Assembly (NCBI GenBank): GCA_947501445.1
Contig: CANMVS010000011.1
Coordinates: forward strand, 1 to 64,000
Direction: 5' to 3'
DNA: 64,000 nt
From: an uncultured Rhizobiaceae group bacterium
GTDB taxonomy: Bacteria > Pseudomonadota > Alphaproteobacteria > Rhizobiales > Rhizobiaceae
Shown piece after piece: positions 1-64,000 of the stretch. The notes beneath the pieces were generated by a model that was not told the origin of the DNA, ran no database searches, and saw only the letters and a program-made list of their open reading frames with translations. The translations under genes and the position numbers were made by a program. Positions within the stretch are counted from its first letter, which is position 1. Every line of letters begins with the position of its first letter.

Positions 1-430
1 GGCACGTGTCAGGTGCCGATCGGTAGCTCTTTCATCACACAAGAGCCGCAAAAATCATATGACAAGCCTGTCTTTTTTAAATGGAAGCATTTGATGGCGG
101 AAAGTCGGTCCACTCGGCTAGGCGCGTCGCGCAGCGCGATGTGGTGCATCGGGCAAGCGGTGCAACGACGTTGATGGGCCGACTCTCCGCCACCCCTGAC
201 AGGCTGAAACAGTTGAAATTCTGCGATAAATGGGCCGGGCGATTTTGCCCCCTGACAGTGTTGGCTCGCACTTGTGGTGGGATGCACCACTGCGTGCAAT
301 CCGCCTCGTCAGCGACCAAAATCACCCGGTCAAATGTTTCCATTTAAAAAAGACAGGCTCCAATTGATACGCATCAATGCACGGGTACCTCCATTCGCCC
401 ATTCTGGTGAAGAATTGGAGGCAATCACGG
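1..430. other. Gene-free leading region holding a MITE-like element
   Basis: I see no convincing gene here. Short open frames exist on both strands but none resembles a known protein or has a good ribosome binding site. The stretch is dominated by the inverted-repeat element listed separately. After it come about 70 bases leading to the ABC transporter operon, ending in a GGAGG ribosome binding site at 417-421. Confidence 0.6.
65..359. mobile_element. MITE-like element with 30-bp terminal inverted repeats
   Basis: Positions 65-94 and the reverse complement of 330-359 are the same 30-base sequence with one mismatch. It starts AGCCTGTC followed by six T, then AAATGGAA. Inside the termini, similarity between the two arms continues weakly for about 40 more bases, including a shared TGGTGCATC near 142 and 285 in opposite orientation. 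No transposase or full-length gene fits inside 295 bp, and no target-site duplication is clear. This is the architecture of a non-autonomous miniature element or a large palindromic repeat. No second copy is in the window, so mobility is inferred. Confidence 0.55.
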
Positions 431-1138
431 GTGAACAAGCCGGTCTTTCAGATCCGAAATCTGATGAAAATCTATCGCTCGGGTGATGTTGAAGTCCGGG
501 CGCTGGATGGTGTTGATATTGCACTCGACGGGGGCGAGATGGCTGTCCTTCTCGGCCCCTCCGGCAGCGGAAAATCCACCTTTCTCAACATAATTGGCGG
601 GCTTGATCAGGCGACAAGTGGAACGGTCTTTTTCAAAGACGTGGAAATAACCGCGTTAAGTGATCGGCAGCTGACACTATACCGGCGCAATCATGTCGGT
701 TTCGTATTCCAGTTTTACAACCTCATTCCGAGCCTTACGGCCTGGGAAAATGTTGCGCTTGTAACAGAAGTTTCCCGCTCACCCATGACGCCCGATGAGG
801 CGCTGAACATGGTGGGACTGGAGGACCGTGTTTCACATTTTCCTGCCCAGCTTTCCGGCGGTGAACAACAGCGTGTCGCCATTGCCCGTGCCATTGCAAA
901 AAGGCCGGAAGTCCTTTTGTGTGACGAGCCGACCGGGGCGCTCGATTCCAAGACCGGAATTGTCGTTCTGGAGGCACTGGCAAAAATCAATCGGGAACTT
1001 GGCACAACTACCGCCATTATCACGCACAATGCCGGAATTCAGGCGATAGCCCACCGGGTTTTCACTTTTATGGATGGGCGAATTTCAGCAACCCACGTCA
1101 ATAAAGTCCGCATTCAACCAGCCGAGGTTGTCTGGTAG
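431..1138 (+). CDS. ABC transporter ATP-binding protein (LolD/MacB type)
   Basis: ATPase of a three-gene ABC exporter operon, expected on the inner face of the inner membrane. With a GTG start at 431, preceded nine bases earlier by GGAGG, the protein is 235 aa. An upstream ATG at 377 has no comparable site. Visible motifs are Walker [10 protein letters not shown] (42-50), Q-loop region FVFQFYNL (91-98), signature [14 protein letters not shown] (from 141) and Walker [13 protein letters not shown] (161-172). The size and the QQRV signature fit the LolD/MacB/DevA class, which powers FtsX-type permeases rather than channel importers. The permease gene starts two bases after the stop and an HlyD-type adaptor follows, so all three should form one machine. 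The substrate is not evident. Confidence 0.93.
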
Positions 1139-1140
1139 TT

Positions 1141-3504
1141 ATGGCCATCCTCGATATCAAACTCCTGAGAGATTTGGGGCGCCTGTGGGCACAGGCACTG
1201 GCCATTTCTCTTGTGCTGGCTTGTGGCGTTGCCACCATCATCATATCGGTTGGGACCTATCGTTCGCTCGAAGAGACACGGTCTGCATTCTACGACCGCT
1301 ACCGGTTCGCGTCAGTCTTTGCATCTGCGGTGCGTGCTCCACGATACCTGAAATCAAGAATCGAGAGCATCCCCGGCGTCATATCGGCTGAGCTGCGCGT
1401 TGTTGAGCCGGTGCTCGTAGATGTTGCCGGGTTGAGCGAACCGGCATCAGGACTGGCTGTATCAATTCCTGATATTGGGGAATCTTCTGTCAATCGGCTC
1501 TATCTGAGATATGGGCGTTTGCCGGAACCCGATCGCGTGCAGGAAGTGGCGATCATTGAGACTTTCGCGACGGCCCATGGCTTTCAGCCTGGAGATACTT
1601 TTGAAGCCATCATGAACGGGCGCAAACACGATTTGCAAATTGTCGGGATCGTTCTGTCGCCGGAATATATTTATACAATCGGTCCCGGAGATATGGTGCC
1701 GGACCCCAAACGGTTCGGTGTATTTTTTCAACGCTCCAAAGGGCTGTCCGGTCTGTTTGACCTGGAAGGCGCATTCAACAGTGTCAGCCTGACGACAGTC
1801 AGAGACGCCGACACCCGCCGGATAATTGATGCTTTGGACAGCATATTGGAACCTTATGGCGGGGCCGGTGCCTACAGCCGGGATGACCAGATATCCCACG
1901 CATTTCTGGATTCAGAACTGCAACAATTGCGCGCCATGTCGTCGATTATACCACCGATATTTCTGTTGGTGGCCGCCTTTCTTGTCAACATGATCCTGAC
2001 ACGGCTGATAGCACTGGAGCGCGAGCAAATTGGTCTGCTCAAGGCGCTCGGTTATGGAAACGTCGCCATTGGTGCGCATTATGCCAAACTTGTCGTTGCA
2101 ATAGCGCTCGTTGGTTTGATTATCGGTTCAGGAACCGGTTTCTGGCTTGGCAGGGGGCTCACGCGCCTTTTTGCAACTTTCTATTCATTTCCATTTCTCG
2201 TCTTTCGCCAGAGCATTGATCTCTACATGCTGGCGGGAACTGTGACGGTTGCCGCCGCGCTGGCTGGCGCTGGCAAGGCGATCTGGACCGTTGTTGTATT
2301 GCCACCCGCTGTTGCGATGCGGCCACCAACGCCCACAACCTATCGCAGCGTATTTATCGGCAGGCTGCAAAGACTTGGTCTTTTTTCCCAGCTGACGATT
2401 ATGGCGTTCCGTCATCTCATCCGCTGGCCCGTCCGCACATTATTGACAACACTGGGAACAGCATTGTCGGTCGCATTGTTGATTACCTCGTTGTTTTCCT
2501 TCGATTCCATTGATTTCATGATCGACATTATCTTCTTCCAGGCGGACCGTCAGGACGCGACACTCACCTTTGTGTCCGATCAGGCCCCCGGTGCGCTGTT
2601 TTCCGTCGCATCAATGCCAGGTGTGTTGCGCGTCGAACCCTTTCGCCAGACTGCGGTCAAACTGCGCAACGATCACCATGAAGTTCGTATGATGATCGTT
2701 GGTATCCCTAAGGACGCAGATCTTTCGCGGATATTGGATCTCGATCTTAACCCCATGCAGCCGCTGCCGCAGGGGATTATCCTGTCGGAGCGGGTCGCGG
2801 AGAAACTCCACCTGCTGCCGGGGCAGGGTGTTGAAATTGAGTTGGTTGAAAGAAACAACAGGATAACGACTGTCACAGTCACAGGTCTGGCACAAAGCTA
2901 CGTCGGCATGACAGCCTATATGAGCGTTGACGCCCTGGACCGGCTTATGCGCGATGGCCAACGCATTTCGGGATCAAAGGTCACCGTCGACAGCAATGAT
3001 ATTGACCAGCTCTATAAAACCATCAAGCAAACGCCGGAAGTGGCATCAATCGCACTCCAGGGTGTTTCACGCCTGCGTTTCCGTGAGACAATCGAAAAAA
3101 ACATTGTCACCATGACGACAATATACGTGATATTGGCGATAATTATCACCTTTGGTGTCATCTATAATTCTGCGCGGATACAACTTTCGGAACGGGCGCG
3201 TGAATTGGCAAGCCTGCGGGTCTTTGGTTTCACCAGAACCGAAGTTTCCAGTGTCCTGATGATTGAACTATCAACAATCGTATTGCTGGCTCAGCCGCTG
3301 GGCTGGGTATTGGGTTACCTGATGTCGTTGGGCGTCGTACAGGGTTTCCAAAGTGATTTATTTCGTATTCCGCTGATCATCAATCCGTCAACATTTGCCG
3401 TGGCAAGTCTGATTGTTTCAGGTGCGGCGCTGATTTCCGCATTGATTGTCAGACGACGTGTGGATCGGCTTGATCTGATCCGTGTTTTGAAGACGAGAGA
3501 GTAA
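1141..3504 (+). CDS. FtsX-family ABC transporter permease, double-domain
   Basis: Inner-membrane permease of 787 aa, partner of the preceding ATPase. A first membrane helix lies near residues 18-40, followed by a large periplasmic region to about 260. The first FtsX block is about 265-395 and includes the motif EREQIGLLKALGYGN. A helix around 430-450 starts a second half with its own periplasmic domain, and the second FtsX block (about 655-787) carries the matching motif SERARELASLRVFGF. The duplicated layout resembles the large LolC/E-like or MacB-like permeases that act on envelope substrates by mechanotransmission rather than forming a transmembrane pore. It ends with RVDRLDLIRVLKTRE, five bases before the adaptor gene. 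What it exports or extracts is unknown. Confidence 0.9.
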   Translation: MAILDIKLLRDLGRLWAQALAISLVLACGVATIIISVGTYRSLEETRSAFYDRYRFASVFASAVRAPRYLKSRIESIPGVISAELRVVEPVLVDVAGLSEPASGLAVSIPDIGESSVNRLYLRYGRLPEPDRVQEVAIIETFATAHGFQPGDTFEAIMNGRKHDLQIVGIVLSPEYIYTIGPGDMVPDPKRFGVFFQRSKGLSGLFDLEGAFNSVSLTTVRDADTRRIIDALDSILEPYGGAGAYSRDDQISHAFLDSELQQLRAMSSIIPPIFLLVAAFLVNMILTRLIALEREQIGLLKALGYGNVAIGAHYAKLVVAIALVGLIIGSGTGFWLGRGLTRLFATFYSFPFLVFRQSIDLYMLAGTVTVAAALAGAGKAIWTVVVLPPAVAMRPPTPTTYRSVFIGRLQRLGLFSQLTIMAFRHLIRWPVRTLLTTLGTALSVALLITSLFSFDSIDFMIDIIFFQADRQDATLTFVSDQAPGALFSVASMPGVLRVEPFRQTAVKLRNDHHEVRMMIVGIPKDADLSRILDLDLNPMQPLPQGIILSERVAEKLHLLPGQGVEIELVERNNRITTVTVTGLAQSYVGMTAYMSVDALDRLMRDGQRISGSKVTVDSNDIDQLYKTIKQTPEVASIALQGVSRLRFRETIEKNIVTMTTIYVILAIIITFGVIYNSARIQLSERARELASLRVFGFTRTEVSSVLMIELSTIVLLAQPLGWVLGYLMSLGVVQGFQSDLFRIPLIINPSTFAVASLIVSGAALISALIVRRRVDRLDLIRVLKTRE

Positions 3505-3509
3505 AGAAC

Positions 3510-4718
3510 ATGCGTATCTGGATGAAACGATCGGGTTTGCTGATATTGGCTTTGGTTATTGGCACCGGATTCTATGTCGCACTGCGTGAGCGGCCGATTG
3601 CTGTCGACATTGCGATGGTGTCGACCGGCCCCATGAGGGTCACCATCGATGAAGAGGGCGTTACACGGGTCAAGGACGTCTACGCGGTATCCTCGCCCAT
3701 CATGGGGCACCTCGATCGCACAACACTTGATGAGGGGCATGCAGTCATCGCCAACGAAACGGTCATAGCCTCCATCCATCCGCTTGATCCGCCGTTTCTG
3801 GATCAGCGCACGCACGCCGAACTTACTGCAGCCGTGGATGCCGCTCGATCTTCAGTGGCTCTGGCAAAGGTTGAACTTCACCGCGCCAGAACGGCACATT
3901 CTCTGGCGTTGTCACAATATAACAGGGCGGCGAAACTTGCTGAAACCAGAACGATTTCAACAAGCCAGCTCGAAAATTCACTCAGCAAGACAGAATTGGC
4001 GCAGGCGCAGGTTGCGAGCATGCAGGCTACAATAGGGCTGCGCGAGGCTGAGCTTGCGATCGCTGAAGCACGTCTCCAGCAACCCGGTAACGTCAATGCT
4101 ACTCAAACGGAAGGTGATTGTTGTGTTCATATCGTTGCGCCTATTGATGGCATCATTCTCAAAATCCTGACCCGCAGCGAACAGGCCGTGTCTCCGGGAA
4201 CCCGCATTGCCGAAATTGGTGATCCAACAAATCTGGAGATTGTTGTCGATGTGCTGTCGATTGATGCGGCAAGGATCAAACCGGGTGCCCGTGTCGAAAT
4301 AACCGATTGGGGCGGTGAGACCACTATAGAAGGTGCTGTTGACAGTGTTGAGCCAGCGGCCTTCACCAAGGTTTCCTCCCTTGGTATTGAAGAGCAACGG
4401 GTCAATGTCATCGTTGAACCAAAAACGGTGCCGCCGCGCCTTGGTCACGGATACCGGGTACTTGCACATCTGAAAATCTGGGAAAGAGACAATGCCGTTC
4501 AGGTGCCGGTCAGTGCTCTTTTCCGGTCGAATGGTACCTGGTCTGTTTTCGAAGTGGATGGCGGAAGAGCCAAACTGAAAAAAATTGAAATAGGGCAGAT
4601 GAACACCGAATTTGCAGAAGTCCTTAGCGGTATGAATGAAAATTCAATCGTCGTTCTCTATCCCAATGACCTGTTGGAAGACGGTAGTCAGGTGGAGGAG
4701 AGAGGATTGACCAGATGA
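3510..4718 (+). CDS. HlyD/MacA-type periplasmic adaptor subunit
   Basis: Membrane fusion protein of 402 aa, third gene of the exporter operon. An N-terminal signal-anchor helix spans about residues 8-26. A first half-lipoyl segment follows (about 45-90), then a long Ala/Leu/Glu-rich coiled-coil hairpin (about 100-195) and the second half-lipoyl motif around VAPIDGIILKI. A beta-barrel and a membrane-proximal domain follow up to the C terminus. Such adaptors bridge an inner-membrane ABC permease to an outer-membrane TolC-like channel. No TolC gene is next to it, so the operon either borrows a channel encoded elsewhere or works without one. An internal Cys-Cys pair (GDCCVHI) just before the lipoyl return is unusual and could be a disulphide or metal site, which is speculative. 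Confidence 0.9.
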   Translation: MRIWMKRSGLLILALVIGTGFYVALRERPIAVDIAMVSTGPMRVTIDEEGVTRVKDVYAVSSPIMGHLDRTTLDEGHAVIANETVIASIHPLDPPFLDQRTHAELTAAVDAARSSVALAKVELHRARTAHSLALSQYNRAAKLAETRTISTSQLENSLSKTELAQAQVASMQATIGLREAELAIAEARLQQPGNVNATQTEGDCCVHIVAPIDGIILKILTRSEQAVSPGTRIAEIGDPTNLEIVVDVLSIDAARIKPGARVEITDWGGETTIEGAVDSVEPAAFTKVSSLGIEEQRVNVIVEPKTVPPRLGHGYRVLAHLKIWERDNAVQVPVSALFRSNGTWSVFEVDGGRAKLKKIEIGQMNTEFAEVLSGMNENSIVVLYPNDLLEDGSQVEERGLTR

Positions 4719-4722
4719 ATTT

Positions 4723-5517
4723 CTATTCTTCGGTCGGGTTTGGTCCGTAGGCCAACCGGTATGCAAGGGCCACCCCGCCAACCCCACCTATGATGTTACC
4801 GAGCGTCACGCACGACAAATTCAGTGCAACGCCACTGGCGTCAACTGCAGCACCTGCAAACAAGCCCTGAGGAAAAAAATACAAATTAGCTATGGAATGC
4901 TCCAATCCGAGCAGGACAAACCCGGTGATTGGCCAGATAATTGCCAGGATTTTTCCAACTGCAGTGCGCGCTGCCAGCGATAGCCACACGGCAAGGCAGA
5001 CCATCAGGTTGCATAAAATGCCGCTTGCGAAAGCCTGCAACCAACCCAAATTCGCTTTTGCCTCAGCAATGCCAATCGCGGTAGTTCCGAATGCACCATC
5101 CAATTTTCCAGTGAGCGAAATTGCACAGGCAATGCCAATCGCACCGACAAAATTACCCACGAAAACCACAAGCCAGTTGCGAAGAATTTCAGCCGGTTCG
5201 ACAAGCCCGTCGACAGCAGCCATGGCAATAAGCGCATTGCCTGTAAACAGCTCGGCACCACCGACTATCACAAGTATCAATCCCAGCGAAAAAACAACTC
5301 CGCCAAGCATTCGGGCGGGTCCGAAAGAAGGATCCACACCAGTCATTGCCATTGTATATGCCGCGGCACCCAGACCAATGAAGGCGCCGGCCAGGACAGC
5401 CAGCGTAAACATCTGAAGCAATGGCAGACGCACTTTCGCGACGCCAGCTACACGGACAAGGTGCGCAATCTCTGCGGGTCGGTAAGCATCAATGCCTGTC
5501 GGATTGAGTTTTGACAT
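4723..5517 (-). CDS. Formate/nitrite transporter (FNT) family channel
   Basis: Polytopic inner-membrane protein of 264 aa in the FocA/NirC family, pentameric channels for small monovalent anions such as formate, nitrite or hydrosulfide. The ATG at 5517 is preceded by AGGGGA at good spacing. An upstream in-frame ATG at 5607 is less likely. Family features visible are six hydrophobic segments, the GGAELFTGN signature (around residues 85-93), and the segment LLGLEHSIANLYFF, whose histidine matches the central pore histidine of FNT channels. It converges with the ABC exporter operon, with only four bases between the stops. Which anion is carried cannot be decided. Confidence 0.9.
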   Translation of the reverse strand: MSKLNPTGIDAYRPAEIAHLVRVAGVAKVRLPLLQMFTLAVLAGAFIGLGAAAYTMAMTGVDPSFGPARMLGGVVFSLGLILVIVGGAELFTGNALIAMAAVDGLVEPAEILRNWLVVFVGNFVGAIGIACAISLTGKLDGAFGTTAIGIAEAKANLGWLQAFASGILCNLMVCLAVWLSLAARTAVGKILAIIWPITGFVLLGLEHSIANLYFFPQGLFAGAAVDASGVALNLSCVTLGNIIGGVGGVALAYRLAYGPNPTEE

Positions 5518-5652
5518 ATGTTCCCCTGGCATCATGTGTTGAAGCATCAATGCACAATGGATGAATTTTCCGGCAAACGGATTGATCTGCCGCAATGCAA
5601 TCTGCAACTGGTGTATTAGCGTTCATGGCAACTCAACGAAGGAGGTCGATGC

Positions 5653-5952
5653 ATGCTTCACGATAAATTCTCTACTCTGGTTGCCGTGGTGCTGCTTTTG
5701 TGCGTAACGGGTGCGTCTGCGGTGTTGGCTCAATCAACGGATCCGGCCTGGCTGGATGACCTGTCGGAGCAACTGGCTTCGCAGCTGGAATGTGAAGCGA
5801 ATTACTTTGTCAATATTCAGGAAGGTCAGCTTGGTGCGAGCCGATACTATGAAGCCCGCGTTCAATGTCTCGATGGCCGGTTGTTTGATGCCACTCGAAC
5901 TGAACCTGACCGGGATTTTTTGATCCGTCCCTGTGGCAAAGCCATATGTTGA
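5653..5952 (+). CDS. Small secreted cysteine-containing protein of unknown function
   Basis: 99 aa, not assigned to a family. The ATG at 5653 follows a strong GGAGG (5641-5645). Residues 1-27 look like a Sec signal peptide with a hydrophobic core VAVVLLLCVTGASAV and a likely cut after VLAQ or VLA. The mature part of about 72 aa has four cysteines (LECE, VQCLDG, RPCGKAIC), which suggests one or two disulphides in the periplasm. It is transcribed alone, divergently from the FNT gene, and is followed by a strong hairpin at 5987-6011. No functional claim can be made. Confidence 0.75.
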   Translation: MLHDKFSTLVAVVLLLCVTGASAVLAQSTDPAWLDDLSEQLASQLECEANYFVNIQEGQLGASRYYEARVQCLDGRLFDATRTEPDRDFLIRPCGKAIC

Positions 5953-5986
5953 CTGCAGATTACTTCCGCAACGCAGATTGAAAAGT

Positions 5987-6011
5987 GCAGGGAGCCCTTT
6001 GGGCTCTCTGC
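5987..6011 (+). terminator. Hairpin after the 99-aa secreted protein gene
   Basis: An 11-bp stem (GCAGGGAGCCC paired with GGGCTCTCTGC, one G-U pair) with a three-base TTT loop lies 35 bases after the stop codon. The T tract after the stem is weak (CTGCCTGTCTTTCCC), so it may act as an intrinsic terminator or a 3'-end stabiliser. Confidence 0.6.
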
Positions 6012-6100
6012 TGCCTGTCTTTCCCTCTCAAGAGCGACTGGGGAACAAGCGATCAGGATGGATATCGCGAGGGTGGCGTTCGGGTATTGGGTAACCCGCC

Positions 6101-6931
6101 TCAGTGCGCCATCAAAATCGGAATTTCAGCCTTTTTAATCAGGTCTCGTGTTGTTCCACCGAGCAACCATTCGCGAAGCCGGGAATGTCCGTATCCACCC
6201 ATCACGATCAGGTCTGCATCTTTATCGACTGCATGTTGAAGAAGGACATCGGAGACATCCTTGCCAGCACTGGGAATTTGATCAACCGTCACCTTAAGAT
6301 TATGCCGTGTAAGAAGAGCGGCCATGTCATCTCCAGGGTTTGAATCGGATTGATCCGGTTGCGGGTCGACAAGCACAAGGTGCACATCCGCGCCATTGGC
6401 GAGCAAAGGCAGGCTTTGATGGATCGCGCGCGCTGCCTCAGGCTCTGCGTTCCATGCCATCATGACACGCTTGGCAGATAGGGTCGGATCATCCCCTTTG
6501 CCGAGAATCAGCACAGGTCTTCCTGTCTCCAGTAATATGCCGTTGAATGCATCGGTGACCGGTTCGTGGCGCAGCAGGCTCTGGTGCGCAAACACAGTGA
6601 TATCAGCATATAGGGCGTATCTGGACATGGTTCTGGAAACCATTCCCCGGTTGATATATTCAGCCAGCAGAGACGCTGACAGATACGCTTCCTGAATGTG
6701 TTCCTCAATCAACGCCATGCGGTGATTGGTATCCTCCACGACACGGCCGTGGGCGTCAGACAAATAGGACGCAGGCAGACCACCATAAGCGGCCGGCGGT
6801 ATGGTTTCCATCACACCATAGGTGACCAGATTGAGATGAGCGCCCAGATTTTTGGCAAGCGCCAATGTAGGCTTGATGTTGTCTATGGGGTCTGCCGCAC
6901 AGTGGGCAGCGAAAAGCGTGGTAACTGCCAT
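6101..6931 (-). CDS. Tandem-domain universal stress protein (UspA family)
   Basis: 276 aa, about twice the length of a single Usp domain, so two UspA folds in tandem. The C-terminal domain keeps the ATP-binding signature G-x2-G-x9-G-(S/T), seen as GGYGHSRLREWLLGGTTRD at about 245-263. The N-terminal domain is degenerate in this motif, as is common in tandem Usps. The protein is cytosolic and probably regulatory in stress or growth arrest, but its partner is unknown. It stands alone on the minus strand. A full copy of the 103-bp repeat lies upstream of its start, between it and the threonine aldolase gene. Confidence 0.9.
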   Translation of the reverse strand: MAVTTLFAAHCAADPIDNIKPTLALAKNLGAHLNLVTYGVMETIPPAAYGGLPASYLSDAHGRVVEDTNHRMALIEEHIQEAYLSASLLAEYINRGMVSRTMSRYALYADITVFAHQSLLRHEPVTDAFNGILLETGRPVLILGKGDDPTLSAKRVMMAWNAEPEAARAIHQSLPLLANGADVHLVLVDPQPDQSDSNPGDDMAALLTRHNLKVTVDQIPSAGKDVSDVLLQHAVDKDADLIVMGGYGHSRLREWLLGGTTRDLIKKAEIPILMAH

Positions 6932-6974
6932 TTTATTTACCTCACACTTGGTTTGCGCAAGCAGGAGCCTGCTT

Positions 6975-7077
6975 TGGACCGTTTCACGTTTTGACAGAAA
7001 CGGGACAACGGTGTCGGCCTTTAGTTTTGTTGATGCATTCAGGTTTTGCCGATTCCGTCAAAACCTGAATTGCTCTA
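6975..7077 (+). repeat. 103-bp dispersed hairpin repeat, full copy 1
   Basis: Full-length copy in forward orientation. It contains a 7-bp stem CCGTTTC/GAAACGG in the first half and a 12-bp stem ATTCAGGTTTTG/CAAAACCTGAAT in the second half, and it ends GCTCTA. It lies 41 bases downstream of the threonine aldolase stop and just upstream of the usp start. Confidence 0.9.
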
Positions 7078-7118
7078 TGCAAGTGTAAGGAAAAACAGCG
7101 CCATGGCGTTGAGCTAGA

Positions 7119-8168
7119 TCAATTCAATTGCCCGACAAATTGCTCAACGTGTTGCCTTGTGGTTGCAAAACTGGTCACCAGACGGATAAGAACCTCATCC
7201 TTTGCCATACCATCTGCAACATTTTGCGGCGGTTTCCATTCATGAAACTGGGCACCCGCAGCAAGCATGGCCTCAGACCTTTGATGCGGAATGATTGCAA
7301 AAACCTCATTGGCATCAGCCTTCCAGGCCAGTCTGGCGTCTTGTGATGAGGTGATACCCTCTTGCAACATTTTAGACATGGCGTTGGCGTGGCTGGCCAT
7401 CTCAAGCCAAAGATCATCTTCAAAATAGGCTTCCAGCTGAGCTGAAATGAAGCGTGTCTTGGAAAACAGATGGGCAGCGCGTTTCCTTAAAAAAGGCATC
7501 TCCCTGGCCTTTTGAGGATCAAAGACCACCAGTGCTTCAGCACACCAGCAGCCGTTTTTTGTTGCACCAAATGACATGATGTCAACGCCGCGTCGCCACG
7601 TCATTTCAGCAGGGCTGATCTGTTGGCTGGCCAGAGCATTGGCAAATCGTGCGCCATCCATGTGCAGGGGCAATCCATGGGCCTTGCAAATGTTTGATAT
7701 TCTGTCGATTTCATCGGTTGAATAGACTGTGCCGATTTCACTGGCCTGGGTGATGCTGACCGCCATTGGCTGACCTGCGTGGATGAATTCAGCCGGAAAA
7801 CGTGCGATTTCGCGCTCCAGCAATGCGGGATCCAATTTACCGTTTTGCCCGTCAACCGGCGCCAGCCTTGCACCATGGGAGAAGAATTCCGGTGCCCCGC
7901 ACTCATCTTCGATTATATGGGCGCCCCGATGGCAAAAGGACACACCGCCGGGCCTGTTTAGTGAGGACAGCGCCAGTGAATTTGCCGCCGTTCCTGTTCC
8001 AACAAAAAAAACGGAAACTTCGCGCTCAAAAATTCTGTTGAATTGCGCTTCAATCTTTTTGTCGAGTGCGCTTTCCCCGTATGCGACGGAAAAACCCGAA
8101 GCATGACGTGAGAGCGATTCAGCAATTTTTGGATGAGCGCCAGCCCAATTGTCGGAGGAAAAATACAT
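7119..8168 (-). CDS. ltaE: Low-specificity L-threonine aldolase
   Basis: PLP-dependent enzyme of 349 aa that cleaves L-threonine or allo-threonine to glycine and acetaldehyde (aspartate aminotransferase fold, beta-eliminating lyase family). The start at 8168 is preceded by AAGGA six bases away and gives the family-typical N terminus MYFSSDNWAGAHP. The PLP-binding lysine is K204 in SFGATKNG. The HMDGARFANA motif (about 169-178), which contacts the cofactor through Asp and Arg, is intact. The length is normal for the family. It is a single gene on the minus strand, with a 103-bp repeat just after its stop. Confidence 0.92.
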   Translation of the reverse strand: MYFSSDNWAGAHPKIAESLSRHASGFSVAYGESALDKKIEAQFNRIFEREVSVFFVGTGTAANSLALSSLNRPGGVSFCHRGAHIIEDECGAPEFFSHGARLAPVDGQNGKLDPALLEREIARFPAEFIHAGQPMAVSITQASEIGTVYSTDEIDRISNICKAHGLPLHMDGARFANALASQQISPAEMTWRRGVDIMSFGATKNGCWCAEALVVFDPQKAREMPFLRKRAAHLFSKTRFISAQLEAYFEDDLWLEMASHANAMSKMLQEGITSSQDARLAWKADANEVFAIIPHQRSEAMLAAGAQFHEWKPPQNVADGMAKDEVLIRLVTSFATTRQHVEQFVGQLN

Positions 8169-8738
8169 GATGTTCCTTGGAGAATTTTTGATGATTTCCG
8201 GCATACATCGCACGAAAATGACGTTGGACGGAAGCCTCTTTGTCTTTGCAGCCCCGGGTTATTTTCCCGCGAAAACTGTCACATCGGCGAAATATTATGT
8301 CGTCAGGAACTGAATTTTGACAATTTACTGAGGCGCAGCGCGACAAAATTGCCTCAACCATCTTGCGACCTGCGTCTGTTTCTGGCATATGAGCAATATA
8401 GGACAGCTATGCTGACCTAATTACAGATTGAAGGTTTTCAATCAGTGCGCTGTCCAGGTGGCTTTGGTTTGCCACCAGGTAAATGGTCACACATCGTGTG
8501 GTGACCTGCGCCAAAGCGATTGCTGACAGGTGGGATTTTCGAAAATCCGCGCTGCGGCAGAAAGTTCGCACAAGGTCTGGTCTGGTCCCGATTTGCATTC
8601 GGCTCCAGCCATGCGGAATTCGGCCAACAACCCGAATTTGCAACGTGACAAAACTGTGTCGGCTGAAACTGCCGGGACAGGCAATCAGGTCGCCGCTGGA
8701 AGCCGGATGGTTTCAGCGCCATGACGGAAGGGATGAAG
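8169..8738. other. Divergent intergenic region between ltaE and gltB
   Basis: About 570 bases with no supported gene. It should hold the promoters of ltaE (minus) and gltBD (plus). A perfect 7-bp hairpin, GATTGAA with a 4-base loop, is at 8426-8443. I could not identify a confident -35/-10 pair or a recognisable riboswitch. Confidence 0.5.
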
Positions 8739-11700
8739 ATGACGCATAAAACGCCATCAGGAAATGCGAACCTGTTCAGGCAAGCATCCATGTTGCCAAC
8801 TGAGACCGCCGGCCTGTCCGCTATACCGAAAAAACAGGGTCTTTATGATCCGCGCAATGAGCATGATGCATGCGGTGTTGGATTTGTTGCCCACATGCGG
8901 GGTGTTAAATCCCACCAGATCATTCAGGATGGTCTGTTCATGCTCAATAATCTGACCCACCGCGGTGCCGTGGGCGCTGATCCCCTGATGGGGGATGGTG
9001 CGGGCCTGTTGGTACAGATACCGGATTTACTGTTTCGCGAGGAGATGGCGCTTCAGGCAATCGATTTGCCAGCACCCGGTCATTATGCGGTTGGCCATTT
9101 GTTTTTGCCGCAGGATGCGTCGTTGCGGGCGCATATAGAAAACATCATTGCCGACGTCATAGCGGCTGAAGGTCAGGTTCTGCTGGGGTACCGTGATGTT
9201 CCCGTTGACAATTCCTCTTTGTCACAGGCGCCTGAAATCGTTGCAACCGAGCCCTGCCACCGACAGGTCTTCATTGGCCGCGGCGCCGGCATCTATTCTG
9301 AATCGGATTTTGAGCGTCGCCTCTTCATACTGCGCAAAGTCATATCAAACAGAATATTTTGTGAGACGGCTGGCCGCGACAACGGATTTTACATCGTATC
9401 CCTTTCGACAAGCACGATTGTCTATAAGGGCATGTTTTTGGCCTATCAGGTTGGCGCCTACTACAAGGATCTGACAGACCCGCGCTTTGTATCGGCCGTG
9501 GCCCTTGTTCATCAACGCTTTTCAACCAACACGTTTCCGTCCTGGAAACTTGCGCACCCCTATCGCATGGTCGCCCACAACGGCGAAATCAACACATTGC
9601 GCGGCAATGTAAACTGGATGGCCGCACGTCAGGCTTCGGTATCCTCGCCATTGTTTGGGGACGACATCAGCAAATTGTGGCCGATTTCCTACGAGGGGCA
9701 GTCTGATACTGCCTGTTTCGACAATGCGCTGGAGTTTCTGGTTCAGGGTGGATATTCGCTCACCCATGCGGTGATGATGCTTATCCCTGAAGCCTGGGCG
9801 GGCAATACGTTGATGCATGAAGACCGCAAGGCCTTTTATGAATATCACGCAGCACTGATGGAGCCCTGGGACGGACCGGCCGCCGTTGCATTTACCGATG
9901 GACGTCAGGTTGGCGCGACACTCGATCGCAACGGATTGCGGCCCGCCCGCTATATTATCACCGATGATGACCGTGTGATCATGGCTTCTGAAGCAGGTGT
10001 GCTGCCAGTCGATGAGGCATCAATCGTGCGCAAATGGCGGCTGCAGCCGGGCAAAATGCTGCTGATTGATATGGATAAAGGCGTCATTGTTTCAGATGCC
10101 GATATCAAGAAAGAGCTGGCAAGTGCCAATCCCTATGGTGTGTGGCTCGACCGTACTCAGATCGTGTTGGAAGACATGCCTGTTTCCACCCGACCTTTCG
10201 GGCGCTCTCATGCATCGCTTCTCGATCAGCAACACGCCTTCGGCTATACGCAGGAAGACCTGAAAATTCTCATGTCGCCGATGGCAACAACCGGCCAGGA
10301 AGCGCTTGGGTCGATGGGAACCGATACGCCAATTTCTGCTTTGTCTGGTAAAACCAAATTGCTTTATACCTATTTCAAGCAGAATTTTGCTCAGGTGACC
10401 AACCCGCCCATTGATCCCATTCGGGAAGAATCAGTGATGAGCCTTGTGTCCTTCATTGGGCCACGGCCAAACCTGTTCGACCTGGAAGGTCTGGCAGACC
10501 GTCGCCGTCTGGAAGTGCGGCAACCGATTTTGACCAATGAGGATCTGGAAAAAATCAGAGCCATTGGTGATGTGTCGGATAATCAGTTTCAGACCAAGAC
10601 ACTGGATATCACATTCCTTCAGGACCGTGGCGCAACATTTCTTGCCGAGGCACTGGAGGCATTATGCGCCAGAGCTGAGCGGGCTGTTGGCAATGGTTAC
10701 AATATTATCGTCCTGTCGGATCGGCTGGTGTCCGCGCAGCGCATAGCCATTCCACCGTTACTGGCAACGGCTGCAGTGCATCATCATCTTATACGCAAGG
10801 GTCTTAGAACGTCTGTTGGCCTTGTGGTTGAATCAGGCGAACCGCGTGAGGTACACCATTTTGCGGTACTTGCCGGTTATGGGGCCGAAGCGATCAATCC
10901 CTATCTGGCATTTGATACGCTGGCCGACATGCACCTGAAAGGTGCCTTTCCGGCAGCAGTTGACCCGGGTGAAGTGGTTGCCCGCTACATCAAGGCTGTC
11001 AGCAAGGGATTGCTGAAAGTCATGTCCAAAATGGGTATTTCGACCTATCAGTCCTATTGCGGTGCGCAGATATTCGATGCAGTGGGGCTGACCAATGAAT
11101 TTGTTGACAGCTATTTTGCCGGAACCGCAACGACCATCGAGGGGATTGGTCTTGAACAGGTTGCCATTGAAAACCATGCGCGTCACGCGCATGCCTTCAG
11201 TGACGATCCACTGCTGAAAACGGCATTGGACGTAGGCGGTGAATATCTTTACCGCATACGCGGTGAAAATCACATGTGGTCACCTGATGCCGTGGCGCTT
11301 TTGCAGCACGCGGTGCGTGGCAATGCCAGGGAGAAATACCGTGAATTTGCAACGCTGATCAACGAACAGTCCGAGGGGCTGAACACGATCCGGGGTCTGT
11401 TCAAGATTGCCAGCGCGAGAGACGCGGGCCGGGTGGCAGTGCCTGTTGATCAGGTGGAGCCTGCCGTTGATATCGTCAGGCGGTTTTCCACCGGTGCCAT
11501 GTCCTTTGGATCCATCAGCCGTGAAGCGCATACGACACTGGCAGTGGCGATGAACCGCATTGGCGGCAAATCCAATACCGGCGAGGGCGGTGAGGAACCG
11601 GATCGCTATCGCCGGATGCCAGACGGATCGATGAACCCTGAACGCTCGGCCATCAAACAGGTAGCGTCCGGCCGCTTTGGGGTTACCACGGAGTATCTTG

Positions 11701-13460
11701 TCAACGCGGATATGATTCAAATCAAGGTCGCACAGGGCGCAAAACCCGGTGAGGGCGGCCAGTTGCCTGGACACAAGGTGGACCCGACGATTGCCAAGAC
11801 ACGGCACTCGACCCCCGGTGTCGGATTGATATCACCACCACCGCATCATGATATTTATTCAATTGAGGACCTTGCCCAGCTGATATTCGATCTCAAGAAT
11901 GTCAATGAACAGGCGGATATTTCAGTCAAGCTTGTTTCCGAAGTGGGTGTCGGTACCGTTGCTGCGGGCGTTGCCAAGGCACGGGCAGACCATATTACCA
12001 TATCCGGTTATGATGGCGGCACCGGCGCTTCACCGCTGACATCACTCAAACATGCCGGGTCTCCCTGGGAAATGGGACTTGCCGAAACCCATCAAACGCT
12101 GGTTCTCAATGGTCTGCGTTCGCGTATTGCATTGCAGGTCGATGGAGGCTTGCGTACCGGACGTGATGTTATCATCGGTGCATTGCTTGGAGCGGATGAA
12201 TTCGGCTTTGCCACCGCACCGCTGATCGCGGCGGGATGTCTGATGATGCGCAAGTGCCATCTCAATACCTGCCCGGTCGGCATCGCGACACAGGACCCGG
12301 TTTTGCGTCAGCGTTTCAAGGGAACACCTGAGCACGTAATCAACTATTTCTTTTTCATCGCCGAAGAAGTACGCGAGTTGCTCGGTGAAATGGGCTATCA
12401 CAATCTTGATGAAATCATCGGTCAGTCGAACCTGTTGCACAAGGACGCAATGGTCAGTCACTGGAAGGCGGAAGGGCTGGATTTCAGCAGGGTTTTCTAC
12501 AAACCCGATGCACCAAAAGATGCAACCTACTGGACCCGCAGACAACACCATCCCGTTGATGACGTTTTGGACAGGAAACTGCTCACCCAGGCCAAACAGG
12601 CGATTGAAGATGGCACCCCTGTGCGGATTGAAACCAACATCAAAAATGTCGACCGATCGACCGGTGCCATGCTTTCGGGCGCGGTGGCAACCAAATATGG
12701 CCACAAGGGGCTGCCGGATGATACCATCAGCGTTGTCCTTAACGGAACGGCCGGTCAGTCCTTTGGTGCCTTTCTGGCGCGTGGCATTTCCTTCGACCTG
12801 ATTGGTGATGGCAATGATTATGTTGGCAAGGGACTTTGTGGTGGCCGCATTGTCATCAGACCACCCGACAACAGCAACATAATAGCTGAAGAATCGATCA
12901 TCGTTGGCAATACTGTTTTGTATGGGGCAGTTGAGGGCGCCTGCTATTTTCGTGGTGTCGCCGGTGAAAGATTTGCCGTGCGCAATTCGGGTGCTATTGC
13001 CGTCGTCGAGGGTGTTGGTGATCACGGCTGCGAATATATGACAGGTGGTATCGTTGTTGTCATTGGCAAGACGGGGCGCAATTTTGCAGCGGGCATGTCC
13101 GGCGGTGTCGCCTATGTGCTGGACGAAGATGGCGACTTTGCCCAGCGGTGCAATATGGCAATGGTTGAACTTGAGCCGGTGCCGGAAGAAGATGATATTC
13201 TTGAGGAATTTCATCATCATGGTGGCGATCTGGATCACAAGGGTCGCGTGGATGTGTCCGGTGATATGACCAGACATGACGAAGAGCGCCTGCATCAGCT
13301 GATTTCAAAACACATGCACTATACCGGATCCGAAAGAGCCAAGACCATTTTGGATAACTGGACTGACTATCGGCCACGGTTCCGCAAGGTGATGCCGGTG
13401 GAATACCGCCGTGCACTTGAGGAGATGGAGCGAATGCGTTTGGGAATAGCTGCCGAGTGA
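8739..13460 (+). CDS. gltB: Glutamate synthase (NADPH) large subunit
   Basis: Alpha subunit of GOGAT, about 1573 aa, which converts glutamine and 2-oxoglutarate to two glutamates. The ATG at 8739 lies 6-7 bases after GGAAGGG. ATGs at 8721 and 8733 are alternatives. A short propeptide ends before the catalytic Cys of ACGVGF (about residue 45), the N-terminal amidotransferase nucleophile. The FMN-binding synthase domain (about 840-1210) includes GGTGASP and [11 protein letters not shown]. The 3Fe-4S cysteines are in [15 protein letters not shown] near residue 1168. The C-terminal GXGXG helix domain, which channels ammonia, is at about 1300-1500. gltD follows after 90 bases, so the two form one operon for nitrogen assimilation. 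Confidence 0.97.
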
Positions 13461-13550
13461 GGCCGGAAATTGCACTTCGTTGCCATCTGTATGCCGGTGG
13501 TGGCGTGGGTGCATCAACCGTTGGTGTGAGAGTGAAGAGGGTAAATGTAA

Positions 13551-15005
13551 ATGGGTAAGGTAACTGGTTTTCTCGAAATTGACCGGCAGGTTGCCAAATA
13601 TCAACCGGCTTCTGATCGCGTCCGTCACTACCGCGAATTTTCACTTGCCATGTCTGACTCCGAAGTTGTCAAACAGGCGGCAAGATGCATGGATTGTGGC
13701 GTTCCCTTTTGCCACGGGCCAACCGGTTGCCCCATCCACAATCAAATTCCTGACTGGAATGATCTTGTCTTTAATGGCAACTGGGAAGAGGCAATCCGCA
13801 ATTTGCACTCAACCAACAATTTTCCGGAGTTTACCGGGCGCATCTGTCCGGCGCCCTGCGAGGAAGCCTGCACGCTCAATCTGGAAGATGTGCCAATTGC
13901 CATCAAAACCGTCGAGCAGGCGCTCGCCGACAAGGCCTTCGACATGGGCCATATTGCGCCTCAGCCTGCCACAAGAAAAACCGACAGGAAAGTCGCAATC
14001 ATCGGTTCCGGTCCGGCTGGAATGGCTGCTGCCCAACAGTTGGGGCGCGTCGGACATGACGTACATATATATGAACGCGAGAGCGCGGCAGGCGGGCTGT
14101 TGCGGTTCGGAATTCCGGACTTCAAGATGCAAAAACACCACATAGACCGGCGCGTTGCACAGATGGAGGGTGAAGGGGTAACATTTCACTATAATGTCCA
14201 GGTCGGCGTCGATGTGTCTGTTGATACGCTGCGCAATGATTTAGATGCAGTCCTTTATTGCGGTGGTTCGGAGAAACCACGTGACGCGGGTATTCCCGGT
14301 GCTCAACTGATCGGTGTTCATGATGCCATGCCCTATCTGGTGCAGCAGAACAAACGGGTGGCACGCGAGGATATAGCCTCTGTCGGATGGCCGTCGGAGC
14401 CAATACTGGCGGCAGCAAAACATGTTGTTGTGGTCGGTGGGGGTGATACGGCCTCCGATTGTGTGGGGACTGCCTTTCGCCAGGGCGCTGTCAAAGTGAC
14501 CCAGCTGGATATCCGCCCGCAACCGCCGGTGCATGAAGACAAGCTCGCCATATGGCCTTACTGGGCCACAAAAATGCGCACATCATCATCGCAGGCTGAG
14601 GGCGCCATACGCGAATTTCAGGTCGGGACGCTGGAATTTGTCGGGGAAAACGGTGTATTAACGGGTGTGAAATGCTGTCAGGTGGATGAAAAGCGTCGGC
14701 CGATTGCGGGAAGTGAATTCATCATCACGGCTGAACTTGCCTTTATTGCCATTGGATTTCGCGGTCCGCTTGAACAAGGGGTTCTGGCGGACGCTGGAGA
14801 TGGACTGCGTGTTGGTGTGGACAACCGTGGTTCGACATATATCGAAGCCAATGATCAGGATTATAAGACATCGATGGACAGGGTTTGGGCTGCCGGCGAT
14901 GTAAGACGCGGTCAGTCGCTGGTGGTCTGGGCCATTCGTGAAGGCCGACAGGCAGCGCATGATATTGACAGAACGCTGATGGGCAAGACGACACTTCCGC
15001 GTTAG
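13551..15005 (+). CDS. gltD: Glutamate synthase small subunit
   Basis: Beta subunit of GOGAT, 484 aa, which passes electrons from NADPH through FAD and two 4Fe-4S clusters to GltB. The cluster-binding cysteines are in ARCMDCGVPFCHG...GCPIHNQIPDW and CPAPCEEACTL (about residues 43-108). The FAD dinucleotide motif is IIGSGPAGMAAAQQL (about 150-164) and the NADPH motif is VVVGGGDTASDCVG (about 293-306). The length is usual for the family. Its TAG stop (15003-15005) coincides exactly with the first three bases of a truncated copy of the 103-bp repeat, so the repeat may have replaced the original 3' end. Confidence 0.96.
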   Translation: MGKVTGFLEIDRQVAKYQPASDRVRHYREFSLAMSDSEVVKQAARCMDCGVPFCHGPTGCPIHNQIPDWNDLVFNGNWEEAIRNLHSTNNFPEFTGRICPAPCEEACTLNLEDVPIAIKTVEQALADKAFDMGHIAPQPATRKTDRKVAIIGSGPAGMAAAQQLGRVGHDVHIYERESAAGGLLRFGIPDFKMQKHHIDRRVAQMEGEGVTFHYNVQVGVDVSVDTLRNDLDAVLYCGGSEKPRDAGIPGAQLIGVHDAMPYLVQQNKRVAREDIASVGWPSEPILAAAKHVVVVGGGDTASDCVGTAFRQGAVKVTQLDIRPQPPVHEDKLAIWPYWATKMRTSSSQAEGAIREFQVGTLEFVGENGVLTGVKCCQVDEKRRPIAGSEFIITAELAFIAIGFRGPLEQGVLADAGDGLRVGVDNRGSTYIEANDQDYKTSMDRVWAAGDVRRGQSLVVWAIREGRQAAHDIDRTLMGKTTLPR

Positions 15006-15066
15006 ACCGTCTCACCTGTTGTCAGAAGCGGAACACCGGTGTCGGCCTTTGATTTTGTTGAGCGAT
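15003..15066 (+). repeat. 103-bp dispersed repeat, 3'-truncated copy
   Basis: The first half of the repeat is present (TAGACCGT...GTCGGCCTTTGATTTTGTTGA) with several substitutions, and the second hairpin is missing. The leading TAG is the gltD stop codon. The fragment ends at the stop of the DUF459 gene on the other strand, so it fills the whole space between two convergent genes. Confidence 0.8.
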
Positions 15067-16247
15067 TACTGAACAGCGGATTTTCGCTTTGCCTGCGGCC
15101 AGACAAAATAGTCTGCCCGACCGGGAGGGGCAGTGGATGCCTTGCCCTCAAGCACCAGGTCGTCGCGTGGCGTGTTTTCACCATTGGGTGCGGGTGCGCT
15201 GGCGCCCAGAAGCTCCGTTGAGCCATCAAGTGCAGGGTCGCTCAAGCCGATCGGGTTTGTCCGGACCACAATGGTGCTTTTAGGCTCTCCTGCGGCCGGG
15301 AGCGTTAGCAGAATTTCACTGCTGAGAGAGGCAATGCCCTCGTTGGCATCATCGCCCAGTAACCGTCGGAGCGGTTTTTCGACATAAAACGCCAGCTTGC
15401 GGCGACCGGCTCGCGTCATGCGGATGCCGTCGGACGTGCGCAGGCGGACCTGCTGGCCAATGATGTCAGAACCCGTATAGACAAATTTGCCACCCTCATC
15501 GACAAAGCCGTCCCATATATCGATAAATTCACCCTGCTGGTCTTCAACAACCTTACGCACGATGCCGTTGATCGCCAGCATGTCGGCGGACATGGAGGCG
15601 GATTTATAAGGTGGTATTCCAACCCACAATAGCGGGATATTGCGTGAACGCACCGCCTTTGCCATTGACTCCACGCGGGATGAATAATCACTCACCCATT
15701 TTTCAGAGCGCACGGAAATTCGATTGCGTCCCTGCCGAATCTCCTGACGGTCATTGGAGCCAACCATGATGATAACAATCGAGGGTTTTACCTCGTCCAG
15801 CACCACTGGCAGTTTTTCTGGCCAATCGTAATAATCATCGCGCACAAGCCCCGATGAACCATTGCTTCTGCGCAGAACGACGACACCGGGTGCCTTGTTG
15901 AATGCGGTGCGCAGACCGTCTGATAATGACTTGGCCATGAAATCGCCGATCACCAGAATGGTACGCGCATTTTCAAGTTTTTCCGCCTGAACCGTTTGTT
16001 TCTTCGACTTGGTGCTGGTTCTTTTCTTCCGGACCTTCTTGGTTGGTTGGCGATTGGTCTTTTCAGGGGCAGCGCGGCGCGGCCCGAACAGCAGTTCGAT
16101 CACAGAACGACGCTCGAATTTAATTTGTGCCTCGGCCGGTGATACCGGAAGCGTGAGTGATATTGCGACCACAACCATTGCCAACAATGGCAATGTCAGC
16201 AAAAACGAAATCAGCCTTCCATTAAAAGTGACCAAAATGGTCTCCAC
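15066..16247 (-). CDS. DUF459 SGNH-fold periplasmic protein
   Basis: 393 aa with an N-terminal signal or anchor helix (about 12-40), a basic Lys/Arg-rich linker (about 56-90) and an SGNH/GDSL-like domain (about 95-310), then a low-complexity tail. SGNH blocks visible are IGDFMAKSL (block I, 100-108), NGSSGLVRDDYYDWP, GSND (163-166) and DGIRMTRAG. The canonical nucleophile Ser of GDS is replaced by Phe, and the usual DxxH histidine is absent here. I recall this as typical of DUF459. If so, the protein may be non-catalytic or use other residues. The GTG start directly follows the TGA of the transglycosylase gene, with GAGG nine bases before, so the two are co-translated and probably work together on the cell envelope. 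Confidence 0.85.
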   Translation of the reverse strand: METILVTFNGRLISFLLTLPLLAMVVVAISLTLPVSPAEAQIKFERRSVIELLFGPRRAAPEKTNRQPTKKVRKKRTSTKSKKQTVQAEKLENARTILVIGDFMAKSLSDGLRTAFNKAPGVVVLRRSNGSSGLVRDDYYDWPEKLPVVLDEVKPSIVIIMVGSNDRQEIRQGRNRISVRSEKWVSDYSSRVESMAKAVRSRNIPLLWVGIPPYKSASMSADMLAINGIVRKVVEDQQGEFIDIWDGFVDEGGKFVYTGSDIIGQQVRLRTSDGIRMTRAGRRKLAFYVEKPLRRLLGDDANEGIASLSSEILLTLPAAGEPKSTIVVRTNPIGLSDPALDGSTELLGASAPAPNGENTPRDDLVLEGKASTAPPGRADYFVWPQAKRKSAVQ

Positions 16248-17471
16248 TCATCGCCTCAGGGTTTTGAGTAATTTGTGCGTCGGAACACCATCCGGCGTCA
16301 AGCCTGAACGGGATTGATAGGTCCTGATCGCCAATTGCGAACCGGATCCAATATTGCCATCTATCTTGCCCGAATACAAACCACGCGACTTCAAATGTAT
16401 CTGGATTTCGCGCCGTTCATCCATGGATAGAACACCTTTTGGCTTGGGCCAGGATTGTTTCAAACCGCTGTATCCTGCAATTCTGTCGGCCAGCAGGCCG
16501 ACCGCCAGAGCATAGCTGTCAGAATTATTATAGGTTTTAAGAATAAAGAAATTACGCAGCATCAAAAATGCCGGCCCCTTGTTCCCCGCTGGCATTTTCA
16601 GCACCGCCTTGTCGCCATTTCGGGTAAATGCCCGGCCACCAGGGCGCTTGAAGCCCAGCTTTGACCACTGGGCGATGGTTTTGGATTTGCCCACGTAGCG
16701 CGACGCATTGCGTGGTGCCTTGACCTCATAGCCCCAGGTCCGTCCGGTCTTCCAGCCATTTTTATGCAAAAGATTTGCGGCAGTTGCCAGTGCGTCCGGT
16801 ATTGATTTCCAGATATCGCGACGCCCATCGCCATCCATATCAATGGCAAAGGCACGATAACTTGTCGGGATGAACTGTGTATGTCCCATGGCGCCGGCCC
16901 AGGAGCCTCTCAACTCCTTCTTTGTGACATTGCCTGCCTGGAGGATTTTCAGCGCAGCGATCAGCTGTTTGCGCGCAAATTTCGACCGTCTTTTGTCGGC
17001 ATAGGCAAGGGTTGCCAGTGCCCTGGGCACATAGTGCAGCCTGTCCGGGTAGTTAAACACGTCTCCAAAACTGGATTCCACGGACCAGATCGCCAGAATG
17101 ACGGACCGTTCAACGCCAAAGCGACGTTCGATTTGCGAAAGAACACGGGCATAGCGCTTGCCCATTTTCTGGGCGACTTCCACAATCGAGCCATGCACCC
17201 TGGTATCCACGTAACTCCAGGTGCTTTCGCGAAACTCCGGCTGAAAGCGTGCCTTCTCCAAAACCTTTGGATCGGGTGAACGCACGCCGGAAAAAGCCTT
17301 TTTGTAGGTCGATTTCTTGATGCCGGCTTTTGCTGCAACCGGATAAAAATCATTAATCCATTTGCGAAATCCCGCATCCGCTGCCGCCGGTGGAGCGTCA
17401 ATCAGCAGCGCAGTGGCAAACAACAGGAAAACGAGTGCGACGATCGTGCGTCTGCCGCCGGGTTTATACAT
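16248..17471 (-). CDS. Lytic murein transglycosylase, MltB family
   Basis: 407 aa from an ATG at 17471 preceded by GGAG. A signal peptide covers residues 1-32. The SLT_2 (MltB-type) lytic transglycosylase domain is about 35-320, with the catalytic glutamate E132 in AIWSVESSFG and the family motifs GAMGHTQFIPTSY and DMDGDGRRD. A C-terminal peptidoglycan-binding domain_1 occupies about 335-400 (RREIQIHLKSRGLYSG...DGVPTHKLL). It cleaves glycan strands to 1,6-anhydro-muropeptides in the periplasm. It is the first gene of a two-gene operon with the DUF459 gene and divergent from galU, an envelope-related setting. Confidence 0.93.
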   Translation of the reverse strand: MYKPGGRRTIVALVFLLFATALLIDAPPAAADAGFRKWINDFYPVAAKAGIKKSTYKKAFSGVRSPDPKVLEKARFQPEFRESTWSYVDTRVHGSIVEVAQKMGKRYARVLSQIERRFGVERSVILAIWSVESSFGDVFNYPDRLHYVPRALATLAYADKRRSKFARKQLIAALKILQAGNVTKKELRGSWAGAMGHTQFIPTSYRAFAIDMDGDGRRDIWKSIPDALATAANLLHKNGWKTGRTWGYEVKAPRNASRYVGKSKTIAQWSKLGFKRPGGRAFTRNGDKAVLKMPAGNKGPAFLMLRNFFILKTYNNSDSYALAVGLLADRIAGYSGLKQSWPKPKGVLSMDERREIQIHLKSRGLYSGKIDGNIGSGSQLAIRTYQSRSGLTPDGVPTHKLLKTLRR

Positions 17472-17707
17472 TGAATACTCCGCGATGTCTGATCTGTGCA
17501 GTATGATACCTGTGGCAAAAGGCGGAAAAAAGGCCAAGCGCTGACCGGCTCCCGCCTGTTCCCGAAACACAATAAGCTTGACGCATCAATAAAATCTTAA
17601 CCATAACCCGCACTGAGCGAGAAGAATTTTCGTACAATTCAGGTTTGCATTATATTACCAATTCTGTAGAGCAGATTTCATGACGGCCACCTGGAGGTCC
17701 ACAATTA

Positions 17708-18595
17708 ATGACACAGCCACGAAAAGTCAGAAAAGCAGTCTTTCCGGTTGCAGGCTTGGGCACCCGTTTTCTGCCTGCTACCAAAGCCATCCCCAAGGAA
17801 ATGCTGACTGTCGTTGACAAACCGGTCATCCAATATGTGGTTGATGAGGCGCGGGCTGCAGGCATTGAGCATTTTATATTCGTGACTGGGCGCAACAAAG
17901 CCGTTATCGAAGACCATTTCGACATTCAGGTCGAACTGTATGACACATTGCGCAATCGCGGCAAACTGGACGAATTGGGCAATCTTCAGGCTCTGCAGCC
18001 GAAGCCGGGACAAACGAGTTTTACCCGCCAGCAGGAACCTCTGGGGCTTGGGCATGCCGTATGGTGTGCCCGTGAGCTTGTTGGTGATGAGCCCTTTGCA
18101 CTTTTGCTGCCTGACATGGTGATGCAGCATGAAAAGAGCTGTTTGTCCGGCATGGTTGATTTGTACCAAAAGGTCGGCGGCAACGTGGTTTCAGTTGAGG
18201 AAGTGCCGGATGAGGATACCCATCGCTACGGCATCGTCGGCGTTGGCGAGGATATCAGTGATGACGGGTTCAAAATCAACGCGATGGTTGAAAAACCAAT
18301 GCCTGGAACTGCCCCGTCGAATTATTTTATCAATGGCAGGTACATTCTGCAGCCGGAAGTTTTTTCCATTCTGGAAACACAGGAAAGCGGTGCTGGTAAT
18401 GAAATACAGATTACCGATGCCATGCTCAAACTTGCTGAAAAACAGGATTTTTCAGCCTATCGGTTCCGCGGAAACACTTTCGACTGTGGTTCAAAGGAAG
18501 GGTTCATACGAGCCAATGTTTCGTTCGCTTTGGAACGGGCTGATATTCGAGTAAAGGTCGAGGATGACCTTCGACGCATGCTGGGTGCTCTTTGA
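17708..18595 (+). CDS. galU: UTP-glucose-1-phosphate uridylyltransferase
   Basis: 295 aa enzyme that makes UDP-glucose from UTP and glucose-1-phosphate for exopolysaccharide, LPS and cyclic glucan synthesis. ATG at 17708 is preceded by GGAGG. The nucleotide-binding signature [18 protein letters not shown] (about 15-32) is intact, as are [13 protein letters not shown] and the sugar-phosphate region [19 protein letters not shown]. The length matches bacterial GalU (rhizobial ExoN). It is transcribed alone and converges with the beta-barrel gene, with 16 bases between stops. Confidence 0.96.
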
Positions 18596-18611
18596 GGACA
18601 GATGAATTGTT

Positions 18612-20096
18612 CTAGCGCTGCAGCTTCATGCCAAGGCCAAGAAACAAATCATCATTTGTGCCACCGCCATCGGTGACGGTCTTTTCGTAAGTGATGCCGC
18701 CATCGATACCAACATTGCGATTGAGCCACCAGGTAAAGCCGCTGCCGACACCGTAGACAGTTTGATTGGCTGTGGCACCGACATAGTCTCTCCACCCCAG
18801 CAACCCGCTGGCGCTGACGATGAGATTGGAACTTAACTCGTGGGTAATTTCTGCATTTGCAGAATAGAAAATGGAGCCCGGTTCACTGGCCCTGGTTGAA
18901 TCTTCCAGTGATGTGGACAGGGCCATCACAACGTCTGTACCGCGGCGTGGCGACCAGGTGGCGAACCCGTCAACCGTAAATGCCTGTATGGGTGCCAGTC
19001 GGGTGTCATCAATGTTTCGCTGCGCAAAACCTGCGGAAATTTCGCCCGTGAGTTTTTCGCCAAAATCGGTTTCGATTCCGGCCCGCAGGGCATAGCTGGT
19101 GGACGAACGGGCAAAACCGGAAGAATCCAATTGTTGATCATAGATGATCTGCCCGAATTCACCCTCGATAAACGGCGTATAGGCTGCACCGGATTCAATT
19201 CCTGCGCGCAGCGTGATCGCGTAGTTGCTTTCGTCCCGTTCGGACAGTGTCAAAAGGGTGCCGCTTGCCAGCTGCGCATCACCAAATGTGGAGCGACCAC
19301 CACTTAGTGAAACAGTGCCGCGCCAGGCGCCGAAGAGATGATCCAGAGAAGCGTTGGCATTTATGGATTGCACGTCTGCCTGGGCAACGGCATTGTTGAC
19401 GGCATTTGCATCGGTCTGGCTTTCCTGACCAAATGAATAGCCGGCTGCAAAACTGGCCGTTGTGGTTGATGACAAGTCGAGCCGCAGATCTGCTGCGATA
19501 TCAGTACTTGGGTCTTCCTCACCGTTGCCGCTGATGGTCTTGTCGAAGACATGCTCCCCAGTGACGGTCAGCTGATGGCGGGACCAGTCCGACTGCAACT
19601 GCGAATTCAACACGGTTCGACTGTAGGTGCGCGAAACGCTGGCAGAACCATCCCGCTCACTTTGGTGCGCAATTTGCTGGGTGATGGACGGACGCAGAAT
19701 GAATGAACCGATGCGAATGCCGGCTGGATCAAATGGATCATCGTCATCGCGGCGGTTGATTGTATCGACACTCGCCTGTGCGGGATTGATGCTGTCAGGG
19801 TTTTGCACTGCCTGTACCGCCCCGGTCAGAACCGGATCACGGTCTACCGGTTCGGTTTGCGCATCAGTTTCCTGATCAGTCAGGCGTTCGGCTGAGCGCA
19901 GAAATCTGCGTTGCTCGGTATCGCTCATGCCATCTGATTGAGTTACGCCTCGCAGCGCAAGATCTTCGTTGTCTATTGTCTGGGCCTGCGCGCCTGTGAC
20001 TGCAAATGAAACCAGCGCAAGGTAGAGCAGGTGCCCCGCCACTGGCGGGACACTGTTGTGCCGCTTCTCATTCTGATCGCATTTTGGCGGTGTCAT
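18612..20096 (-). CDS. Outer membrane beta-barrel protein (BBP2-like)
   Basis: 494 aa with a signal peptide ending near residue 38 (VTGAQAQ), then an acidic, low-complexity plug-like stretch (about 40-125). From about 130 to the end there are alternating amphipathic strands with aromatic girdle residues, as in the putative beta-barrel porin 2 family of alphaproteobacteria. The C terminus is GLGMKLQR rather than the usual terminal Phe or Trp, which may reflect one extra residue after the last strand. The gene stands alone on the minus strand beside galU, so a link to surface polysaccharide is possible but only inferred from position. Confidence 0.75.
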   Translation of the reverse strand: MTPPKCDQNEKRHNSVPPVAGHLLYLALVSFAVTGAQAQTIDNEDLALRGVTQSDGMSDTEQRRFLRSAERLTDQETDAQTEPVDRDPVLTGAVQAVQNPDSINPAQASVDTINRRDDDDPFDPAGIRIGSFILRPSITQQIAHQSERDGSASVSRTYSRTVLNSQLQSDWSRHQLTVTGEHVFDKTISGNGEEDPSTDIAADLRLDLSSTTTASFAAGYSFGQESQTDANAVNNAVAQADVQSINANASLDHLFGAWRGTVSLSGGRSTFGDAQLASGTLLTLSERDESNYAITLRAGIESGAAYTPFIEGEFGQIIYDQQLDSSGFARSSTSYALRAGIETDFGEKLTGEISAGFAQRNIDDTRLAPIQAFTVDGFATWSPRRGTDVVMALSTSLEDSTRASEPGSIFYSANAEITHELSSNLIVSASGLLGWRDYVGATANQTVYGVGSGFTWWLNRNVGIDGGITYEKTVTDGGGTNDDLFLGLGMKLQR

Positions 20097-20196
20097 TCCG
20101 GTCTGACCAAGCGTTGGAAAATTCTTGTCAAACCGTAAAGCTTCGTGGTTAATGCTTCCTTTACAAGAGCGCCGATTTGCAACCTTTATAAGGGGT

Positions 20197-20652
20197 TCAG
20201 GCGGCCTCCACCTGCAGCTCGCGGCCCGTGCTGTGGGTTATACGCACTTGAGCGCCGACCGGCAGATCGGGTCCACTGACAACCCAGAACGTGTCATCAA
20301 GACGTATGCGTCCACGGCCTTCCAAAATAGGCTCGCTCAGTGTCGCGGTTCTGCCAACGAGACTAGCGCCGCGCTGATTTAGCAGCGGTTCATCCGTTTC
20401 GCCGCTTTTTGACATGATTCTGCGCCCGATCAGGGCGCAGGCAACCGACAGAACGGCAAAGATCAGGATTTGTATCTGCCACATCCAGAATGGGTCACCC
20501 CAAAACAGCAGCGAAAGGCAGCCTACAATAATGGCTGCGATACCGATCCAGATGAGGAATACACCGGGCATGACAATCTCGGCCATGAGCAGCAGTAAAC
20601 CGCCAACCCACCAGCTCCAGGGGCCAAGTTCCGTGATGATTCGCTCGATCAT
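20197..20652 (-). CDS. NfeD family membrane protein
   Basis: 151 aa with a hydrophobic N-terminal half (about residues 12-75, three helices) and a C-terminal soluble OB-fold domain (about 90-150), the short form of NfeD. Its start overlaps the stop of the SPFH gene by four bases (ATGA type), the classic nfeD-stomatin operon. NfeD proteins bind SPFH proteins and are thought to help organise membrane microdomains. The short form lacks the ClpP-like protease domain. Regulation is by translational coupling to the upstream gene. Confidence 0.92.
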
Positions 20653-21644
20653 GTATCGTTGTTCCTGTTGCCGGTTGACGGCACGGTTCTTCCATGGCGT
20701 TGTCCGCCGCCGGTACCATCCGCATCATTGCCAAAGACTTCCTTGGCAATAGCGCCAATGCCGCCCAAAGACCCGATGAGAGATGATGCTTCCATGGGGA
20801 GCATGACAATCTTTGAGTTTTTGGCTGTGCCGATGGCGGCCAGGGCCTCGGTGTATTTCTGCGCAACGAAGTAGTTGATGGCCTGGACGTCCCCGCCGGC
20901 AATGGCTTCAGACACGGAGGCCGTTGCTTTTGCTTCGGCCTGAGCCAACCTTTCGCGCGCTTCGGCTTCGCGAAATGCTGCTTCCTTGACACCTTCAGCT
21001 TCAAGAATTGCTGCCTGTTTGGCACCTTCAGCGCGCAAAATCTGTGCGTTTCGTGAGCCTTCGGCCTCAAGTACTTCAGCGCGTTTTTCCCGCTCGGCTT
21101 TCATTTGCCGCGCCATTGAATCCACCAGGTCTTTGGGCGGATTGATATCCTTGATCTCCACACGGGTGATTTTGATACCCCATGGGCTGGCCGCATCATC
21201 AACGACTTTCAAAAGCCGGTCATTGATGGCGTCACGGTTGGACAGGAGTTCGTCCAGGTCCATTGAACCCATGACCGAACGGATATTGGTCATGGTCAGA
21301 TTGAGCAGCGCATTTTGCAGACTGTTTACCTGATAGGCAGCCTGGGGTGCGTTGAGGATCTGGAAAAACGCCACCGCGTCGGCAGCAACGCTGGCGTTGT
21401 CACGCGTAATGACTTCCTGGGTGGGCACATCAAGCACCTGTTCCATCATGTTCATACGCGCACCGATACGGTCGATAAAAGGTATGATCAGGTTCAATCC
21501 AGGCGCCAGCGTTCTTGTGTATTTTCCAAACCGCTCGACTGTATAATTGTACCCTTGGGGAATGGTCTTGATTCCGGCAAATAGAATCAGAACAACCAGA
21601 ACGACAAAAATGATGACCGCAATATCAAAGCCGGCTAAAGGCAT
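20649..21644 (-). CDS. SPFH/Band 7 (paraslipin, QmcA-like) protein
   Basis: 331 aa, anchored by an N-terminal helix (about 6-24, [16 protein letters not shown]) and followed by the Band 7/SPFH domain (about 25-190), which carries [20 protein letters not shown] and [21 protein letters not shown]. An Ala/Glu-rich coiled coil (about 190-255) leads into a C-terminal Gly-rich tail. Paraslipins assemble into ring or cage oligomers that define membrane microdomains and often surround FtsH-type proteases. NfeD is encoded next with a four-base overlap. Normal length for the family. Confidence 0.93.
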
Positions 21645-21788
21645 TAAATTTTCTCCTGCTCAAACGGGACCATTCCAGTTTGCAAATGCTACGAAGCTGT
21701 CGAATCAATCGACGCTGATTGTATTTGTTATCTAGCAAGATGGGGATGTCTTGCCAAAGTTGCAATTGGCAGGGGTAAAGAAGTCGCG

Positions 21789-22847
21789 TCAGACCCAGCC
21801 CTGCAACTCGCGGCGAACCACCGCCTCTATGACGCTCATTCCCGCTGCAGTGTCATTCAGACAGGGAATGTGGGTGAAATGCTCGCCGCCGTGTTCATGG
21901 AATATTTCCCCTGCCTCAACTGCGATCTCTTCAAGGGTCTCCAGACAATCCGATACAAATCCAGGGTTGATAACCGCAATGCGTTTGACACCTTCATTCG
22001 CCAGCTTTTCGACTGTCTTGTCGGTATAGGGCTGCAACCATTCCTCCGGGCCAAATCGTGATTGAAATGTTGTCATCAGCTGGGACTCGTTCCAACCCAG
22101 GTATGCACGAACCAGCCGCGTGGTTTTCATGCAGTGGCAATGATAGGGATCGCCCTTTTTAAAGTAGGATTGCGGAATGCCGTGAAATGAGGCGATAACC
22201 TTTTGCGGCTCCCAATCCAGACTTTTCAGATGGGTTTTGATCGATTGGCCGATTGCAGCAATATAGGCCGGATCGTCATGATAGGGCGGTACCGTGCGCA
22301 ATGCCGGTTGCCAGCGCATTGCCATCAATGTTTCAAAGGCCTTGTCGTTGACCGTTGCCGTGGTACTGGCAGCATATTGAGGGTAAAGCGGAAACAGCAC
22401 AATGCGTTCACATCCTGCGTCCTTGAGCGCTGTCAGACGATCTGCAATGGATGGTTGACCATAGCGCATGGCCCAATCCACCATCACATCCGGGTGGCTT
22501 TTCAACGCCAGTGCCAATTGGTCGGACTGATTGCGGGTATAGGTTCGCAGGTAGCTTTCGTCGAGCTCCCTGTTCCAGATTGTATCATAGGCTTTGCCGA
22601 CTTTGCCGGGGCGCGTATTGAGCACAATCCCGAACAGGATCGGATACCACAGTGCCCGTGGCCATTCGATGACACGTTTGTCGGTTAAAAACTCACGCAA
22701 ATAGCGGCGCATCGACTTATAGTCAGTCGCATCGGGGGTGCCCAGATTGACCAGCAGGACGCCAACTTTGCCGGTTGAAACAGCAGGGTGATTTGCCGGA
22801 TAAACTGAAGCGTTTGAATGTGATTCTTCATGACCGCTGATATTCAT
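21789..22847 (-). CDS. hemH: Ferrochelatase
   Basis: 352 aa, last enzyme of haem synthesis, inserting Fe(II) into protoporphyrin IX. Signatures include VGVLLVNLGTPDATD (about 28-42), the metal-site histidine in IASFHGIPQSYFKKGDPY and the second-half motif NPGFVSDCLETLEEI with the conserved Glu. The first 25 residues are an extra hydrophilic extension, so a start further in cannot be excluded. It is transcribed alone on the minus strand, downstream of the LysM-nucleotidase gene and separated from it by a terminator-like hairpin at 22957-22984. Confidence 0.95.
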   Translation of the reverse strand: MNISGHEESHSNASVYPANHPAVSTGKVGVLLVNLGTPDATDYKSMRRYLREFLTDKRVIEWPRALWYPILFGIVLNTRPGKVGKAYDTIWNRELDESYLRTYTRNQSDQLALALKSHPDVMVDWAMRYGQPSIADRLTALKDAGCERIVLFPLYPQYAASTTATVNDKAFETLMAMRWQPALRTVPPYHDDPAYIAAIGQSIKTHLKSLDWEPQKVIASFHGIPQSYFKKGDPYHCHCMKTTRLVRAYLGWNESQLMTTFQSRFGPEEWLQPYTDKTVEKLANEGVKRIAVINPGFVSDCLETLEEIAVEAGEIFHEHGGEHFTHIPCLNDTAAGMSVIEAVVRRELQGWV

Positions 22848-22956
22848 GGATACTGGGTTTCCTGTTCGAGCGCGAACATAAGCTGCGGGGTCACGAAATC
22901 AAGTTGTTTGGACAATTTGCCTCATGTCGAAGGCCAGCCATACAGGCCGTCATACC

Positions 22957-22984
22957 AAAACACTGCCCGCAAGTGCGAGCAGTG
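22957..22984 (-). terminator. Intrinsic terminator after the LysM-nucleotidase gene
   Basis: On the minus strand a stem CACTGC/GCAGTG with an inner CGC/GCG extension is followed by TTTTGG. It sits 30 bases past the stop of the 5'-nucleotidase gene, as expected for a rho-independent terminator, and separates that gene from hemH. Confidence 0.6.
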
Positions 22985-23014
22985 TCTATATTTGTTTCCG
23001 GGATCAGGGTCGTC

Positions 23015-24871
23015 CTATTTGGTCGGTATGGTCACCGAAGTACCGACATCCAGTTTTTTGGGATCCTTGTCCGGATTGGCCTTGGCGATCTGACCCCATT
23101 TGTTGCCATCCCCAAGATATTTTTCAGCCAGGCTCCAGAGGCTGTCGCCTGCCGATATGACATGGGTTTTGACAGCCATGGCAGCGTCTTCAACCTTGGT
23201 GATTTCGCTCTTAACCGCATCACCGGCCTTGGCTGCGTCTTTGGACATGTCAGCCTCGCTCGCAGCAGCCGCCGTTATCTGTGTTATACGATTGCCAACA
23301 AAAGGGGTATAGGGCGTATTTCCGGTCAGGTAGTCTGCCACAACCTGTTCCAATCCAGGGCCATAGTCGTAGGCATCGGTCCCGTTTGTGGCGAAGACCT
23401 TGTACCCATCGCCGCCGGCACGCATGAAGTTGTTTGAGACTACGCCATATTCTGTGTCCGCAACAATGGCGCTGAATTTATTGTCCTTGCCGATCATTAC
23501 ATCCGAGATGCGACTGCCTGCCGGATTATTCAGGTTGAAGCTGTATTTCATGCCTGCGACCTGTGGAAAACGACCTGCACCTTCCTCAACCTGACCGACG
23601 CCATTTTCCAGCGCGACAATAATATCCGAGCCTTTCAGCTTGAAGGTCGACAGTGTGTTTTGAAACGGCAGCACCGTTACAACTTCACCCATGGTGATAT
23701 CGCCATCGTCGATGGACGCGCGCAACCCGCCGCCATTTTGTATGGCAACGTCAATGCCCTGCGAGGCGACGCGTGCCAACATGGCATCGGTCACCAGATT
23801 GCCCATTTCGCATTCCTGGGCCCGGCAGCTTTTGCGGTTACCGTCGATGGGCGCACTGGCAACACCGATGACGACTTTCATTTTTTCCGCAATCGGTTTG
23901 GCAAGTTCAGCAATGCGGGCAGTCATGGCAGCATCGGGTTTGAAGCTGGAATCAAGCAGGATCGGTTCGCCAACAGCACTTTTGATCGCACCGTCGTCAC
24001 CAAAGACTATTTTGACTTCGCCGAGATATTTGGAATAGGCGTAGGCCTGCACCACTGCCACCTGTTTTCCGGAAGGTCCTGTCAGCATCAGCGGATAGCT
24101 GCCTTCGGCCTTTTCGTTTGTATTCGACAGCAATGTGTTGGAATGACCGCCAACAACGACATCGATACCGTCAACCTGTGTGGCAATATCCTTGTCTTTT
24201 GCCAGACCCGTATGGGTCAGGGCGATGACCTTGGTTGCACCGGCTGCTTTGACCGTCTTCACGGCATCATTGAGGTATAATACAGGATCCATGAACAGCA
24301 CCGAGTCACCGGGTGCAGAAAGTTCGCCGGTGTCGGCTGTGACAGCGCCTATTATGGCGACCTTCTCATCGCCCATATCCTTGATTACATATTCGACAAG
24401 TTTTCCAGCGAGTGGGCTGTCAGCGCCAATGAGCGCATTTCCCGAGATTGTCGGAAATGTGGTTTTATCAAGAAAATCAGCAAGGACCTGGTCGCCATCA
24501 TCAAATTCATGGTTGCCCAGGACCATCGCGTCAAGCCCGAGCAGATCGAGAAATTCGGCTTCGGCAGCGCCCTTGTAGGTCGTATAAAAAAGTGAACCCT
24601 GAAAATTGTCACCCGCTGAGAGCACAAGGACATTGTCCAGACCTGTTTTTGTCTGGTCGATTGCAGTTTTGAGCCGTGCAACGCCGCCGAAACATTTGGA
24701 GGCCGCTTCATCGTCGGCTGAGCAGGTCGAATCATATTTGTTGATCGATTCAATTCGGCTGTGAAAGTCGTTGAAATGCAGGACATTGAGCTCAAAGTCT
24801 GCGAATGCGACCGTCGTCGATAAACTGAGGACGGCAGCGGAAACGCCAAGGCTGGTAAAGAATTTGGACAT
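23015..24871 (-). CDS. Periplasmic 5'-nucleotidase/metallophosphatase with C-terminal LysM
   Basis: 618 aa from an ATG at 24871 (GGAG upstream). The signal peptide ends at AFA (about residue 23). The calcineurin-like metallophosphatase domain (about 25-260) shows LNVLHFNDFHSR, GNHEFDDG and GGHSNTLL. The 5'-nucleotidase C-terminal domain (about 330-510) shows MGNLVTDAML and NGGGLRASIDDGDITMGE. This is the UshA/YfkN layout, which hydrolyses nucleotides or sugar nucleotides in the periplasm. The last 50 residues form a LysM module (AGDSLWSLAEKYLGDGNKW...VGTSVTIPTK) after an Ala/Lys/Asp linker, so the enzyme is probably held to peptidoglycan. That extension is not part of ordinary UshA. Confidence 0.9.
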   Translation of the reverse strand: MSKFFTSLGVSAAVLSLSTTVAFADFELNVLHFNDFHSRIESINKYDSTCSADDEAASKCFGGVARLKTAIDQTKTGLDNVLVLSAGDNFQGSLFYTTYKGAAEAEFLDLLGLDAMVLGNHEFDDGDQVLADFLDKTTFPTISGNALIGADSPLAGKLVEYVIKDMGDEKVAIIGAVTADTGELSAPGDSVLFMDPVLYLNDAVKTVKAAGATKVIALTHTGLAKDKDIATQVDGIDVVVGGHSNTLLSNTNEKAEGSYPLMLTGPSGKQVAVVQAYAYSKYLGEVKIVFGDDGAIKSAVGEPILLDSSFKPDAAMTARIAELAKPIAEKMKVVIGVASAPIDGNRKSCRAQECEMGNLVTDAMLARVASQGIDVAIQNGGGLRASIDDGDITMGEVVTVLPFQNTLSTFKLKGSDIIVALENGVGQVEEGAGRFPQVAGMKYSFNLNNPAGSRISDVMIGKDNKFSAIVADTEYGVVSNNFMRAGGDGYKVFATNGTDAYDYGPGLEQVVADYLTGNTPYTPFVGNRITQITAAAASEADMSKDAAKAGDAVKSEITKVEDAAMAVKTHVISAGDSLWSLAEKYLGDGNKWGQIAKANPDKDPKKLDVGTSVTIPTK

Positions 24872-25106
24872 AGGCCGCTCCATGACAGATTGTATCGTGA
24901 TGCGCCGAATACAAAGAATGTTCCGGCTGGATACGATCTTCAAAAAATGATGCCAGACCGGTTTTCTGGCAAGTGAACACATGTGTATCGCAAGTAATTA
25001 CCCGGATCATGGCAATATTGCGAAACTGGATATTATGGTTTCATCAATTGCAGCGAACTGCAAGCGTGTATGCCCGTTGGGGTTAATCGTCTGGTGTGCT
25101 CAGCGG

Positions 25107-25571
25107 CTACGTCTGGCGTTTTCTGTAAACGACAAATTGGCTGTCGTCAGCCACCTTGTCATAGAGTTTCCTGGCGGCGGCATTTGTATGGTGTGTGTGC
25201 CAGTAGACGCTGTTTGTGCCCTGTGTCGCTGCATGCTCATAGACAGCATTGATGAGGGCCTTGCCGACCCCGGTACCGCGTGCTGCCGTGTCGGTATAAA
25301 GATCCTGCATATAGCAGGTTGGTTCGAGCAGGATTGTATTGCGGTGAAAAATGAAGTGCGCCAGCCCGATCAGGCGGCCCTTGTGCTCTGCCACGATACA
25401 ATGCACCGGTTCGGCGGTATCGTGAAACCGCTCCCAGGTTTTGCGGGTGATGGCGTCAGCAAGCGCATGCGTTCCCTTACGCCCGTAAAACGCATTGTAA
25501 TTTTCCCACAAAGGGCACCATTGGACAAAATCATCCACATGTGCGGGTCTGACGAGGGCCTGGGATGTCAA
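25107..25571 (-). CDS. GNAT family N-acetyltransferase
   Basis: 154 aa if translation begins at the TTG at 25571, which lies 7 bases after AAGGAG and two bases after the stop of the SDR gene. Longer frames start inside the SDR gene and are less likely. The acetyl-CoA site is DLYTDTAARGTGVGKALINAV (motif A, R/Q-x-x-G-x-G/A, here ARGTGVG), followed by motif B with NAAARKLYDKVA. The substrate is unknown. Third gene of a predicted operon with a PaaK-like ligase and an SDR oxidoreductase. Confidence 0.85.
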   Translation of the reverse strand: MTSQALVRPAHVDDFVQWCPLWENYNAFYGRKGTHALADAITRKTWERFHDTAEPVHCIVAEHKGRLIGLAHFIFHRNTILLEPTCYMQDLYTDTAARGTGVGKALINAVYEHAATQGTNSVYWHTHHTNAAARKLYDKVADDSQFVVYRKRQT

Positions 25572-25573
25572 CT

Positions 25574-26335
25574 TTAGCTCCTTAGAGCCGGAAGCCCGAT
25601 GCCGGTCGCTTGAAAACCACCATCTGCTGCCAACAATTGTCCGGTTATATAGCTGGCCTCGGGCGAGGTGAGGAAACAAATGGCATTGGCAATTTCGTCT
25701 TCATGGCCATAGCGATTAAGCGGGACGGCATCGTGGTATGCGGCGCGAATCTCAGGCGTGTGAACCGCCAGTGCCAGCTTCGTGTTGACAGGACCGGGCG
25801 CAACGCAATTGGCGCGGATGCCAACTTCTCCCAATTCGGCGGCCTGCTGAAGCGTCAGCTGAATGACAGCCGCCTTGGATGTGCCATAGGCGACACGCAG
25901 GGTGCTGGCACGCAATCCGGAAATGGATGCTATATTGACGATGGCGGCGCTGGCGTTTTTCGCCGTTTCCATCAACATCGGTGTCATTGCCTGGGAAACC
26001 AGGAACACCCCATCAAGATTTGTGGCCATGACGGTGCGCCAGCGTTCGAATGTCGTCTCGGCAATCGGACCAAAATCGGCAACACCGGCATTATTGACCA
26101 GCGCATTGCAGCTCTCAAACGTCTGCGACATCTCGGCAGCCATTTGAGCGACCTGTACCGGATCTGAAACATCATAATGCATGGCCACCACCGCATCGCC
26201 GAATTCGGCTGCGGCCTTGAGCAGTTCTGTCCCGTCCCGGTCAACCATGGCAACACGCAAGCCCTGAGACACATATTTGCGGGTTGTGGCAAGGCCGATG
26301 CCACGGGCAGCACCGGTTACGAGAGCGGTTTTCAT
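25574..26335 (-). CDS. SDR family NAD(P)-dependent oxidoreductase
   Basis: Classical short-chain dehydrogenase of about 253 aa. The Rossmann motif TGAARGIG is at 7-14, NNAG at about 81-84, and the catalytic set is Ser 137/139 in NIASISG with YGTSK (Tyr150, Lys154). The C-terminal YITGQLLAADGGF is typical of FabG-like members. The ATG at 26335 gives the usual MKTALVTG start. A GTG at 26365 that overlaps the TAG of the preceding gene is an alternative that adds ten residues. The substrate is not identifiable. Co-transcription with a CoA-ligase-like enzyme suggests a carboxylic-acid or acyl pathway, which is inference. Confidence 0.9.
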   Translation of the reverse strand: MKTALVTGAARGIGLATTRKYVSQGLRVAMVDRDGTELLKAAAEFGDAVVAMHYDVSDPVQVAQMAAEMSQTFESCNALVNNAGVADFGPIAETTFERWRTVMATNLDGVFLVSQAMTPMLMETAKNASAAIVNIASISGLRASTLRVAYGTSKAAVIQLTLQQAAELGEVGIRANCVAPGPVNTKLALAVHTPEIRAAYHDAVPLNRYGHEDEIANAICFLTSPEASYITGQLLAADGGFQATGIGLPALRS

Positions 26336-26364
26336 GGGTTGTTTTCCACTGTGTTGGTTATTCA

Positions 26365-27618
26365 CTAGGAATCATAATCACGCTCATCGCAAATAACCTT
26401 GCCATCATTGGGCAGGCTGTCTGCACTGGCCATTATAACCTTGCCCTTCAGCTTGGTGATTTCAGCCAGAGTGCTGGCTATTGCGGCTGTGTCGGGTTGG
26501 GCGCCGCTGCTGGCGACAATATGCAGGGTCATGGCATCCTGATCCCCGTCACGGAACACCACCAGCCGTGCTTTCGCCACCTCATTATGCCGATCGACAA
26601 TCGCCGCAATCTGTTTGGGGTCGACAAACATGCCCTTGACCTTTGTGCGCTGGTCCGCACGGCCCATCCAGCCCTTTATGCGCATGCCTGTGCGCCCGCA
26701 GTCAGACTGCCCCTCAAGCAGGGCTGTCATATCGCCGGTGCCAAAACGCACAAGCGGGTAGGCCGGATTAAGTGATGTAACGACGATTTCTCCGACCTCG
26801 CCATCTGCCACCGGATCACCAGTGCCTGGTCGGACAATTTCAACGATCAGATTTTCATTCAGAATCATGCCGGGTAGCGGATTGCCATCCGCGTCTGCAC
26901 TTTCATAGGAGATTATGCCGATATCGGCTGTTGCATAGGCCTGCAGAACCTTGACACCGCGTGCTGCATATTCATCGCGCATGGACGGAAACAGAGCTCC
27001 CCCTGATACGAGAGCACGGTTGATGGATGACAGATCAAGCCCCATTTCATCGGCTTTGTCGAGGACGATTTTGAGGTAATCGGGCGTACCGGTAAATGCT
27101 GTTGGCTTGAGGGCAGCGGCGGCCTCAACCTGGGCCTCGGTATTGCCAACACCGGCTGGAAACACCAGACATCCAAGGGCTCTGGCTCCTTCATCAAGAA
27201 TAAAGGCGCCTGGTGTCATATGGTAGGAAAATGCATTGTGTATTATGTCACCGGCGCGGATCCCGGCAGCATAAAGCCCACGTGCCGATTGCCACGGGTC
27301 AGCACCAAACCCCTGTGGTTCCCACACGGGGCCGGGCGACATGAAGACATGGTTTCCACGCAGGGCATCCGGATCAGCCAACCCACCAAAGGGTGGCTTG
27401 TCGGCCTGCATTTTCATCAATTCCGGTTTGCGCAGCACCGGCAGTTCTGCCAGCGCTTTGCGGTCTTTTACGGCGGCCGTGTTGATATCACCGAGCCAAC
27501 CGCGCAGACCTTCTGCCTTGCGACAGGCAGTTGTCAAAAAATCCGGCAGTGCGGAAAACAGATCGCTTTCACGTTGCAGTGGGTCGCGGGTCTCCAGGTG
27601 ATCGAAATATTCAGTCAT
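26365..27618 (-). CDS. Phenylacetate-CoA ligase-like AMP-forming enzyme
   Basis: 417 aa from an ATG at 27618 preceded by GAGGAG. It resembles the PaaK branch of adenylating enzymes. Visible are an N-terminal ligase fold with AFTGTPDYLK, the region LQAYATADIGIISYES equivalent to the adenine-binding loop, VVTSLNPAYPLVRFGTGDMTAL with the conserved GTGD aspartate, and KGWMGRADQRTKVKGMFVDP leading to the mobile C-terminal domain. The N-terminal P-loop SSGTTG-type motif is not obvious (SPGPVWEPQGFG stands there), so the adenylate chemistry may be altered. First gene of an operon with SDR and GNAT genes. Confidence 0.85.
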   Translation of the reverse strand: MTEYFDHLETRDPLQRESDLFSALPDFLTTACRKAEGLRGWLGDINTAAVKDRKALAELPVLRKPELMKMQADKPPFGGLADPDALRGNHVFMSPGPVWEPQGFGADPWQSARGLYAAGIRAGDIIHNAFSYHMTPGAFILDEGARALGCLVFPAGVGNTEAQVEAAAALKPTAFTGTPDYLKIVLDKADEMGLDLSSINRALVSGGALFPSMRDEYAARGVKVLQAYATADIGIISYESADADGNPLPGMILNENLIVEIVRPGTGDPVADGEVGEIVVTSLNPAYPLVRFGTGDMTALLEGQSDCGRTGMRIKGWMGRADQRTKVKGMFVDPKQIAAIVDRHNEVAKARLVVFRDGDQDAMTLHIVASSGAQPDTAAIASTLAEITKLKGKVIMASADSLPNDGKVICDERDYDS

Positions 27619-27724
27619 GACGAATTGCTCCTCTTTCGCCAGGGATGCGTTCAATTTATTGCATGCCCCAAAGACAGCAATAGAAAATCCTTTGGCACTG
27701 TATCAATGTGTCCACGCCAATTGC

Positions 27725-27747
27725 ATGCGAACCGGAAAGGTTCGCAT
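27725..27747. other. Perfect 9-bp hairpin downstream of omp10
   Basis: ATGCGAACC and GGTTCGCAT flank a five-base GGAAA loop. It lies 35 bases past the omp10 stop on the minus strand. There is no T tract on either side, so it could be a rho-dependent or 3'-stabilising structure, or a protein site, rather than a textbook terminator. Confidence 0.45.
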
Positions 27748-27781
27748 CAGCATCAATGATCAGTTGGCGGTAATACCGGAA

Positions 27782-28144
27782 TTAAGCGCGCCGACGTGTC
27801 AGCGAGAATTGAGCGCCACCGCTTGATGTACAGTTCAACCGGCTTGGAGACACCAGCGAGCAGTTTACGCGCGAGTTCGTGTTGCGAACCAGCGATCTGA
27901 TGTTGATCTCAACCAGTCTTGGGTTGATCTGCGTATAGCGGCCGGTTGCCAGCAGTGTATTTGTATCCGTCGTCCTGGTTTCAAAAACACCGGCTGAAAA
28001 ACTTGACTGGATGCCATTGGGATCGAGCCATTGGCCTTCGATAGAGTTGGGATCATATCCCGGGCCGTTGCGGTATTCTGTCTGACAGGCCGCAAGGCCA
28101 ACCGCCATGACCATAAGTAAAGTGAGCCTGATCCAATGCCGCAT
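27782..28144 (-). CDS. omp10: Omp10-type outer membrane lipoprotein
   Basis: 120 aa. The ATG at 28144 follows GGAGG at six bases. The lipobox is VGLAAC with the lipidated cysteine at residue 20. The mature part carries [30 protein letters not shown] and [19 protein letters not shown]...SRLNCTSS, which I recognise from Brucella Omp10 and its rhizobial relatives. Two conserved cysteines (VNC, LNC) likely pair. It is lipid-anchored in the outer membrane, and its molecular function is unknown. Single gene. Confidence 0.9.
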
Positions 28145-28258
28145 AATCGCCTCCGCGCTGATTGCCTGGGTCACTGTTAACATTCGACCACCCAACACTG
28201 CAACATGAAGGATTTGGGGCGGGCACATTCTCCCGCCCGATTCATGGCAACTGTTACA

Positions 28259-29704
28259 TTACTGCACAAGCACGTTTTTGAACTGCCAGGGGTCCTCTTC
28301 ATCCAGATTTTCCGGAAAAAGACCCGGTCTGCCTGTCAGCGGTGTCCAGTCTGTATAGTGACCTTCAACCGGCCCGAGATAAGGCAATTGCACTTCGAGA
28401 CAGCGCTGGAAGTCCATTTCGTCTGATTCGACAATGCCCGATTCGGGATTTTCCAGTGCCCAGACCATGCCGGCCAGAACAGCAGATGTGACCTGCAAAC
28501 CGGTGGCATTTTGATCGGGAGCTAATTCGCGTGTTTCTTCTACGGACAGGCGTGATCCAAACCAGTAGGCATTTTTGTCATGGCCATAAAGAAGAACACC
28601 CAGTTCATCGATACCGTCCACCAGTTCATGCTCGTCAAGCACGTGCAGCACGGGCTGCTGTGTACCACCATTGCCGAACATCTCGTGTAGTGACAGGACG
28701 GCATCATTGGCCGGATGATAAGCATAGTGGCATGTTGGGCGATAGGTCGCCTGTCCATCGAGGTTTCTCACCGTGAAGAAATCCGCAATGGAAATGGATT
28801 CATTATGGGTTACCAGAAAACCGTATTGCGGGCCGGGCGTCGGACACCAGGTGCGCACTCTTGTATTGGCGCCGGGCTGTTCCAGATATATGGCCGCCTG
28901 ACAGCCGGTATCATGGGATTTTGCATTGTCCGGCTTCCACTTTTCGTGTGTGCCCCAGCCCAGTTCTGATGGCTGGAGCCCTTCAGAAATGAACCCTTCT
29001 GCTGACCAGGTATTCCAGAATACCTCCAGGGGTTTTGGCTTGATGGCGCGCTGGGTATCGCGTTCGGCAATGTGGACACCCTGAACGCCGGCTTTTTGCA
29101 TCATCCTGGCCCATCCGTCTCGGTCGCTTTGCTGCGGAATTTCAAAGTCCAGGCCCAGATCACCAGCCAGATTGACCAATGCCTGTTTGACGAACCAGGA
29201 CACCATGCCCGGGTTAGCACCGCAGCACGATACGGCAGTTGTGCCGCCGGGATTGGCACGCTTTTCCCGCTGGACCGTTTCACGCAGCGCGTAATTTGTG
29301 CGAGCAGCATTGTCGACCGTGTCATTGAAGTAGAAACCGAGCCATGGCTCGACAACGGTGTCGATATACAGGGCACCAATTTCGCGGCAATATTTCATCA
29401 GTGCCAGCGATGATGTGTCAACCGACAGGTTCACGCAAAAACCCTGTCCTACCCCTTCGGTCAAAAGAGGCCCAAGCACGTCCTTGTAATTGTCATCTGT
29501 GAGTGCTGCCTGGACGTAGCGGATACCTTTGTCCTTAAGCAATTGCGCGTCGTCATCACGCGGATCAATCACGATCATGCGGTTTTTGTCATACTTGAAA
29601 TGACGCTCGATCAGCGGCAATGTCCCGCGTCCGATGGAACCAAAACCAATCATGACGATCGGGCCATCAATGTTACCGTAAACAGGGTATTTGGCACTTG
29701 TCAT
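28259..29704 (-). CDS. hss: Homospermidine synthase
   Basis: 481 aa, NAD-dependent enzyme that forms sym-homospermidine from putrescine or spermidine, the main long polyamine of many rhizobia. The dinucleotide-binding motif VMIGFGSIGRG is at about 17-27. Conserved segments around the active site include VVEPWLGFYF, TTAVSCCGANPGMVSWFVKQAL and HNESISIADFF. The length is normal. It is transcribed alone on the minus strand. A full 103-bp repeat lies upstream, between it and pabC. Confidence 0.95.
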   Translation of the reverse strand: MTSAKYPVYGNIDGPIVMIGFGSIGRGTLPLIERHFKYDKNRMIVIDPRDDDAQLLKDKGIRYVQAALTDDNYKDVLGPLLTEGVGQGFCVNLSVDTSSLALMKYCREIGALYIDTVVEPWLGFYFNDTVDNAARTNYALRETVQREKRANPGGTTAVSCCGANPGMVSWFVKQALVNLAGDLGLDFEIPQQSDRDGWARMMQKAGVQGVHIAERDTQRAIKPKPLEVFWNTWSAEGFISEGLQPSELGWGTHEKWKPDNAKSHDTGCQAAIYLEQPGANTRVRTWCPTPGPQYGFLVTHNESISIADFFTVRNLDGQATYRPTCHYAYHPANDAVLSLHEMFGNGGTQQPVLHVLDEHELVDGIDELGVLLYGHDKNAYWFGSRLSVEETRELAPDQNATGLQVTSAVLAGMVWALENPESGIVESDEMDFQRCLEVQLPYLGPVEGHYTDWTPLTGRPGLFPENLDEEDPWQFKNVLVQ

Positions 29705-29804
29705 CGTCGATCCTCACTGTGTGTTGGGTTGCTCAATTGGCGGGCCGGGCAGCGCCGATGCTGCAATTTTCATCCAAACATGGAATATTATCAGCCTGTG
29801 GCAT

Positions 29805-29907
29805 TAGACCGTTTCACGTTTTTTCAGAAACGGGACACCGGTGTCGGCCTTTGATTTTGTTGATGCATTCAGATTTTGCCGATTCCATCAAAATCTGAAT
29901 AGCTCTA
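29805..29907 (+). repeat. 103-bp dispersed hairpin repeat, full copy 2
   Basis: Full-length copy, TAGACC to GCTCTA. Its second stem reads ATTCAGATTTTG paired with CAAAATCTGAAT. Relative to copy 1 one G-C pair has become A-T on both arms, a compensatory change that preserves the hairpin. It lies 72 bases downstream of the pabC stop. Confidence 0.92.
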
Positions 29908-29978
29908 GCGGTGCTCTTAAGCATAAACCTGCGCGGGATGGAAGGGCATCCATGTTGAATACCAGGTTCCACGGGCAA

Positions 29979-30620
29979 TTATTCAACATACCGCGCCTGC
30001 ATCAGCCCACGCAGTGAATTACCAATGAATATGGCTTTTGCGCTGACCAGGTCGGCCGGTGTCAATATTGCTTCGCGGGCGCGACCCTGATCAAGCAATT
30101 CCTGCCGCAAAACACCGCGTAGCAGACCGCATTGCAAAGCCGGTGTGAGCAATGGTCTTTCACCGGTTGTTTCGAGGAAGATGTTGCTGATGGTGCCCTC
30201 GCACAGTTCTTCGCGCTCATTGAGAAGGAGAACCTCATCGGCAGACCGTGCGTTGAATTCCTGGCGGGCCAGTACATATTGGCCACGGTTTGTGGTCTTG
30301 TGCTGCAGGAGTGTATCGGTGCTGTCCAAACGGGTGCTGGCTATTGCGAGGGTCCAGATCTTATTCGGATCGGTTGCAACGAAGGGGTAGGTATTGATCG
30401 TGACCTTTGCATTCGCAGACATTTCCAACCGAACACGCTGTGCATCATCATAGGCGGGCAGTGTATCCAGCTGTCGTCGGATGGTCTGCAGGTCGCAGGT
30501 GATATCGAGTGCATTTGCAGATTGCGACAATCTTTCCAAATGCAGTTCAATGCGGCTGATGTGGCCATCAACACTGCGGTACATTGTTTCGATCAAATTG
30601 ATTTCGGTGGGTACATTCAT
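29979..30620 (-). CDS. pabC: Aminodeoxychorismate lyase-like, class IV aminotransferase
   Basis: 213 aa PLP enzyme of fold type IV. The Schiff-base lysine is K108 in LLQHKTTNRGQY and the cofactor-binding glutamate is E141 in ELCEGTISNIF. The C-terminal LTPALQCGLLRGVLRQELL is typical of PabC and IlvE relatives. It is shorter than E. coli PabC (about 270 aa), as in the compact rhizobial forms. Encoded directly after pabB, it very likely converts 4-amino-4-deoxychorismate to p-aminobenzoate for folate. Confidence 0.88.
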   Translation of the reverse strand: MNVPTEINLIETMYRSVDGHISRIELHLERLSQSANALDITCDLQTIRRQLDTLPAYDDAQRVRLEMSANAKVTINTYPFVATDPNKIWTLAIASTRLDSTDTLLQHKTTNRGQYVLARQEFNARSADEVLLLNEREELCEGTISNIFLETTGERPLLTPALQCGLLRGVLRQELLDQGRAREAILTPADLVSAKAIFIGNSLRGLMQARYVE

Positions 30621-30641
30621 TTTATGGATGCCGTTTCAATA

Positions 30642-30689
30642 GGTGTTCTGGCTCAATCGGTGTTCCGGCTTAATCGGTGTTCTGGGCCG
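30642..30689. repeat. 17-bp tandem repeat at the pabB 3' end
   Basis: Units start at 30642, 30659 and 30676 with a 17-base period (GGTGTTCTGGCTCAATC, one or two changes per unit, third unit partial). The array spans the pabB stop codon (30670-30672) and the gap to pabC. It looks like a recent small tandem duplication. Confidence 0.75.
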
Positions 30690-31836
30690 TTGCGGCCAAT
30701 GCAAACCGCGCCTTGATCAGGCACTCTTCATATTCGGCCTGTACATCGGAATCGAAAATTATGCCGCCGCCGACGTTGAAAACAGCATGTCCATCGCCGT
30801 AGAGGCTGATCGTGCGTATGGCAACATTGAACTCCATTGTACCGCCAGGGGCTATCCAGCCAATGGATCCGCAATAGGCGTTGCGGTCTGTATCTTCCAG
30901 TTCACGGATAATTTCCATCGCCCTTATCTTCGGCGCCCCGGTTATGGAACCACAGGGAAATATGGCACGCATGACATCGGCGATGCCGTTGGTGCGATCA
31001 AGCCTGCCACGCACAGTGCTGACCATTTGATGTACTGTGGCGAAACTTTCCACACCGTAAAGTCGCGGCACATGAACGCTGCCTGCTGTGCACACGCGGG
31101 AGAGATCGTTGCGCAACAGATCCACAATCATCAAGTTTTCGCTGCGACATTTTGGGTCTTCTTCAAGCTGCTGCTTGAGGTGCTGATCCTGCTCTTTTGT
31201 TTTGCCGCGCGGCGCAGTGCCTTTCATGGGCTTGCTTTCGATCCAGCCATCATGGGCGACACGAAAGAATAATTCCGGAGATCTGGATACGATCTGCGGG
31301 CCATCCAGGGCCACAAGCGCGCTATGGGCGACAGCCTGGCGCGCGCGCAGGCTGTTGAACAATTCCGCCGCAGTGCTGGCACAATGGGCTGTGATATCAA
31401 ATGTCAGATTGGCCTGAAAACAATCGCCCGCATGCAAATGGCGGTGAAGCTGATCGAAGCGTTGTCGGTATTCATCAAAATTCCAGCGGGGTGACCATTG
31501 CGCCAGTCCCGCATCCAGATTGGTCTGCTGCAGAATTTCCAAAGACGCATCCGGGGCCTGTGGTGCGCTGTAAATGCCAAAACACATGAGCGGGCAGGCG
31601 CGTTGATCGGTGTCCCTTGGTTTTATCCGCCTGGCCAGGGCTGGTTCCAGCACGTGACCGGCCTCATAGCTTAAAAACCCCGCCGACCATTTGCCCTGTT
31701 CGCGGGCTTTTTCCAATGCGGTGAAAACCGGAGCCACATCATCGATTGTCCATGCAGTCAGGATCTGTTCTGCGTCGGTGAAAAACAGATTCTCGCCGGT
31801 AAAATCATTCCGGAAAAGTACAAATTTGTCATGCAT
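30670..31836 (-). CDS. pabB: Aminodeoxychorismate synthase component I
   Basis: 388 aa chorismate-binding enzyme that forms 4-amino-4-deoxychorismate from chorismate and ammonia. The ATG at 31836 is taken, and a GTG two codons earlier is possible. The active-site segment KPMKGTAPRG (about 201-210) carries the PabB-type nucleophilic lysine. ENLMIVDLLRNDLSRVC, PCGSITGAPKIRAMEIIRELE and FNVGGGIIFDSD follow. The N-terminal domain is short, as in the PabB of PabB-PabC operons. No pabA (glutamine amidotransferase) gene is in the window. pabC follows 49 bases later, and the 3' end overlaps a 17-bp tandem repeat. Confidence 0.92.
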   Translation of the reverse strand: MHDKFVLFRNDFTGENLFFTDAEQILTAWTIDDVAPVFTALEKAREQGKWSAGFLSYEAGHVLEPALARRIKPRDTDQRACPLMCFGIYSAPQAPDASLEILQQTNLDAGLAQWSPRWNFDEYRQRFDQLHRHLHAGDCFQANLTFDITAHCASTAAELFNSLRARQAVAHSALVALDGPQIVSRSPELFFRVAHDGWIESKPMKGTAPRGKTKEQDQHLKQQLEEDPKCRSENLMIVDLLRNDLSRVCTAGSVHVPRLYGVESFATVHQMVSTVRGRLDRTNGIADVMRAIFPCGSITGAPKIRAMEIIRELEDTDRNAYCGSIGWIAPGGTMEFNVAIRTISLYGDGHAVFNVGGGIIFDSDVQAEYEECLIKARFALAATAQNTD

Positions 31837-32059
31837 GGGCACGTCGATTGTGTCGGGTTGGAAAATGCGCTGTAACAGCCTGTTCGCAAGGACCCGGTGC
31901 TGCAGACGCCGTTCAGCCGATATTGATCCGGCCTTTTGTGACCAGGCACGGGTGGTCTATACCGCATATCCGGCCTTGGCAATGTCCCAATCGGCGCTGC
32001 GATGACGCTATTTGCGCCATCGTGGCTGATGGCCAACGCGGACACATGCTCTTCGTTGG

Positions 32060-33946
32060 CTATTTTGCACTGGCCAATTGCGCGTCGAGTTCTTCCAGCT
32101 CATCAATCAGCCCTTCGATCATCGACAGGCCACGCGACCAGAATGCCGGATCGCTGGCATCAAGATTGAAAGGGGCCAGCAGCTCGGAATGATGTTTGGT
32201 GCCACCTGCCTGGAGCATTTCAAAATATTTGTCCTGAAATCCGTCGGCAGAGTTTTGATAGACCGCATAGAGCGAGTTCACCAGACAATCACCGAATGCA
32301 TAGGCATAGACGTAAAACGGTGAGTGTATAAAATGCGGGATATAGGTCCAGAACGTCTCATATCCGGGTGATATGCGAATGGCAGGACCAAGGCTCTCAT
32401 GCTGTATGGACAGCCACAGTTCTCCAATTTGCTCGGAGGTCAATTCTCCGTTGCGGCGGGCAAGATGAACTTTGCGCTCGAATTGATAGAACGCAATCTG
32501 CCGAACAACTGTGTTGATCATGTCCTCAACTTTTTGAGACAGCATGGCCTTGCGTTCGCGGGCGTCCGAGGTGTTGTTCAACAAGGCGCGAAAGGTCAGC
32601 ATTTCACCAAACACCGAGGCAGTCTCTGCAAGGGTCAGCGGCGTTTGTGCCATCAACGTGCCCTGATCAGCAGCCAATACCTGGTGGACACCATGGCCAA
32701 GTTCATGGGCCAGAGTCATCACGTCACGCGGCTTGCCCATATAATTGAGCAGAACATAGGGATGAACAGACGGCACGGTTGGATGGGCAAAGGCACCGGG
32801 CGCTTTGCCCGTGCGCACGGGTGCATCAATCCAATTGCGATCAAAGAAACGCCCGGCAATTTCAGACATGCGTGGGTCAAATTCACCATAGGCCGACAGG
32901 ACGGTATCGCGGGCCTGATCCCACTTGATCAGCGACTGCGGTGTTTCGGGGAGCGGTGCATTGCGGTCCCAATAATCCATCACATCCATGCCGAGCCATT
33001 TTGCCTTCATGGCGTAGTAGCGATGCGACAGCCGCGGATAGGCCTGTGATACTGCATCAGCCAACGCATCAACAACATTGCGCTCAACGCGGTTTGCTAG
33101 GTGTCGGCTGTCAGCAATATCTTCAAATCCGCGCCAGCGATCGGAGATTTCCTTGTCTTTTGCCAAAGTATTGGTGATCAGAGTGAAGGTGCGAATGTTT
33201 TCGCCAAAGGTTTGGGAAAGTGCCTTCGCAGCGGCCGCCCGCTCCTCACCATCGGCTGATTGCAGTTTGTTAAGTGTCGGCTCCAGGCTCAATGGTTTAC
33301 CATCGATATCAAACCTGAGTGCTGACATGGTTTCGTCGAACAACCGGTTCCACGCGCCGTGGCCGGTCACTGATTTTTCGTGAAACAGCTGTTCGATACG
33401 ATCTTCAAGCTGATAGGGGCGGTCTTTACGCAAATCAATAAGCCAGGGACTATAGGCACGTGTGGCAGCATCCCCTTCAATAGCGGCCTCAATTATGGCA
33501 TCTTCGATACGGTTGATTTCCAGCGTGAAAAACAACAGCTGGCTGCTTATATCGGTAATGCGCGATTGCATGTCGCCATAAAATTTTGCTCTGGCCGGAT
33601 CGCTGGTATCTGTGAAATAGGTCAGTCCCGCAAAGGAGATCATGCGGCCCATCAGCTCCTCAAGCGCCTCATATTCCACCAGAGCTGCGCCAAGCCCCTT
33701 TTCACCGCCGGTCTCAGCGGCGGTTTTGAGTTGACCCTTCCAGTCTTTTTCAAACGCGTCGCAACGGCGCGCGGCGTCGTCCAGATCACGTGAGAGTTCC
33801 ACTGAGTCCAGTGAGGGATACAGGTCACCCAAATTCCATTCCGGCAGGGCTCCCAGCTCATCTGATTGTACAGAATTCGTGGCTGCATCTGCGGCAGAAT
33901 GGCTCACCGGTTGATTGCCGATTGTTCTGTATGATATTAGGGGCAT
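32060..33946 (-). CDS. pepF: M3 family oligoendopeptidase F
   Basis: 628 aa cytosolic zinc metallopeptidase. The zinc motif HELGH is at about 410-414 in LAHELGHGVHQVL, and the third ligand is a glutamate in the downstream helix ETASVFGEML. An N-terminal helical region (about 30-200) and the C-terminal segment ISPGYETFWTYIPHFIHSPFYVYAYAFG agree with the PepF clade. It degrades oligopeptides of about 7-17 residues. The length is usual. GAGAGG precedes the start. Transcribed alone. Confidence 0.93.
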   Translation of the reverse strand: MPLISYRTIGNQPVSHSAADAATNSVQSDELGALPEWNLGDLYPSLDSVELSRDLDDAARRCDAFEKDWKGQLKTAAETGGEKGLGAALVEYEALEELMGRMISFAGLTYFTDTSDPARAKFYGDMQSRITDISSQLLFFTLEINRIEDAIIEAAIEGDAATRAYSPWLIDLRKDRPYQLEDRIEQLFHEKSVTGHGAWNRLFDETMSALRFDIDGKPLSLEPTLNKLQSADGEERAAAAKALSQTFGENIRTFTLITNTLAKDKEISDRWRGFEDIADSRHLANRVERNVVDALADAVSQAYPRLSHRYYAMKAKWLGMDVMDYWDRNAPLPETPQSLIKWDQARDTVLSAYGEFDPRMSEIAGRFFDRNWIDAPVRTGKAPGAFAHPTVPSVHPYVLLNYMGKPRDVMTLAHELGHGVHQVLAADQGTLMAQTPLTLAETASVFGEMLTFRALLNNTSDARERKAMLSQKVEDMINTVVRQIAFYQFERKVHLARRNGELTSEQIGELWLSIQHESLGPAIRISPGYETFWTYIPHFIHSPFYVYAYAFGDCLVNSLYAVYQNSADGFQDKYFEMLQAGGTKHHSELLAPFNLDASDPAFWSRGLSMIEGLIDELEELDAQLASAK

Positions 33947-34285
33947 GTGCGGGGCCTCTCAGGACGTTACTCGACCCTGCAATTTCAGGGTCTGGGGGGC
34001 AAGTCTCCAGACAGTTAATATCATAATGAGCTGTGGAGTTAATTGTTCGGTGAAGGGATTTTCACGAATTGACATAGTTTGACATGATTCGGGAATTAAA
34101 AAACGGGATTAATTCACTCCTTGTTAGTTGTTCGTTCACTATAAATGTCAAATGACACGCAGTGTGAGTACATTGCCATGCTCTCACCGCAATTTTCGTA
34201 CAGCAGTCGCTGTGTGGGTAAACCGGAGCGGGTATTTTCCGGATTTCCCCAGATGGTCCGGTTGACCGGAAACAATTTAGGCACA
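33947..34285. other. Divergent intergenic region between pepF and the DUF882 gene
   Basis: No gene is supported apart from possible upstream extension of the DUF882 frame to 34145. A perfect 7-bp inverted repeat GAATTAA/TTAATTC (34093-34115) sits in the AT-rich middle and could be an operator. Two TTGACAT sequences (34069 and 34079) are -35-like, but neither has a clear -10 partner. Confidence 0.4.
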
Positions 34286-36349
34286 ATGATCCAGGTGGAT
34301 GGCGGGATTGCAGGGGTTTTATTCAGTTTGTTAGGGTGTACCAACAGATTTGCCAGTTTGGCCGGTCCGCGCTGCCTTCTTATGGCCGTGACTGTGGCTG
34401 TTTTTGCCAGTCTCCTTGCAACGGCTCCGGTGCGTGCGGAAACCCGTTCGCTTAGCCTGTATTTCGTCCATACAAAAGAGCGTGCAACCATCACGTTCAA
34501 GAAAAACGGACGCTACAATCAGGCGGGCCTCAAAAAGCTCAACCGCTTTCTGCGCGACTGGCGTCAAAAGGAATCCACCAAAATGGATCCACGTCTGTTC
34601 GATCTCCTGTGGGAGGTTTATCAGGCCAGCGGATCGAAGAAACACATTCATGTGGTGTCGGCCTATCGTTCACCAAAAACCAATGCCTTGTTGCGCAAAC
34701 GCTCACGCGGTGTGGCGAAAAAGAGCCAGCATATCCGCGGCAGGGCGATGGATTTTTATCTGCCGGATGTTCCAATCAAGAAGTTGCGCCGTATCGGCAT
34801 GAAATTTCAGGTTGGCGGTGTCGGTTACTACCCCAAGTCCGGTTCACCCTTTGTGCATCTGGACATTGGCAGTGTGCGCTCATGGCCACGCATGAACCGC
34901 AGGGAACTGTCACAATTGTTTCCCAAAGGCAAAACGCTGCATCTGCCATCAGATGGCAAACCATTGCCCGGCTATAAACAGGCATTGGCTGATTACAAGT
35001 CCCGCGTGAGTTCCAAGGCAATACAGGTCGCTGGCGGCGGAGCGAAAAGAAAATCGTCGGGTGGTGGAAATGTGATTGCCGGTTTGTTTAACCGCAAGGA
35101 TAAAAAACCTGATCCGAAGCCTTCAAGGGCCCAGACACAGGTCGCTGCGGTGGCAACGCCCGTGGATTCAAATCCGACCCTGGCTTCGGCCTTTGTGCCC
35201 AATCCAGCCGTCGTTCCGCGTCCCGAGGCGCGACCGAACCCACCGGATGCAGGTGTTCAGGTCGCGCTGGCCCAAATTACCACTGAAGTTGCCAATGCAC
35301 CTCAGCTGGCCCCTCAAAGCGATGTTGCGCCCCGGCAGAGCGATAGTGCTGCGCAGCAGGCAGGTGCCATTCCGGAACAGGGCGGTGTACCAATCATTGT
35401 GCCTGGTCCTGAAGCCGTACAGGATCCTGTAGCTGTTGCCGCGCTTGACGACAGACGCGTGGTTGATGAGCGTCGGGCTGTCGAAACAGCGCTGCTATCC
35501 GCACCGCTTCGCCGCACCAGTGGAACCGGTGACGCCGATGTTCCATTCATCCTGGCGTCTGTACGACCTCAGTCCAGGCCGAGTGCGGTATCAGGTGACT
35601 TGCCGGTGCCTTCTTATGCCACAACAGGGTTTGCATCCAAGCCTTTGACACGCGCTGACATTCGCGAAAATGTGCTCGTCCCATCAAGGACACCTGAAAA
35701 TGTGCTGGTGCCTTCGGGCGCTTTGGCACCTTCTGAAGCACAGCCGGCACCCAACACGTCGCAATTGGCCTATGTTCCATTGCCAACACTGCGGCCCGAT
35801 TTTGCGGGGCAGGATACCGGGATTTTGACGGCGTCGCTTGATGCAGGCGCTGCGATTACACAAACCGGCACACCTGCGCCGGGTATGCCGATACCGACAC
35901 CTTCGCCATTGTGGGTCGCGCGCAATGCACCTGAAATGGTCGCGCAGCCACCGGTTCAGATTGCCCTGGCACCAACAAGTGGCGAGACCAGTCAGTCAGA
36001 CTCCGATATTCGTGCCAATGCCTTTTTGCCCGCACCACAGATGCAAAAAAGCAAAGGTGGCCGCCCGCGCCCAAGCGATGCAGCTCAAAATCGGCCATCC
36101 TCGCTTCGTCAGGAAGCTGTCTGGTCGCAAAACATGATGAATGGCAGAACGTTTGATTCCACCCGGGTTGCAGCCTTGAACCGACCGGTCAGCGCGCCTG
36201 AGTTTGTTTCACATTATATGCGCTCAGTACCGAGCACGATCCATGTCGAAGGCTTTTCGCCTGACAACCGTGTCGCCAGTGCAGACCAGTTCAGCGGACG
36301 TGCGGTCAATTTCATGACCGTCGCGCGATTTGAAACCCGCAGCCAGTAA
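34286..36349 (+). CDS. DUF882 / M15-like peptidase with long disordered tail
   Basis: About 687 aa from the ATG at 34286; the frame is open from 34145 and the true start is uncertain. A signal sequence ends at TAPVRAET. The DUF882 domain (about 54-215) is related to M15 peptidases: SAYRSPKTNALL, SQHIRGRAMDFYLP (zinc-type His149 and Asp156) and FVHLDIGSVRSWP. These suggest a periplasmic LD/DD-peptidase-like role on peptidoglycan. The remaining 450 residues are Pro/Ala/Gln/Val-rich, with short degenerate motifs such as ENVLVPS repeated, and are probably disordered. It is much longer than the usual DUF882 protein of about 200-400 aa. Single gene. Confidence 0.82.
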   Translation: MIQVDGGIAGVLFSLLGCTNRFASLAGPRCLLMAVTVAVFASLLATAPVRAETRSLSLYFVHTKERATITFKKNGRYNQAGLKKLNRFLRDWRQKESTKMDPRLFDLLWEVYQASGSKKHIHVVSAYRSPKTNALLRKRSRGVAKKSQHIRGRAMDFYLPDVPIKKLRRIGMKFQVGGVGYYPKSGSPFVHLDIGSVRSWPRMNRRELSQLFPKGKTLHLPSDGKPLPGYKQALADYKSRVSSKAIQVAGGGAKRKSSGGGNVIAGLFNRKDKKPDPKPSRAQTQVAAVATPVDSNPTLASAFVPNPAVVPRPEARPNPPDAGVQVALAQITTEVANAPQLAPQSDVAPRQSDSAAQQAGAIPEQGGVPIIVPGPEAVQDPVAVAALDDRRVVDERRAVETALLSAPLRRTSGTGDADVPFILASVRPQSRPSAVSGDLPVPSYATTGFASKPLTRADIRENVLVPSRTPENVLVPSGALAPSEAQPAPNTSQLAYVPLPTLRPDFAGQDTGILTASLDAGAAITQTGTPAPGMPIPTPSPLWVARNAPEMVAQPPVQIALAPTSGETSQSDSDIRANAFLPAPQMQKSKGGRPRPSDAAQNRPSSLRQEAVWSQNMMNGRTFDSTRVAALNRPVSAPEFVSHYMRSVPSTIHVEGFSPDNRVASADQFSGRAVNFMTVARFETRSQ

Positions 36350-36378
36350 CTGCGGGTGATTGCCAAAAATTCAAATAG

Positions 36379-36642
36379 CTATTCTTCAGGTGGTGATTCG
36401 ATCATGCCCAATGCATGAAGATAGGTATCCAGAATGGCTTCCTGTTCCATGCGTTCGTTTTGATCCAGCTTGCGGATAGAAACGACTTTCCGAAGGATCT
36501 TGGCATCAAAACCCATTGATTTTGCTTCACCGTAAACTTCCTTGATGTCGTCGGCGATGGTCTTCTTTTCTTCTTCAAGCCTTTCAATACGCTCGATAAA
36601 TGCGCGTAGTTGATCTCTGGCTATTCCGTGGGCTTCCGACAT
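36379..36642 (-). CDS. gapR: GapR family nucleoid-associated protein (DUF2312)
   Basis: 87 aa. The sequence [21 protein letters not shown] followed by [26 protein letters not shown] is the DUF2312 signature. The family includes Caulobacter GapR, a tetrameric protein that clamps overtwisted DNA ahead of replication and transcription and stimulates topoisomerases. The whole protein is one helical domain of the family length. Single gene on the minus strand, convergent with the DUF882 gene. Confidence 0.93.
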
Positions 36643-36939
36643 TCATCACTCCTGTGCAATCGGTTTGTGGATAGTTTGGAAAGGGAACAGTTTTCCCGGT
36701 CCTGTTATCGCGAAAATGTAAATGAGAGGTTCATGGCAAGCGGGTTGCTGACATGAACCATGAAGAACGGCCCCGACACGTGCCCTGTCAATGTGTCCGC
36801 GTCAAGGACATATGCGTTACGATTGGTGGCAAATTTTGTCCGCGCTCGTCGTTCGAGCAGCGCGTTGTGCTTTGCACGGCAATTGTTTTGCGGTCACCGC
36901 TGTTATTGCGCAGCGACAATCATGTATTCCGCGTTGATC
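36643..36939. other. Intergenic region upstream of gapR
   Basis: Nearly 300 bases between gapR and the DUF1244 gene. Both genes are on the minus strand, so this is the gapR promoter and the DUF1244 3' end. Plus-strand open frames here have no family resemblance and no good ribosome site. I see no clear hairpin. Confidence 0.4.
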
Positions 36940-37248
36940 CTATCCGTGATCCTTGTGGGATTGGGCAAAGGCCGCCTGTTGCTGCGGAGTCGCCACGCTC
37001 TGGTGCATCCTCTTCCAATCGTCATAGGCCATGCCATAGATCAATTCCCGGGCCTGTGCTTTGTCCAGCGCTACGCCTGCTTCATTGGCGGCATCCTGAT
37101 ACCAGTTGGACAGGCAGTTGCGGCAAAAGCCTCCAAGGTTCATCAGATCAATGTTCTGAACATCGGTTCTCTTGCGCAAATGGGCGACAAGCGTTCTGAA
37201 TGCCGCTGCCTCAAATTCGGTCTGCTGCTCTTTGGTCAATTGGGTCAT
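36940..37248 (-). CDS. DUF1244 family protein
   Basis: 102 aa from an ATG at 37248 preceded by GGAG at seven bases. An upstream frame to 37275 lacks such a site. The conserved core is EAAAFRTLVAHLRKRTDVQNIDLMNLGGFCRNCLSNWY, with the paired cysteines FCRNC, then RELIYGMAYDDWK. This small helical family is common in proteobacteria and its function is unknown. The C-x-x-C pair may bind metal or act in redox, which is inference. Confidence 0.9.
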   Translation of the reverse strand: MTQLTKEQQTEFEAAAFRTLVAHLRKRTDVQNIDLMNLGGFCRNCLSNWYQDAANEAGVALDKAQARELIYGMAYDDWKRMHQSVATPQQQAAFAQSHKDHG

Positions 37249-37552
37249 CGTGTTTCTCCAACGGGTGTCGGTCAAAAAGTATTGGCTTGTTACCGGTTAT
37301 ATAATCCTGCAAGGGCGCAAATAGTATCCCTGAATTCAACGTGCTCTGTTTTCAACCGGATATACAGCGCCGTTGTGGCCACAAACGGACAACAGGGGTT
37401 GTTCCAACTATCCGAACTGCACAACACGCGGCATTGAAAATCAAAATTACGTCATCAGATGCACTCGAATTGGGTCGGATTCGTTGACATTGTATTGTCC
37501 AATGCGGCACATAACACCATGTCGAGTTTTCAATTGGGATGTTAAGCGCACA
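37249..37552. other. Divergent intergenic region between DUF1244 and DUF1036-pyk
   Basis: About 300 bases that should contain the promoter for the DUF1036-pyk operon. A TTGACA at 37483-37488 resembles a -35 box, but the best -10 candidate (CATAAC) is about 20 bases away, so I do not call a promoter. No other feature is seen. Confidence 0.4.
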
Positions 37553-38005
37553 GTGGATGTAAATCGATTTATTCAATGGCGTGGCGCACTGGGCCTGCTG
37601 GCTGTCTGCGGTGCTTTGACAATGGCAGATGATGCACGCGCCGATTTTCGTGTTTGCAATGGAACACAGAACCTGGTCGGTGTTGCCATCGGCTATCGTG
37701 GTGAAGAAGGCTGGGTCACTGAAGGCTGGTGGCAGGTTCCTGCAACGTCATGTGCAACTGTCATAGAAGGTACGCTGGCGGCGCGCTATTACTATGTCTA
37801 TGCCGAAGACGCTGCACGTGGCGGTCGCTGGGGCGGTGATGTCAATATGTGTGTCGCGGAAGATGAATTTAAAATTACCGGTGTGCAAAACTGTTTTACC
37901 AGAGGTTTCATGCGCATGGGCTTCAAGGAATATGATACCGGGCAGCAATCGAGCTGGATGGTCCAGCTCTCTGATTCGGCTGAAATAGAGGAAGGTCAAA
38001 ATTAA
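37553..38005 (+). CDS. DUF1036 secreted protein
   Basis: 150 aa from a GTG at 37553, which gives a standard signal peptide (RGALGLLAVCGALTMADDARA) and a mature N terminus DFRVCN. The frame is open further upstream to 37373, so the start is uncertain and its ribosome site is weak. The mature domain has NGTQNLVGVAIGYRGEEGWVTEGWW and four or more cysteines (VCNGT, TSCAT, NMCVAE, QNCF), typical of DUF1036, a small periplasmic domain of unknown function. Its TAA overlaps the ATG of pyk by one base, so the two are translationally coupled. The physiological link is unknown. Confidence 0.88.
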   Translation: MDVNRFIQWRGALGLLAVCGALTMADDARADFRVCNGTQNLVGVAIGYRGEEGWVTEGWWQVPATSCATVIEGTLAARYYYVYAEDAARGGRWGGDVNMCVAEDEFKITGVQNCFTRGFMRMGFKEYDTGQQSSWMVQLSDSAEIEEGQN

Positions 38006-39444
38006 TGAGGCGTCTGCGCAAAGTCAAAATTCTTGCAACATTGGGCCCTGCGTCTTCTGACGAGGAAACAATTCAGAAGTTGCATGAGGCTGGTGCAGAT
38101 CTTTTCCGCATCAATATGAGTCACTCCAGCCATGAGGTATTGCAGACACTGATCAAACGTATCCGCAATGTTGAAAAGCGCTGCGGTCATCCGATTGGTA
38201 TTCTGGCCGACCTGCAGGGACCAAAACTGCGTGTTGGAAAATTTGCCGATGGGGTTGTCGAATTGCTGCCTGGTCAAACGTTTACGCTCGACAAGGATGA
38301 AGCACCGGGCGATGCCGTGCGTGTACATCTGCCGCACCCGGAAATTTTTGATGCGGTCGAAGCTGGCCACAGGCTGCTGATTGATGATGGCCGGTTGCAT
38401 TTAAAGGCTGAATCCAGTGATGGAAACACGATTGTCTGTACGGTTGTTTCGGGAACCAGGATTTCTGACCGCAAAGGCGTAAGCCTGCCCGATACGACGT
38501 TGGGTGTCGGCGCTTTGACACCGAAGGATCACAAGGATCTCGAAGCCGTTCTTGCCACCAATGAGGTTGACTGGCTGGCACTGTCTTTCATTCAGCGACC
38601 CGAAGACATGGCAGAGGTGCGCAAGATATCGCGATCGCGTGTGGGTCTTATGGCCAAGATTGAAAAACCGCAGGCCATCGAGCGCATTGATGAGATAATC
38701 GAGCTGTCCGACGCCTTGATGGTCGCCCGCGGCGATCTTGGCGTGGAAATGCCTATTGAATCGGTCCCCGGTTTGCAAAAACAGCTTACTCGCGCCTGTC
38801 GCAGGGCCGGCAAACCTGTTGTGGTGGCGACACAGATGCTTGAATCAATGATATCAGCACCTGTACCAACCCGTGCTGAGGTATCAGACGTTGCGACGGC
38901 GGTATTCGAGGGGGCGGATGCAGTGATGTTATCGGCTGAGTCTGCTGCGGGTGATTATCCGGTGGAAGCCGTATCAACCATGGCGGCAATCGCACGCAAG
39001 GTTGAGAAGGACCCGAATTATACCGGCATCGTGCATGCGCAACGTTCCGAGCCGGAAGCAACCGGCGCTGATGCCATATCCAAGGCTGCCCGTCAGATTG
39101 CCGAAACGCTGAAGCTGTCAGCCATCGTGTGTTACACATCATCCGGAACAACCGGCATGCGCACCTCCCGCGAACGGCCACTGGTGCCCATTATTGCCCT
39201 GTCGAATGTTATTCAAACGGCACGCCGACTGTCGGTCGTGTGGGGTCTGCATTGTGTGGTCACTGAAGACGCACATGATCTGGATGACATGGTTGATCGG
39301 GCCTGCCGGATCGTATTTCGGGAAGAATTTGGCAAGCCGGGTGATCGCGTGATCATCTCTGCCGGTGTCCCCCTTGGCACACCCGGAGCAACGAACATGT
39401 TGCGCATAGCCTATATCGGCTCCGATGGGATGACCGGTATCTAA
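38005..39444 (+). CDS. pyk: Pyruvate kinase
   Basis: 479 aa glycolytic enzyme that converts phosphoenolpyruvate and ADP to pyruvate and ATP. The N terminus RRLRKVKILATLGPASSDE, the signature GLMAKIEKPQAIERIDEII with the catalytic Lys, MVARGDLGVEMPIE for metal and substrate, and DVATAVFEGADAVMLSAESA are all intact. The C-terminal regulatory domain starts at about 355. The length matches type I/II bacterial enzymes. It begins inside the stop codon of the DUF1036 gene (TAATG), an arrangement I associate with Hyphomicrobiales. Confidence 0.97.
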   Translation: MRRLRKVKILATLGPASSDEETIQKLHEAGADLFRINMSHSSHEVLQTLIKRIRNVEKRCGHPIGILADLQGPKLRVGKFADGVVELLPGQTFTLDKDEAPGDAVRVHLPHPEIFDAVEAGHRLLIDDGRLHLKAESSDGNTIVCTVVSGTRISDRKGVSLPDTTLGVGALTPKDHKDLEAVLATNEVDWLALSFIQRPEDMAEVRKISRSRVGLMAKIEKPQAIERIDEIIELSDALMVARGDLGVEMPIESVPGLQKQLTRACRRAGKPVVVATQMLESMISAPVPTRAEVSDVATAVFEGADAVMLSAESAAGDYPVEAVSTMAAIARKVEKDPNYTGIVHAQRSEPEATGADAISKAARQIAETLKLSAIVCYTSSGTTGMRTSRERPLVPIIALSNVIQTARRLSVVWGLHCVVTEDAHDLDDMVDRACRIVFREEFGKPGDRVIISAGVPLGTPGATNMLRIAYIGSDGMTGI

Positions 39445-39461
39445 GGCTTTTGCAAGGGGCA

Positions 39462-39564
39462 TAGAGCAATTCAGGTTTTGACGGAATCGGCAAAACCTGA
39501 ATGCATCAATAAAATCAAAGGCCGACACCGTTGTCCTGTTTCCGATAAAACGTGAAACGGTCCA
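39462..39564 (-). repeat. 103-bp dispersed hairpin repeat, full copy 3
   Basis: Full-length copy in reverse orientation (TAGAGCAATT at 39462 through CGGTCCA). Both hairpins are intact. It lies 18 bases past the pyk stop and includes the last 16 codons and the stop of the convergent alpha/beta hydrolase gene. Confidence 0.92.
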
Positions 39565-40552
39565 AATCAACGGGGTTTCCCGACAATTTGTCCAATGCAG
39601 CCAAACACAGATCGGTGGCATTGTAGTCCGGCTTGTGCCCGACACCATCGATATCAATCCATTGCGCCCCCGATATATCTGTTGCCAGCCCGGCGGAGTG
39701 CAGGTGTGAAGGGACAAGGCCGTCCTGTTGACCGCTGATGATAATCGTTGGCTTTTGAATGTTTGCATATTGCGCACAGGTTCGTTCGAAGTGGCGATAG
39801 AGGCCTGTAACGTCCCGTGCATTGTGGCGAAATGTCCGTGGTCGCAGGACCAGCGCAATTTTGGCCTCTTCCACATAGTTTTGCGGATAGGCACCGGGGC
39901 AAAAAATGCAACGCGCTACCGTTGTAATGCGCGCCAGGCCGATGGGCAGGGTCACCAGCCAGGTGAACACATGTCCGAGCACCGGGATTGATGCAATGGT
40001 GTAATGCAGATCAACCCCGCCACCTGGCCAGGGATGCGAAGCGGCTGACAGTAATAGCAGGCCGGCCACCCTGTTGGGTTTTTCCATCGCCAGATTGAGG
40101 GCCACCGCCCCGCCCAGAGAATGACCCACGATGATTGCCTGGTTGATTTTGTAATGATCCATGAGGGCGGCAATCGCACGTGCCTGTCCGTCCGGCGTGT
40201 CGTTGTCAGCAGGACCCCTTTGTGACCAGCCATGGCCAGGGCGATCCAAAAAGAGCATTTCAGCCTTGCCCGCCAAGCGCTGGCGGAACGCCGTCATTGG
40301 ATCCGCCAGGTTTCCACTGGCGCCGTGAATGAAAACAACAGCAGGGCGATCCGTCTGGGCAGGGCCGGGTACATGCACGGCGTGCATTTTGTATCCACCG
40401 ATATCGACGATGCGACCGATGGGTGGATAGCGCGCAGCAATGCGCCTGGCCCATGTACAGGTGAACAGGGCCAGAATGACGACGGCAATCGCCAATAAAA
40501 TCAGGGAGATTTCAAGTATGGACATTAGCATGGCAGAAATATCAAATTTCAT
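39515..40552 (-). CDS. Membrane-anchored alpha/beta hydrolase with repeat-derived C terminus
   Basis: 345 aa. An N-terminal membrane helix (about 10-35) is followed by an alpha/beta hydrolase fold: oxyanion-loop FIHGASGN, LDRPGHGWS, nucleophile elbow GHSLGG (Ser145), the acid in ISGQQDGLVP and the base in DGVGHKPDY. The substrate is unknown. The final 16 residues (LDRFTFYRKQDNGVGL) and the stop are encoded by a copy of the 103-bp repeat, and the natural C terminus probably ended around LDKLSGNP. The start overlaps the stop of the TPR gene by 11 bases, so the two are co-translated. Confidence 0.87.
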   Translation of the reverse strand: MKFDISAMLMSILEISLILLAIAVVILALFTCTWARRIAARYPPIGRIVDIGGYKMHAVHVPGPAQTDRPAVVFIHGASGNLADPMTAFRQRLAGKAEMLFLDRPGHGWSQRGPADNDTPDGQARAIAALMDHYKINQAIIVGHSLGGAVALNLAMEKPNRVAGLLLLSAASHPWPGGGVDLHYTIASIPVLGHVFTWLVTLPIGLARITTVARCIFCPGAYPQNYVEEAKIALVLRPRTFRHNARDVTGLYRHFERTCAQYANIQKPTIIISGQQDGLVPSHLHSAGLATDISGAQWIDIDGVGHKPDYNATDLCLAALDKLSGNPVDLDRFTFYRKQDNGVGL

Positions 40553-41165
40553 CGCCTGTCAGTTCATCGGCAAGTTCACCCACACGTTTTTGCGCGGCCC
40601 GCATCGCCGGATAGATTTCCAGAACCTTGATGTAGGTCCCAAGTGCGGCTTCATCGCGGCCGCTGGCGGACAGAATTGAAGCCATTCCCATCAGGGCACC
40701 GAAGTGGCGTGGTTCAAGAACGAGAACGCGATTAATGTCCAGCATCGATTTTGCGTGATTGTTCATTATGAAATGCAGTGTTGCCCGACGGTTCCAGCCT
40801 TCAGCGTAGTCCGGCGTCAATACGGTGACCTGATCCAGCAGGTCGAGTGCGGTGAAATAACGCTTGTCGCGCATGGCCTCATTGGCCCAATCCATCAACT
40901 GGTTGCTGGTCGCGCTGTCCGATACACGCCATTCCGACCAGATTCGATCGGCAATGCGGCGGGCGGATTTGGGTTCTGACTCGCGTTTGAGCTCTTCGAA
41001 ATAGGAATCAAGGCGCTCTGCCTTTGAAAGCACGATGGCCGGTTCCAGATCTGTGGAAGCATCGGGCGCAGTTTCCTGCGCATAAGCACCAGCGCTGCCA
41101 ATGGCCAAAGAAATGGCCAGAGCGATGGTTTGTGCGGCAGAGCGAATCACAATTAAACAGCGCAT
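40542..41165 (-). CDS. Secreted TPR-repeat protein
   Basis: 207 aa with a signal peptide (cut near AGAYAQE, residue 30) and tetratricopeptide-type helices from about 100 on, visible as YFTALDLLDQVTVLTPDYAEGWNRRATLHFIMN then SMLDINRVLVLEPRHFGALMGMASI and EAALGTYIKVLEIYPAM. It is probably periplasmic and mediates protein contacts, with no enzymatic motif. The following alpha/beta hydrolase gene starts inside its last codons, which suggests a functional pair. Confidence 0.88.
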   Translation of the reverse strand: MRCLIVIRSAAQTIALAISLAIGSAGAYAQETAPDASTDLEPAIVLSKAERLDSYFEELKRESEPKSARRIADRIWSEWRVSDSATSNQLMDWANEAMRDKRYFTALDLLDQVTVLTPDYAEGWNRRATLHFIMNNHAKSMLDINRVLVLEPRHFGALMGMASILSASGRDEAALGTYIKVLEIYPAMRAAQKRVGELADELTGDEI

Positions 41166-41228
41166 GCCATAAACATATGGCGCACACGCCGGACGTCAAA
41201 GGCAAATTTTGGTGAACAGGGTATCTTC

Positions 41229-41249
41229 AAAAAACGGAACGAACCGTTT
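41229..41249 (-). terminator. Intrinsic terminator of the L36 gene
   Basis: On the minus strand AAACGG and CCGTTT form a 6-bp stem around a 6-base loop and run into six T. It starts a few bases after the L36 stop codon. Confidence 0.75.
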
Positions 41250-41253
41250 GTGA

Positions 41254-41379
41254 TTAACCCTGACGTGCCTTGAAGCGCGGATTCTGCTTGTTGATGATAT
41301 ACACACGGCCTTTACGACGTACCAGACGGTTTTCGCGATGACGTGCTTTGAGCGCTTTAAGCGAATTTTTGATCTTCAT
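41254..41379 (-). CDS. rpmJ: 50S ribosomal protein L36, zinc-independent form
   Basis: 41 aa, [18 protein letters not shown] then a basic tail [21 protein letters not shown]. This is the alphaproteobacterial/YkgO-type L36, four residues longer than the classical 37-aa form and lacking its zinc-binding Cys/His set. It is a component of the large ribosomal subunit. Single gene followed by a clear intrinsic terminator. Confidence 0.95.
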
Positions 41380-41441
41380 TGTTCCGGACCCATGGTCAGT
41401 GCCCGTAAAGCCAATTTGACCACCGGGCAGATAATAACCAA

Positions 41442-41464
41442 AAGCGCGCCATCAGACGCGCTTT
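41442..41464 (-). terminator. Terminator hairpin downstream of purK
   Basis: An 8-bp stem AAAGCGCG/CGCGCTTT around an 8-base loop lies about 100 bases past the purK stop, with TTTTGG on the minus strand and CTTTCTTTGTT on the plus strand. It probably ends the purEK transcript. Confidence 0.6.
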
Positions 41465-41561
41465 CTTTGTTGGTGTTGCGTTTAAACGCATGAGAAAATT
41501 CTGTCAACCGCAGGCGCCCAATTAGCTGTCAATCATCGCGGTAATAATTGCCATACAGGCG

Positions 41562-42644
41562 TTATTTCAAACGTGTTATGTGGCCCATCTTGCGCCCCGG
41601 TCTGACATCGTTTTTACCGTAAAGATGGACCATGGTATTCTTTTGCTGAAGCAAGGCGGGCAATTGCATGACGTCTTCGCCAATCAGATTTTCCATTTCG
41701 CAGTCACTATGGCGATGGCAGTCTGAAAGGGGTAACCCGCAGATGGCGCGAATATGTTGCTCGAACTGGGAAACAACACAGGCGGCTTCCGTCCAGTGAC
41801 CGGAGTTGTGAACGCGCGGGGCGAACTCATTGGCCAATAGGCTGCCATCTTCCATGACAAAGAGTTCAAGGCCGATGACGCCGACATAATCCAGCTTTGT
41901 CAGCAAAGACTGCACAGCCGCAACCGCAGCCTCAACCGTTTGTGGTGAAACATTCGCCGGGACAGTTGAACGATGCAAAATACCGTTAATATGCTCATTG
42001 CGCGCAGGCTCATAACTGGTGATGGTGCCGTCGGTTCCCCGGGCGGCAATAACGGAGATCTCTGCAACAAAGGGTACCAGAGCCTCCAAAATCAAAGGTA
42101 CGCCGCCCAAATCGGAAAAGACATGCCTGGTCGCCTGGCCTGGCCGGTTGAACAGGTGCTGTCCTTTACCATCATAGCCCAGTCGGCGGGTTTTCAGCAC
42201 GCCCCGACCGGACATTTGCGCAAGCGCATCATCCAGTTCCTTCTGGCCATCGATGGCTATAAAATCGGCGGTCGCAATACCGCATTCGCGCAGAAATTGT
42301 TTTTCGCCCAGCCGATCCTGGGATATTTCCAGTGCTGCCGGCGGCGGATAGACAGGTTTTTTTTGTGCCAGGGAGCGGGCGGCTTCTACCGGAACATTTT
42401 CAAATTCATAGGTTATGACATCACTTAACACAGCAAGTGTCTCAAGGGCATCCGGGTCATCATATTTGGCGGCAATCTGGCTGGTGGCCACCTGTGCTGC
42501 CGGGCATTTATCCTGCGGTTCAAGGACGATGGTCTGGTAACCAAGACGGGCAGCGGCCATGGCCAGCATGCGTCCCAGTTGCCCGCCACCGATGATTCCT
42601 ATGGTGCTGCCCTGTTGCAAAATCGAGCTTTGAGCAATTGCCAT
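41562..42644 (-). CDS. purK: 5-(carboxyamino)imidazole ribonucleotide synthase
   Basis: 360 aa ATP-grasp enzyme of purine synthesis that makes N5-CAIR from AIR, ATP and bicarbonate. The ATG at 42644 is two bases after the purE stop. The frame stays open upstream across purE, but that extension is an artefact. Visible are GIIGGGQLGRMLAMAA, VITYEFENVP, VLKTRRLGYDGKGQ (ATP-grasp lysine) and NEFAPRVHNSGHWT. Normal length. It works in tandem with PurE, encoded just before it. Confidence 0.96.
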   Translation of the reverse strand: MAIAQSSILQQGSTIGIIGGGQLGRMLAMAAARLGYQTIVLEPQDKCPAAQVATSQIAAKYDDPDALETLAVLSDVITYEFENVPVEAARSLAQKKPVYPPPAALEISQDRLGEKQFLRECGIATADFIAIDGQKELDDALAQMSGRGVLKTRRLGYDGKGQHLFNRPGQATRHVFSDLGGVPLILEALVPFVAEISVIAARGTDGTITSYEPARNEHINGILHRSTVPANVSPQTVEAAVAAVQSLLTKLDYVGVIGLELFVMEDGSLLANEFAPRVHNSGHWTEAACVVSQFEQHIRAICGLPLSDCHRHSDCEMENLIGEDVMQLPALLQQKNTMVHLYGKNDVRPGRKMGHITRLK

Positions 42645-42646
42645 TT

Positions 42647-43141
42647 TCAGTTCTCTTTTGAAGGTTTGTCTGCAACGCCGTCTGTCCGTTCCTGTCGCCA
42701 GGCATCCAGGCGCCGTGCGGTCGGTTCGTCTGACAGGGCCAATACAGCGGCCGAAAGAAGAGCCGCATTGATTGCGCCGGCCTGGCCAATGGCAAGCGTA
42801 CCAACCGGAATACCTGCGGGCATCTGCACAATGGACAAAAGGCTGTCCTGTCCGGACAGGGCTTTTGACTGGATGGGCACGCCAAAGACCGGCAATGGTG
42901 TCATGGCAGCGGTCATGCCCGGCAGATGAGCGGCACCACCCGCACCGGCTATGATTGTCTTGAAACCATTGCTGCGGGCCGACTTGGCAAATTCCACCAT
43001 TCGATCGGGTGTGCGATGGGCCGAAATGATGAGCGTCTCGTAACCGATCTCCAGAGAGTCGAGCGTCTGAGCTGCAAATTCCATTGTTGGCCAATCTGAC
43101 TGGCTACCCATGATAATGGCCACCGGTGGCTTCGTACGCAT
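42647..43141 (-). CDS. purE: N5-carboxyaminoimidazole ribonucleotide mutase
   Basis: 164 aa class I PurE, which moves the carboxylate of N5-CAIR to give CAIR. The active-site segments are [12 protein letters not shown] (about 9-20), [10 protein letters not shown] with the catalytic histidine (about 39-48), and [12 protein letters not shown] (about 65-76). The octameric enzyme is usually about 160-175 aa. First gene of the purE-purK pair, with coupled translation. Confidence 0.96.
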
Positions 43142-43191
43142 GTTTTTCCCCGTCTCGATTGAATCCGTTGCTTTGTCGATTCGTGTGCCTA

Positions 43192-43395
43192 TCAGGCAAT
43201 TATGTCGGGAATGATCTGATCCTCGATTTTTGACATTTTGTCTTTGAGTGCCAACTTTTTCTTCTTCATGCGCTGGACGCGCAATGCATCACAACCGACG
43301 GAAATCATCGCTTTGATTGCGGCATCAAAGTCTTCATGTTCCTGACGCATGCGGGCGGCTGATAACCGCAATTCTGTCTGATCCTGATCCGACAT
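43192..43395 (-). CDS. YdcH family (DUF465) protein
   Basis: 67 aa, mostly helical and charged. The pattern [11 protein letters not shown]...[21 protein letters not shown] is the DUF465/YdcH signature, in which a lysine-rich turn separates two helices of a coiled-coil hairpin. Function unknown. It is divergent from a second protein of the same type starting at 43614. The opposite-strand arrangement is described under findings. Confidence 0.88.
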
Positions 43396-43613
43396 GCCCT
43401 ATTCCCATTGTAAATTTGACGTGGTCTGCGAACCAAAAAAATACGCAGCCTTTCAGCTTCGTCTACCACTTTGTGGTTTTGCACAAAACAGCAAAGATTA
43501 AAAGTTATCCACGCTCTTGAATTTTATCTTCGACAATCGCCATATTTTAATGGCAAACTGATAAACTGCTACGACACGACGTGGCAGACAAAGCAAGGAA
43601 AAGGAGTTGTTCA

Positions 43614-43811
43614 ATGGCAATTTATGCTCGTCTTGAAACGCTGGAAAGAAAGCACGGCGCACTGGAAGATGAACTCCATTCGGCTCTTAACCAACCATCG
43701 GCAGACGACACAACGATCAACGACCTCAAACGACGAAAGCTGCGGCTTAGGGATGAGATCGAACGATTGCGAGGAACGGTTCCCGATTCAACCAAAATGG
43801 AATTGAACTGA
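43614..43811 (+). CDS. YdcH-like (DUF465) protein
   Basis: 65 aa from an ATG at 43614, eight bases after AAGGAG. It has the helical hairpin LETLERKHGALEDELHSAL...NDLKRRKLRLRDEIERLRG, the same two-helix layout with a basic turn (KRRKLRL) as the minus-strand YdcH gene 220 bases away. Function unknown. Confidence 0.87.
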   Translation: MAIYARLETLERKHGALEDELHSALNQPSADDTTINDLKRRKLRLRDEIERLRGTVPDSTKMELN

Positions 43812-44083
43812 TTTTCTAATCTGCGGATCCCGCAAATGTGGGTTCTGTTGATGCACGATGGGTAGGAAAGAATGGGCATGCCGACCACCCGAAATCTGGT
43901 TGGCATGCTCCGATAGTATAAGAGCACCCGGGGGTGGGAGCTCACATTGATCGGTGGAAAACAGACGATTTCCACGTGGATTTTTTTGAGATTTTTCCCA
44001 ATAGAAAAAGCAGTTTTTGCCGCCAACGGGCTTGCAGGTGCAGGTCCGCCAATGACGGCGACAGGCGATACACGGCAGCGTCT

Positions 44084-45727
44084 TCAGAGATTGCGTGCCT
44101 GCTCCCGTAAAACAAACTTTTGAATTTTGCCGGTGGAGGTTTTGGGCACGTCCTGAAAAATAACGTGGCGTGGGCATTTGAAGCGAGCCAATAGCGCACG
44201 GCAATGCTCGATTATCTGATCCTGTGTCGCGGTGTGTCCGGCCTTTAACTCTACAAATGCACAGGGTGTTTCACCCCATTTGTCATCGGGCCTTGCCACA
44301 ACGGCAGCGGCCTGAATGGCGGGATGTTTATAAAGCGCATCTTCGACTTCGATCGAGGAAATGTTTTCTCCACCGGAGATTATGATGTCCTTTGACCGGT
44401 CCTTCAATTGAATGTAGCCATCAGGGTGCATGACACCAAGGTCGCCGGAGTGAAACCAGCCACCGGCAAATGCCTCTGCCGTAGCAGCAAGGTTCTTCAG
44501 ATACCCCTTCATGACAATATTGCCGCGAAACATGACCTCACCAATGGTTTCACCGTCAGCAGGAACCGGTTCCATGGTTTCAGGATCGCGGACTGAAAGG
44601 TCTTCAAGCGCATTGTAGCGAACGCCTTGCCTGGCCTTGAGCGCAATACGCGCCCGGTTATCCATTGCATCCCACTCGCGGTGCCACTCATTGACCACGG
44701 CAGGACCATAGGTTTCTGTCAGGCCATACAGGTGCACCACTTCAAAACCGGCTTCTGCCATTTGTGCAAGCACCTGTTCAGGCGGTGGCGCTGCAGCCGT
44801 ATTGAATGATACCGTCTGGTCAAAATCACGCATTTCGTCCGCCTTCGCATTCAATAGTGTGGACATGACGATTGGCGCGCCGCAAAGGTGTGTTACCCCA
44901 TGATCTGCCAGGGCGTCATACATGGCGCCGGCCCGTACCCAGCGCAGGCACACATGGGTTCCGGCAACGACAGCCAAGGTCCAGGGAAAGCACCAGCCAT
45001 TGCAATGAAACATGGGCAGTGTCCACAGATACACAGGATGCTTTTGCATGCCCGATGCAACAATATTGGAATAGCCCATCAGGGCTGCACCACGATGGTG
45101 ATAGACCACACCCTTGGGATTTCCGGTGGTGCCGGACGTATAATTGAGTGAAACAGAATCCCATTCATCATCGGGCAATGCCCAGTCAAATTGCGGATCA
45201 CCTGCCGATACAAAGGCCTCATAATCCTGCGTGCCGATGCACGCACCTTTTGCAAAGGGTGTATCGGTGCCGAAATTCGGATCATCATAGTCAATCACAA
45301 GTGGTGATACATCAGCCAGTTCCAGCGCTTCTTCGCATACGGCTGAAAACTCCCTGTCAACGATCAGAATTTTTGTATTTGCGTGGTCCAGCTGGAAGGC
45401 CAGCACCGCCGCATCCAAACGGGTGTTGAGCGAGTGCAATATTGCACCCGTCATTGGCACACCATGGTGCGCTTCAAGCATGGCTGGCGTATTGGACAGC
45501 ATCACAGAGACAGTGTCACCCTTGGTAATGCCATGGGCACAAAGGCTCGATGCCAATTGGCGTGAGCGCGCGTAAAATGTCTTGTAATCCATGGCAAGGG
45601 CACCATGAATGATCGCCGTGTGATCCGGATAGACAGCCGCGGCACGGGCCAGATGCGAGAGCGGCGACAAAGGCTGATAGTTGGCAGCATTGCGGTCCAA
45701 ACCGGTCTCAAATGGGTTGCCAGTCAT
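44084..45727 (-). CDS. AMP-dependent acyl-CoA synthetase
   Basis: 547 aa from an ATG at 45727 preceded by GGGAG. It belongs to the ANL superfamily. The P-loop is YTSGTTGNPKG, the A5 motif LYGLTETYGP, the A7 motif HSGDLGVMHPDGYIQLKDRSKD and the A10 lysine lies in KTSTGKIQKFVLRE. It activates a fatty or other carboxylic acid to its acyl-CoA. The chain length is not readable, but members of this clade include medium-chain and 3-methylmercaptopropionate ligases. Single gene on the minus strand. A full 103-bp repeat lies upstream of its start. Confidence 0.92.
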   Translation of the reverse strand: MTGNPFETGLDRNAANYQPLSPLSHLARAAAVYPDHTAIIHGALAMDYKTFYARSRQLASSLCAHGITKGDTVSVMLSNTPAMLEAHHGVPMTGAILHSLNTRLDAAVLAFQLDHANTKILIVDREFSAVCEEALELADVSPLVIDYDDPNFGTDTPFAKGACIGTQDYEAFVSAGDPQFDWALPDDEWDSVSLNYTSGTTGNPKGVVYHHRGAALMGYSNIVASGMQKHPVYLWTLPMFHCNGWCFPWTLAVVAGTHVCLRWVRAGAMYDALADHGVTHLCGAPIVMSTLLNAKADEMRDFDQTVSFNTAAAPPPEQVLAQMAEAGFEVVHLYGLTETYGPAVVNEWHREWDAMDNRARIALKARQGVRYNALEDLSVRDPETMEPVPADGETIGEVMFRGNIVMKGYLKNLAATAEAFAGGWFHSGDLGVMHPDGYIQLKDRSKDIIISGGENISSIEVEDALYKHPAIQAAAVVARPDDKWGETPCAFVELKAGHTATQDQIIEHCRALLARFKCPRHVIFQDVPKTSTGKIQKFVLREQARNL

Positions 45728-45823
45728 TTTTTCTCCCTCGCCCGCATCGGGGCCCTTAGCATCTGGTGTTATTCCACACCGTGATTGCACAGCAAAGCTC
45801 TGCTGCGATAAACCTCAGCCTAT

Positions 45824-45926
45824 TAGACCGTTTCACGTTTTGTCAGAAACGGGACAACGGTGTCGGCCTTTGATTCTGTCGATGCATTCAGGTCTTGCCG
45901 ATTGCGTCAAAACCTGAATAGCCCCA
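45824..45926 (+). repeat. 103-bp dispersed hairpin repeat, full copy 4
   Basis: Full-length copy, TAGACCG to GCCCCA, with one mismatch in the second stem (GGTCTTG against CAAAACC). It overlaps the last codons and the stop of the TSUP gene on the minus strand. Confidence 0.9.
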
Positions 45927-46689
45927 GTGCACCTGCGCCATCTGCCACCAGTTTGCAGGCCGTCAGCAGGATCATCACATACATCAGCGGGTAAAATACT
46001 TCCGGGTTCATGCGTTTGACCAGCCACGCACCTGAAAAAGTTGCGAGTGGTGCCAGTGGCAATAATATTGCCGATGTTTTCAGATTGCTCGCGTCAAATT
46101 GCCCGAGTGCAAAATAGGGCAGAAGCTTGATTGCATTCACTACGGCAAAATAACGGGTGCTAGTGCCTGTATAGATCTTGGGATCAAGACGCAGCGGTAG
46201 GGCGTAAATCTGAAAGGGCGGTCCGCCCGCGTGGGTTACGAAGCTGGTAAAACCTGAAATTGTTGCCCAGAATGTGCCTTTGATGCGGTTTTGCGGCCTG
46301 GGCAGCAGTGTTTTGCCGCGCGTCGCACGGTAGCGGTCCACCACATAACGAAGCACAAAAAAGATTGCTACAAGACCGACGATCAGGCGGGTCATGCCGG
46401 TGGTGACGAGCGATGCCGTCAGCCAGCCTATACCAATGCCGATAATTGCGCCAGGCAACATCACTTTCAGCGTTGTGGTGTCATTATGCTTGCGCCAGAC
46501 CCACAAGCCTGCCATGTCCATGACAATCATGATAGGCAACATGATTGCTGCGGCCTGAACCGGAGACATGACCAGTGCCATGATTGGAACGCCCATCAGC
46601 GCCAATGCACCGCCCAGGCCGCCTTTTGACAGGCCAACCAGAATAACTGCAGGCACTGCAGCGGCGAAAAAGATAAATTCGGTGGGCAT
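45907..46689 (-). CDS. TSUP family transporter (TauE/SafE-type)
   Basis: 260 aa with seven or eight membrane helices in two halves. The family motif in the first half is GLSKGGLGGALALMGVP and in the second half GFTSFVTHAGGPPFQIYALPL. TSUP proteins export sulfite or sulfonates or related anions. The substrate cannot be told here. The ATG at 46689 is chosen because it yields the usual short N terminus; its ribosome site is weak. The final residues GLFRF and the TGA lie inside a full copy of the 103-bp repeat. The gene is divergent from the ThiE-like gene. Confidence 0.9.
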   Translation of the reverse strand: MPTEFIFFAAAVPAVILVGLSKGGLGGALALMGVPIMALVMSPVQAAAIMLPIMIVMDMAGLWVWRKHNDTTTLKVMLPGAIIGIGIGWLTASLVTTGMTRLIVGLVAIFFVLRYVVDRYRATRGKTLLPRPQNRIKGTFWATISGFTSFVTHAGGPPFQIYALPLRLDPKIYTGTSTRYFAVVNAIKLLPYFALGQFDASNLKTSAILLPLAPLATFSGAWLVKRMNPEVFYPLMYVMILLTACKLVADGAGALGLFRF

Positions 46690-46799
46690 AGTGTAGTGGT
46701 TGATCCCGTGACGCGCGTGGTTTATCGGGAAAAGCAACAAAAAGCGAGAGCGGAAATCTTTGTCAGAACCGCTGGCGCAGCCACAAAGGAGAGGCAACG

Positions 46800-47453
46800 A
46801 TGTCAGATGTGGAAAACAGGTGCCGGCTGGTTCTGGTTACGCCGGAGTTTTCCGACCCGGATGCCGCCGCTACACAGCTTGGTGATGCCTTGCGCGGCGG
46901 TGATGTTGCTTCGGTCATCATACCGCAATATGAGTTGGGTGAGCAGGCCTATCAGACATTGGTGGAAAAGCTTGTGCCTATCATTCAAAAGGCCAATGCC
47001 GCAGCACTGGTCGCCGGTGATAGCAGAGCCGCGGCACGCGCCGGCGCGGATGGTTTGCACATCGACGGCACTGTGGAATTGCTGCAGGATGCCATCGAGC
47101 GTTTCACGCCTGATATGATTGTTGGCGGAGGCCGGGCCAAGGAACGGCATGTGGCGCTGGAAATTGGTGAGTTGCGTCCTGACTATGTTTTCTTCGGCAA
47201 GATTGATGGTGACATCAAGCCCGAGGCGCACAAAAAGAATATTAATCTGGCTGAATGGTGGGCTTCAATGGTGGAAATACCCTGTGTTGTCATGGCTGGC
47301 CATTCTGTTGCATCAATTGTCGATGTTGCTGAAACGGGAGCGGAATTTGTCGCCTTGCGCAATGCGGTGTTTGGGGAACCGGAAAAAGCCGCCCTTCTGG
47401 TTGCCGAAGCCAATGCGTTGCTTGACGAAAAAGCGCCACGGTTTGGGCGCTAA
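46800..47453 (+). CDS. ThiE-like (thiamine phosphate synthase superfamily) protein
   Basis: 217 aa with TIM-barrel features of ThiE/TenI and a good GGAG site. It starts RLVLVTPEFSDPDAAATQL, with AGADGLHIDGTVELLQDA aligning with the ThiE GVHLGQxD region. Several substrate-binding signatures look altered. The phosphate loop normally ending T-x-T-K reads FFGKIDGDIKPEAHKKN, and the IGGI turn reads VVMAGHSVASI. It may therefore not make thiamine phosphate. Directly followed, without a gap, by a Sel1-repeat gene, so the two are in an operon. Confidence 0.82.
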   Translation: MSDVENRCRLVLVTPEFSDPDAAATQLGDALRGGDVASVIIPQYELGEQAYQTLVEKLVPIIQKANAAALVAGDSRAAARAGADGLHIDGTVELLQDAIERFTPDMIVGGGRAKERHVALEIGELRPDYVFFGKIDGDIKPEAHKKNINLAEWWASMVEIPCVVMAGHSVASIVDVAETGAEFVALRNAVFGEPEKAALLVAEANALLDEKAPRFGR

Positions 47454-48545
47454 ATGACCCGCATGAAAAAATTTCTCCTGCCCACAACCATCCTGTTGAC
47501 GATGGCAATACACACTTCTTTTGCCGTTGCGGCACAGGAACTGCCTGTGGAGGGGAGCGCGCAAACAGATTTTTCGACGTCGCCATTCATAATACAGCCG
47601 CAAGATCTTGGACAGCCGCAGCAAATCGGTGAGGAAGAAAATGATCCTGCTGCCACAAGAGTTCTGCCGGGACTTCAGGATGTTGAGCCCGAGCCAACAC
47701 CCGATACGATAGATGTCGGCGATGCAGCTTTTGGCGCATTTCAACGCGGCCGATATCTGACTGCGTTCAATCTGGCCCTGCCGAGGGCAAAGCTGGGCGA
47801 CCCGGCAGCCCAAACGCTGGTGGCGGAAATCTACGCGCGGGGACTAGGGCTTGCGAAGGACCTCAAGGAAGCCGCTGTCTGGTATGCCGCTGCCGCCGAA
47901 GGTGGTGATGTTGCTTCGCAACTCAAATTTGCTTTGATGCTGCTCGAAGGACGATATGTTGAGGCCGATCCGGAACGGGCAAAAGAGATGATGCGGTTGG
48001 CAGCTGACGCTGGAAATTCTTCTGCCCAGTTCAACTATGGCCAGTTGCTGATTACCCAACAACCCGGCAAGGAGGGTGTACAAAAAGCCTTGCCTTATCT
48101 GACCCGGGCCGCAGACAATGGTATTGCCGATGCGCAATTCGCGCTGGCTCAGATTTATGGCTTTGGTGTTGGTCTTGAAGAAGCCGATCCCTCTACCGCG
48201 CGCGTCTGGCTCATTCGGGCAGCGCGATCAGGCTATGATACCGCACAGCTTGATCTTGCGGTCTGGCTTATCGATGGTATTGGCGGCGATATTGACTATG
48301 AATCCGGTTTCGGCTGGATGCGCCGCGCGGCCAACTCAGGCAACGTCATGGCGCAAAATCGTCTGTCGCACCTCTATCGCCACGCGATTGGAACACGACC
48401 AGACCCGATTGAAGCGGCCAAATGGTACATTCTTTCGCGCCGTGCGGGCCTGGAAGACCGGGGCCTTGATGATTTTTTCCAAGGCTTGACAGCAGAAGAG
48501 CAAAAATCCGGCATCGAAGCTGCGAATAACTTCCGCATACGTTAA
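47454..48545 (+). CDS. Secreted Sel1-repeat protein
   Basis: 363 aa. A signal peptide ends near AVAAQE (residue 27; an ATG at 47463 would shorten it by three). From about residue 95 there are about six Sel1-like repeats of 35-38 aa, e.g. PAAQTLVAEIYARGLGLAKD, ASQLKFALMLLEGRYVEADP, SAQFNYGQLLI, DAQFALAQIYGFGVGLEEAD and AQNRLSHLYRHAIGTRPD. Sel1 solenoids act in protein contacts, often with envelope or signalling partners. The ATG follows the stop of the ThiE-like gene at once, indicating coupling. Confidence 0.9.
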   Translation: MTRMKKFLLPTTILLTMAIHTSFAVAAQELPVEGSAQTDFSTSPFIIQPQDLGQPQQIGEEENDPAATRVLPGLQDVEPEPTPDTIDVGDAAFGAFQRGRYLTAFNLALPRAKLGDPAAQTLVAEIYARGLGLAKDLKEAAVWYAAAAEGGDVASQLKFALMLLEGRYVEADPERAKEMMRLAADAGNSSAQFNYGQLLITQQPGKEGVQKALPYLTRAADNGIADAQFALAQIYGFGVGLEEADPSTARVWLIRAARSGYDTAQLDLAVWLIDGIGGDIDYESGFGWMRRAANSGNVMAQNRLSHLYRHAIGTRPDPIEAAKWYILSRRAGLEDRGLDDFFQGLTAEEQKSGIEAANNFRIR

Positions 48546-48557
48546 GGCCCGTTAAAA

Positions 48558-48576
48558 TTCGGGATTGTGTCCCGAA
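48558..48576 (+). terminator. Hairpin downstream of the Sel1 gene
   Basis: Perfect 7-bp stem TTCGGGA/TCCCGAA with a 5-base loop, 13 bases after the stop. No T tract follows, so a rho-dependent end or 3' protection is as likely as intrinsic termination. Confidence 0.45.
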
Positions 48577-48650
48577 GCGATCTGACGGGATTTGGCAACC
48601 ATCGTTTCACGCGTTGTTGAATAGGGTGCATGTCCTGTCTTCTTATGAAG

Positions 48651-48720
48651 CCTGAATGTATCAACACAATCAAAGGCCGACACCGTTGTCCTGTTTCTGT
48701 CAAAACGTGAAACGGTCCGG
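48651..48720 (-). repeat. 103-bp dispersed repeat, truncated copy
   Basis: Reverse orientation. About 70 bp are kept, from CCTGAATG through AACGGTCCG. One arm of the second hairpin is lost. It lies between the convergent Sel1 and EamA genes. Confidence 0.85.
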
Positions 48721-48782
48721 TCGAACAAATCTGACCCAATTGACACCCCATGCCTGATCCTAATAGGTCTTGGGTCTCTGCT

Positions 48783-49718
48783 CTAAGTTTGTGATGCTGA
48801 GCCCGTCGCTGCGATTGGAATATTGGCCGCCGGGGTGCGTTTGGCCGGTGTCAACAGGATCGCACCCAGGATAAGAATACAGGCAATCCATTGTACGGGT
48901 CCGATCGCCTCTGCAAACGCCAGCCAGCCGATAATGAAATTTGTCGGCAGTTCTGCGCTACTGATCATCGACGTGCGGGCCGGACCGACCACCGGCGCAT
49001 TGGTGAGGTAGAGCAGCTGGGGTATCAGCGCGGTAATCAAGGCGATACCTGCAACGAACCACCAGCCACCTGGGGCACTTGGGACAAGCGAATGAAAATG
49101 GGAAGCCACAACCAGTGGTGACAACCCGATCGTTGCGCCGAATGCGAGGGTTGCGATCCGTGTCACCGGTGGCAGTACCACCAGTTTGCGGGTCACGATA
49201 TTGACGGAATAGCCGAAACTCAATGGCGCGCTCAGCGACATAAGCAAAGCCGGGAGCTGATCACCTGACACAACAGAGGGTGGTTGTGCCAGAACGGCGG
49301 CTGCCAGAATAATGGCAGCGGCTGCACAGGCGCGTTTTCCTGGTCTATCGCCATAAAAAAGCCAGCCAATCAAAAGCGCAAAAACCGGAAACGTCATGTA
49401 AAGAACGGCGACACTTGAAACAGGTGCAACCTCAAGGGCGCGGGCATAACCAATCCAACCAAGACCGACACAAAAGCCAGCGGAAAGTCCCCAGCAGATT
49501 GGAACCCATAGCTGGCGGTGTGTGATCAGCGCAGGAAACAGGACTGCTGCTGTAATGGCATAACGATAGAATTCCACTGCATAGGGCGGGATGCCAACAT
49601 CGGTCAGGCTTTTGGTGAAGAACGGCATTGTACCGTAAAAAAGCGCTGCAACCAGTAGCAGTATCGTCGCCGTTTTTTGACTGGCTTTGCCAGCGAATAC
49701 ATTAAGCAAAAATGTCAT
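48783..49718 (-). CDS. EamA/DMT superfamily transporter
   Basis: 311 aa inner-membrane protein with ten predicted helices in two EamA halves, e.g. ILLLVAALFYGTMPFFTKSL, SSVAVLYMTFPVFALLIGWL, and in the second half GPARTSMISSAELPTNFIIGWLAFAE. The drug/metabolite family includes amino-acid and metabolite exporters. The substrate is unknown. The start at 49718 gives the shorter N terminus; a frame reaching 49763 is possible, and neither has a strong ribosome site. Single gene, next to the AT-rich region preceding the RTX gene. Confidence 0.88.
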   Translation of the reverse strand: MTFLLNVFAGKASQKTATILLLVAALFYGTMPFFTKSLTDVGIPPYAVEFYRYAITAAVLFPALITHRQLWVPICWGLSAGFCVGLGWIGYARALEVAPVSSVAVLYMTFPVFALLIGWLFYGDRPGKRACAAAAIILAAAVLAQPPSVVSGDQLPALLMSLSAPLSFGYSVNIVTRKLVVLPPVTRIATLAFGATIGLSPLVVASHFHSLVPSAPGGWWFVAGIALITALIPQLLYLTNAPVVGPARTSMISSAELPTNFIIGWLAFAEAIGPVQWIACILILGAILLTPAKRTPAANIPIAATGSASQT

Positions 49719-49763
49719 GCTGGTCTTGTCCTGATTATGACGTGGCGTTGACGATGACCCCAT

Positions 49764-50270
49764 TCGGCCATTTTGTTGTTAAGTTTGATTTATCTGCAGC
49801 ATACGCTGAAATGTATTACTTTATATATAGTAATACGATCTTTTGTAAGCAATTTTATTTGTGAATATGTAAATATTTGTATTTCAGCGCTCGTTGTGTC
49901 CCATGTATTTTGTGATTGTGTCTGTTTTTGTGTCTATCCAGGGTACCGTCAGGGCATATGACGTTGCCAATGGCACCTTCCGATAGCGTACACAAGATTA
50001 TCTGCGCCATGAGGCAACGATTCATGAATGTATAATTACTGATAAAATCGGATGATATTATCAATATCACCGTACTATTTTGGTAAAATGATATAAAGCT
50101 GAAATTTGAATTCGTAATATTCGGTTAAAGGGCGGTAAAAAACCATTCTGTGATTTGTATGTTAGCAAACTCATCCGGATAGCATTACTTATTTAGCAAA
50201 TATATATAAATATTGACACAAGTTCTATACATCTCTAGATATATACAGATAATTATTTTGGGGGATTGAG
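49764..50270. other. AT-rich intergenic region upstream of the RTX gene
   Basis: About 500 bases markedly richer in A and T than the rest of the window, with runs of TATATA and ATTTATT. No gene is supported here; small frames lack ribosome sites. The last 60 bases hold a near-consensus promoter and the RTX ribosome site. The composition suggests silencing-prone or acquired DNA. Confidence 0.55.
50213..50241 (+). promoter_or_regulatory. Near-consensus sigma70-type promoter of the RTX gene
   Basis: TTGACA (50213-50218), a 17-base spacer and TAGATA (50236-50241) lie 30 bases before the RTX ATG. The ATG itself is preceded by GGGGGA. This is the best -35/-10 match in the window. Confidence 0.7.
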
Positions 50271-52367
50271 ATGAGCGAAGATGTCGTAATAGTTGCACCG
50301 GGCAATGAACATATTTTCATTTTCGATGGCACCAGCGTCAATACAACCATTGAGGGCTTCAGTCCGCTCATTCATTCCATTGATCTTACGTGGTTCGGAT
50401 TACGAAGATCGCAGGTGCAGATTGACCCGACAACCAACTCCATCACCTTTGCGGCGATAATTCTGACGCTTCCGCTGGTTGATTTTGACACGTTTGACCG
50501 GGCAAGCCTTGTTGGCCTTGGAGACGATTTTAGCGGCACGGAACTCGACGAAACGATCAACGGAACAGATTTTAATGATGAGATACATGCCGGTGGCGGT
50601 GATGATATTGTCCGTGGTCGTGCCGGCGACGACCTGATATATGGCGATGAGGGCAATGATCGACTGTTCGCCGATGCTGGTAACGACACTGTCTATGGCG
50701 GGATCGGAAACGACAAGGTCTATGGCGGTGATGGCAACGATAGTCTGCGCGGCGATGAAGGCGATGATACCGTGCGCGGCGGCGATGGCAATGACACCCT
50801 GCATGGAGAAGCCGGTAAAGACAAATTGTACGGCGGCGATGGCCGCGACATTCTGTACGGCGGCGACGGCGATGATATCGTGCATGGCGGTGATGGAGCA
50901 GACGATTTATACGGAGGCGCCGGTGCCGACAAGTTGTATGGTGGTGACGGATTCGACTGGATTATTGGCGGGGAGGGTGAGGATCGGCTGTACGGCGGCA
51001 ATGACACGGACTTTATATTTGCCGAAAATGGCGATGACCGGGCTTATGGCGGTGCCGGCAATGACTTTGTCTATGGCGAAGAGGGCAATGATTTGGTCAG
51101 AGGCGGCGATGGCGATGACAGATTGCAGGGTGATGCCGGTGATGATCGCCTGCGTGGTGACAACGGTAATGATTTACTCTTCGGCGGTAACGGGTCCGAC
51201 AAACTTTACGGTAACGACGGTAATGATCTCCTTTATGGCAATAGCGGGGCCGACAAACTCTACGGTGGTAATGGAGATGATGTCCTCTATGCAATCGATG
51301 GAACTGTCAGCACCAATTTGACCGACTTAACACTGGCAGAGGATTATTCGGCTACTGTCGATTTCAAATATTCACGCGGTGTCGACCAATCGTCACTTGG
51401 CGTTTATAAAATTGCTCAAGACGGAACGATCTACGATGTTGATATCGTCTTTGCCAGTGCATCCGGCTCCGGTGTGGCGGATCCGGACATCCCCGGGGGC
51501 AGCTCCTACACGCTTGATGTTCTGTCCGGAGAACGGCTTGGCTTTTTCATTGTTGGCAATGCATGGAAGCTGGGGGAAGAAAACCAAACCAATCTGACCA
51601 TGGAGGGTGCCCAGTATGAATTGCGCAATCTGCAGGGCGAGGTTGGCAATGTCGATAACAATGAACCGACACAATTATGGCGTGTCGGAGAAACACCTGC
51701 AGACGATGTGTTGATTCTGTCGTCGCTCGATTCTCAAACCTATCACTCGGTCGCCACTGCGGAGTCTGGCTATTCCAGCAACGGTGATAATGTGCAGCAC
51801 ACCAAAAGCACCGCAGACCTGGCAGGAGGTGAGATAGAAATTGCCTTTGAAGACAGTCCCGGCGGCGGCGATAATGATTTTAATGATGTCGTTATCACTG
51901 TGGAAATTGGTCAAAAGAACCTGCTGACCCTACCCGGCCTGTTCTGGAATGGCGATGAACAGGATACGCATGTTCTTCAAGGTGGTGCCGGAGATGATGT
52001 ACTGATTGGTGCCTCCGGAAACGATTTACTCTTTGGTGGGTTGGATGATGATGTTCTAAATGCCGGTGCCGGTGATGACGTGCTTCGTGGAGACGGCGGT
52101 TCCGACCTTATGCTCGGGGGGGATGGCAAGGACATATTTTTGTTCAAGATGGGTCAACAGGCAGCGCTTGGTGTTGAGGCGACAGATACAATCGCAGATT
52201 TCGTAAGAGGCGAGGATGTTCTGAAATTCACCAAAACCGGAAATAATATTGAATTTTCTGATGTCCAGATCGATGGCAATACCATATCCGTCGGTGATTA
52301 TATTCACATCAAGTTGGGCGAGGGCATTGCCAGCCAACTCACCGCTGACGATTTTCTGTTTGTCTAG
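50271..52367 (+). CDS. RTX calcium-binding protein with DUF4114-like insert
   Basis: 698 aa, acidic and glycine-rich. After an N-terminal region without signal peptide (1-95), tandem nonapeptides of type GGxGxDxLY fill about residues 98-345. A non-repetitive segment (about 345-560) contains SPGGGDNDFNDVVITVEIG, which resembles the DUF4114 signature. A second short RTX block (about 565-615) and a C-terminal region ending TADDFLFV follow. RTX repeats fold into a calcium-bound beta-roll outside the cell, and an uncleaved C-terminal signal normally directs type I secretion. No ABC/HlyD/TolC secretion genes adjoin it. The gene is preceded by an AT-rich region and a strong promoter. No catalytic domain is seen. 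Its TAG stop falls in a remnant of the 103-bp repeat. Confidence 0.92.
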   Translation: MSEDVVIVAPGNEHIFIFDGTSVNTTIEGFSPLIHSIDLTWFGLRRSQVQIDPTTNSITFAAIILTLPLVDFDTFDRASLVGLGDDFSGTELDETINGTDFNDEIHAGGGDDIVRGRAGDDLIYGDEGNDRLFADAGNDTVYGGIGNDKVYGGDGNDSLRGDEGDDTVRGGDGNDTLHGEAGKDKLYGGDGRDILYGGDGDDIVHGGDGADDLYGGAGADKLYGGDGFDWIIGGEGEDRLYGGNDTDFIFAENGDDRAYGGAGNDFVYGEEGNDLVRGGDGDDRLQGDAGDDRLRGDNGNDLLFGGNGSDKLYGNDGNDLLYGNSGADKLYGGNGDDVLYAIDGTVSTNLTDLTLAEDYSATVDFKYSRGVDQSSLGVYKIAQDGTIYDVDIVFASASGSGVADPDIPGGSSYTLDVLSGERLGFFIVGNAWKLGEENQTNLTMEGAQYELRNLQGEVGNVDNNEPTQLWRVGETPADDVLILSSLDSQTYHSVATAESGYSSNGDNVQHTKSTADLAGGEIEIAFEDSPGGGDNDFNDVVITVEIGQKNLLTLPGLFWNGDEQDTHVLQGGAGDDVLIGASGNDLLFGGLDDDVLNAGAGDDVLRGDGGSDLMLGGDGKDIFLFKMGQQAALGVEATDTIADFVRGEDVLKFTKTGNNIEFSDVQIDGNTISVGDYIHIKLGEGIASQLTADDFLFV

Positions 52368-52388
52368 CGCAATTTGGGTTTTGACGCA
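52365..52388 (-). repeat. Remnant of the 103-bp repeat at the RTX stop
   Basis: TAGCGCAATTTGGGTTTTGACG matches the start of reverse-oriented copies (TAGAGCAATTCAGGTTTTGA...) at 19 of 22 positions. The rest is lost. The TAG serves as the RTX stop codon. Confidence 0.55.
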
Positions 52389-52661
52389 TTGATAAATGCG
52401 GGAGAGCGGCTTTGATTGGGTTGCTTTCCTGCAATTTGCTTTAAACAGTTTGGTGTGGCGGCTGCCTGTCGCGATGATGTCGTGTATGGCCGGCTAGAAT
52501 GGCAGCCAGACACCACTTGATCAATTCTGATCCGCCAATTCAATAGAATGAATTGGGTTGGCGCCCTGACGAACCTGCCAACAAACACCCAACGGGCTTG
52601 CATATGCGGGCTTTTTGTGTTCTTGAAACGCCGATTTTACAGTTTAGCGGAACTTGCTCCC

Positions 52662-53225
52662 ATGAAAATAAACGGAAATGAAATTCGCCCGGGCAATGTG
52701 ATTGAGCACAATGGCAGTCTTTGGGCTGCTGTGAAGACGAATGCGGTCAAGCCGGGAAAAGGCGGTGCCTTTAATCAGGTCGAGCTGAAGAACCTGCTGG
52801 ATGGCACGAAGCTCAACGAACGGTTCCGTGCGTCGGCGACAGTGGAAAAGGTTCGCCTGGAGCAAAAGGATTTTCAGTATCTGTATGAGCAGGGCGATAT
52901 GCTGGTTTTCATGGATAATGAATCCTATGAACAGCTTGAGCTTCAACAGGAGTTTGTGGGTGATCGTGCCAAATTCCTCCAGGATGGCATGACAGTGGCC
53001 GTTGAGCTCTATGAGGACAAACCCATTGGTGTGTCGCTTCCTGATCAGGTTGTCCTGTCGATCACTGAGGCTGACCCGGTCGTCAAGGGACAGACCGCAG
53101 CTTCATCCTACAAGCCTGCCATTATGGAAAATGGTGTGAAAGTAATGGTGCCGCCCTTTATCGAGGCGGGTGAACGCATACTGGTAGACACCAATGAAAT
53201 CACCTATATCCGTCGGGCAGACTAG
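52662..53225 (+). CDS. efp: Elongation factor P
   Basis: 187 aa, three beta-barrel domains. It rescues ribosomes stalled at polyproline. The ATG at 52662 gives the standard start [18 protein letters not shown]; a longer frame from 52548 has no family support. The modifiable lysine lies in [11 protein letters not shown] (about 29-39), which matches the lysine-34 loop of EpmA-modified EF-P. A C-terminal YIRRAD ends the OB domain. An intrinsic terminator follows the stop, and the monophosphatase gene comes 112 bases later. Confidence 0.96.
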
Positions 53226-53244
53226 ATCAAAATCTTGATCTTTT
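53224..53244 (+). terminator. Intrinsic terminator of efp
   Basis: AGATCAA and TTGATCT form a 7-bp stem with a 4-base loop running into TTTT. It begins at the efp stop codon region. Confidence 0.65.
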
Positions 53245-53337
53245 GACGTGCGTTGACGCTGCGGTGGCCAAGGCGCCACCGATTTGAAATGCACCGCATT
53301 AATTCGCTCAATTGGTGAGCATCAAGGCAGAAAAAAA

Positions 53338-54138
53338 ATGGCACGCTCAGCGCTTCTCAACGTCATGGTTCAGGCCGCCCTCAAGGCGGGACGATCGCTT
53401 GCCCGGGATTTTGGTGAAGTTCAAAATCTTCAGGTCTCGCTCAAGGGCCCCAGCGATTACGTCAGTCAGGCTGACCACAAGGCTGAAGAAATCATCCTGC
53501 ACGAGTTGTCACGTGCCCGTCCGACCTATGGCGTGCTTGCGGAGGAAAGTGGCGAGCGCAAGGGGACCGATGGCCAGCATCGCTGGATTGTCGACCCGCT
53601 GGATGGGACCACCAATTTTCTTCATGGCATCCCAATGTTTGCGGTCTCCATCGGTTTGGAGCGTCAGGGTGAGGTCGTTGCCGGTGTTATCTATAATCCG
53701 GCAATGGATGAACTCTATACGGCCGAAAGAGGTAATGGTGCCTTTGTCAACGACAGACGCATGCGGGTCGCTGGTCGGCGTTCATTGTCTGATTGCGTGA
53801 TTGGTACGGGTGTGCCGCATCTGGGTCGCGGTCATCATGGTCGCTATCTCGTCGAACTCAGCCATGTCATGGGTGAGGTTTCAGGCATAAGACGCATGGG
53901 TGCGGCGGCGCTTGATCTTGCCTATGTTGCAGCCGGCAGGCTGGACGGGTTTTGGGAAGAGGGTCTGTCACCATGGGATCTGGCAGCCGGTGTCATCATG
54001 ATCCGCGAGGCTGGTGGTTACGTTTCGGATCGCAGTGGTGGCCCCCAAATGTTCAAACACAACAATATCGTCGCTGGCAATGAGCGCATTCACAAGGAAT
54101 TGATAGGTGTGCTGGACAGGCCTGCACCAACGACCTGA
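53338..54138 (+). CDS. suhB: Inositol monophosphatase family protein (SuhB-like)
   Basis: 266 aa Mg-dependent, lithium-sensitive phosphatase fold. The ATG at 53338 follows AAGG. Metal-binding motifs are all present: EESGERKG with the first Glu, WIVDPLDGTTNFLHG (about 84-98) and the second-half WDLAAGVIMIREAGG. It may dephosphorylate inositol-1-phosphate or related sugar phosphates; SuhB relatives also bind RNA polymerase in antitermination. Transcribed with or just after efp, and a repeat copy follows. Confidence 0.93.
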   Translation: MARSALLNVMVQAALKAGRSLARDFGEVQNLQVSLKGPSDYVSQADHKAEEIILHELSRARPTYGVLAEESGERKGTDGQHRWIVDPLDGTTNFLHGIPMFAVSIGLERQGEVVAGVIYNPAMDELYTAERGNGAFVNDRRMRVAGRRSLSDCVIGTGVPHLGRGHHGRYLVELSHVMGEVSGIRRMGAAALDLAYVAAGRLDGFWEEGLSPWDLAAGVIMIREAGGYVSDRSGGPQMFKHNNIVAGNERIHKELIGVLDRPAPTT

Positions 54139-54651
54139 GATATCTGCGAACCTGGACCGGTTCACGTTTTGTCAAAAACAGGACAAGGGTGTCGGCCTCT
54201 GATTTTGTTGATGCATTCAGATTGTGCCGTTCCCGTTAAAGCCTGATTTGCTTTTATGAACCCCTTGTCGGACTTGCGCGCGCATGGCGCACGCCACAGA
54301 TAAGATTGCCCGCTGTGAGGTCGAATGGAACATTTTCAGCGGCAACACTGCTAAAGGAGCCAGTCGACGGCACGATTTTGACGAATTATGCGCTAATTGA
54401 CATATACCCGGCACATTGTTGCACTTCTTTATGGTCTGCTATTTCCATTTCTCCTTGATTTTGCTTATTTACACGTGCCTAGTTTGGTTTGGCCTTGTTC
54501 GGGTTGGGGAACTTTGAGACGAGGTTGATTGTGTATCTGGCGATTGACAGATTATAGTCAGCGTTAAAACATTTTTGGGGAATTCGTCCGCTCGGTGACA
54601 TCTGGTGATGTTGAGTGCGACGTAAATGACAAAGGGTAGGGACCGCCGCCT
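54139..54651. other. Intergenic region between suhB and the proton-channel pair
   Basis: About 510 bases with no supported gene. The first part holds a diverged copy of the 103-bp repeat, the middle is T-rich. TTGACA boxes occur at 54399-54404 and 54544-54549, the second followed 15 bases later by TAAAAC, so it is a weak promoter candidate for the next operon. Confidence 0.45.
54153..54255 (+). repeat. 103-bp dispersed repeat, full but diverged copy 5
   Basis: Full-length and forward, from TGGACCGGTTCACG to TTGCTTTT. Both stems carry several mismatches, making it the most decayed of the full-length copies. It lies 15 bases past the suhB stop. Confidence 0.85.
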
Positions 54652-55710
54652 ATGGCTAAACTAAGACTTTCCGGGTGGGGCCTGTCAGAACAGGACATTG
54701 GACTGGAGCCGCACAAGCTGTCGAGTCCGATGGTCTTTTTCATGAGCATGGTCGTATTCCTGATTCTCATCAGTTTCCTTGCCGCCATTCTTTATCGTGA
54801 AATATCGAATGCTTTTTTCGCCAATCCGGGGCTCAATGGTCTGATCCTGTTCGTTTTGGCGATTGGCATTTTTCTGGCGATCAATCAGGTTCTACGATTG
54901 CGACCCGAAGTTAACTGGGTCAATTCCTTTCGCCAGGGAGGCGATCAGGTTCGCAATACGCGCAATCCGACCCTGCTGGCTCCTATGCGTGTGCAGCTTA
55001 GCCGCCGACAGTCCACGTCCCTGTCAACCACCTCGCTGCGATCAATTCTGGATTCCATTGCCACGCGTCTGGATGAATCGCGCGACACCTCGCGCTACAT
55101 GATTGGCCTTTTGGTTTTTCTGGGGCTTTTGGGCACATTCTGGGGGTTGTTGCTGACCATCGGGTCGATCAATACGGTCATCCAGTCTCTGGATCCGGGA
55201 TCAGGCAATACCAATGATGTGCTGCAGGCGTTGAAGGATGGTCTGGCTTCGCCGCTTGACGGCATGGGCACAGCCTTTTCCACCTCGCTGTTCGGTTTGA
55301 CCGGGTCGCTGGTTCTCGGATTTCTTGATCTTCAGGCCGGTCGGGCGCAGAACCGGTTCTATACGGAGCTTGAGAACTGGCTGTCCACAGTAACCGATCC
55401 GGATTTTGATGTGGTCTCCCAGGAAGGCGCAGCAGGTACTGAAGGGTCTGAGGATATTCGCCGTTTGTCAGAAACGGTGCAGACCATGGCGCAATCGGGT
55501 GGTGGTATCAATCAGCGCTCCACGGCAGCCATGGCCAATCTCGCCGAAGGCATTCAGGGGCTGGTCAAGAATATGCGCAATGAACAACAGATGCTGCGCG
55601 ACTGGATAGAAGCCCAACAGGCCGAAGCACGGGCCATGCGGCAGACACTTGATGCGCTGGGTACCAAGATTAGCAAAATGGGCTCTGACAAAAAAACCGG
55701 AGGCCGATAG
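54652..55710 (+). CDS. MotA/TolQ/ExbB-type proton channel subunit
   Basis: 352 aa with four predicted membrane helices, near 27-48, 62-80, 149-172 and 208-232. The third and fourth carry LLGLLGTFWGLLLTIGSI and GMGTAFSTSLFGLTGSLVLG, the conserved core of the ExbB/TolQ/MotA family where protons cross. A long cytosolic segment (about 85-145) and a cytosolic C-terminal region with coiled-coil tendency (about 285-345) follow. The next gene starts three bases after the stop and encodes its predicted partner, so this should be a proton-driven motor. It is not obviously flagellar, and its job is unknown. Confidence 0.9.
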   Translation: MAKLRLSGWGLSEQDIGLEPHKLSSPMVFFMSMVVFLILISFLAAILYREISNAFFANPGLNGLILFVLAIGIFLAINQVLRLRPEVNWVNSFRQGGDQVRNTRNPTLLAPMRVQLSRRQSTSLSTTSLRSILDSIATRLDESRDTSRYMIGLLVFLGLLGTFWGLLLTIGSINTVIQSLDPGSGNTNDVLQALKDGLASPLDGMGTAFSTSLFGLTGSLVLGFLDLQAGRAQNRFYTELENWLSTVTDPDFDVVSQEGAAGTEGSEDIRRLSETVQTMAQSGGGINQRSTAAMANLAEGIQGLVKNMRNEQQMLRDWIEAQQAEARAMRQTLDALGTKISKMGSDKKTGGR

Positions 55711-55713
55711 GCC

Positions 55714-56745
55714 ATGGCACTGGCGCGGAACCGCCGTGGTGATCGGGGTGTTGATTACTGGCCGGGCTTTGTCGATGCCCTGTCGACCCTTCTGCTCGCC
55801 ATCATGTTTTTGCTTTCGGTATTTGTCATGGCGCAATTCCTGCTCAGTCGGGAAATCAGCGGCCAGGATGAAGTGCTCAACCGTTTGAACAGTCAGATCA
55901 ACGAACTGACACAGCTTCTGGCGCTGGAACAGTCCGGCAAGCAGGATATCGAAGATGCACTGGCCAACATGCAGGCCACTCTTGCTGATACGGAAGGCGA
56001 ACGCTCGAGACTTCAGGCGTTGCTGGCACGCGGTGCCGGTGCGACCAGTGCAGCAGATGAGCAGATTGTCGTCCTGTCGCAATCACTTGATGAAGAAAAA
56101 CAGATCAGCCAGCGCGCATTGTCGCAGGTTGAGTTGCTCAATCAGCAGATTGCGGCCCTGCGTCGCCAGATCGGTGCGCTGGAAGATGCTCTGGAGGTCT
56201 CTGAGGACAAGGACCGCTCATCGCAGACCAAAATTGCAGACCTTGGGCGCCGGTTGAATGTCGCCCTGGCGCAGCGGGTGCAGGAACTCAATCGCTACCG
56301 TTCGGATTTCTTTGGTCGGCTGCGCGAAATCCTGTCTGATCGCGAAAACATCCGTATTGTGGGTGACCGTTTTGTCCTGCAGTCCGAAGTGCTGTTTTCA
56401 TCAGGAAGCGCTGATCTGAATGCGGAAGGCAAGGAAGAAATGGCCAAGCTTGCTGGCGCCATACTCGAACTTGCGCGCGAAATTCCTACGGATATCAACT
56501 GGGTGCTGCGGGTTGATGGCCACACGGACAATGTGCCTTTGTCCGGTACGGGCCGCTATGCGGATAACTGGGAGCTTTCTTCGGCGCGCGCAACCTCGGT
56601 CGTCAAGTTTCTGATTGAAGATGGTGTACCGGCCAACAGGCTTGTCGCTGCCGGCTTTGGCGAGTTCCAACCCATTGAAGAGGGCGATTCGCAACGGGTT
56701 CGCGCGATCAATCGTCGGATCGAGTTGAAACTGACCGAACGCTAG
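55714..56745 (+). CDS. ExbD-like helix fused to coiled coil and OmpA/MotB domain
   Basis: 343 aa. A single membrane helix (about 19-43) begins WPGFVDALSTLLLAIMF, whose aspartate D21 sits where ExbD/TolR carry their proton-accepting aspartate (P-x-x-D-x-M-L-x-L-L). A long coiled coil (about 50-200) spans the periplasm and a C-terminal OmpA/MotB domain (about 215-343) shows VLFSSGSADL, DGHTDNVPL and NWELSSARATSVV, the peptidoglycan-binding signature. Together with the preceding channel subunit it forms a predicted peptidoglycan-anchored stator. The combination of an ExbD-like helix with a MotB-like anchor makes it neither a plain TolR nor a plain MotB. Confidence 0.88.
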   Translation: MALARNRRGDRGVDYWPGFVDALSTLLLAIMFLLSVFVMAQFLLSREISGQDEVLNRLNSQINELTQLLALEQSGKQDIEDALANMQATLADTEGERSRLQALLARGAGATSAADEQIVVLSQSLDEEKQISQRALSQVELLNQQIAALRRQIGALEDALEVSEDKDRSSQTKIADLGRRLNVALAQRVQELNRYRSDFFGRLREILSDRENIRIVGDRFVLQSEVLFSSGSADLNAEGKEEMAKLAGAILELAREIPTDINWVLRVDGHTDNVPLSGTGRYADNWELSSARATSVVKFLIEDGVPANRLVAAGFGEFQPIEEGDSQRVRAINRRIELKLTER

Positions 56746-56871
56746 AACATGTTATTGGTCTCCAGGCTTCACAAAGCGCGCGTGTTACGTTTTGCGCGAT
56801 CACCCGCTCGCAATGGGCCGGCATATTGATACACTCTTGGCACAAGCCCCTGTTTGGTTGGAGAACATAGT

Positions 56872-58521
56872 ATGGATTGCGACGTCATCATTGTGGGTGC
56901 CGGGCTGGCCGGGCTGGTTGCCGCCAGTGAAATTGCTGAAGCAGGCAAGTCCGTCATGATCCTGGATCAGGAAAATGAAGCCAATCTGGGCGGTCAGGCT
57001 TTTTGGTCGCTCGGGGGGCTGATGCTGGTCGATTCCCCTGAACAACGGCGATTGCGGGTAAAAGACAGCCATGACCTGGCCTGGCAGGATTGGTTGGGTT
57101 CTGCAGGATTTGATCGTGACGAAGACCACTGGCCACGCAAGTGGGCACAGGCCTATGTGGATTTCGCCGCAGGTGAAAAACGCTCCTGGCTGCATCAGCA
57201 GGGCATGCGCTGGTTTCCGGTGGTTGGCTGGGCTGAACGGGGCGGCGGCCTTGCCAGCGGGCATGGCAATTCAGTGCCACGGTTCCATATTACCTGGGGC
57301 ACAGGGCCGGGTGTCCTGGCACCCTTTGTACGGCGCGTAAGGCAAGGGGTCAGCGACGGAAAAATTCGCCTGTGTTTTCGCCATCAGGTTGATAACGTTG
57401 TCGTAACTGATGGGCGTGCGACAGGTGTTTGTGGCAGCAGGCTCGAGGATAGTAACACTGGTCGGGGGGAAAAGTCGTCCCGAGTGGTCGTTGGTGATTT
57501 CAACTACACTGCAGGCGCGGTCATTGTCACCTCAGGCGGCATTGGAGGCAACCATGATCTGGTGCGCAGGAACTGGCCGCAGGATCGTCTTGGCCAGCCT
57601 CCGGCGGAAATGATCAGCGGCGTGCCGCACCATGTCGACGGGCGAATGATAGGCATCACTGCAAAGGCAGGCGCTTCGATCATCAACGCAGACCGGATGT
57701 GGCACTATGTGGAAGGGGTAAAAAACTGGGATCCGATCTGGCCGAAGCACGGCATTCGGGTGATACCGGGACCATCCTCTTTCTGGTGCGATGCACAAGG
57801 CAATCGCCTGCCGGTGCCCTGTCTGCCCGGCTTTGATACGCTTTCGACACTCAAACACATTATGTCAACCGGATATTCCCATAGCTGGTTTGTGCTCAGC
57901 CAATCGATCATCGAAAAGGAATTTGCCCTTTCCGGCTCTGAACAAAATCCTGACATGACCGGCAAAAGTATCCTCAAAGTGTTGCAGCGCGTGCGCAAGG
58001 GTGCGCCGCCACCGGTTGAAGCATTTAAGCAAAAGGGTGAGGATTTCGTCGTTCGTAATACGCTTGAAACACTGGTCGAGGGGATGAATGCCGTGGCTGG
58101 CAGCGATCTCATCGGGCTTGATCACCTGCGTGCCCAATTGGAAGCCCGCGACAGGGAGGTTGCAAATCCATTCTCCAAGGATGTGCAGATTACCGCCATG
58201 CATGGGGCACGGCGGTTTCTCGGAGACAGGCTTGTCAGAACGGCCAAACCGCATCGTATTCTTGACGAAAAACACGGACCACTCATTGCGGTTCGATTGA
58301 ATATCCTGACCCGCAAAACACTGGGCGGTATTCATACGGATCTGTCATCACGGGTCCTGGGTGCGGATGGCAATGTGGTCGAAGGCCTGTATGCGGCCGG
58401 AGAAGTCTGCGGCTTTGGCGGCGGCGGCATGCATGGGTATAATGCGCTTGAAGGCACATTCCTTGGCGGTTGTATCTTTTCAGGTCGCACAGCCGGGCGC
58501 TCCGTCAGCGGGCAGACCTGA
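56872..58521 (+). CDS. FAD-binding dehydrogenase (fumarate reductase/ketosteroid-DH superfamily)
   Basis: 549 aa from an ATG at 56872 preceded by GGAG. The FAD motif is VIIVGAGLAGLVAASEIAEAG (about 6-26, here GAGLAG), and the C-terminal FAD-contact motif is GLYAAGEVCGFGGGGMHGYNALEGT. The GGQAFWSLGGL and RFHITWGTGPGV segments agree with flavoproteins annotated as putative FAD-binding dehydrogenases of the succinate dehydrogenase/3-ketosteroid dehydrogenase superfamily. The substrate is unknown. No membrane partner genes are adjacent, so it is likely soluble. Confidence 0.88.
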   Translation: MDCDVIIVGAGLAGLVAASEIAEAGKSVMILDQENEANLGGQAFWSLGGLMLVDSPEQRRLRVKDSHDLAWQDWLGSAGFDRDEDHWPRKWAQAYVDFAAGEKRSWLHQQGMRWFPVVGWAERGGGLASGHGNSVPRFHITWGTGPGVLAPFVRRVRQGVSDGKIRLCFRHQVDNVVVTDGRATGVCGSRLEDSNTGRGEKSSRVVVGDFNYTAGAVIVTSGGIGGNHDLVRRNWPQDRLGQPPAEMISGVPHHVDGRMIGITAKAGASIINADRMWHYVEGVKNWDPIWPKHGIRVIPGPSSFWCDAQGNRLPVPCLPGFDTLSTLKHIMSTGYSHSWFVLSQSIIEKEFALSGSEQNPDMTGKSILKVLQRVRKGAPPPVEAFKQKGEDFVVRNTLETLVEGMNAVAGSDLIGLDHLRAQLEARDREVANPFSKDVQITAMHGARRFLGDRLVRTAKPHRILDEKHGPLIAVRLNILTRKTLGGIHTDLSSRVLGADGNVVEGLYAAGEVCGFGGGGMHGYNALEGTFLGGCIFSGRTAGRSVSGQT

Positions 58522-58560
58522 TATAATCAACAGGTTGCCTGGCCTTGTAGTGCGACAGCT

Positions 58561-60354
58561 CTATTTTGCTACGGCAAATATTTCATCTTCATCGCGATTG
58601 AACTGCAGACGTGCCAGCCGCGCATAAATGCCGCCATCCTTTACCAGACTGGCGTGTGTGCCTTCCTCGACAATATGTCCGTGGTTCATGACCAGGATGC
58701 GGTCTGCCTTTTGCACTGTAGCCAGTCTGTGTGCGATGACCAAAGTCGTGTGGCCCTGCATCATGTCTGAAAGTGCCTTTTGCACAAGCGTTTCGCTTTC
58801 CGCATCCAGTGCCGAGGTCGCTTCGTCAAGAAGCACTATTGGCGCCTTGCGTAATATGGCGCGTGCAATGGCAATGCGCTGGCGTTGTCCGCCCGACAAA
58901 GTGATGCCGCGCTCGCCAACCATTGTATCATAGCCTTTTTCCATATTGACGATGAACGGGTCGGCCAGCGCTGCCTTCGAGGCGGCGATAATTTCCGCGT
59001 CGGTCGATCCGGGGCGGCCAAAGGCAATGTTGTCACGAATGGAGGTGGCAAAAATGGCTACATCCTGCGGCACACTGGCAAGCCGCCTGCGGACGATTTC
59101 CGGGTCTGCTTCCTTCACATTAACACCATCCAGTTCGATGGAACCGCGCGAAGGATCATAAAACCGGCTGATCAGCGCGAATAGCGTGCTCTTGCCTGCG
59201 CCCGAGGGGCCAACAATTGCAACAAGTTCACCCGGGTTTACCTTGAAGGAGAGACCGTCAAGTATGGCCTGTTCAGGACGGGCCGGGTAAGCAAAATGGA
59301 CGTTTTTGAATTCAATCGATCCAACTGGCGGTTTAGGCAATGCCCTGGGCGATACAGGTGCCGCGATGGCCGGCACTTCATCCAGCAGTTCGGCAAGCCG
59401 CTCTGCGGCACCAGCGGCCTGCTGAAACTCGCCCCAGATTTCGGAAAGCGCCCCAAGGCTTGAGGCTGCCAATATCGAATAGAGAAGAAACTGACCAAGG
59501 GTACCGGCTGTCATGGAACCGGCCAGGACGTTTTGCGCGCCATACCACAAGATAGCCACGACACTGCCAAAAATCATCATGATCGCGAAACCGGTCAGCA
59601 GTGCGCGGGCACGCACAGCACTGCGTGCTGCCTTGAATGCGCCTTCAACGGCATCGGAATAGCGGTTAATGGCGGCAGATTCGCCGTTGAATGCCTGAAG
59701 TGTTCGCGATGCGCTGATGGATTCGCCGGCGAAGGCCGTGGCATGCGCAAGTGTGTCCTGAGCCTCGCGCGAGCGTGCACGTACTTTTCTGCCAAAGCCG
59801 ACCATGGGGAATACCACCAGTGGAATGGCAAGCAGTACAAGGCCCGAGAGCTTCGGGCTTGTGACGATCATCATGACAACTGCACCAAGACATAATATGG
59901 CATTGCGCAGGGCCATGGAGGCCGTTGCGCCGACCACAGACTTGATCTGCGTGGTATCGGCACTCAGGCGCGAAACAATCTCACCGGACTGATTGGTGTC
60001 GAAGAAGGACGGTGAAAGGGCGGTTACGTGGCTGAACACGTCGCGCCGAAGGTCTGATACAACCCGCTCCCCGATGGTGATGACAAAATAGTAACGCATG
60101 GCGCTGGCCAGTGCCAAAACGCCGGCGATCAAAAGCAGCACGGAGAAATAATTGTTGATGAAGGCCGGATCGGCTTTGGAAAATCCGTGGTCTACCATGC
60201 GTCGTACCGCCAGGGGCAGAACCAGTGTTGCAGCGGCTGCAAGTGCCAGCGCGACCAGAGCACCGGCAACCAGTGGCCGGTAGTGCAACATATATGGAAA
60301 CAACCGCGAAAGGGGGCGCAGTGTGTTCATGCGGGAGGTGCTGTTTTGGCTCAT
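58561..60354 (-). CDS. ABC exporter, fused permease and ATPase (MsbA/ABCB type)
   Basis: 597 aa half-transporter that works as a homodimer. Six membrane helices occupy about 15-310. The ATPase domain (about 340-590) has Walker A GPSGAGKST, signature LSGGQRQRIAIARA, Walker B IVLLDEATSALD and the switch histidine in IAHRL. It fits the ABCB-type bacterial multidrug or lipid exporter group. The ATG at 60354 is taken; a TTG at 60393 is an alternative and neither has a strong ribosome site. Single gene, divergent from the L31 gene. Confidence 0.93.
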   Translation of the reverse strand: MSQNSTSRMNTLRPLSRLFPYMLHYRPLVAGALVALALAAAATLVLPLAVRRMVDHGFSKADPAFINNYFSVLLLIAGVLALASAMRYYFVITIGERVVSDLRRDVFSHVTALSPSFFDTNQSGEIVSRLSADTTQIKSVVGATASMALRNAILCLGAVVMMIVTSPKLSGLVLLAIPLVVFPMVGFGRKVRARSREAQDTLAHATAFAGESISASRTLQAFNGESAAINRYSDAVEGAFKAARSAVRARALLTGFAIMMIFGSVVAILWYGAQNVLAGSMTAGTLGQFLLYSILAASSLGALSEIWGEFQQAAGAAERLAELLDEVPAIAAPVSPRALPKPPVGSIEFKNVHFAYPARPEQAILDGLSFKVNPGELVAIVGPSGAGKSTLFALISRFYDPSRGSIELDGVNVKEADPEIVRRRLASVPQDVAIFATSIRDNIAFGRPGSTDAEIIAASKAALADPFIVNMEKGYDTMVGERGITLSGGQRQRIAIARAILRKAPIVLLDEATSALDAESETLVQKALSDMMQGHTTLVIAHRLATVQKADRILVMNHGHIVEEGTHASLVKDGGIYARLARLQFNRDEDEIFAVAK

Positions 60355-60554
60355 GTCAGACAATTTTGATTTCCATACCTGTTCCTGTGGCAAAAAAGAG
60401 CCGCGCCCCTTGTCACCCTACTGCCCATCATGTATAGGCTCGCCATCGAATTGAAAAGCCGTGACCTATCGGGTATGCGGCTTTGTTTGTGATTTGGGAT
60501 GGTTTGCCGCAGCCAAAGCAGCGTGCAGGCGCCCTAACGATGCAGGATAAAGCA

Positions 60555-60776
60555 ATGAAGGCTGATATTCATCCCGACTATCACATGATCAAAGTGGTCA
60601 TGACAGATGGCACAGAATACATGACGCGCTCCACCTGGGGTTCCGAAGGTGAGACGATGACGCTTGAAATCGATCCAAAGGCCCATCCGGCCTGGACCGG
60701 TGGTCAGCAGCATCTGATGGACCGCGGTGGTCGTGTTTCCAAGTTCAAGAAGCGTTTCGAAGGCCTTGGCCTTTAA
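60555..60776 (+). CDS. rpmE: 50S ribosomal protein L31
   Basis: 73 aa from an ATG at 60555 preceded by AGGA. The start [19 protein letters not shown], then RSTWGSEGE and HPAWTGGQQ with the C-terminal [15 protein letters not shown], mark L31. The zinc-binding cysteines of the E. coli protein are missing, as in other Hyphomicrobiales. Together with the L36 form above, both ribosomal proteins of this genome stretch are zinc-free. Followed by a strong terminator. Confidence 0.96.
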
Positions 60777-60828
60777 CAACTGCTGCTTCTGCTGACCGAT
60801 CAGCGCTGTTGATCGGACTGGAATGTGT

Positions 60829-60856
60829 AAAAAACCCGCTTTTGGCGGGTTTTTTC
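60829..60856. terminator. Bidirectional intrinsic terminator after rpmE
   Basis: AAAAAACCCGC and GCGGGTTTTTT form an 11-bp stem with a short loop. It has a T run in both orientations, so it can end both the rpmE transcript and the convergent DUF1465 transcript. A smaller hairpin CCGATCA/TGATCGG (60795-60815) precedes it. Confidence 0.88.
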
Positions 60857-60950
60857 GTTGCTACAGTATGCGTGACACTTAAAAGCGCCAAAAGGCGATT
60901 TCAGCGTTTCAATTTCGTTTGGATTTATGCCGGGAGACAGAGGCTTTGGC

Positions 60951-60992
60951 TCCGGACCGTTGTCCCGTTTCTGACAAAACGTAAAACGGTCT
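60951..60992 (-). repeat. 103-bp dispersed repeat, truncated copy
   Basis: Reverse orientation, about 40 bp kept (CCGTTGTCCCGTTTC...GTAAAACGGTCT), which is the first hairpin only. It ends three bases before the DUF1465 stop codon. Confidence 0.75.
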
Positions 60993-60995
60993 CGG

Positions 60996-61520
60996 TCAGT
61001 TGCCGCCGAAGGCTGTGTGCAGCAAAGACAGCTGTGCCTTGACTGAATTCTCGTTGTCCGAGACCCGCGGCGGCGTTGTGTTTTCCTTGCGCTGGTAGAC
61101 TTCCCGGTCAAGCATGGCCACACGCGACTGCAGCCGCAGGGACCGTTCCACAAGGTCGCGGAAGGTTTCGGGCAGATCATCCCATCCCGGTGCTGTCCTG
61201 TCGCAGGCAAAGCCATCCAGCCGAACCTTGGATTTTTCGGCAACAACCTGCTCGCGGGTCATTTCACCATTGTTGACAGCGCGCTGCAGCAGCAGCCAGG
61301 AGGCCATTTGCATCAAACGGGTGGTCAGGCGCATTGATTCGGCCGCATAGAGAACTGACGCCATGCGTGGCAATATTTTTGCCGCCGTACGACCTGTTCC
61401 ATCCAGATAGGCGGCGGTTTCCTCAACCAGTCCCATGCCTTCAGCGTAGAGCGCTGTGAAGGACGCAGAAGAGGTGATGCGTTCTGCAAATTGGATTGTA
61501 TTCTTGTGTGTGTCAGCCAT
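60996..61520 (-). CDS. rcdA: DUF1465 family protein (RcdA-like)
   Basis: 174 aa, all-helical. Conserved DUF1465 segments visible are FTALYAEGMGLVEETAAYLDG, MRLTTRLMQMASWLLLQRAVN and ERSLRLQSRVAMLDREVY. I recall that this family includes Caulobacter RcdA, an adaptor that delivers substrates such as CtrA to ClpXP with CpdR and PopA. That link is from memory and the symbol is offered with that caveat. Single gene; its stop is three bases from a truncated repeat, and the shared terminator lies beyond. Confidence 0.82.
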   Translation of the reverse strand: MADTHKNTIQFAERITSSASFTALYAEGMGLVEETAAYLDGTGRTAAKILPRMASVLYAAESMRLTTRLMQMASWLLLQRAVNNGEMTREQVVAEKSKVRLDGFACDRTAPGWDDLPETFRDLVERSLRLQSRVAMLDREVYQRKENTTPPRVSDNENSVKAQLSLLHTAFGGN

Positions 61521-61730
61521 GCGCCGTTGCCCCGATACTCATCTTTTATACACCAGCTGTTACAGCCTTCAAGTCGACGGTCGTCACAACCGATCGCCTG
61601 ATCTGGTTTTACACTGATGCCTCAGATTGTTTTACGCAAGCCAATTCTTAAGGAAGGGTTAACGCCCAGGGGGCTGCGATAACCATATTCGGTCGACGGT
61701 ATGGATTGTCCCCAGAAAACATTTATTTGC

Positions 61731-61840
61731 AAAAAAAAAGAGCCGCATGGCGACTCTCAGAAGTTTAACAGGGAGGCATCAAACCCGATGACATGGGCCA
61801 TCCGGTCCGAATCCAGAAACTCTGGATATCAACAATAAAG
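61731..61840 (-). ncRNA. Candidate trans-acting small RNA with CCUCCC loop
   Basis: Read on the minus strand from about 61840 it has a perfect stem TCCAGA/TCTGGA with a 3-base loop (61812-61826). Then GGTTTGA and TTAAACT (61762-61785, two G-U pairs) enclose a 10-base loop TGCCTCCCTG exposing CCTCCC. A terminator stem AGAG-CGC/GCG-CTCT (61739-61757) runs into nine T (61731-61739). An open CCUCCC loop is the anti-Shine-Dalgarno feature of several alphaproteobacterial sRNAs (alpha-r14/AbcR or CUCKOO-type). TATAAG at 61847-61842 is a plausible -10. The 5' end is inferred. Confidence 0.6.
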
Positions 61841-61966
61841 ACTTATAAAGCTTAATGTAGCGTTAACAGTGACCATAAAATTAACAATTATTGGTTCTGC
61901 TAAGGTGTCGTTAAGCAGTTTTTCCAGGCTTTGAGATCATCGGTGAGTCAAAAGATTCGCGGCAGC

Positions 61967-62069
61967 CAGACCGGTTCACATTTTGTTGGAAACGGGACAA
62001 CGGTGTTGGCCTCTGGTTTTGTTGATGCATTCAGGTTTTGCCGATTCCGTCAAAACCTGAATTGCTCCA
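61967..62069 (+). repeat. 103-bp dispersed hairpin repeat, full copy 6
   Basis: Full-length copy with an intact 12-bp second stem and one mismatch in the first. It ends GCTCCA two bases past the autotransporter stop codon (62072-62074). Confidence 0.9.
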
Positions 62070-62071
62070 GT

Positions 62072-64000
62072 TCAAAAAATTGCCAGCATGCGCGCATTGA
62101 AGCCATGGGCCGTTGCACCATCACCATATTGGCCCTCATAGGAAGCACCGATCATCACATTGTCCGTGACGTTGACATCTAGTCCCAGTTCCGTGACGGC
62201 TGCATCCTCGGCGATTGGTGCGCCAAGCACCGTGAAAGGCGTGCTGCCTGCAATGGTAAATGTCGATGCCGGATCAACATCGCCAAAAGCATGACGCCAG
62301 CCAACCATGCCTCTTGTGTTGACCCTGTCAGCCAATTGCAGGCTGCTACGCAGACCAAGCGTTGTGTAGGTCGTGTCATTGGTTTGCGTGCCTGCCGACA
62401 GCGCGGAAATACCACCGGTTTCGCTGTAAGCATCTGTCTTCAGGTTGATGTAGCTGACACCGGCAAATGGCTCCAGTGCGAACCTGTCTGTTTTGACCTC
62501 ATAGCCGGCTTCAGCAAAGAACTGGTAGGAGCGTGCATCATAGTCGCCAGCCAGTGTTTCTGTAACCGGAATGGTCACCTGCCGTGTGGTTTCAATGGAA
62601 TGCCACGTATAGAGCGCGCCAAAGCTGATACCGGCCGTGCCGTTTCCGGTGCTCTTTTCTGCACCGCCATAGACACCTATTGTATAGCTGTCGGCATCAC
62701 CCGACGAGGCGAGCGCGTCGACACGGGTGGATGTCTGGCTATAGCCACCCAACAGACCGAGGCGGGCATTGTTACCGACCTCGCGGTCGATGCCGGCAAC
62801 AAATCCACCAAGCGTGTTATCCATCTGGGCGGTATTGGACGTCGCATCCGTATCGGTCCAATTGCCATAGCCGGTGAGCCAGAAGCCGTTTTCGCCATCA
62901 ATTGTGTCACCATAGGCGGCGGTGGAGCGCTCACCCGCTTCTGCCTCAAAGGTTGCATGAATGCGGTCATTCACTGCGCTGACTGCCTGCTGGCTATTTT
63001 CCATCAACGCTCCCATCAGCGATGCATGGGCTTCACCTGACATTTGGTCATAGGCATCGCGGGCAGCCCCCTCGGATTCCAGCAGGATCAACGTATCAAA
63101 CAGCGAATTGCCGGATGCCAAGGTGTCGAGACCACTTGCGAGGGATCTCTGGTTGTGCGTTTGTGCCAGGTCACCAAACGCAACGGTTTGATCAACAGTA
63201 ACTTTGACATAATGGGCTCCAGCTGTTGACGTGTCATAGTTCAAAGTTGGTGTCATAAAGACAGACGGCACTACGACATCAGCGAATGTTGATCCGAACC
63301 CTGGACTTGTGAGGATCACGATTTCCTGACCCAATTGTGCATCATAATCGCCAGTCAGCATTACAGTACCAGCAAGTGATGCTCCAACACCGACGGTCAG
63401 ACCCTGATCCGCGTGCGTGCCGTCCATTTCTACAAGGTAGTACGAGCCCGTGTTAAATGCGAGTTTGCCACTTGCAGTGCCAGTGCCTGACACAGTACCG
63501 CCGTCCGTAACTGTGATGTAGCCACCCAAAATATTGTCGATTGCAAGCGTGCCACCATGGATATTTGTCGGCATGCCACTCGCACTGCTATCACCTGTCA
63601 GCCGGGTGAAGCCGGCATAATGGTCAATCGCTGTTGTGCCGCTGCCACTGCTGATACCGGGGGTGAATGCATAGGTGCCCGTCACGTCGGTGTGATTAAA
63701 GACCAATGAGCCGGTTCCTGAACCGAATTGGACCAATGCTGTGTTCAGTGTGCCGGGAGCGATGGCGGCTTCACGCGCAGCAGCGCCGATGTTCACAGTA
63801 CCAGTGGAACTTCCAGATCTCGCAACATACGTGGTGCCAGCGACATCGACGAAGCCGCCATCCCCGATCGTCATGGTGCCGATGCCGGTGCCTACACTGC
63901 CGACAGTAAGACTTAGAGAATTGATCCATCTGGAGCCCGGACCGGTGACCATTACAGCGCCGTTAGAACCGGAATCGCGACCAATTGTGGCATCTGCGTT
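62072..64000 (-). CDS. Autotransporter (type Va), 3' part; 5' end outside the window
   Basis: 642 aa visible, open to the window edge. The N-terminal visible part is beta-helical passenger with repeats of type SGSNGAVMVTGPGSRW, LTVGSVGTGIGTMTIGDGGFV and VDVAGTTYVARSGSSTG, typical of surface-exposed beta-helices. After a linker (about 300-360) the C-terminal autotransporter barrel begins near GENGFWLTGYGNW and ends with the terminal phenylalanine of NARMLAIF, needed for BAM recognition. The passenger should be displayed on or released from the cell surface. Its role (adhesion, aggregation) cannot be read. A full copy of the 103-bp repeat abuts the stop. Confidence 0.9.
   Translation of the reverse strand, partial: NADATIGRDSGSNGAVMVTGPGSRWINSLSLTVGSVGTGIGTMTIGDGGFVDVAGTTYVARSGSSTGTVNIGAAAREAAIAPGTLNTALVQFGSGTGSLVFNHTDVTGTYAFTPGISSGSGTTAIDHYAGFTRLTGDSSASGMPTNIHGGTLAIDNILGGYITVTDGGTVSGTGTASGKLAFNTGSYYLVEMDGTHADQGLTVGVGASLAGTVMLTGDYDAQLGQEIVILTSPGFGSTFADVVVPSVFMTPTLNYDTSTAGAHYVKVTVDQTVAFGDLAQTHNQRSLASGLDTLASGNSLFDTLILLESEGAARDAYDQMSGEAHASLMGALMENSQQAVSAVNDRIHATFEAEAGERSTAAYGDTIDGENGFWLTGYGNWTDTDATSNTAQMDNTLGGFVAGIDREVGNNARLGLLGGYSQTSTRVDALASSGDADSYTIGVYGGAEKSTGNGTAGISFGALYTWHSIETTRQVTIPVTETLAGDYDARSYQFFAEAGYEVKTDRFALEPFAGVSYINLKTDAYSETGGISALSAGTQTNDTTYTTLGLRSSLQLADRVNTRGMVGWRHAFGDVDPASTFTIAGSTPFTVLGAPIAEDAAVTELGLDVNVTDNVMIGASYEGQYGDGATAHGFNARMLAIF

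Follow-up and report, generated by a model that had tools for sequence, protein, structure and literature searches.

The question raised by this locus is what the short, hairpin-forming repeat scattered through the window (the whole stretch of 64,000 nucleotides analyzed here) is, and how it comes to lie at the ends of genes. An earlier note had described six full copies of a 103-bp unit with two stem-loops each, three truncated copies and a remnant, had read a compensated base pair as a sign of selection for structure, and had considered a REP-like or terminator-like element likely; it suggested counting copies in this genome and its close relatives and examining an alignment for covariation. 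We find all six full copies in place, each with both stem-loops, and the remnant at 52365 is indeed a right-end remnant. The conserved unit is somewhat longer than described, at approximately 105 bp (105 positions, YTAG to CTAR), with conservation dropping to background outside it on both sides. Two of the truncated copies (15003 and 48651) are also confirmed, and the third, at 60951, turns out to be a 43-nt mini-element carrying both short ends, which brings the window to a total of six full copies, two truncated copies, one 43-nt mini-copy and one remnant (Table 1). Genomes, contigs and loci carry the labels G, C (C1, C2, C4, C50) and L in what follows, with G000 being the source genome.

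Table 1. Copies of the putative MITE in the window, with strand and associated features.
Feature	Position	Strand	Remark
Copy 1, full	6974..7078	+	GANTC at 7051-7055
Truncated copy with left end	15002..15061	+	terminal TAG serves as stop codon of gene 13551-15005
Copy 2, full	29804..29908	+	GANTC at 29881-29885
Copy 3, full	39461..39565	-	GANTC at 39484-39488
Predicted hydrolase ORF, 3' end within copy 3	39515-40552	-	overlap approximately 50 nt
Copy 4, full	45823..45927	+	contains the 3' end of TauE-family ORF 45907-46689 (-)
Truncated copy with left end	48648..48720	-	
Right-end remnant	52364..52393	-	CTAG includes the TAG stop codon of RTX gene 50271-52367
Copy 5, full	54152..54256	+	diverged, without GANTC
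Mini-element of 43 nt, short ends CGAGACCGTT...AACGGTCCGG	60952..60994	-	adjoins the stop of a DUF1465 gene
Copy 6, full	61966..62070	+	GANTC at 62043-62047

Mini-elements of approximately 43 nt were seen at four places (C4:101374, C4:102890, C2:366491 and the one in the window), each with a left end resembling CTAGACCGTT, a right end like AACGGTCTAG and an interior corresponding to positions 1-38 of the full unit. The interval between the DUF1465 gene and copy 6 also holds an Rfam match to the alphaproteobacterial sRNA BjrC1505 (window 61733-61873, minus strand; 53.1 bits, gathering threshold 50). Elsewhere, at C2 ~149580-149660 (L026), a second palindromic, CTAG-bounded element of approximately 75 bp (CTAGTGT...ACACTAG) directly adjoins a right-end fragment of the repeat and possibly represents a second IS630-type MITE family.

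Our analysis indicates that the repeat is very probably a MITE of the IS630/Tc1-mariner type, one that would be moved in trans by an ISRel6-like rhizobial IS630 transposase. The repeat has terminal inverted repeats (TIRs), a right end matching that of IS630 elements, a TA duplication at one empty site, a coincidence with stop codons and a bias toward intergenic DNA. Its movement by a transposase encoded elsewhere, and the selection that would then have shaped its distribution, are what we infer from these features.

The genome-wide count proposed in the earlier note was carried out with a profile over 1.664 Mb of the 6.82-Mb source genome (24%). The search returned 198 raw hits, including reverse readings of the self-complementary hairpin 2, and removal of 22 hits left 176 distinct copies, of which 124 are full, 30 are right-end pieces, 21 are left-end pieces and 1 is an internal piece. 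This corresponds to a density of 106 copies/Mb, or approximately 720 copies in the whole genome by extrapolation. Full copies differ from the consensus at 1 to 21 of 98 positions, with a median of 7. Relative to gene calls made in this analysis (82% coding), 133 of the 176 copies overlap no called gene, compared to 12% of random 100-bp placements, and a single copy has 90% or more of its length within a gene, compared to 78% of random placements. The placement between genes or at gene 3' ends that had been claimed from the window (where copy 3 overlaps such an end) is thus also the placement found on this larger scale.

The kind of gap matters as well. Among the 123 full copies flanked by a gene on each side, convergent gaps are enriched (44 copies vs. 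224 of the 1701 intergenic YTAR sites) and divergent gaps are depleted (14 vs. 478), with tandem gaps accounting for the remaining 65 copies and 999 sites (chi-square p 7e-14). There is no consistent bias in the orientation of copies relative to the replication strand. In the interval C1:100000-300000 the minus strand carries 18 of the 19 full copies, and other contigs differ.

Target sites have the form YTAR/CTAG, and the terminal TA of the repeat forms part of a called gene's stop codon in 26 of the 124 full copies. The coincidence involves 27 gene ends (25 TAG and 2 TAA), compared to 0 to 4 gene ends at other offsets within 60 nt. If all YTAR sites were used equally, approximately 15.5 such copies would be expected (266 of 2124 sites, or 12.5%, these being stop-codon sites plus other intergenic YTAR with element ends left unmasked), and the observed 26 exceed this with a binomial p of 0.006. 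From gene calls alone, insertion into an old stop codon and truncation of a gene look alike, save at the one empty site described below.

With the two flanks of each of the 124 full copies joined and used as queries, we obtained four spanning alignments, three of them within the query's own neighborhood and one a clean empty site. Here the filled site at C2:357180-357284 has a paralogous empty counterpart near C2:359360, 2.2 kb away, where the paralogue ends in ...GACACAGCATTAG with no insert at the corresponding point. The sequence is CAT-TA-[element]-TA-G where the site is filled and CAT-TA-G where it is empty, which means that the target was a TTAG stop codon, that TA was duplicated and that the stop was retained. 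Since the flanking paralogues are 79% identical, the gene duplication that produced them is old. End-to-end correlation of the TA pairs over all 124 copies gave no signal, so the TA duplication depends on this single empty site. IS630 itself reportedly inserts into the TA of CTAG. The inclusion of stop codons in the YTAR target, together with the tolerance of insertions in 3'-3' gaps, explains the gene-end placement.

The ends of the repeat point to a candidate mover. The left 30 nt match the reverse complement of the right 30 nt at 23 of 30 positions, a value reached in none of 20,000 shuffles (maximum 20), and relatives of the repeat in other genera score 22, 21, 20, 18, 17, 15 and 13 of 30. 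Full-length IS of 1053 bp found in G186 and G322 have TIRs that resemble these ends; compared to the right end of the repeat, the left and right ends of the G186 element (L317) agree at 25/30 and 27/30, and a 26-nt blastn match (25/26) spans the last transposase codons and the stop. We extended the comparison to 12 IS (L317, L300, L328-L332 and L335-L339; ten plasmid-borne and two genomic, eleven belonging to one group and the twelfth being ISRm2011-2). Against the right end of the repeat, IS left ends score 20-27/30 across all 12, and IS right ends score 21-27/30 in 11, with ISRm2011-2 at 14/30; the left end of the repeat scores 18-24/30 against IS ends, with the right end of ISRm2011-2 at 13/30. 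For a background, known copies were masked in the source genome; of its 95,161 TA-anchored 30-mers, 42 score at least 18, 9 score at least 20 and the maximum is 25, where the top 30-mers may themselves be undetected remnants of the element. The transposase of the matching IS belongs to the IS630 family (NF033545; PF13358 DDE_3), and 570 plasmid records, most of them from rhizobia, contain DNA relatives of the IS; in 61 of these records at least 80% of the query is covered, and one is annotated as ISRel6 family. The repeat and the ISRel6-like IS630 elements thus have their terminal sequence and TA-centered ends in common; they differ in that the IS is approximately 1053 bp long with a transposase gene, while the repeat has no gene and a different middle, whose 34 bp lack a clear IS counterpart.

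With these ends in mind, an ISRel6-like transposase would bind both imperfect 30-bp ends and excise the element, which would then enter a TA within YTAR, with CTAG favored, and duplicate the TA. Because the consensus starts with G on both strands, an element entering a stop codon in YTAR context would regenerate TAG, such that gene ends would act as harmless docking sites. Insertions within genes and in divergent promoter gaps would be purged, and the intergenic, gene-end pattern would be what remains. The GANTC in the loop of hairpin 2 would be the GAATC of an IS630 left end.

We searched 394 Rhizobiaceae genomes with the consensus, scoring two candidates per genome (absences are valid to that depth), and found a match in 23 genomes from 16 of 109 genera. 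In 7 of these 23, what matched positions ~77-105 was an IS right end and not a repeat. A frame ending ...GYASVKT-stop lies within the IS-end match at L263, L267, L269 and two Mesorhizobium loci, near-identical DNA is present at L265, L266 and L272, and L270 (G314) appears broken. The source genome yields one IS630 fragment (56 aa, 39%) and five matches below the cut-off, none with matching ends. Its congener G002, which also carries the repeat, has IS630 fragments and a degraded remnant and no element with matching ends; its sole IS630 transposase above the cut-off lies at a contig edge (C50), is 26% identical to the query and gave no TIR pair. Of 30 IS630 loci, 20 were inspected for their ends, 13 of these coming from seven repeat-bearing genomes (draft assemblies) and none of the 13 having matching ends; the IS630 copies of G157 have ends that differ (6-8/28). 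An autonomous element with matching ends in the same genome, a usual although not strict trait of MITEs, was therefore found in neither G000 nor G002, and the proposed mover is a candidate put forward on the strength of shared ends rather than of a MITE and a matching IS co-occurring in one genome.

Within the genus, the search of close relatives gave a divided answer. The consensus of 25 copies from G002 is identical to that of G000 (14 of the 25 were picked by similarity, and the other 11 give the same consensus save at target-site positions 1 and 3), with orthologous proteins of the two genomes at 78% identity (median of 87). The six other congeners (G001, G003-G007) gave no repeat match with 150 candidates scored in each. 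These six genomes are nearer to G000 by pyruvate kinase (86-91% vs. 85% for G002), and five of the six are also nearer by the median across window genes. Among named organisms, Pararhizobium arenae has the closest pyruvate kinase, at 84%. When insertion sites were compared by gene-pair synteny, 9 of 66 conserved pairs held a copy in G000, and two of the nine had a differently placed or oriented copy in G002 as well, leaving no insertion site in common. Given the same consensus and no common sites, the same master probably populated both genomes once they had separated, either by horizontal transfer or by being retained in active form in the two lineages. The consensus of the window element gave no blastn match to plasmids even at E 10; a 109-nt relative matched 497 plasmid records, which means that the plasmid search works at such a length.

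It is also important to consider whether the host has put the element to use. The GANTC in the hairpin-2 loop is present in the consensus and its density in elements is 5.33/kb, compared to 1.98/kb for intergenic DNA outside them and an overall 1.44/kb; a RAMA-domain match, one each, was found in G000 and G002 (control positive only in Caulobacter), RAMA being a domain of CcrM. PF18284 as a search for CcrM gave no match, its control being silent in Caulobacter too, and PF18755 as a CcrM probe had a positive Caulobacter control. These observations would fit recognition of GANTC by CcrM/GcrA as a cell-cycle mark that the element disseminates, a secondary use compatible with MITE origin. We consider such use unlikely, as the motif is intact in 71 of 124 full copies, its columns are conserved no better than neighboring columns, and the loop of an R. 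leguminosarum RIME-like repeat lacks it. Inverted repeats with a GANTC loop at 80 named loci (27/1415) show no enrichment over control motifs. A simple source for the motif is offered by the IS630 left ends, where a GAATC at position 24 coincides with the loop GANTC in 12/12 IS and is joined at 35 to 37 by an inverted GATTC as the second site, also in 12/12 (right ends 0/12). Because the 12 IS are interrelated, their GANTC pairs do not count as 12 separate events, and the inverted pair could serve for protein binding instead of as a methylation signal.

The hairpins themselves could suggest a transcribed regulatory RNA or an intrinsic terminator selected at gene 3' ends. Folding is strong on both strands (z of -4.1 and -4.4), convergent gaps are enriched, and in tandem gaps the opposite orientation is the commoner one (43 vs. 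22, p=0.0125, uncorrected for multiple tests). Covariation separates the two helices: within the source genome, helix 2 has 9 compensatory double changes vs. 2.8 expected (p=0.002) and helix 1 has 2 vs. 1.8 expected, and between genera (17 sequences) all 15 cells altered on both sides lie in helix 2 and none in helix 1. The 15 both-side changes compare to 5.2 in shuffles (0 of 500 reach them), with few independent events beneath. RNAalifold, given 72 copies, returned a structure without any pair, so model R1 was built from the sequence only. The earlier argument from a compensated pair to selection for structure is therefore weaker than claimed, being supported for helix 2 only. Positions 65-75 and 80-105 both match the IS right end, and hairpin 2 seems to consist of two terminal-repeat copies facing each other, a build that may alone hold its arms alike.

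The remaining evidence makes an RNA or terminator function improbable. On one strand, 1 of 124 copies has a T-rich tract 3' of hairpin 2, and on the opposite strand 0 of 124 do; none of the 35 terminator-like sites in window positions 29001-49000 falls within the four copies there, so the intrinsic terminator is rejected and with it the terminator-like character proposed for the repeat. The median divergence of 7/98, the absence of covariation in helix 1, the failure to find the repeat in 6 of 8 genomes of the genus and the lack of any site in common with G002 also argue against an RNA selected in place.

A MITE of an IS5-group element (IS427/IS711-like), which would also duplicate TA in YTAR, seems similarly improbable. 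A YTAR site contained in one Bru-RS1 is used by IS711, which was found inserted there (PMC3163539), and the window element has YTAR ends; its right end, however, agrees at up to 27/30 with the IS630 ends compared here, including the last transposase codons. The REP-like character once proposed, that is, a REP/BIME-like palindrome moved via its hairpins by a Y1 (RAYT/IS200-like) transposase, accords with the hairpins, extragenic placement and high copy number and is nevertheless rejected as very improbable, given the ~30-bp TIRs, the TA duplication and the lack of association with Y1 transposases (PF01797: no match in G002, a single weak and broken one in G000, and 1 to 7 in five of the six congeners without the repeat, G007 having none).

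The IS630-type MITE can be set beside known repeat families. By the account of PMC2229807, CIR elements (CcrM-associated intergenic repeats) of Caulobacter and Brucella are intergenic, approximately 110 bp long and made of two independent stem-loops and a linker, with GANTC at one apical loop and TA at the ends; this 2007 review gives them no TIR, an unknown TSD and a mobility needing more information. Compared by description only, the window element shares the two hairpin arms, linker, TA ends and length of ~110 bp, has a loop GANTC in its consensus and in 71 of 124 full copies, and differs from that account in its imperfect TIRs and TA duplication (PMC2229807). A precedent for attributing such a repeat to IS630 is RUP of pneumococcus, a 107-bp MITE credited to an IS630 element from its ends and TA target, with another host and IS and without the two-arm layout, by which the same review contrasts CIR with others (PMC2229807). 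The Bru-RS1 and Bru-RS2 elements of Brucella, described as palindromic and 103 and 106 bp long in PMC10800456, are short palindromic elements of similar length, again likened to ours by description.

A RIME-like repeat of 108 bp, found in a Mesorhizobium MAG (G015/L012), allows a comparison of sequence. It occurs in 497 plasmid records (347 Rhizobium, 73 Sinorhizobium), and it is presumably RIME1, to judge by its length and hosts. Its right end agrees with an IS630 left end at 28/30, and two identical R. leguminosarum copies agree with an IS630 right end at 27/30. The IS630-like right end is thus shared with the window element, and the left end differs from it: RIME-like left ends match neither their own right ends (12-13/30) nor IS ends (11-16/30), so extending the IS630 origin to them hinges on the right end. 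The proposed resemblance to RIME1 and Bru-RS holds, at the level of RIME/Bru-RS-type repeats, for architecture and right-end sequence, and membership of either family would be putative. In the open-licence literature we found no link of such repeats to IS630.

A wider reading would take all two-hairpin GANTC repeats of Alphaproteobacteria (the window element, the RIME-like repeat and, by extension, CIR and Bru-RS) to be IS630 MITEs, with the CcrM site being the cell-cycle gate of the parent transposon. We offer this tentatively and regard it as doubtful. The gating part is based on the two left-end GANTC, approximately one helical turn apart and upstream of the transposase gene in 12/12 IS. 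Dam methylation gates IS10 in a comparable manner. If true, the post-replication methylation state would restrict the times at which the IS630 transposase is made or binds.

The TIRs, TA duplication and IS630-type end provide a concrete, testable mover for the CIR-type architecture. Reading the repeat as an IS630 MITE accounts for its gene-end placement and offers a simple source for the loop GANTC, and CcrM-gated transposition becomes testable in ordinary rhizobia.
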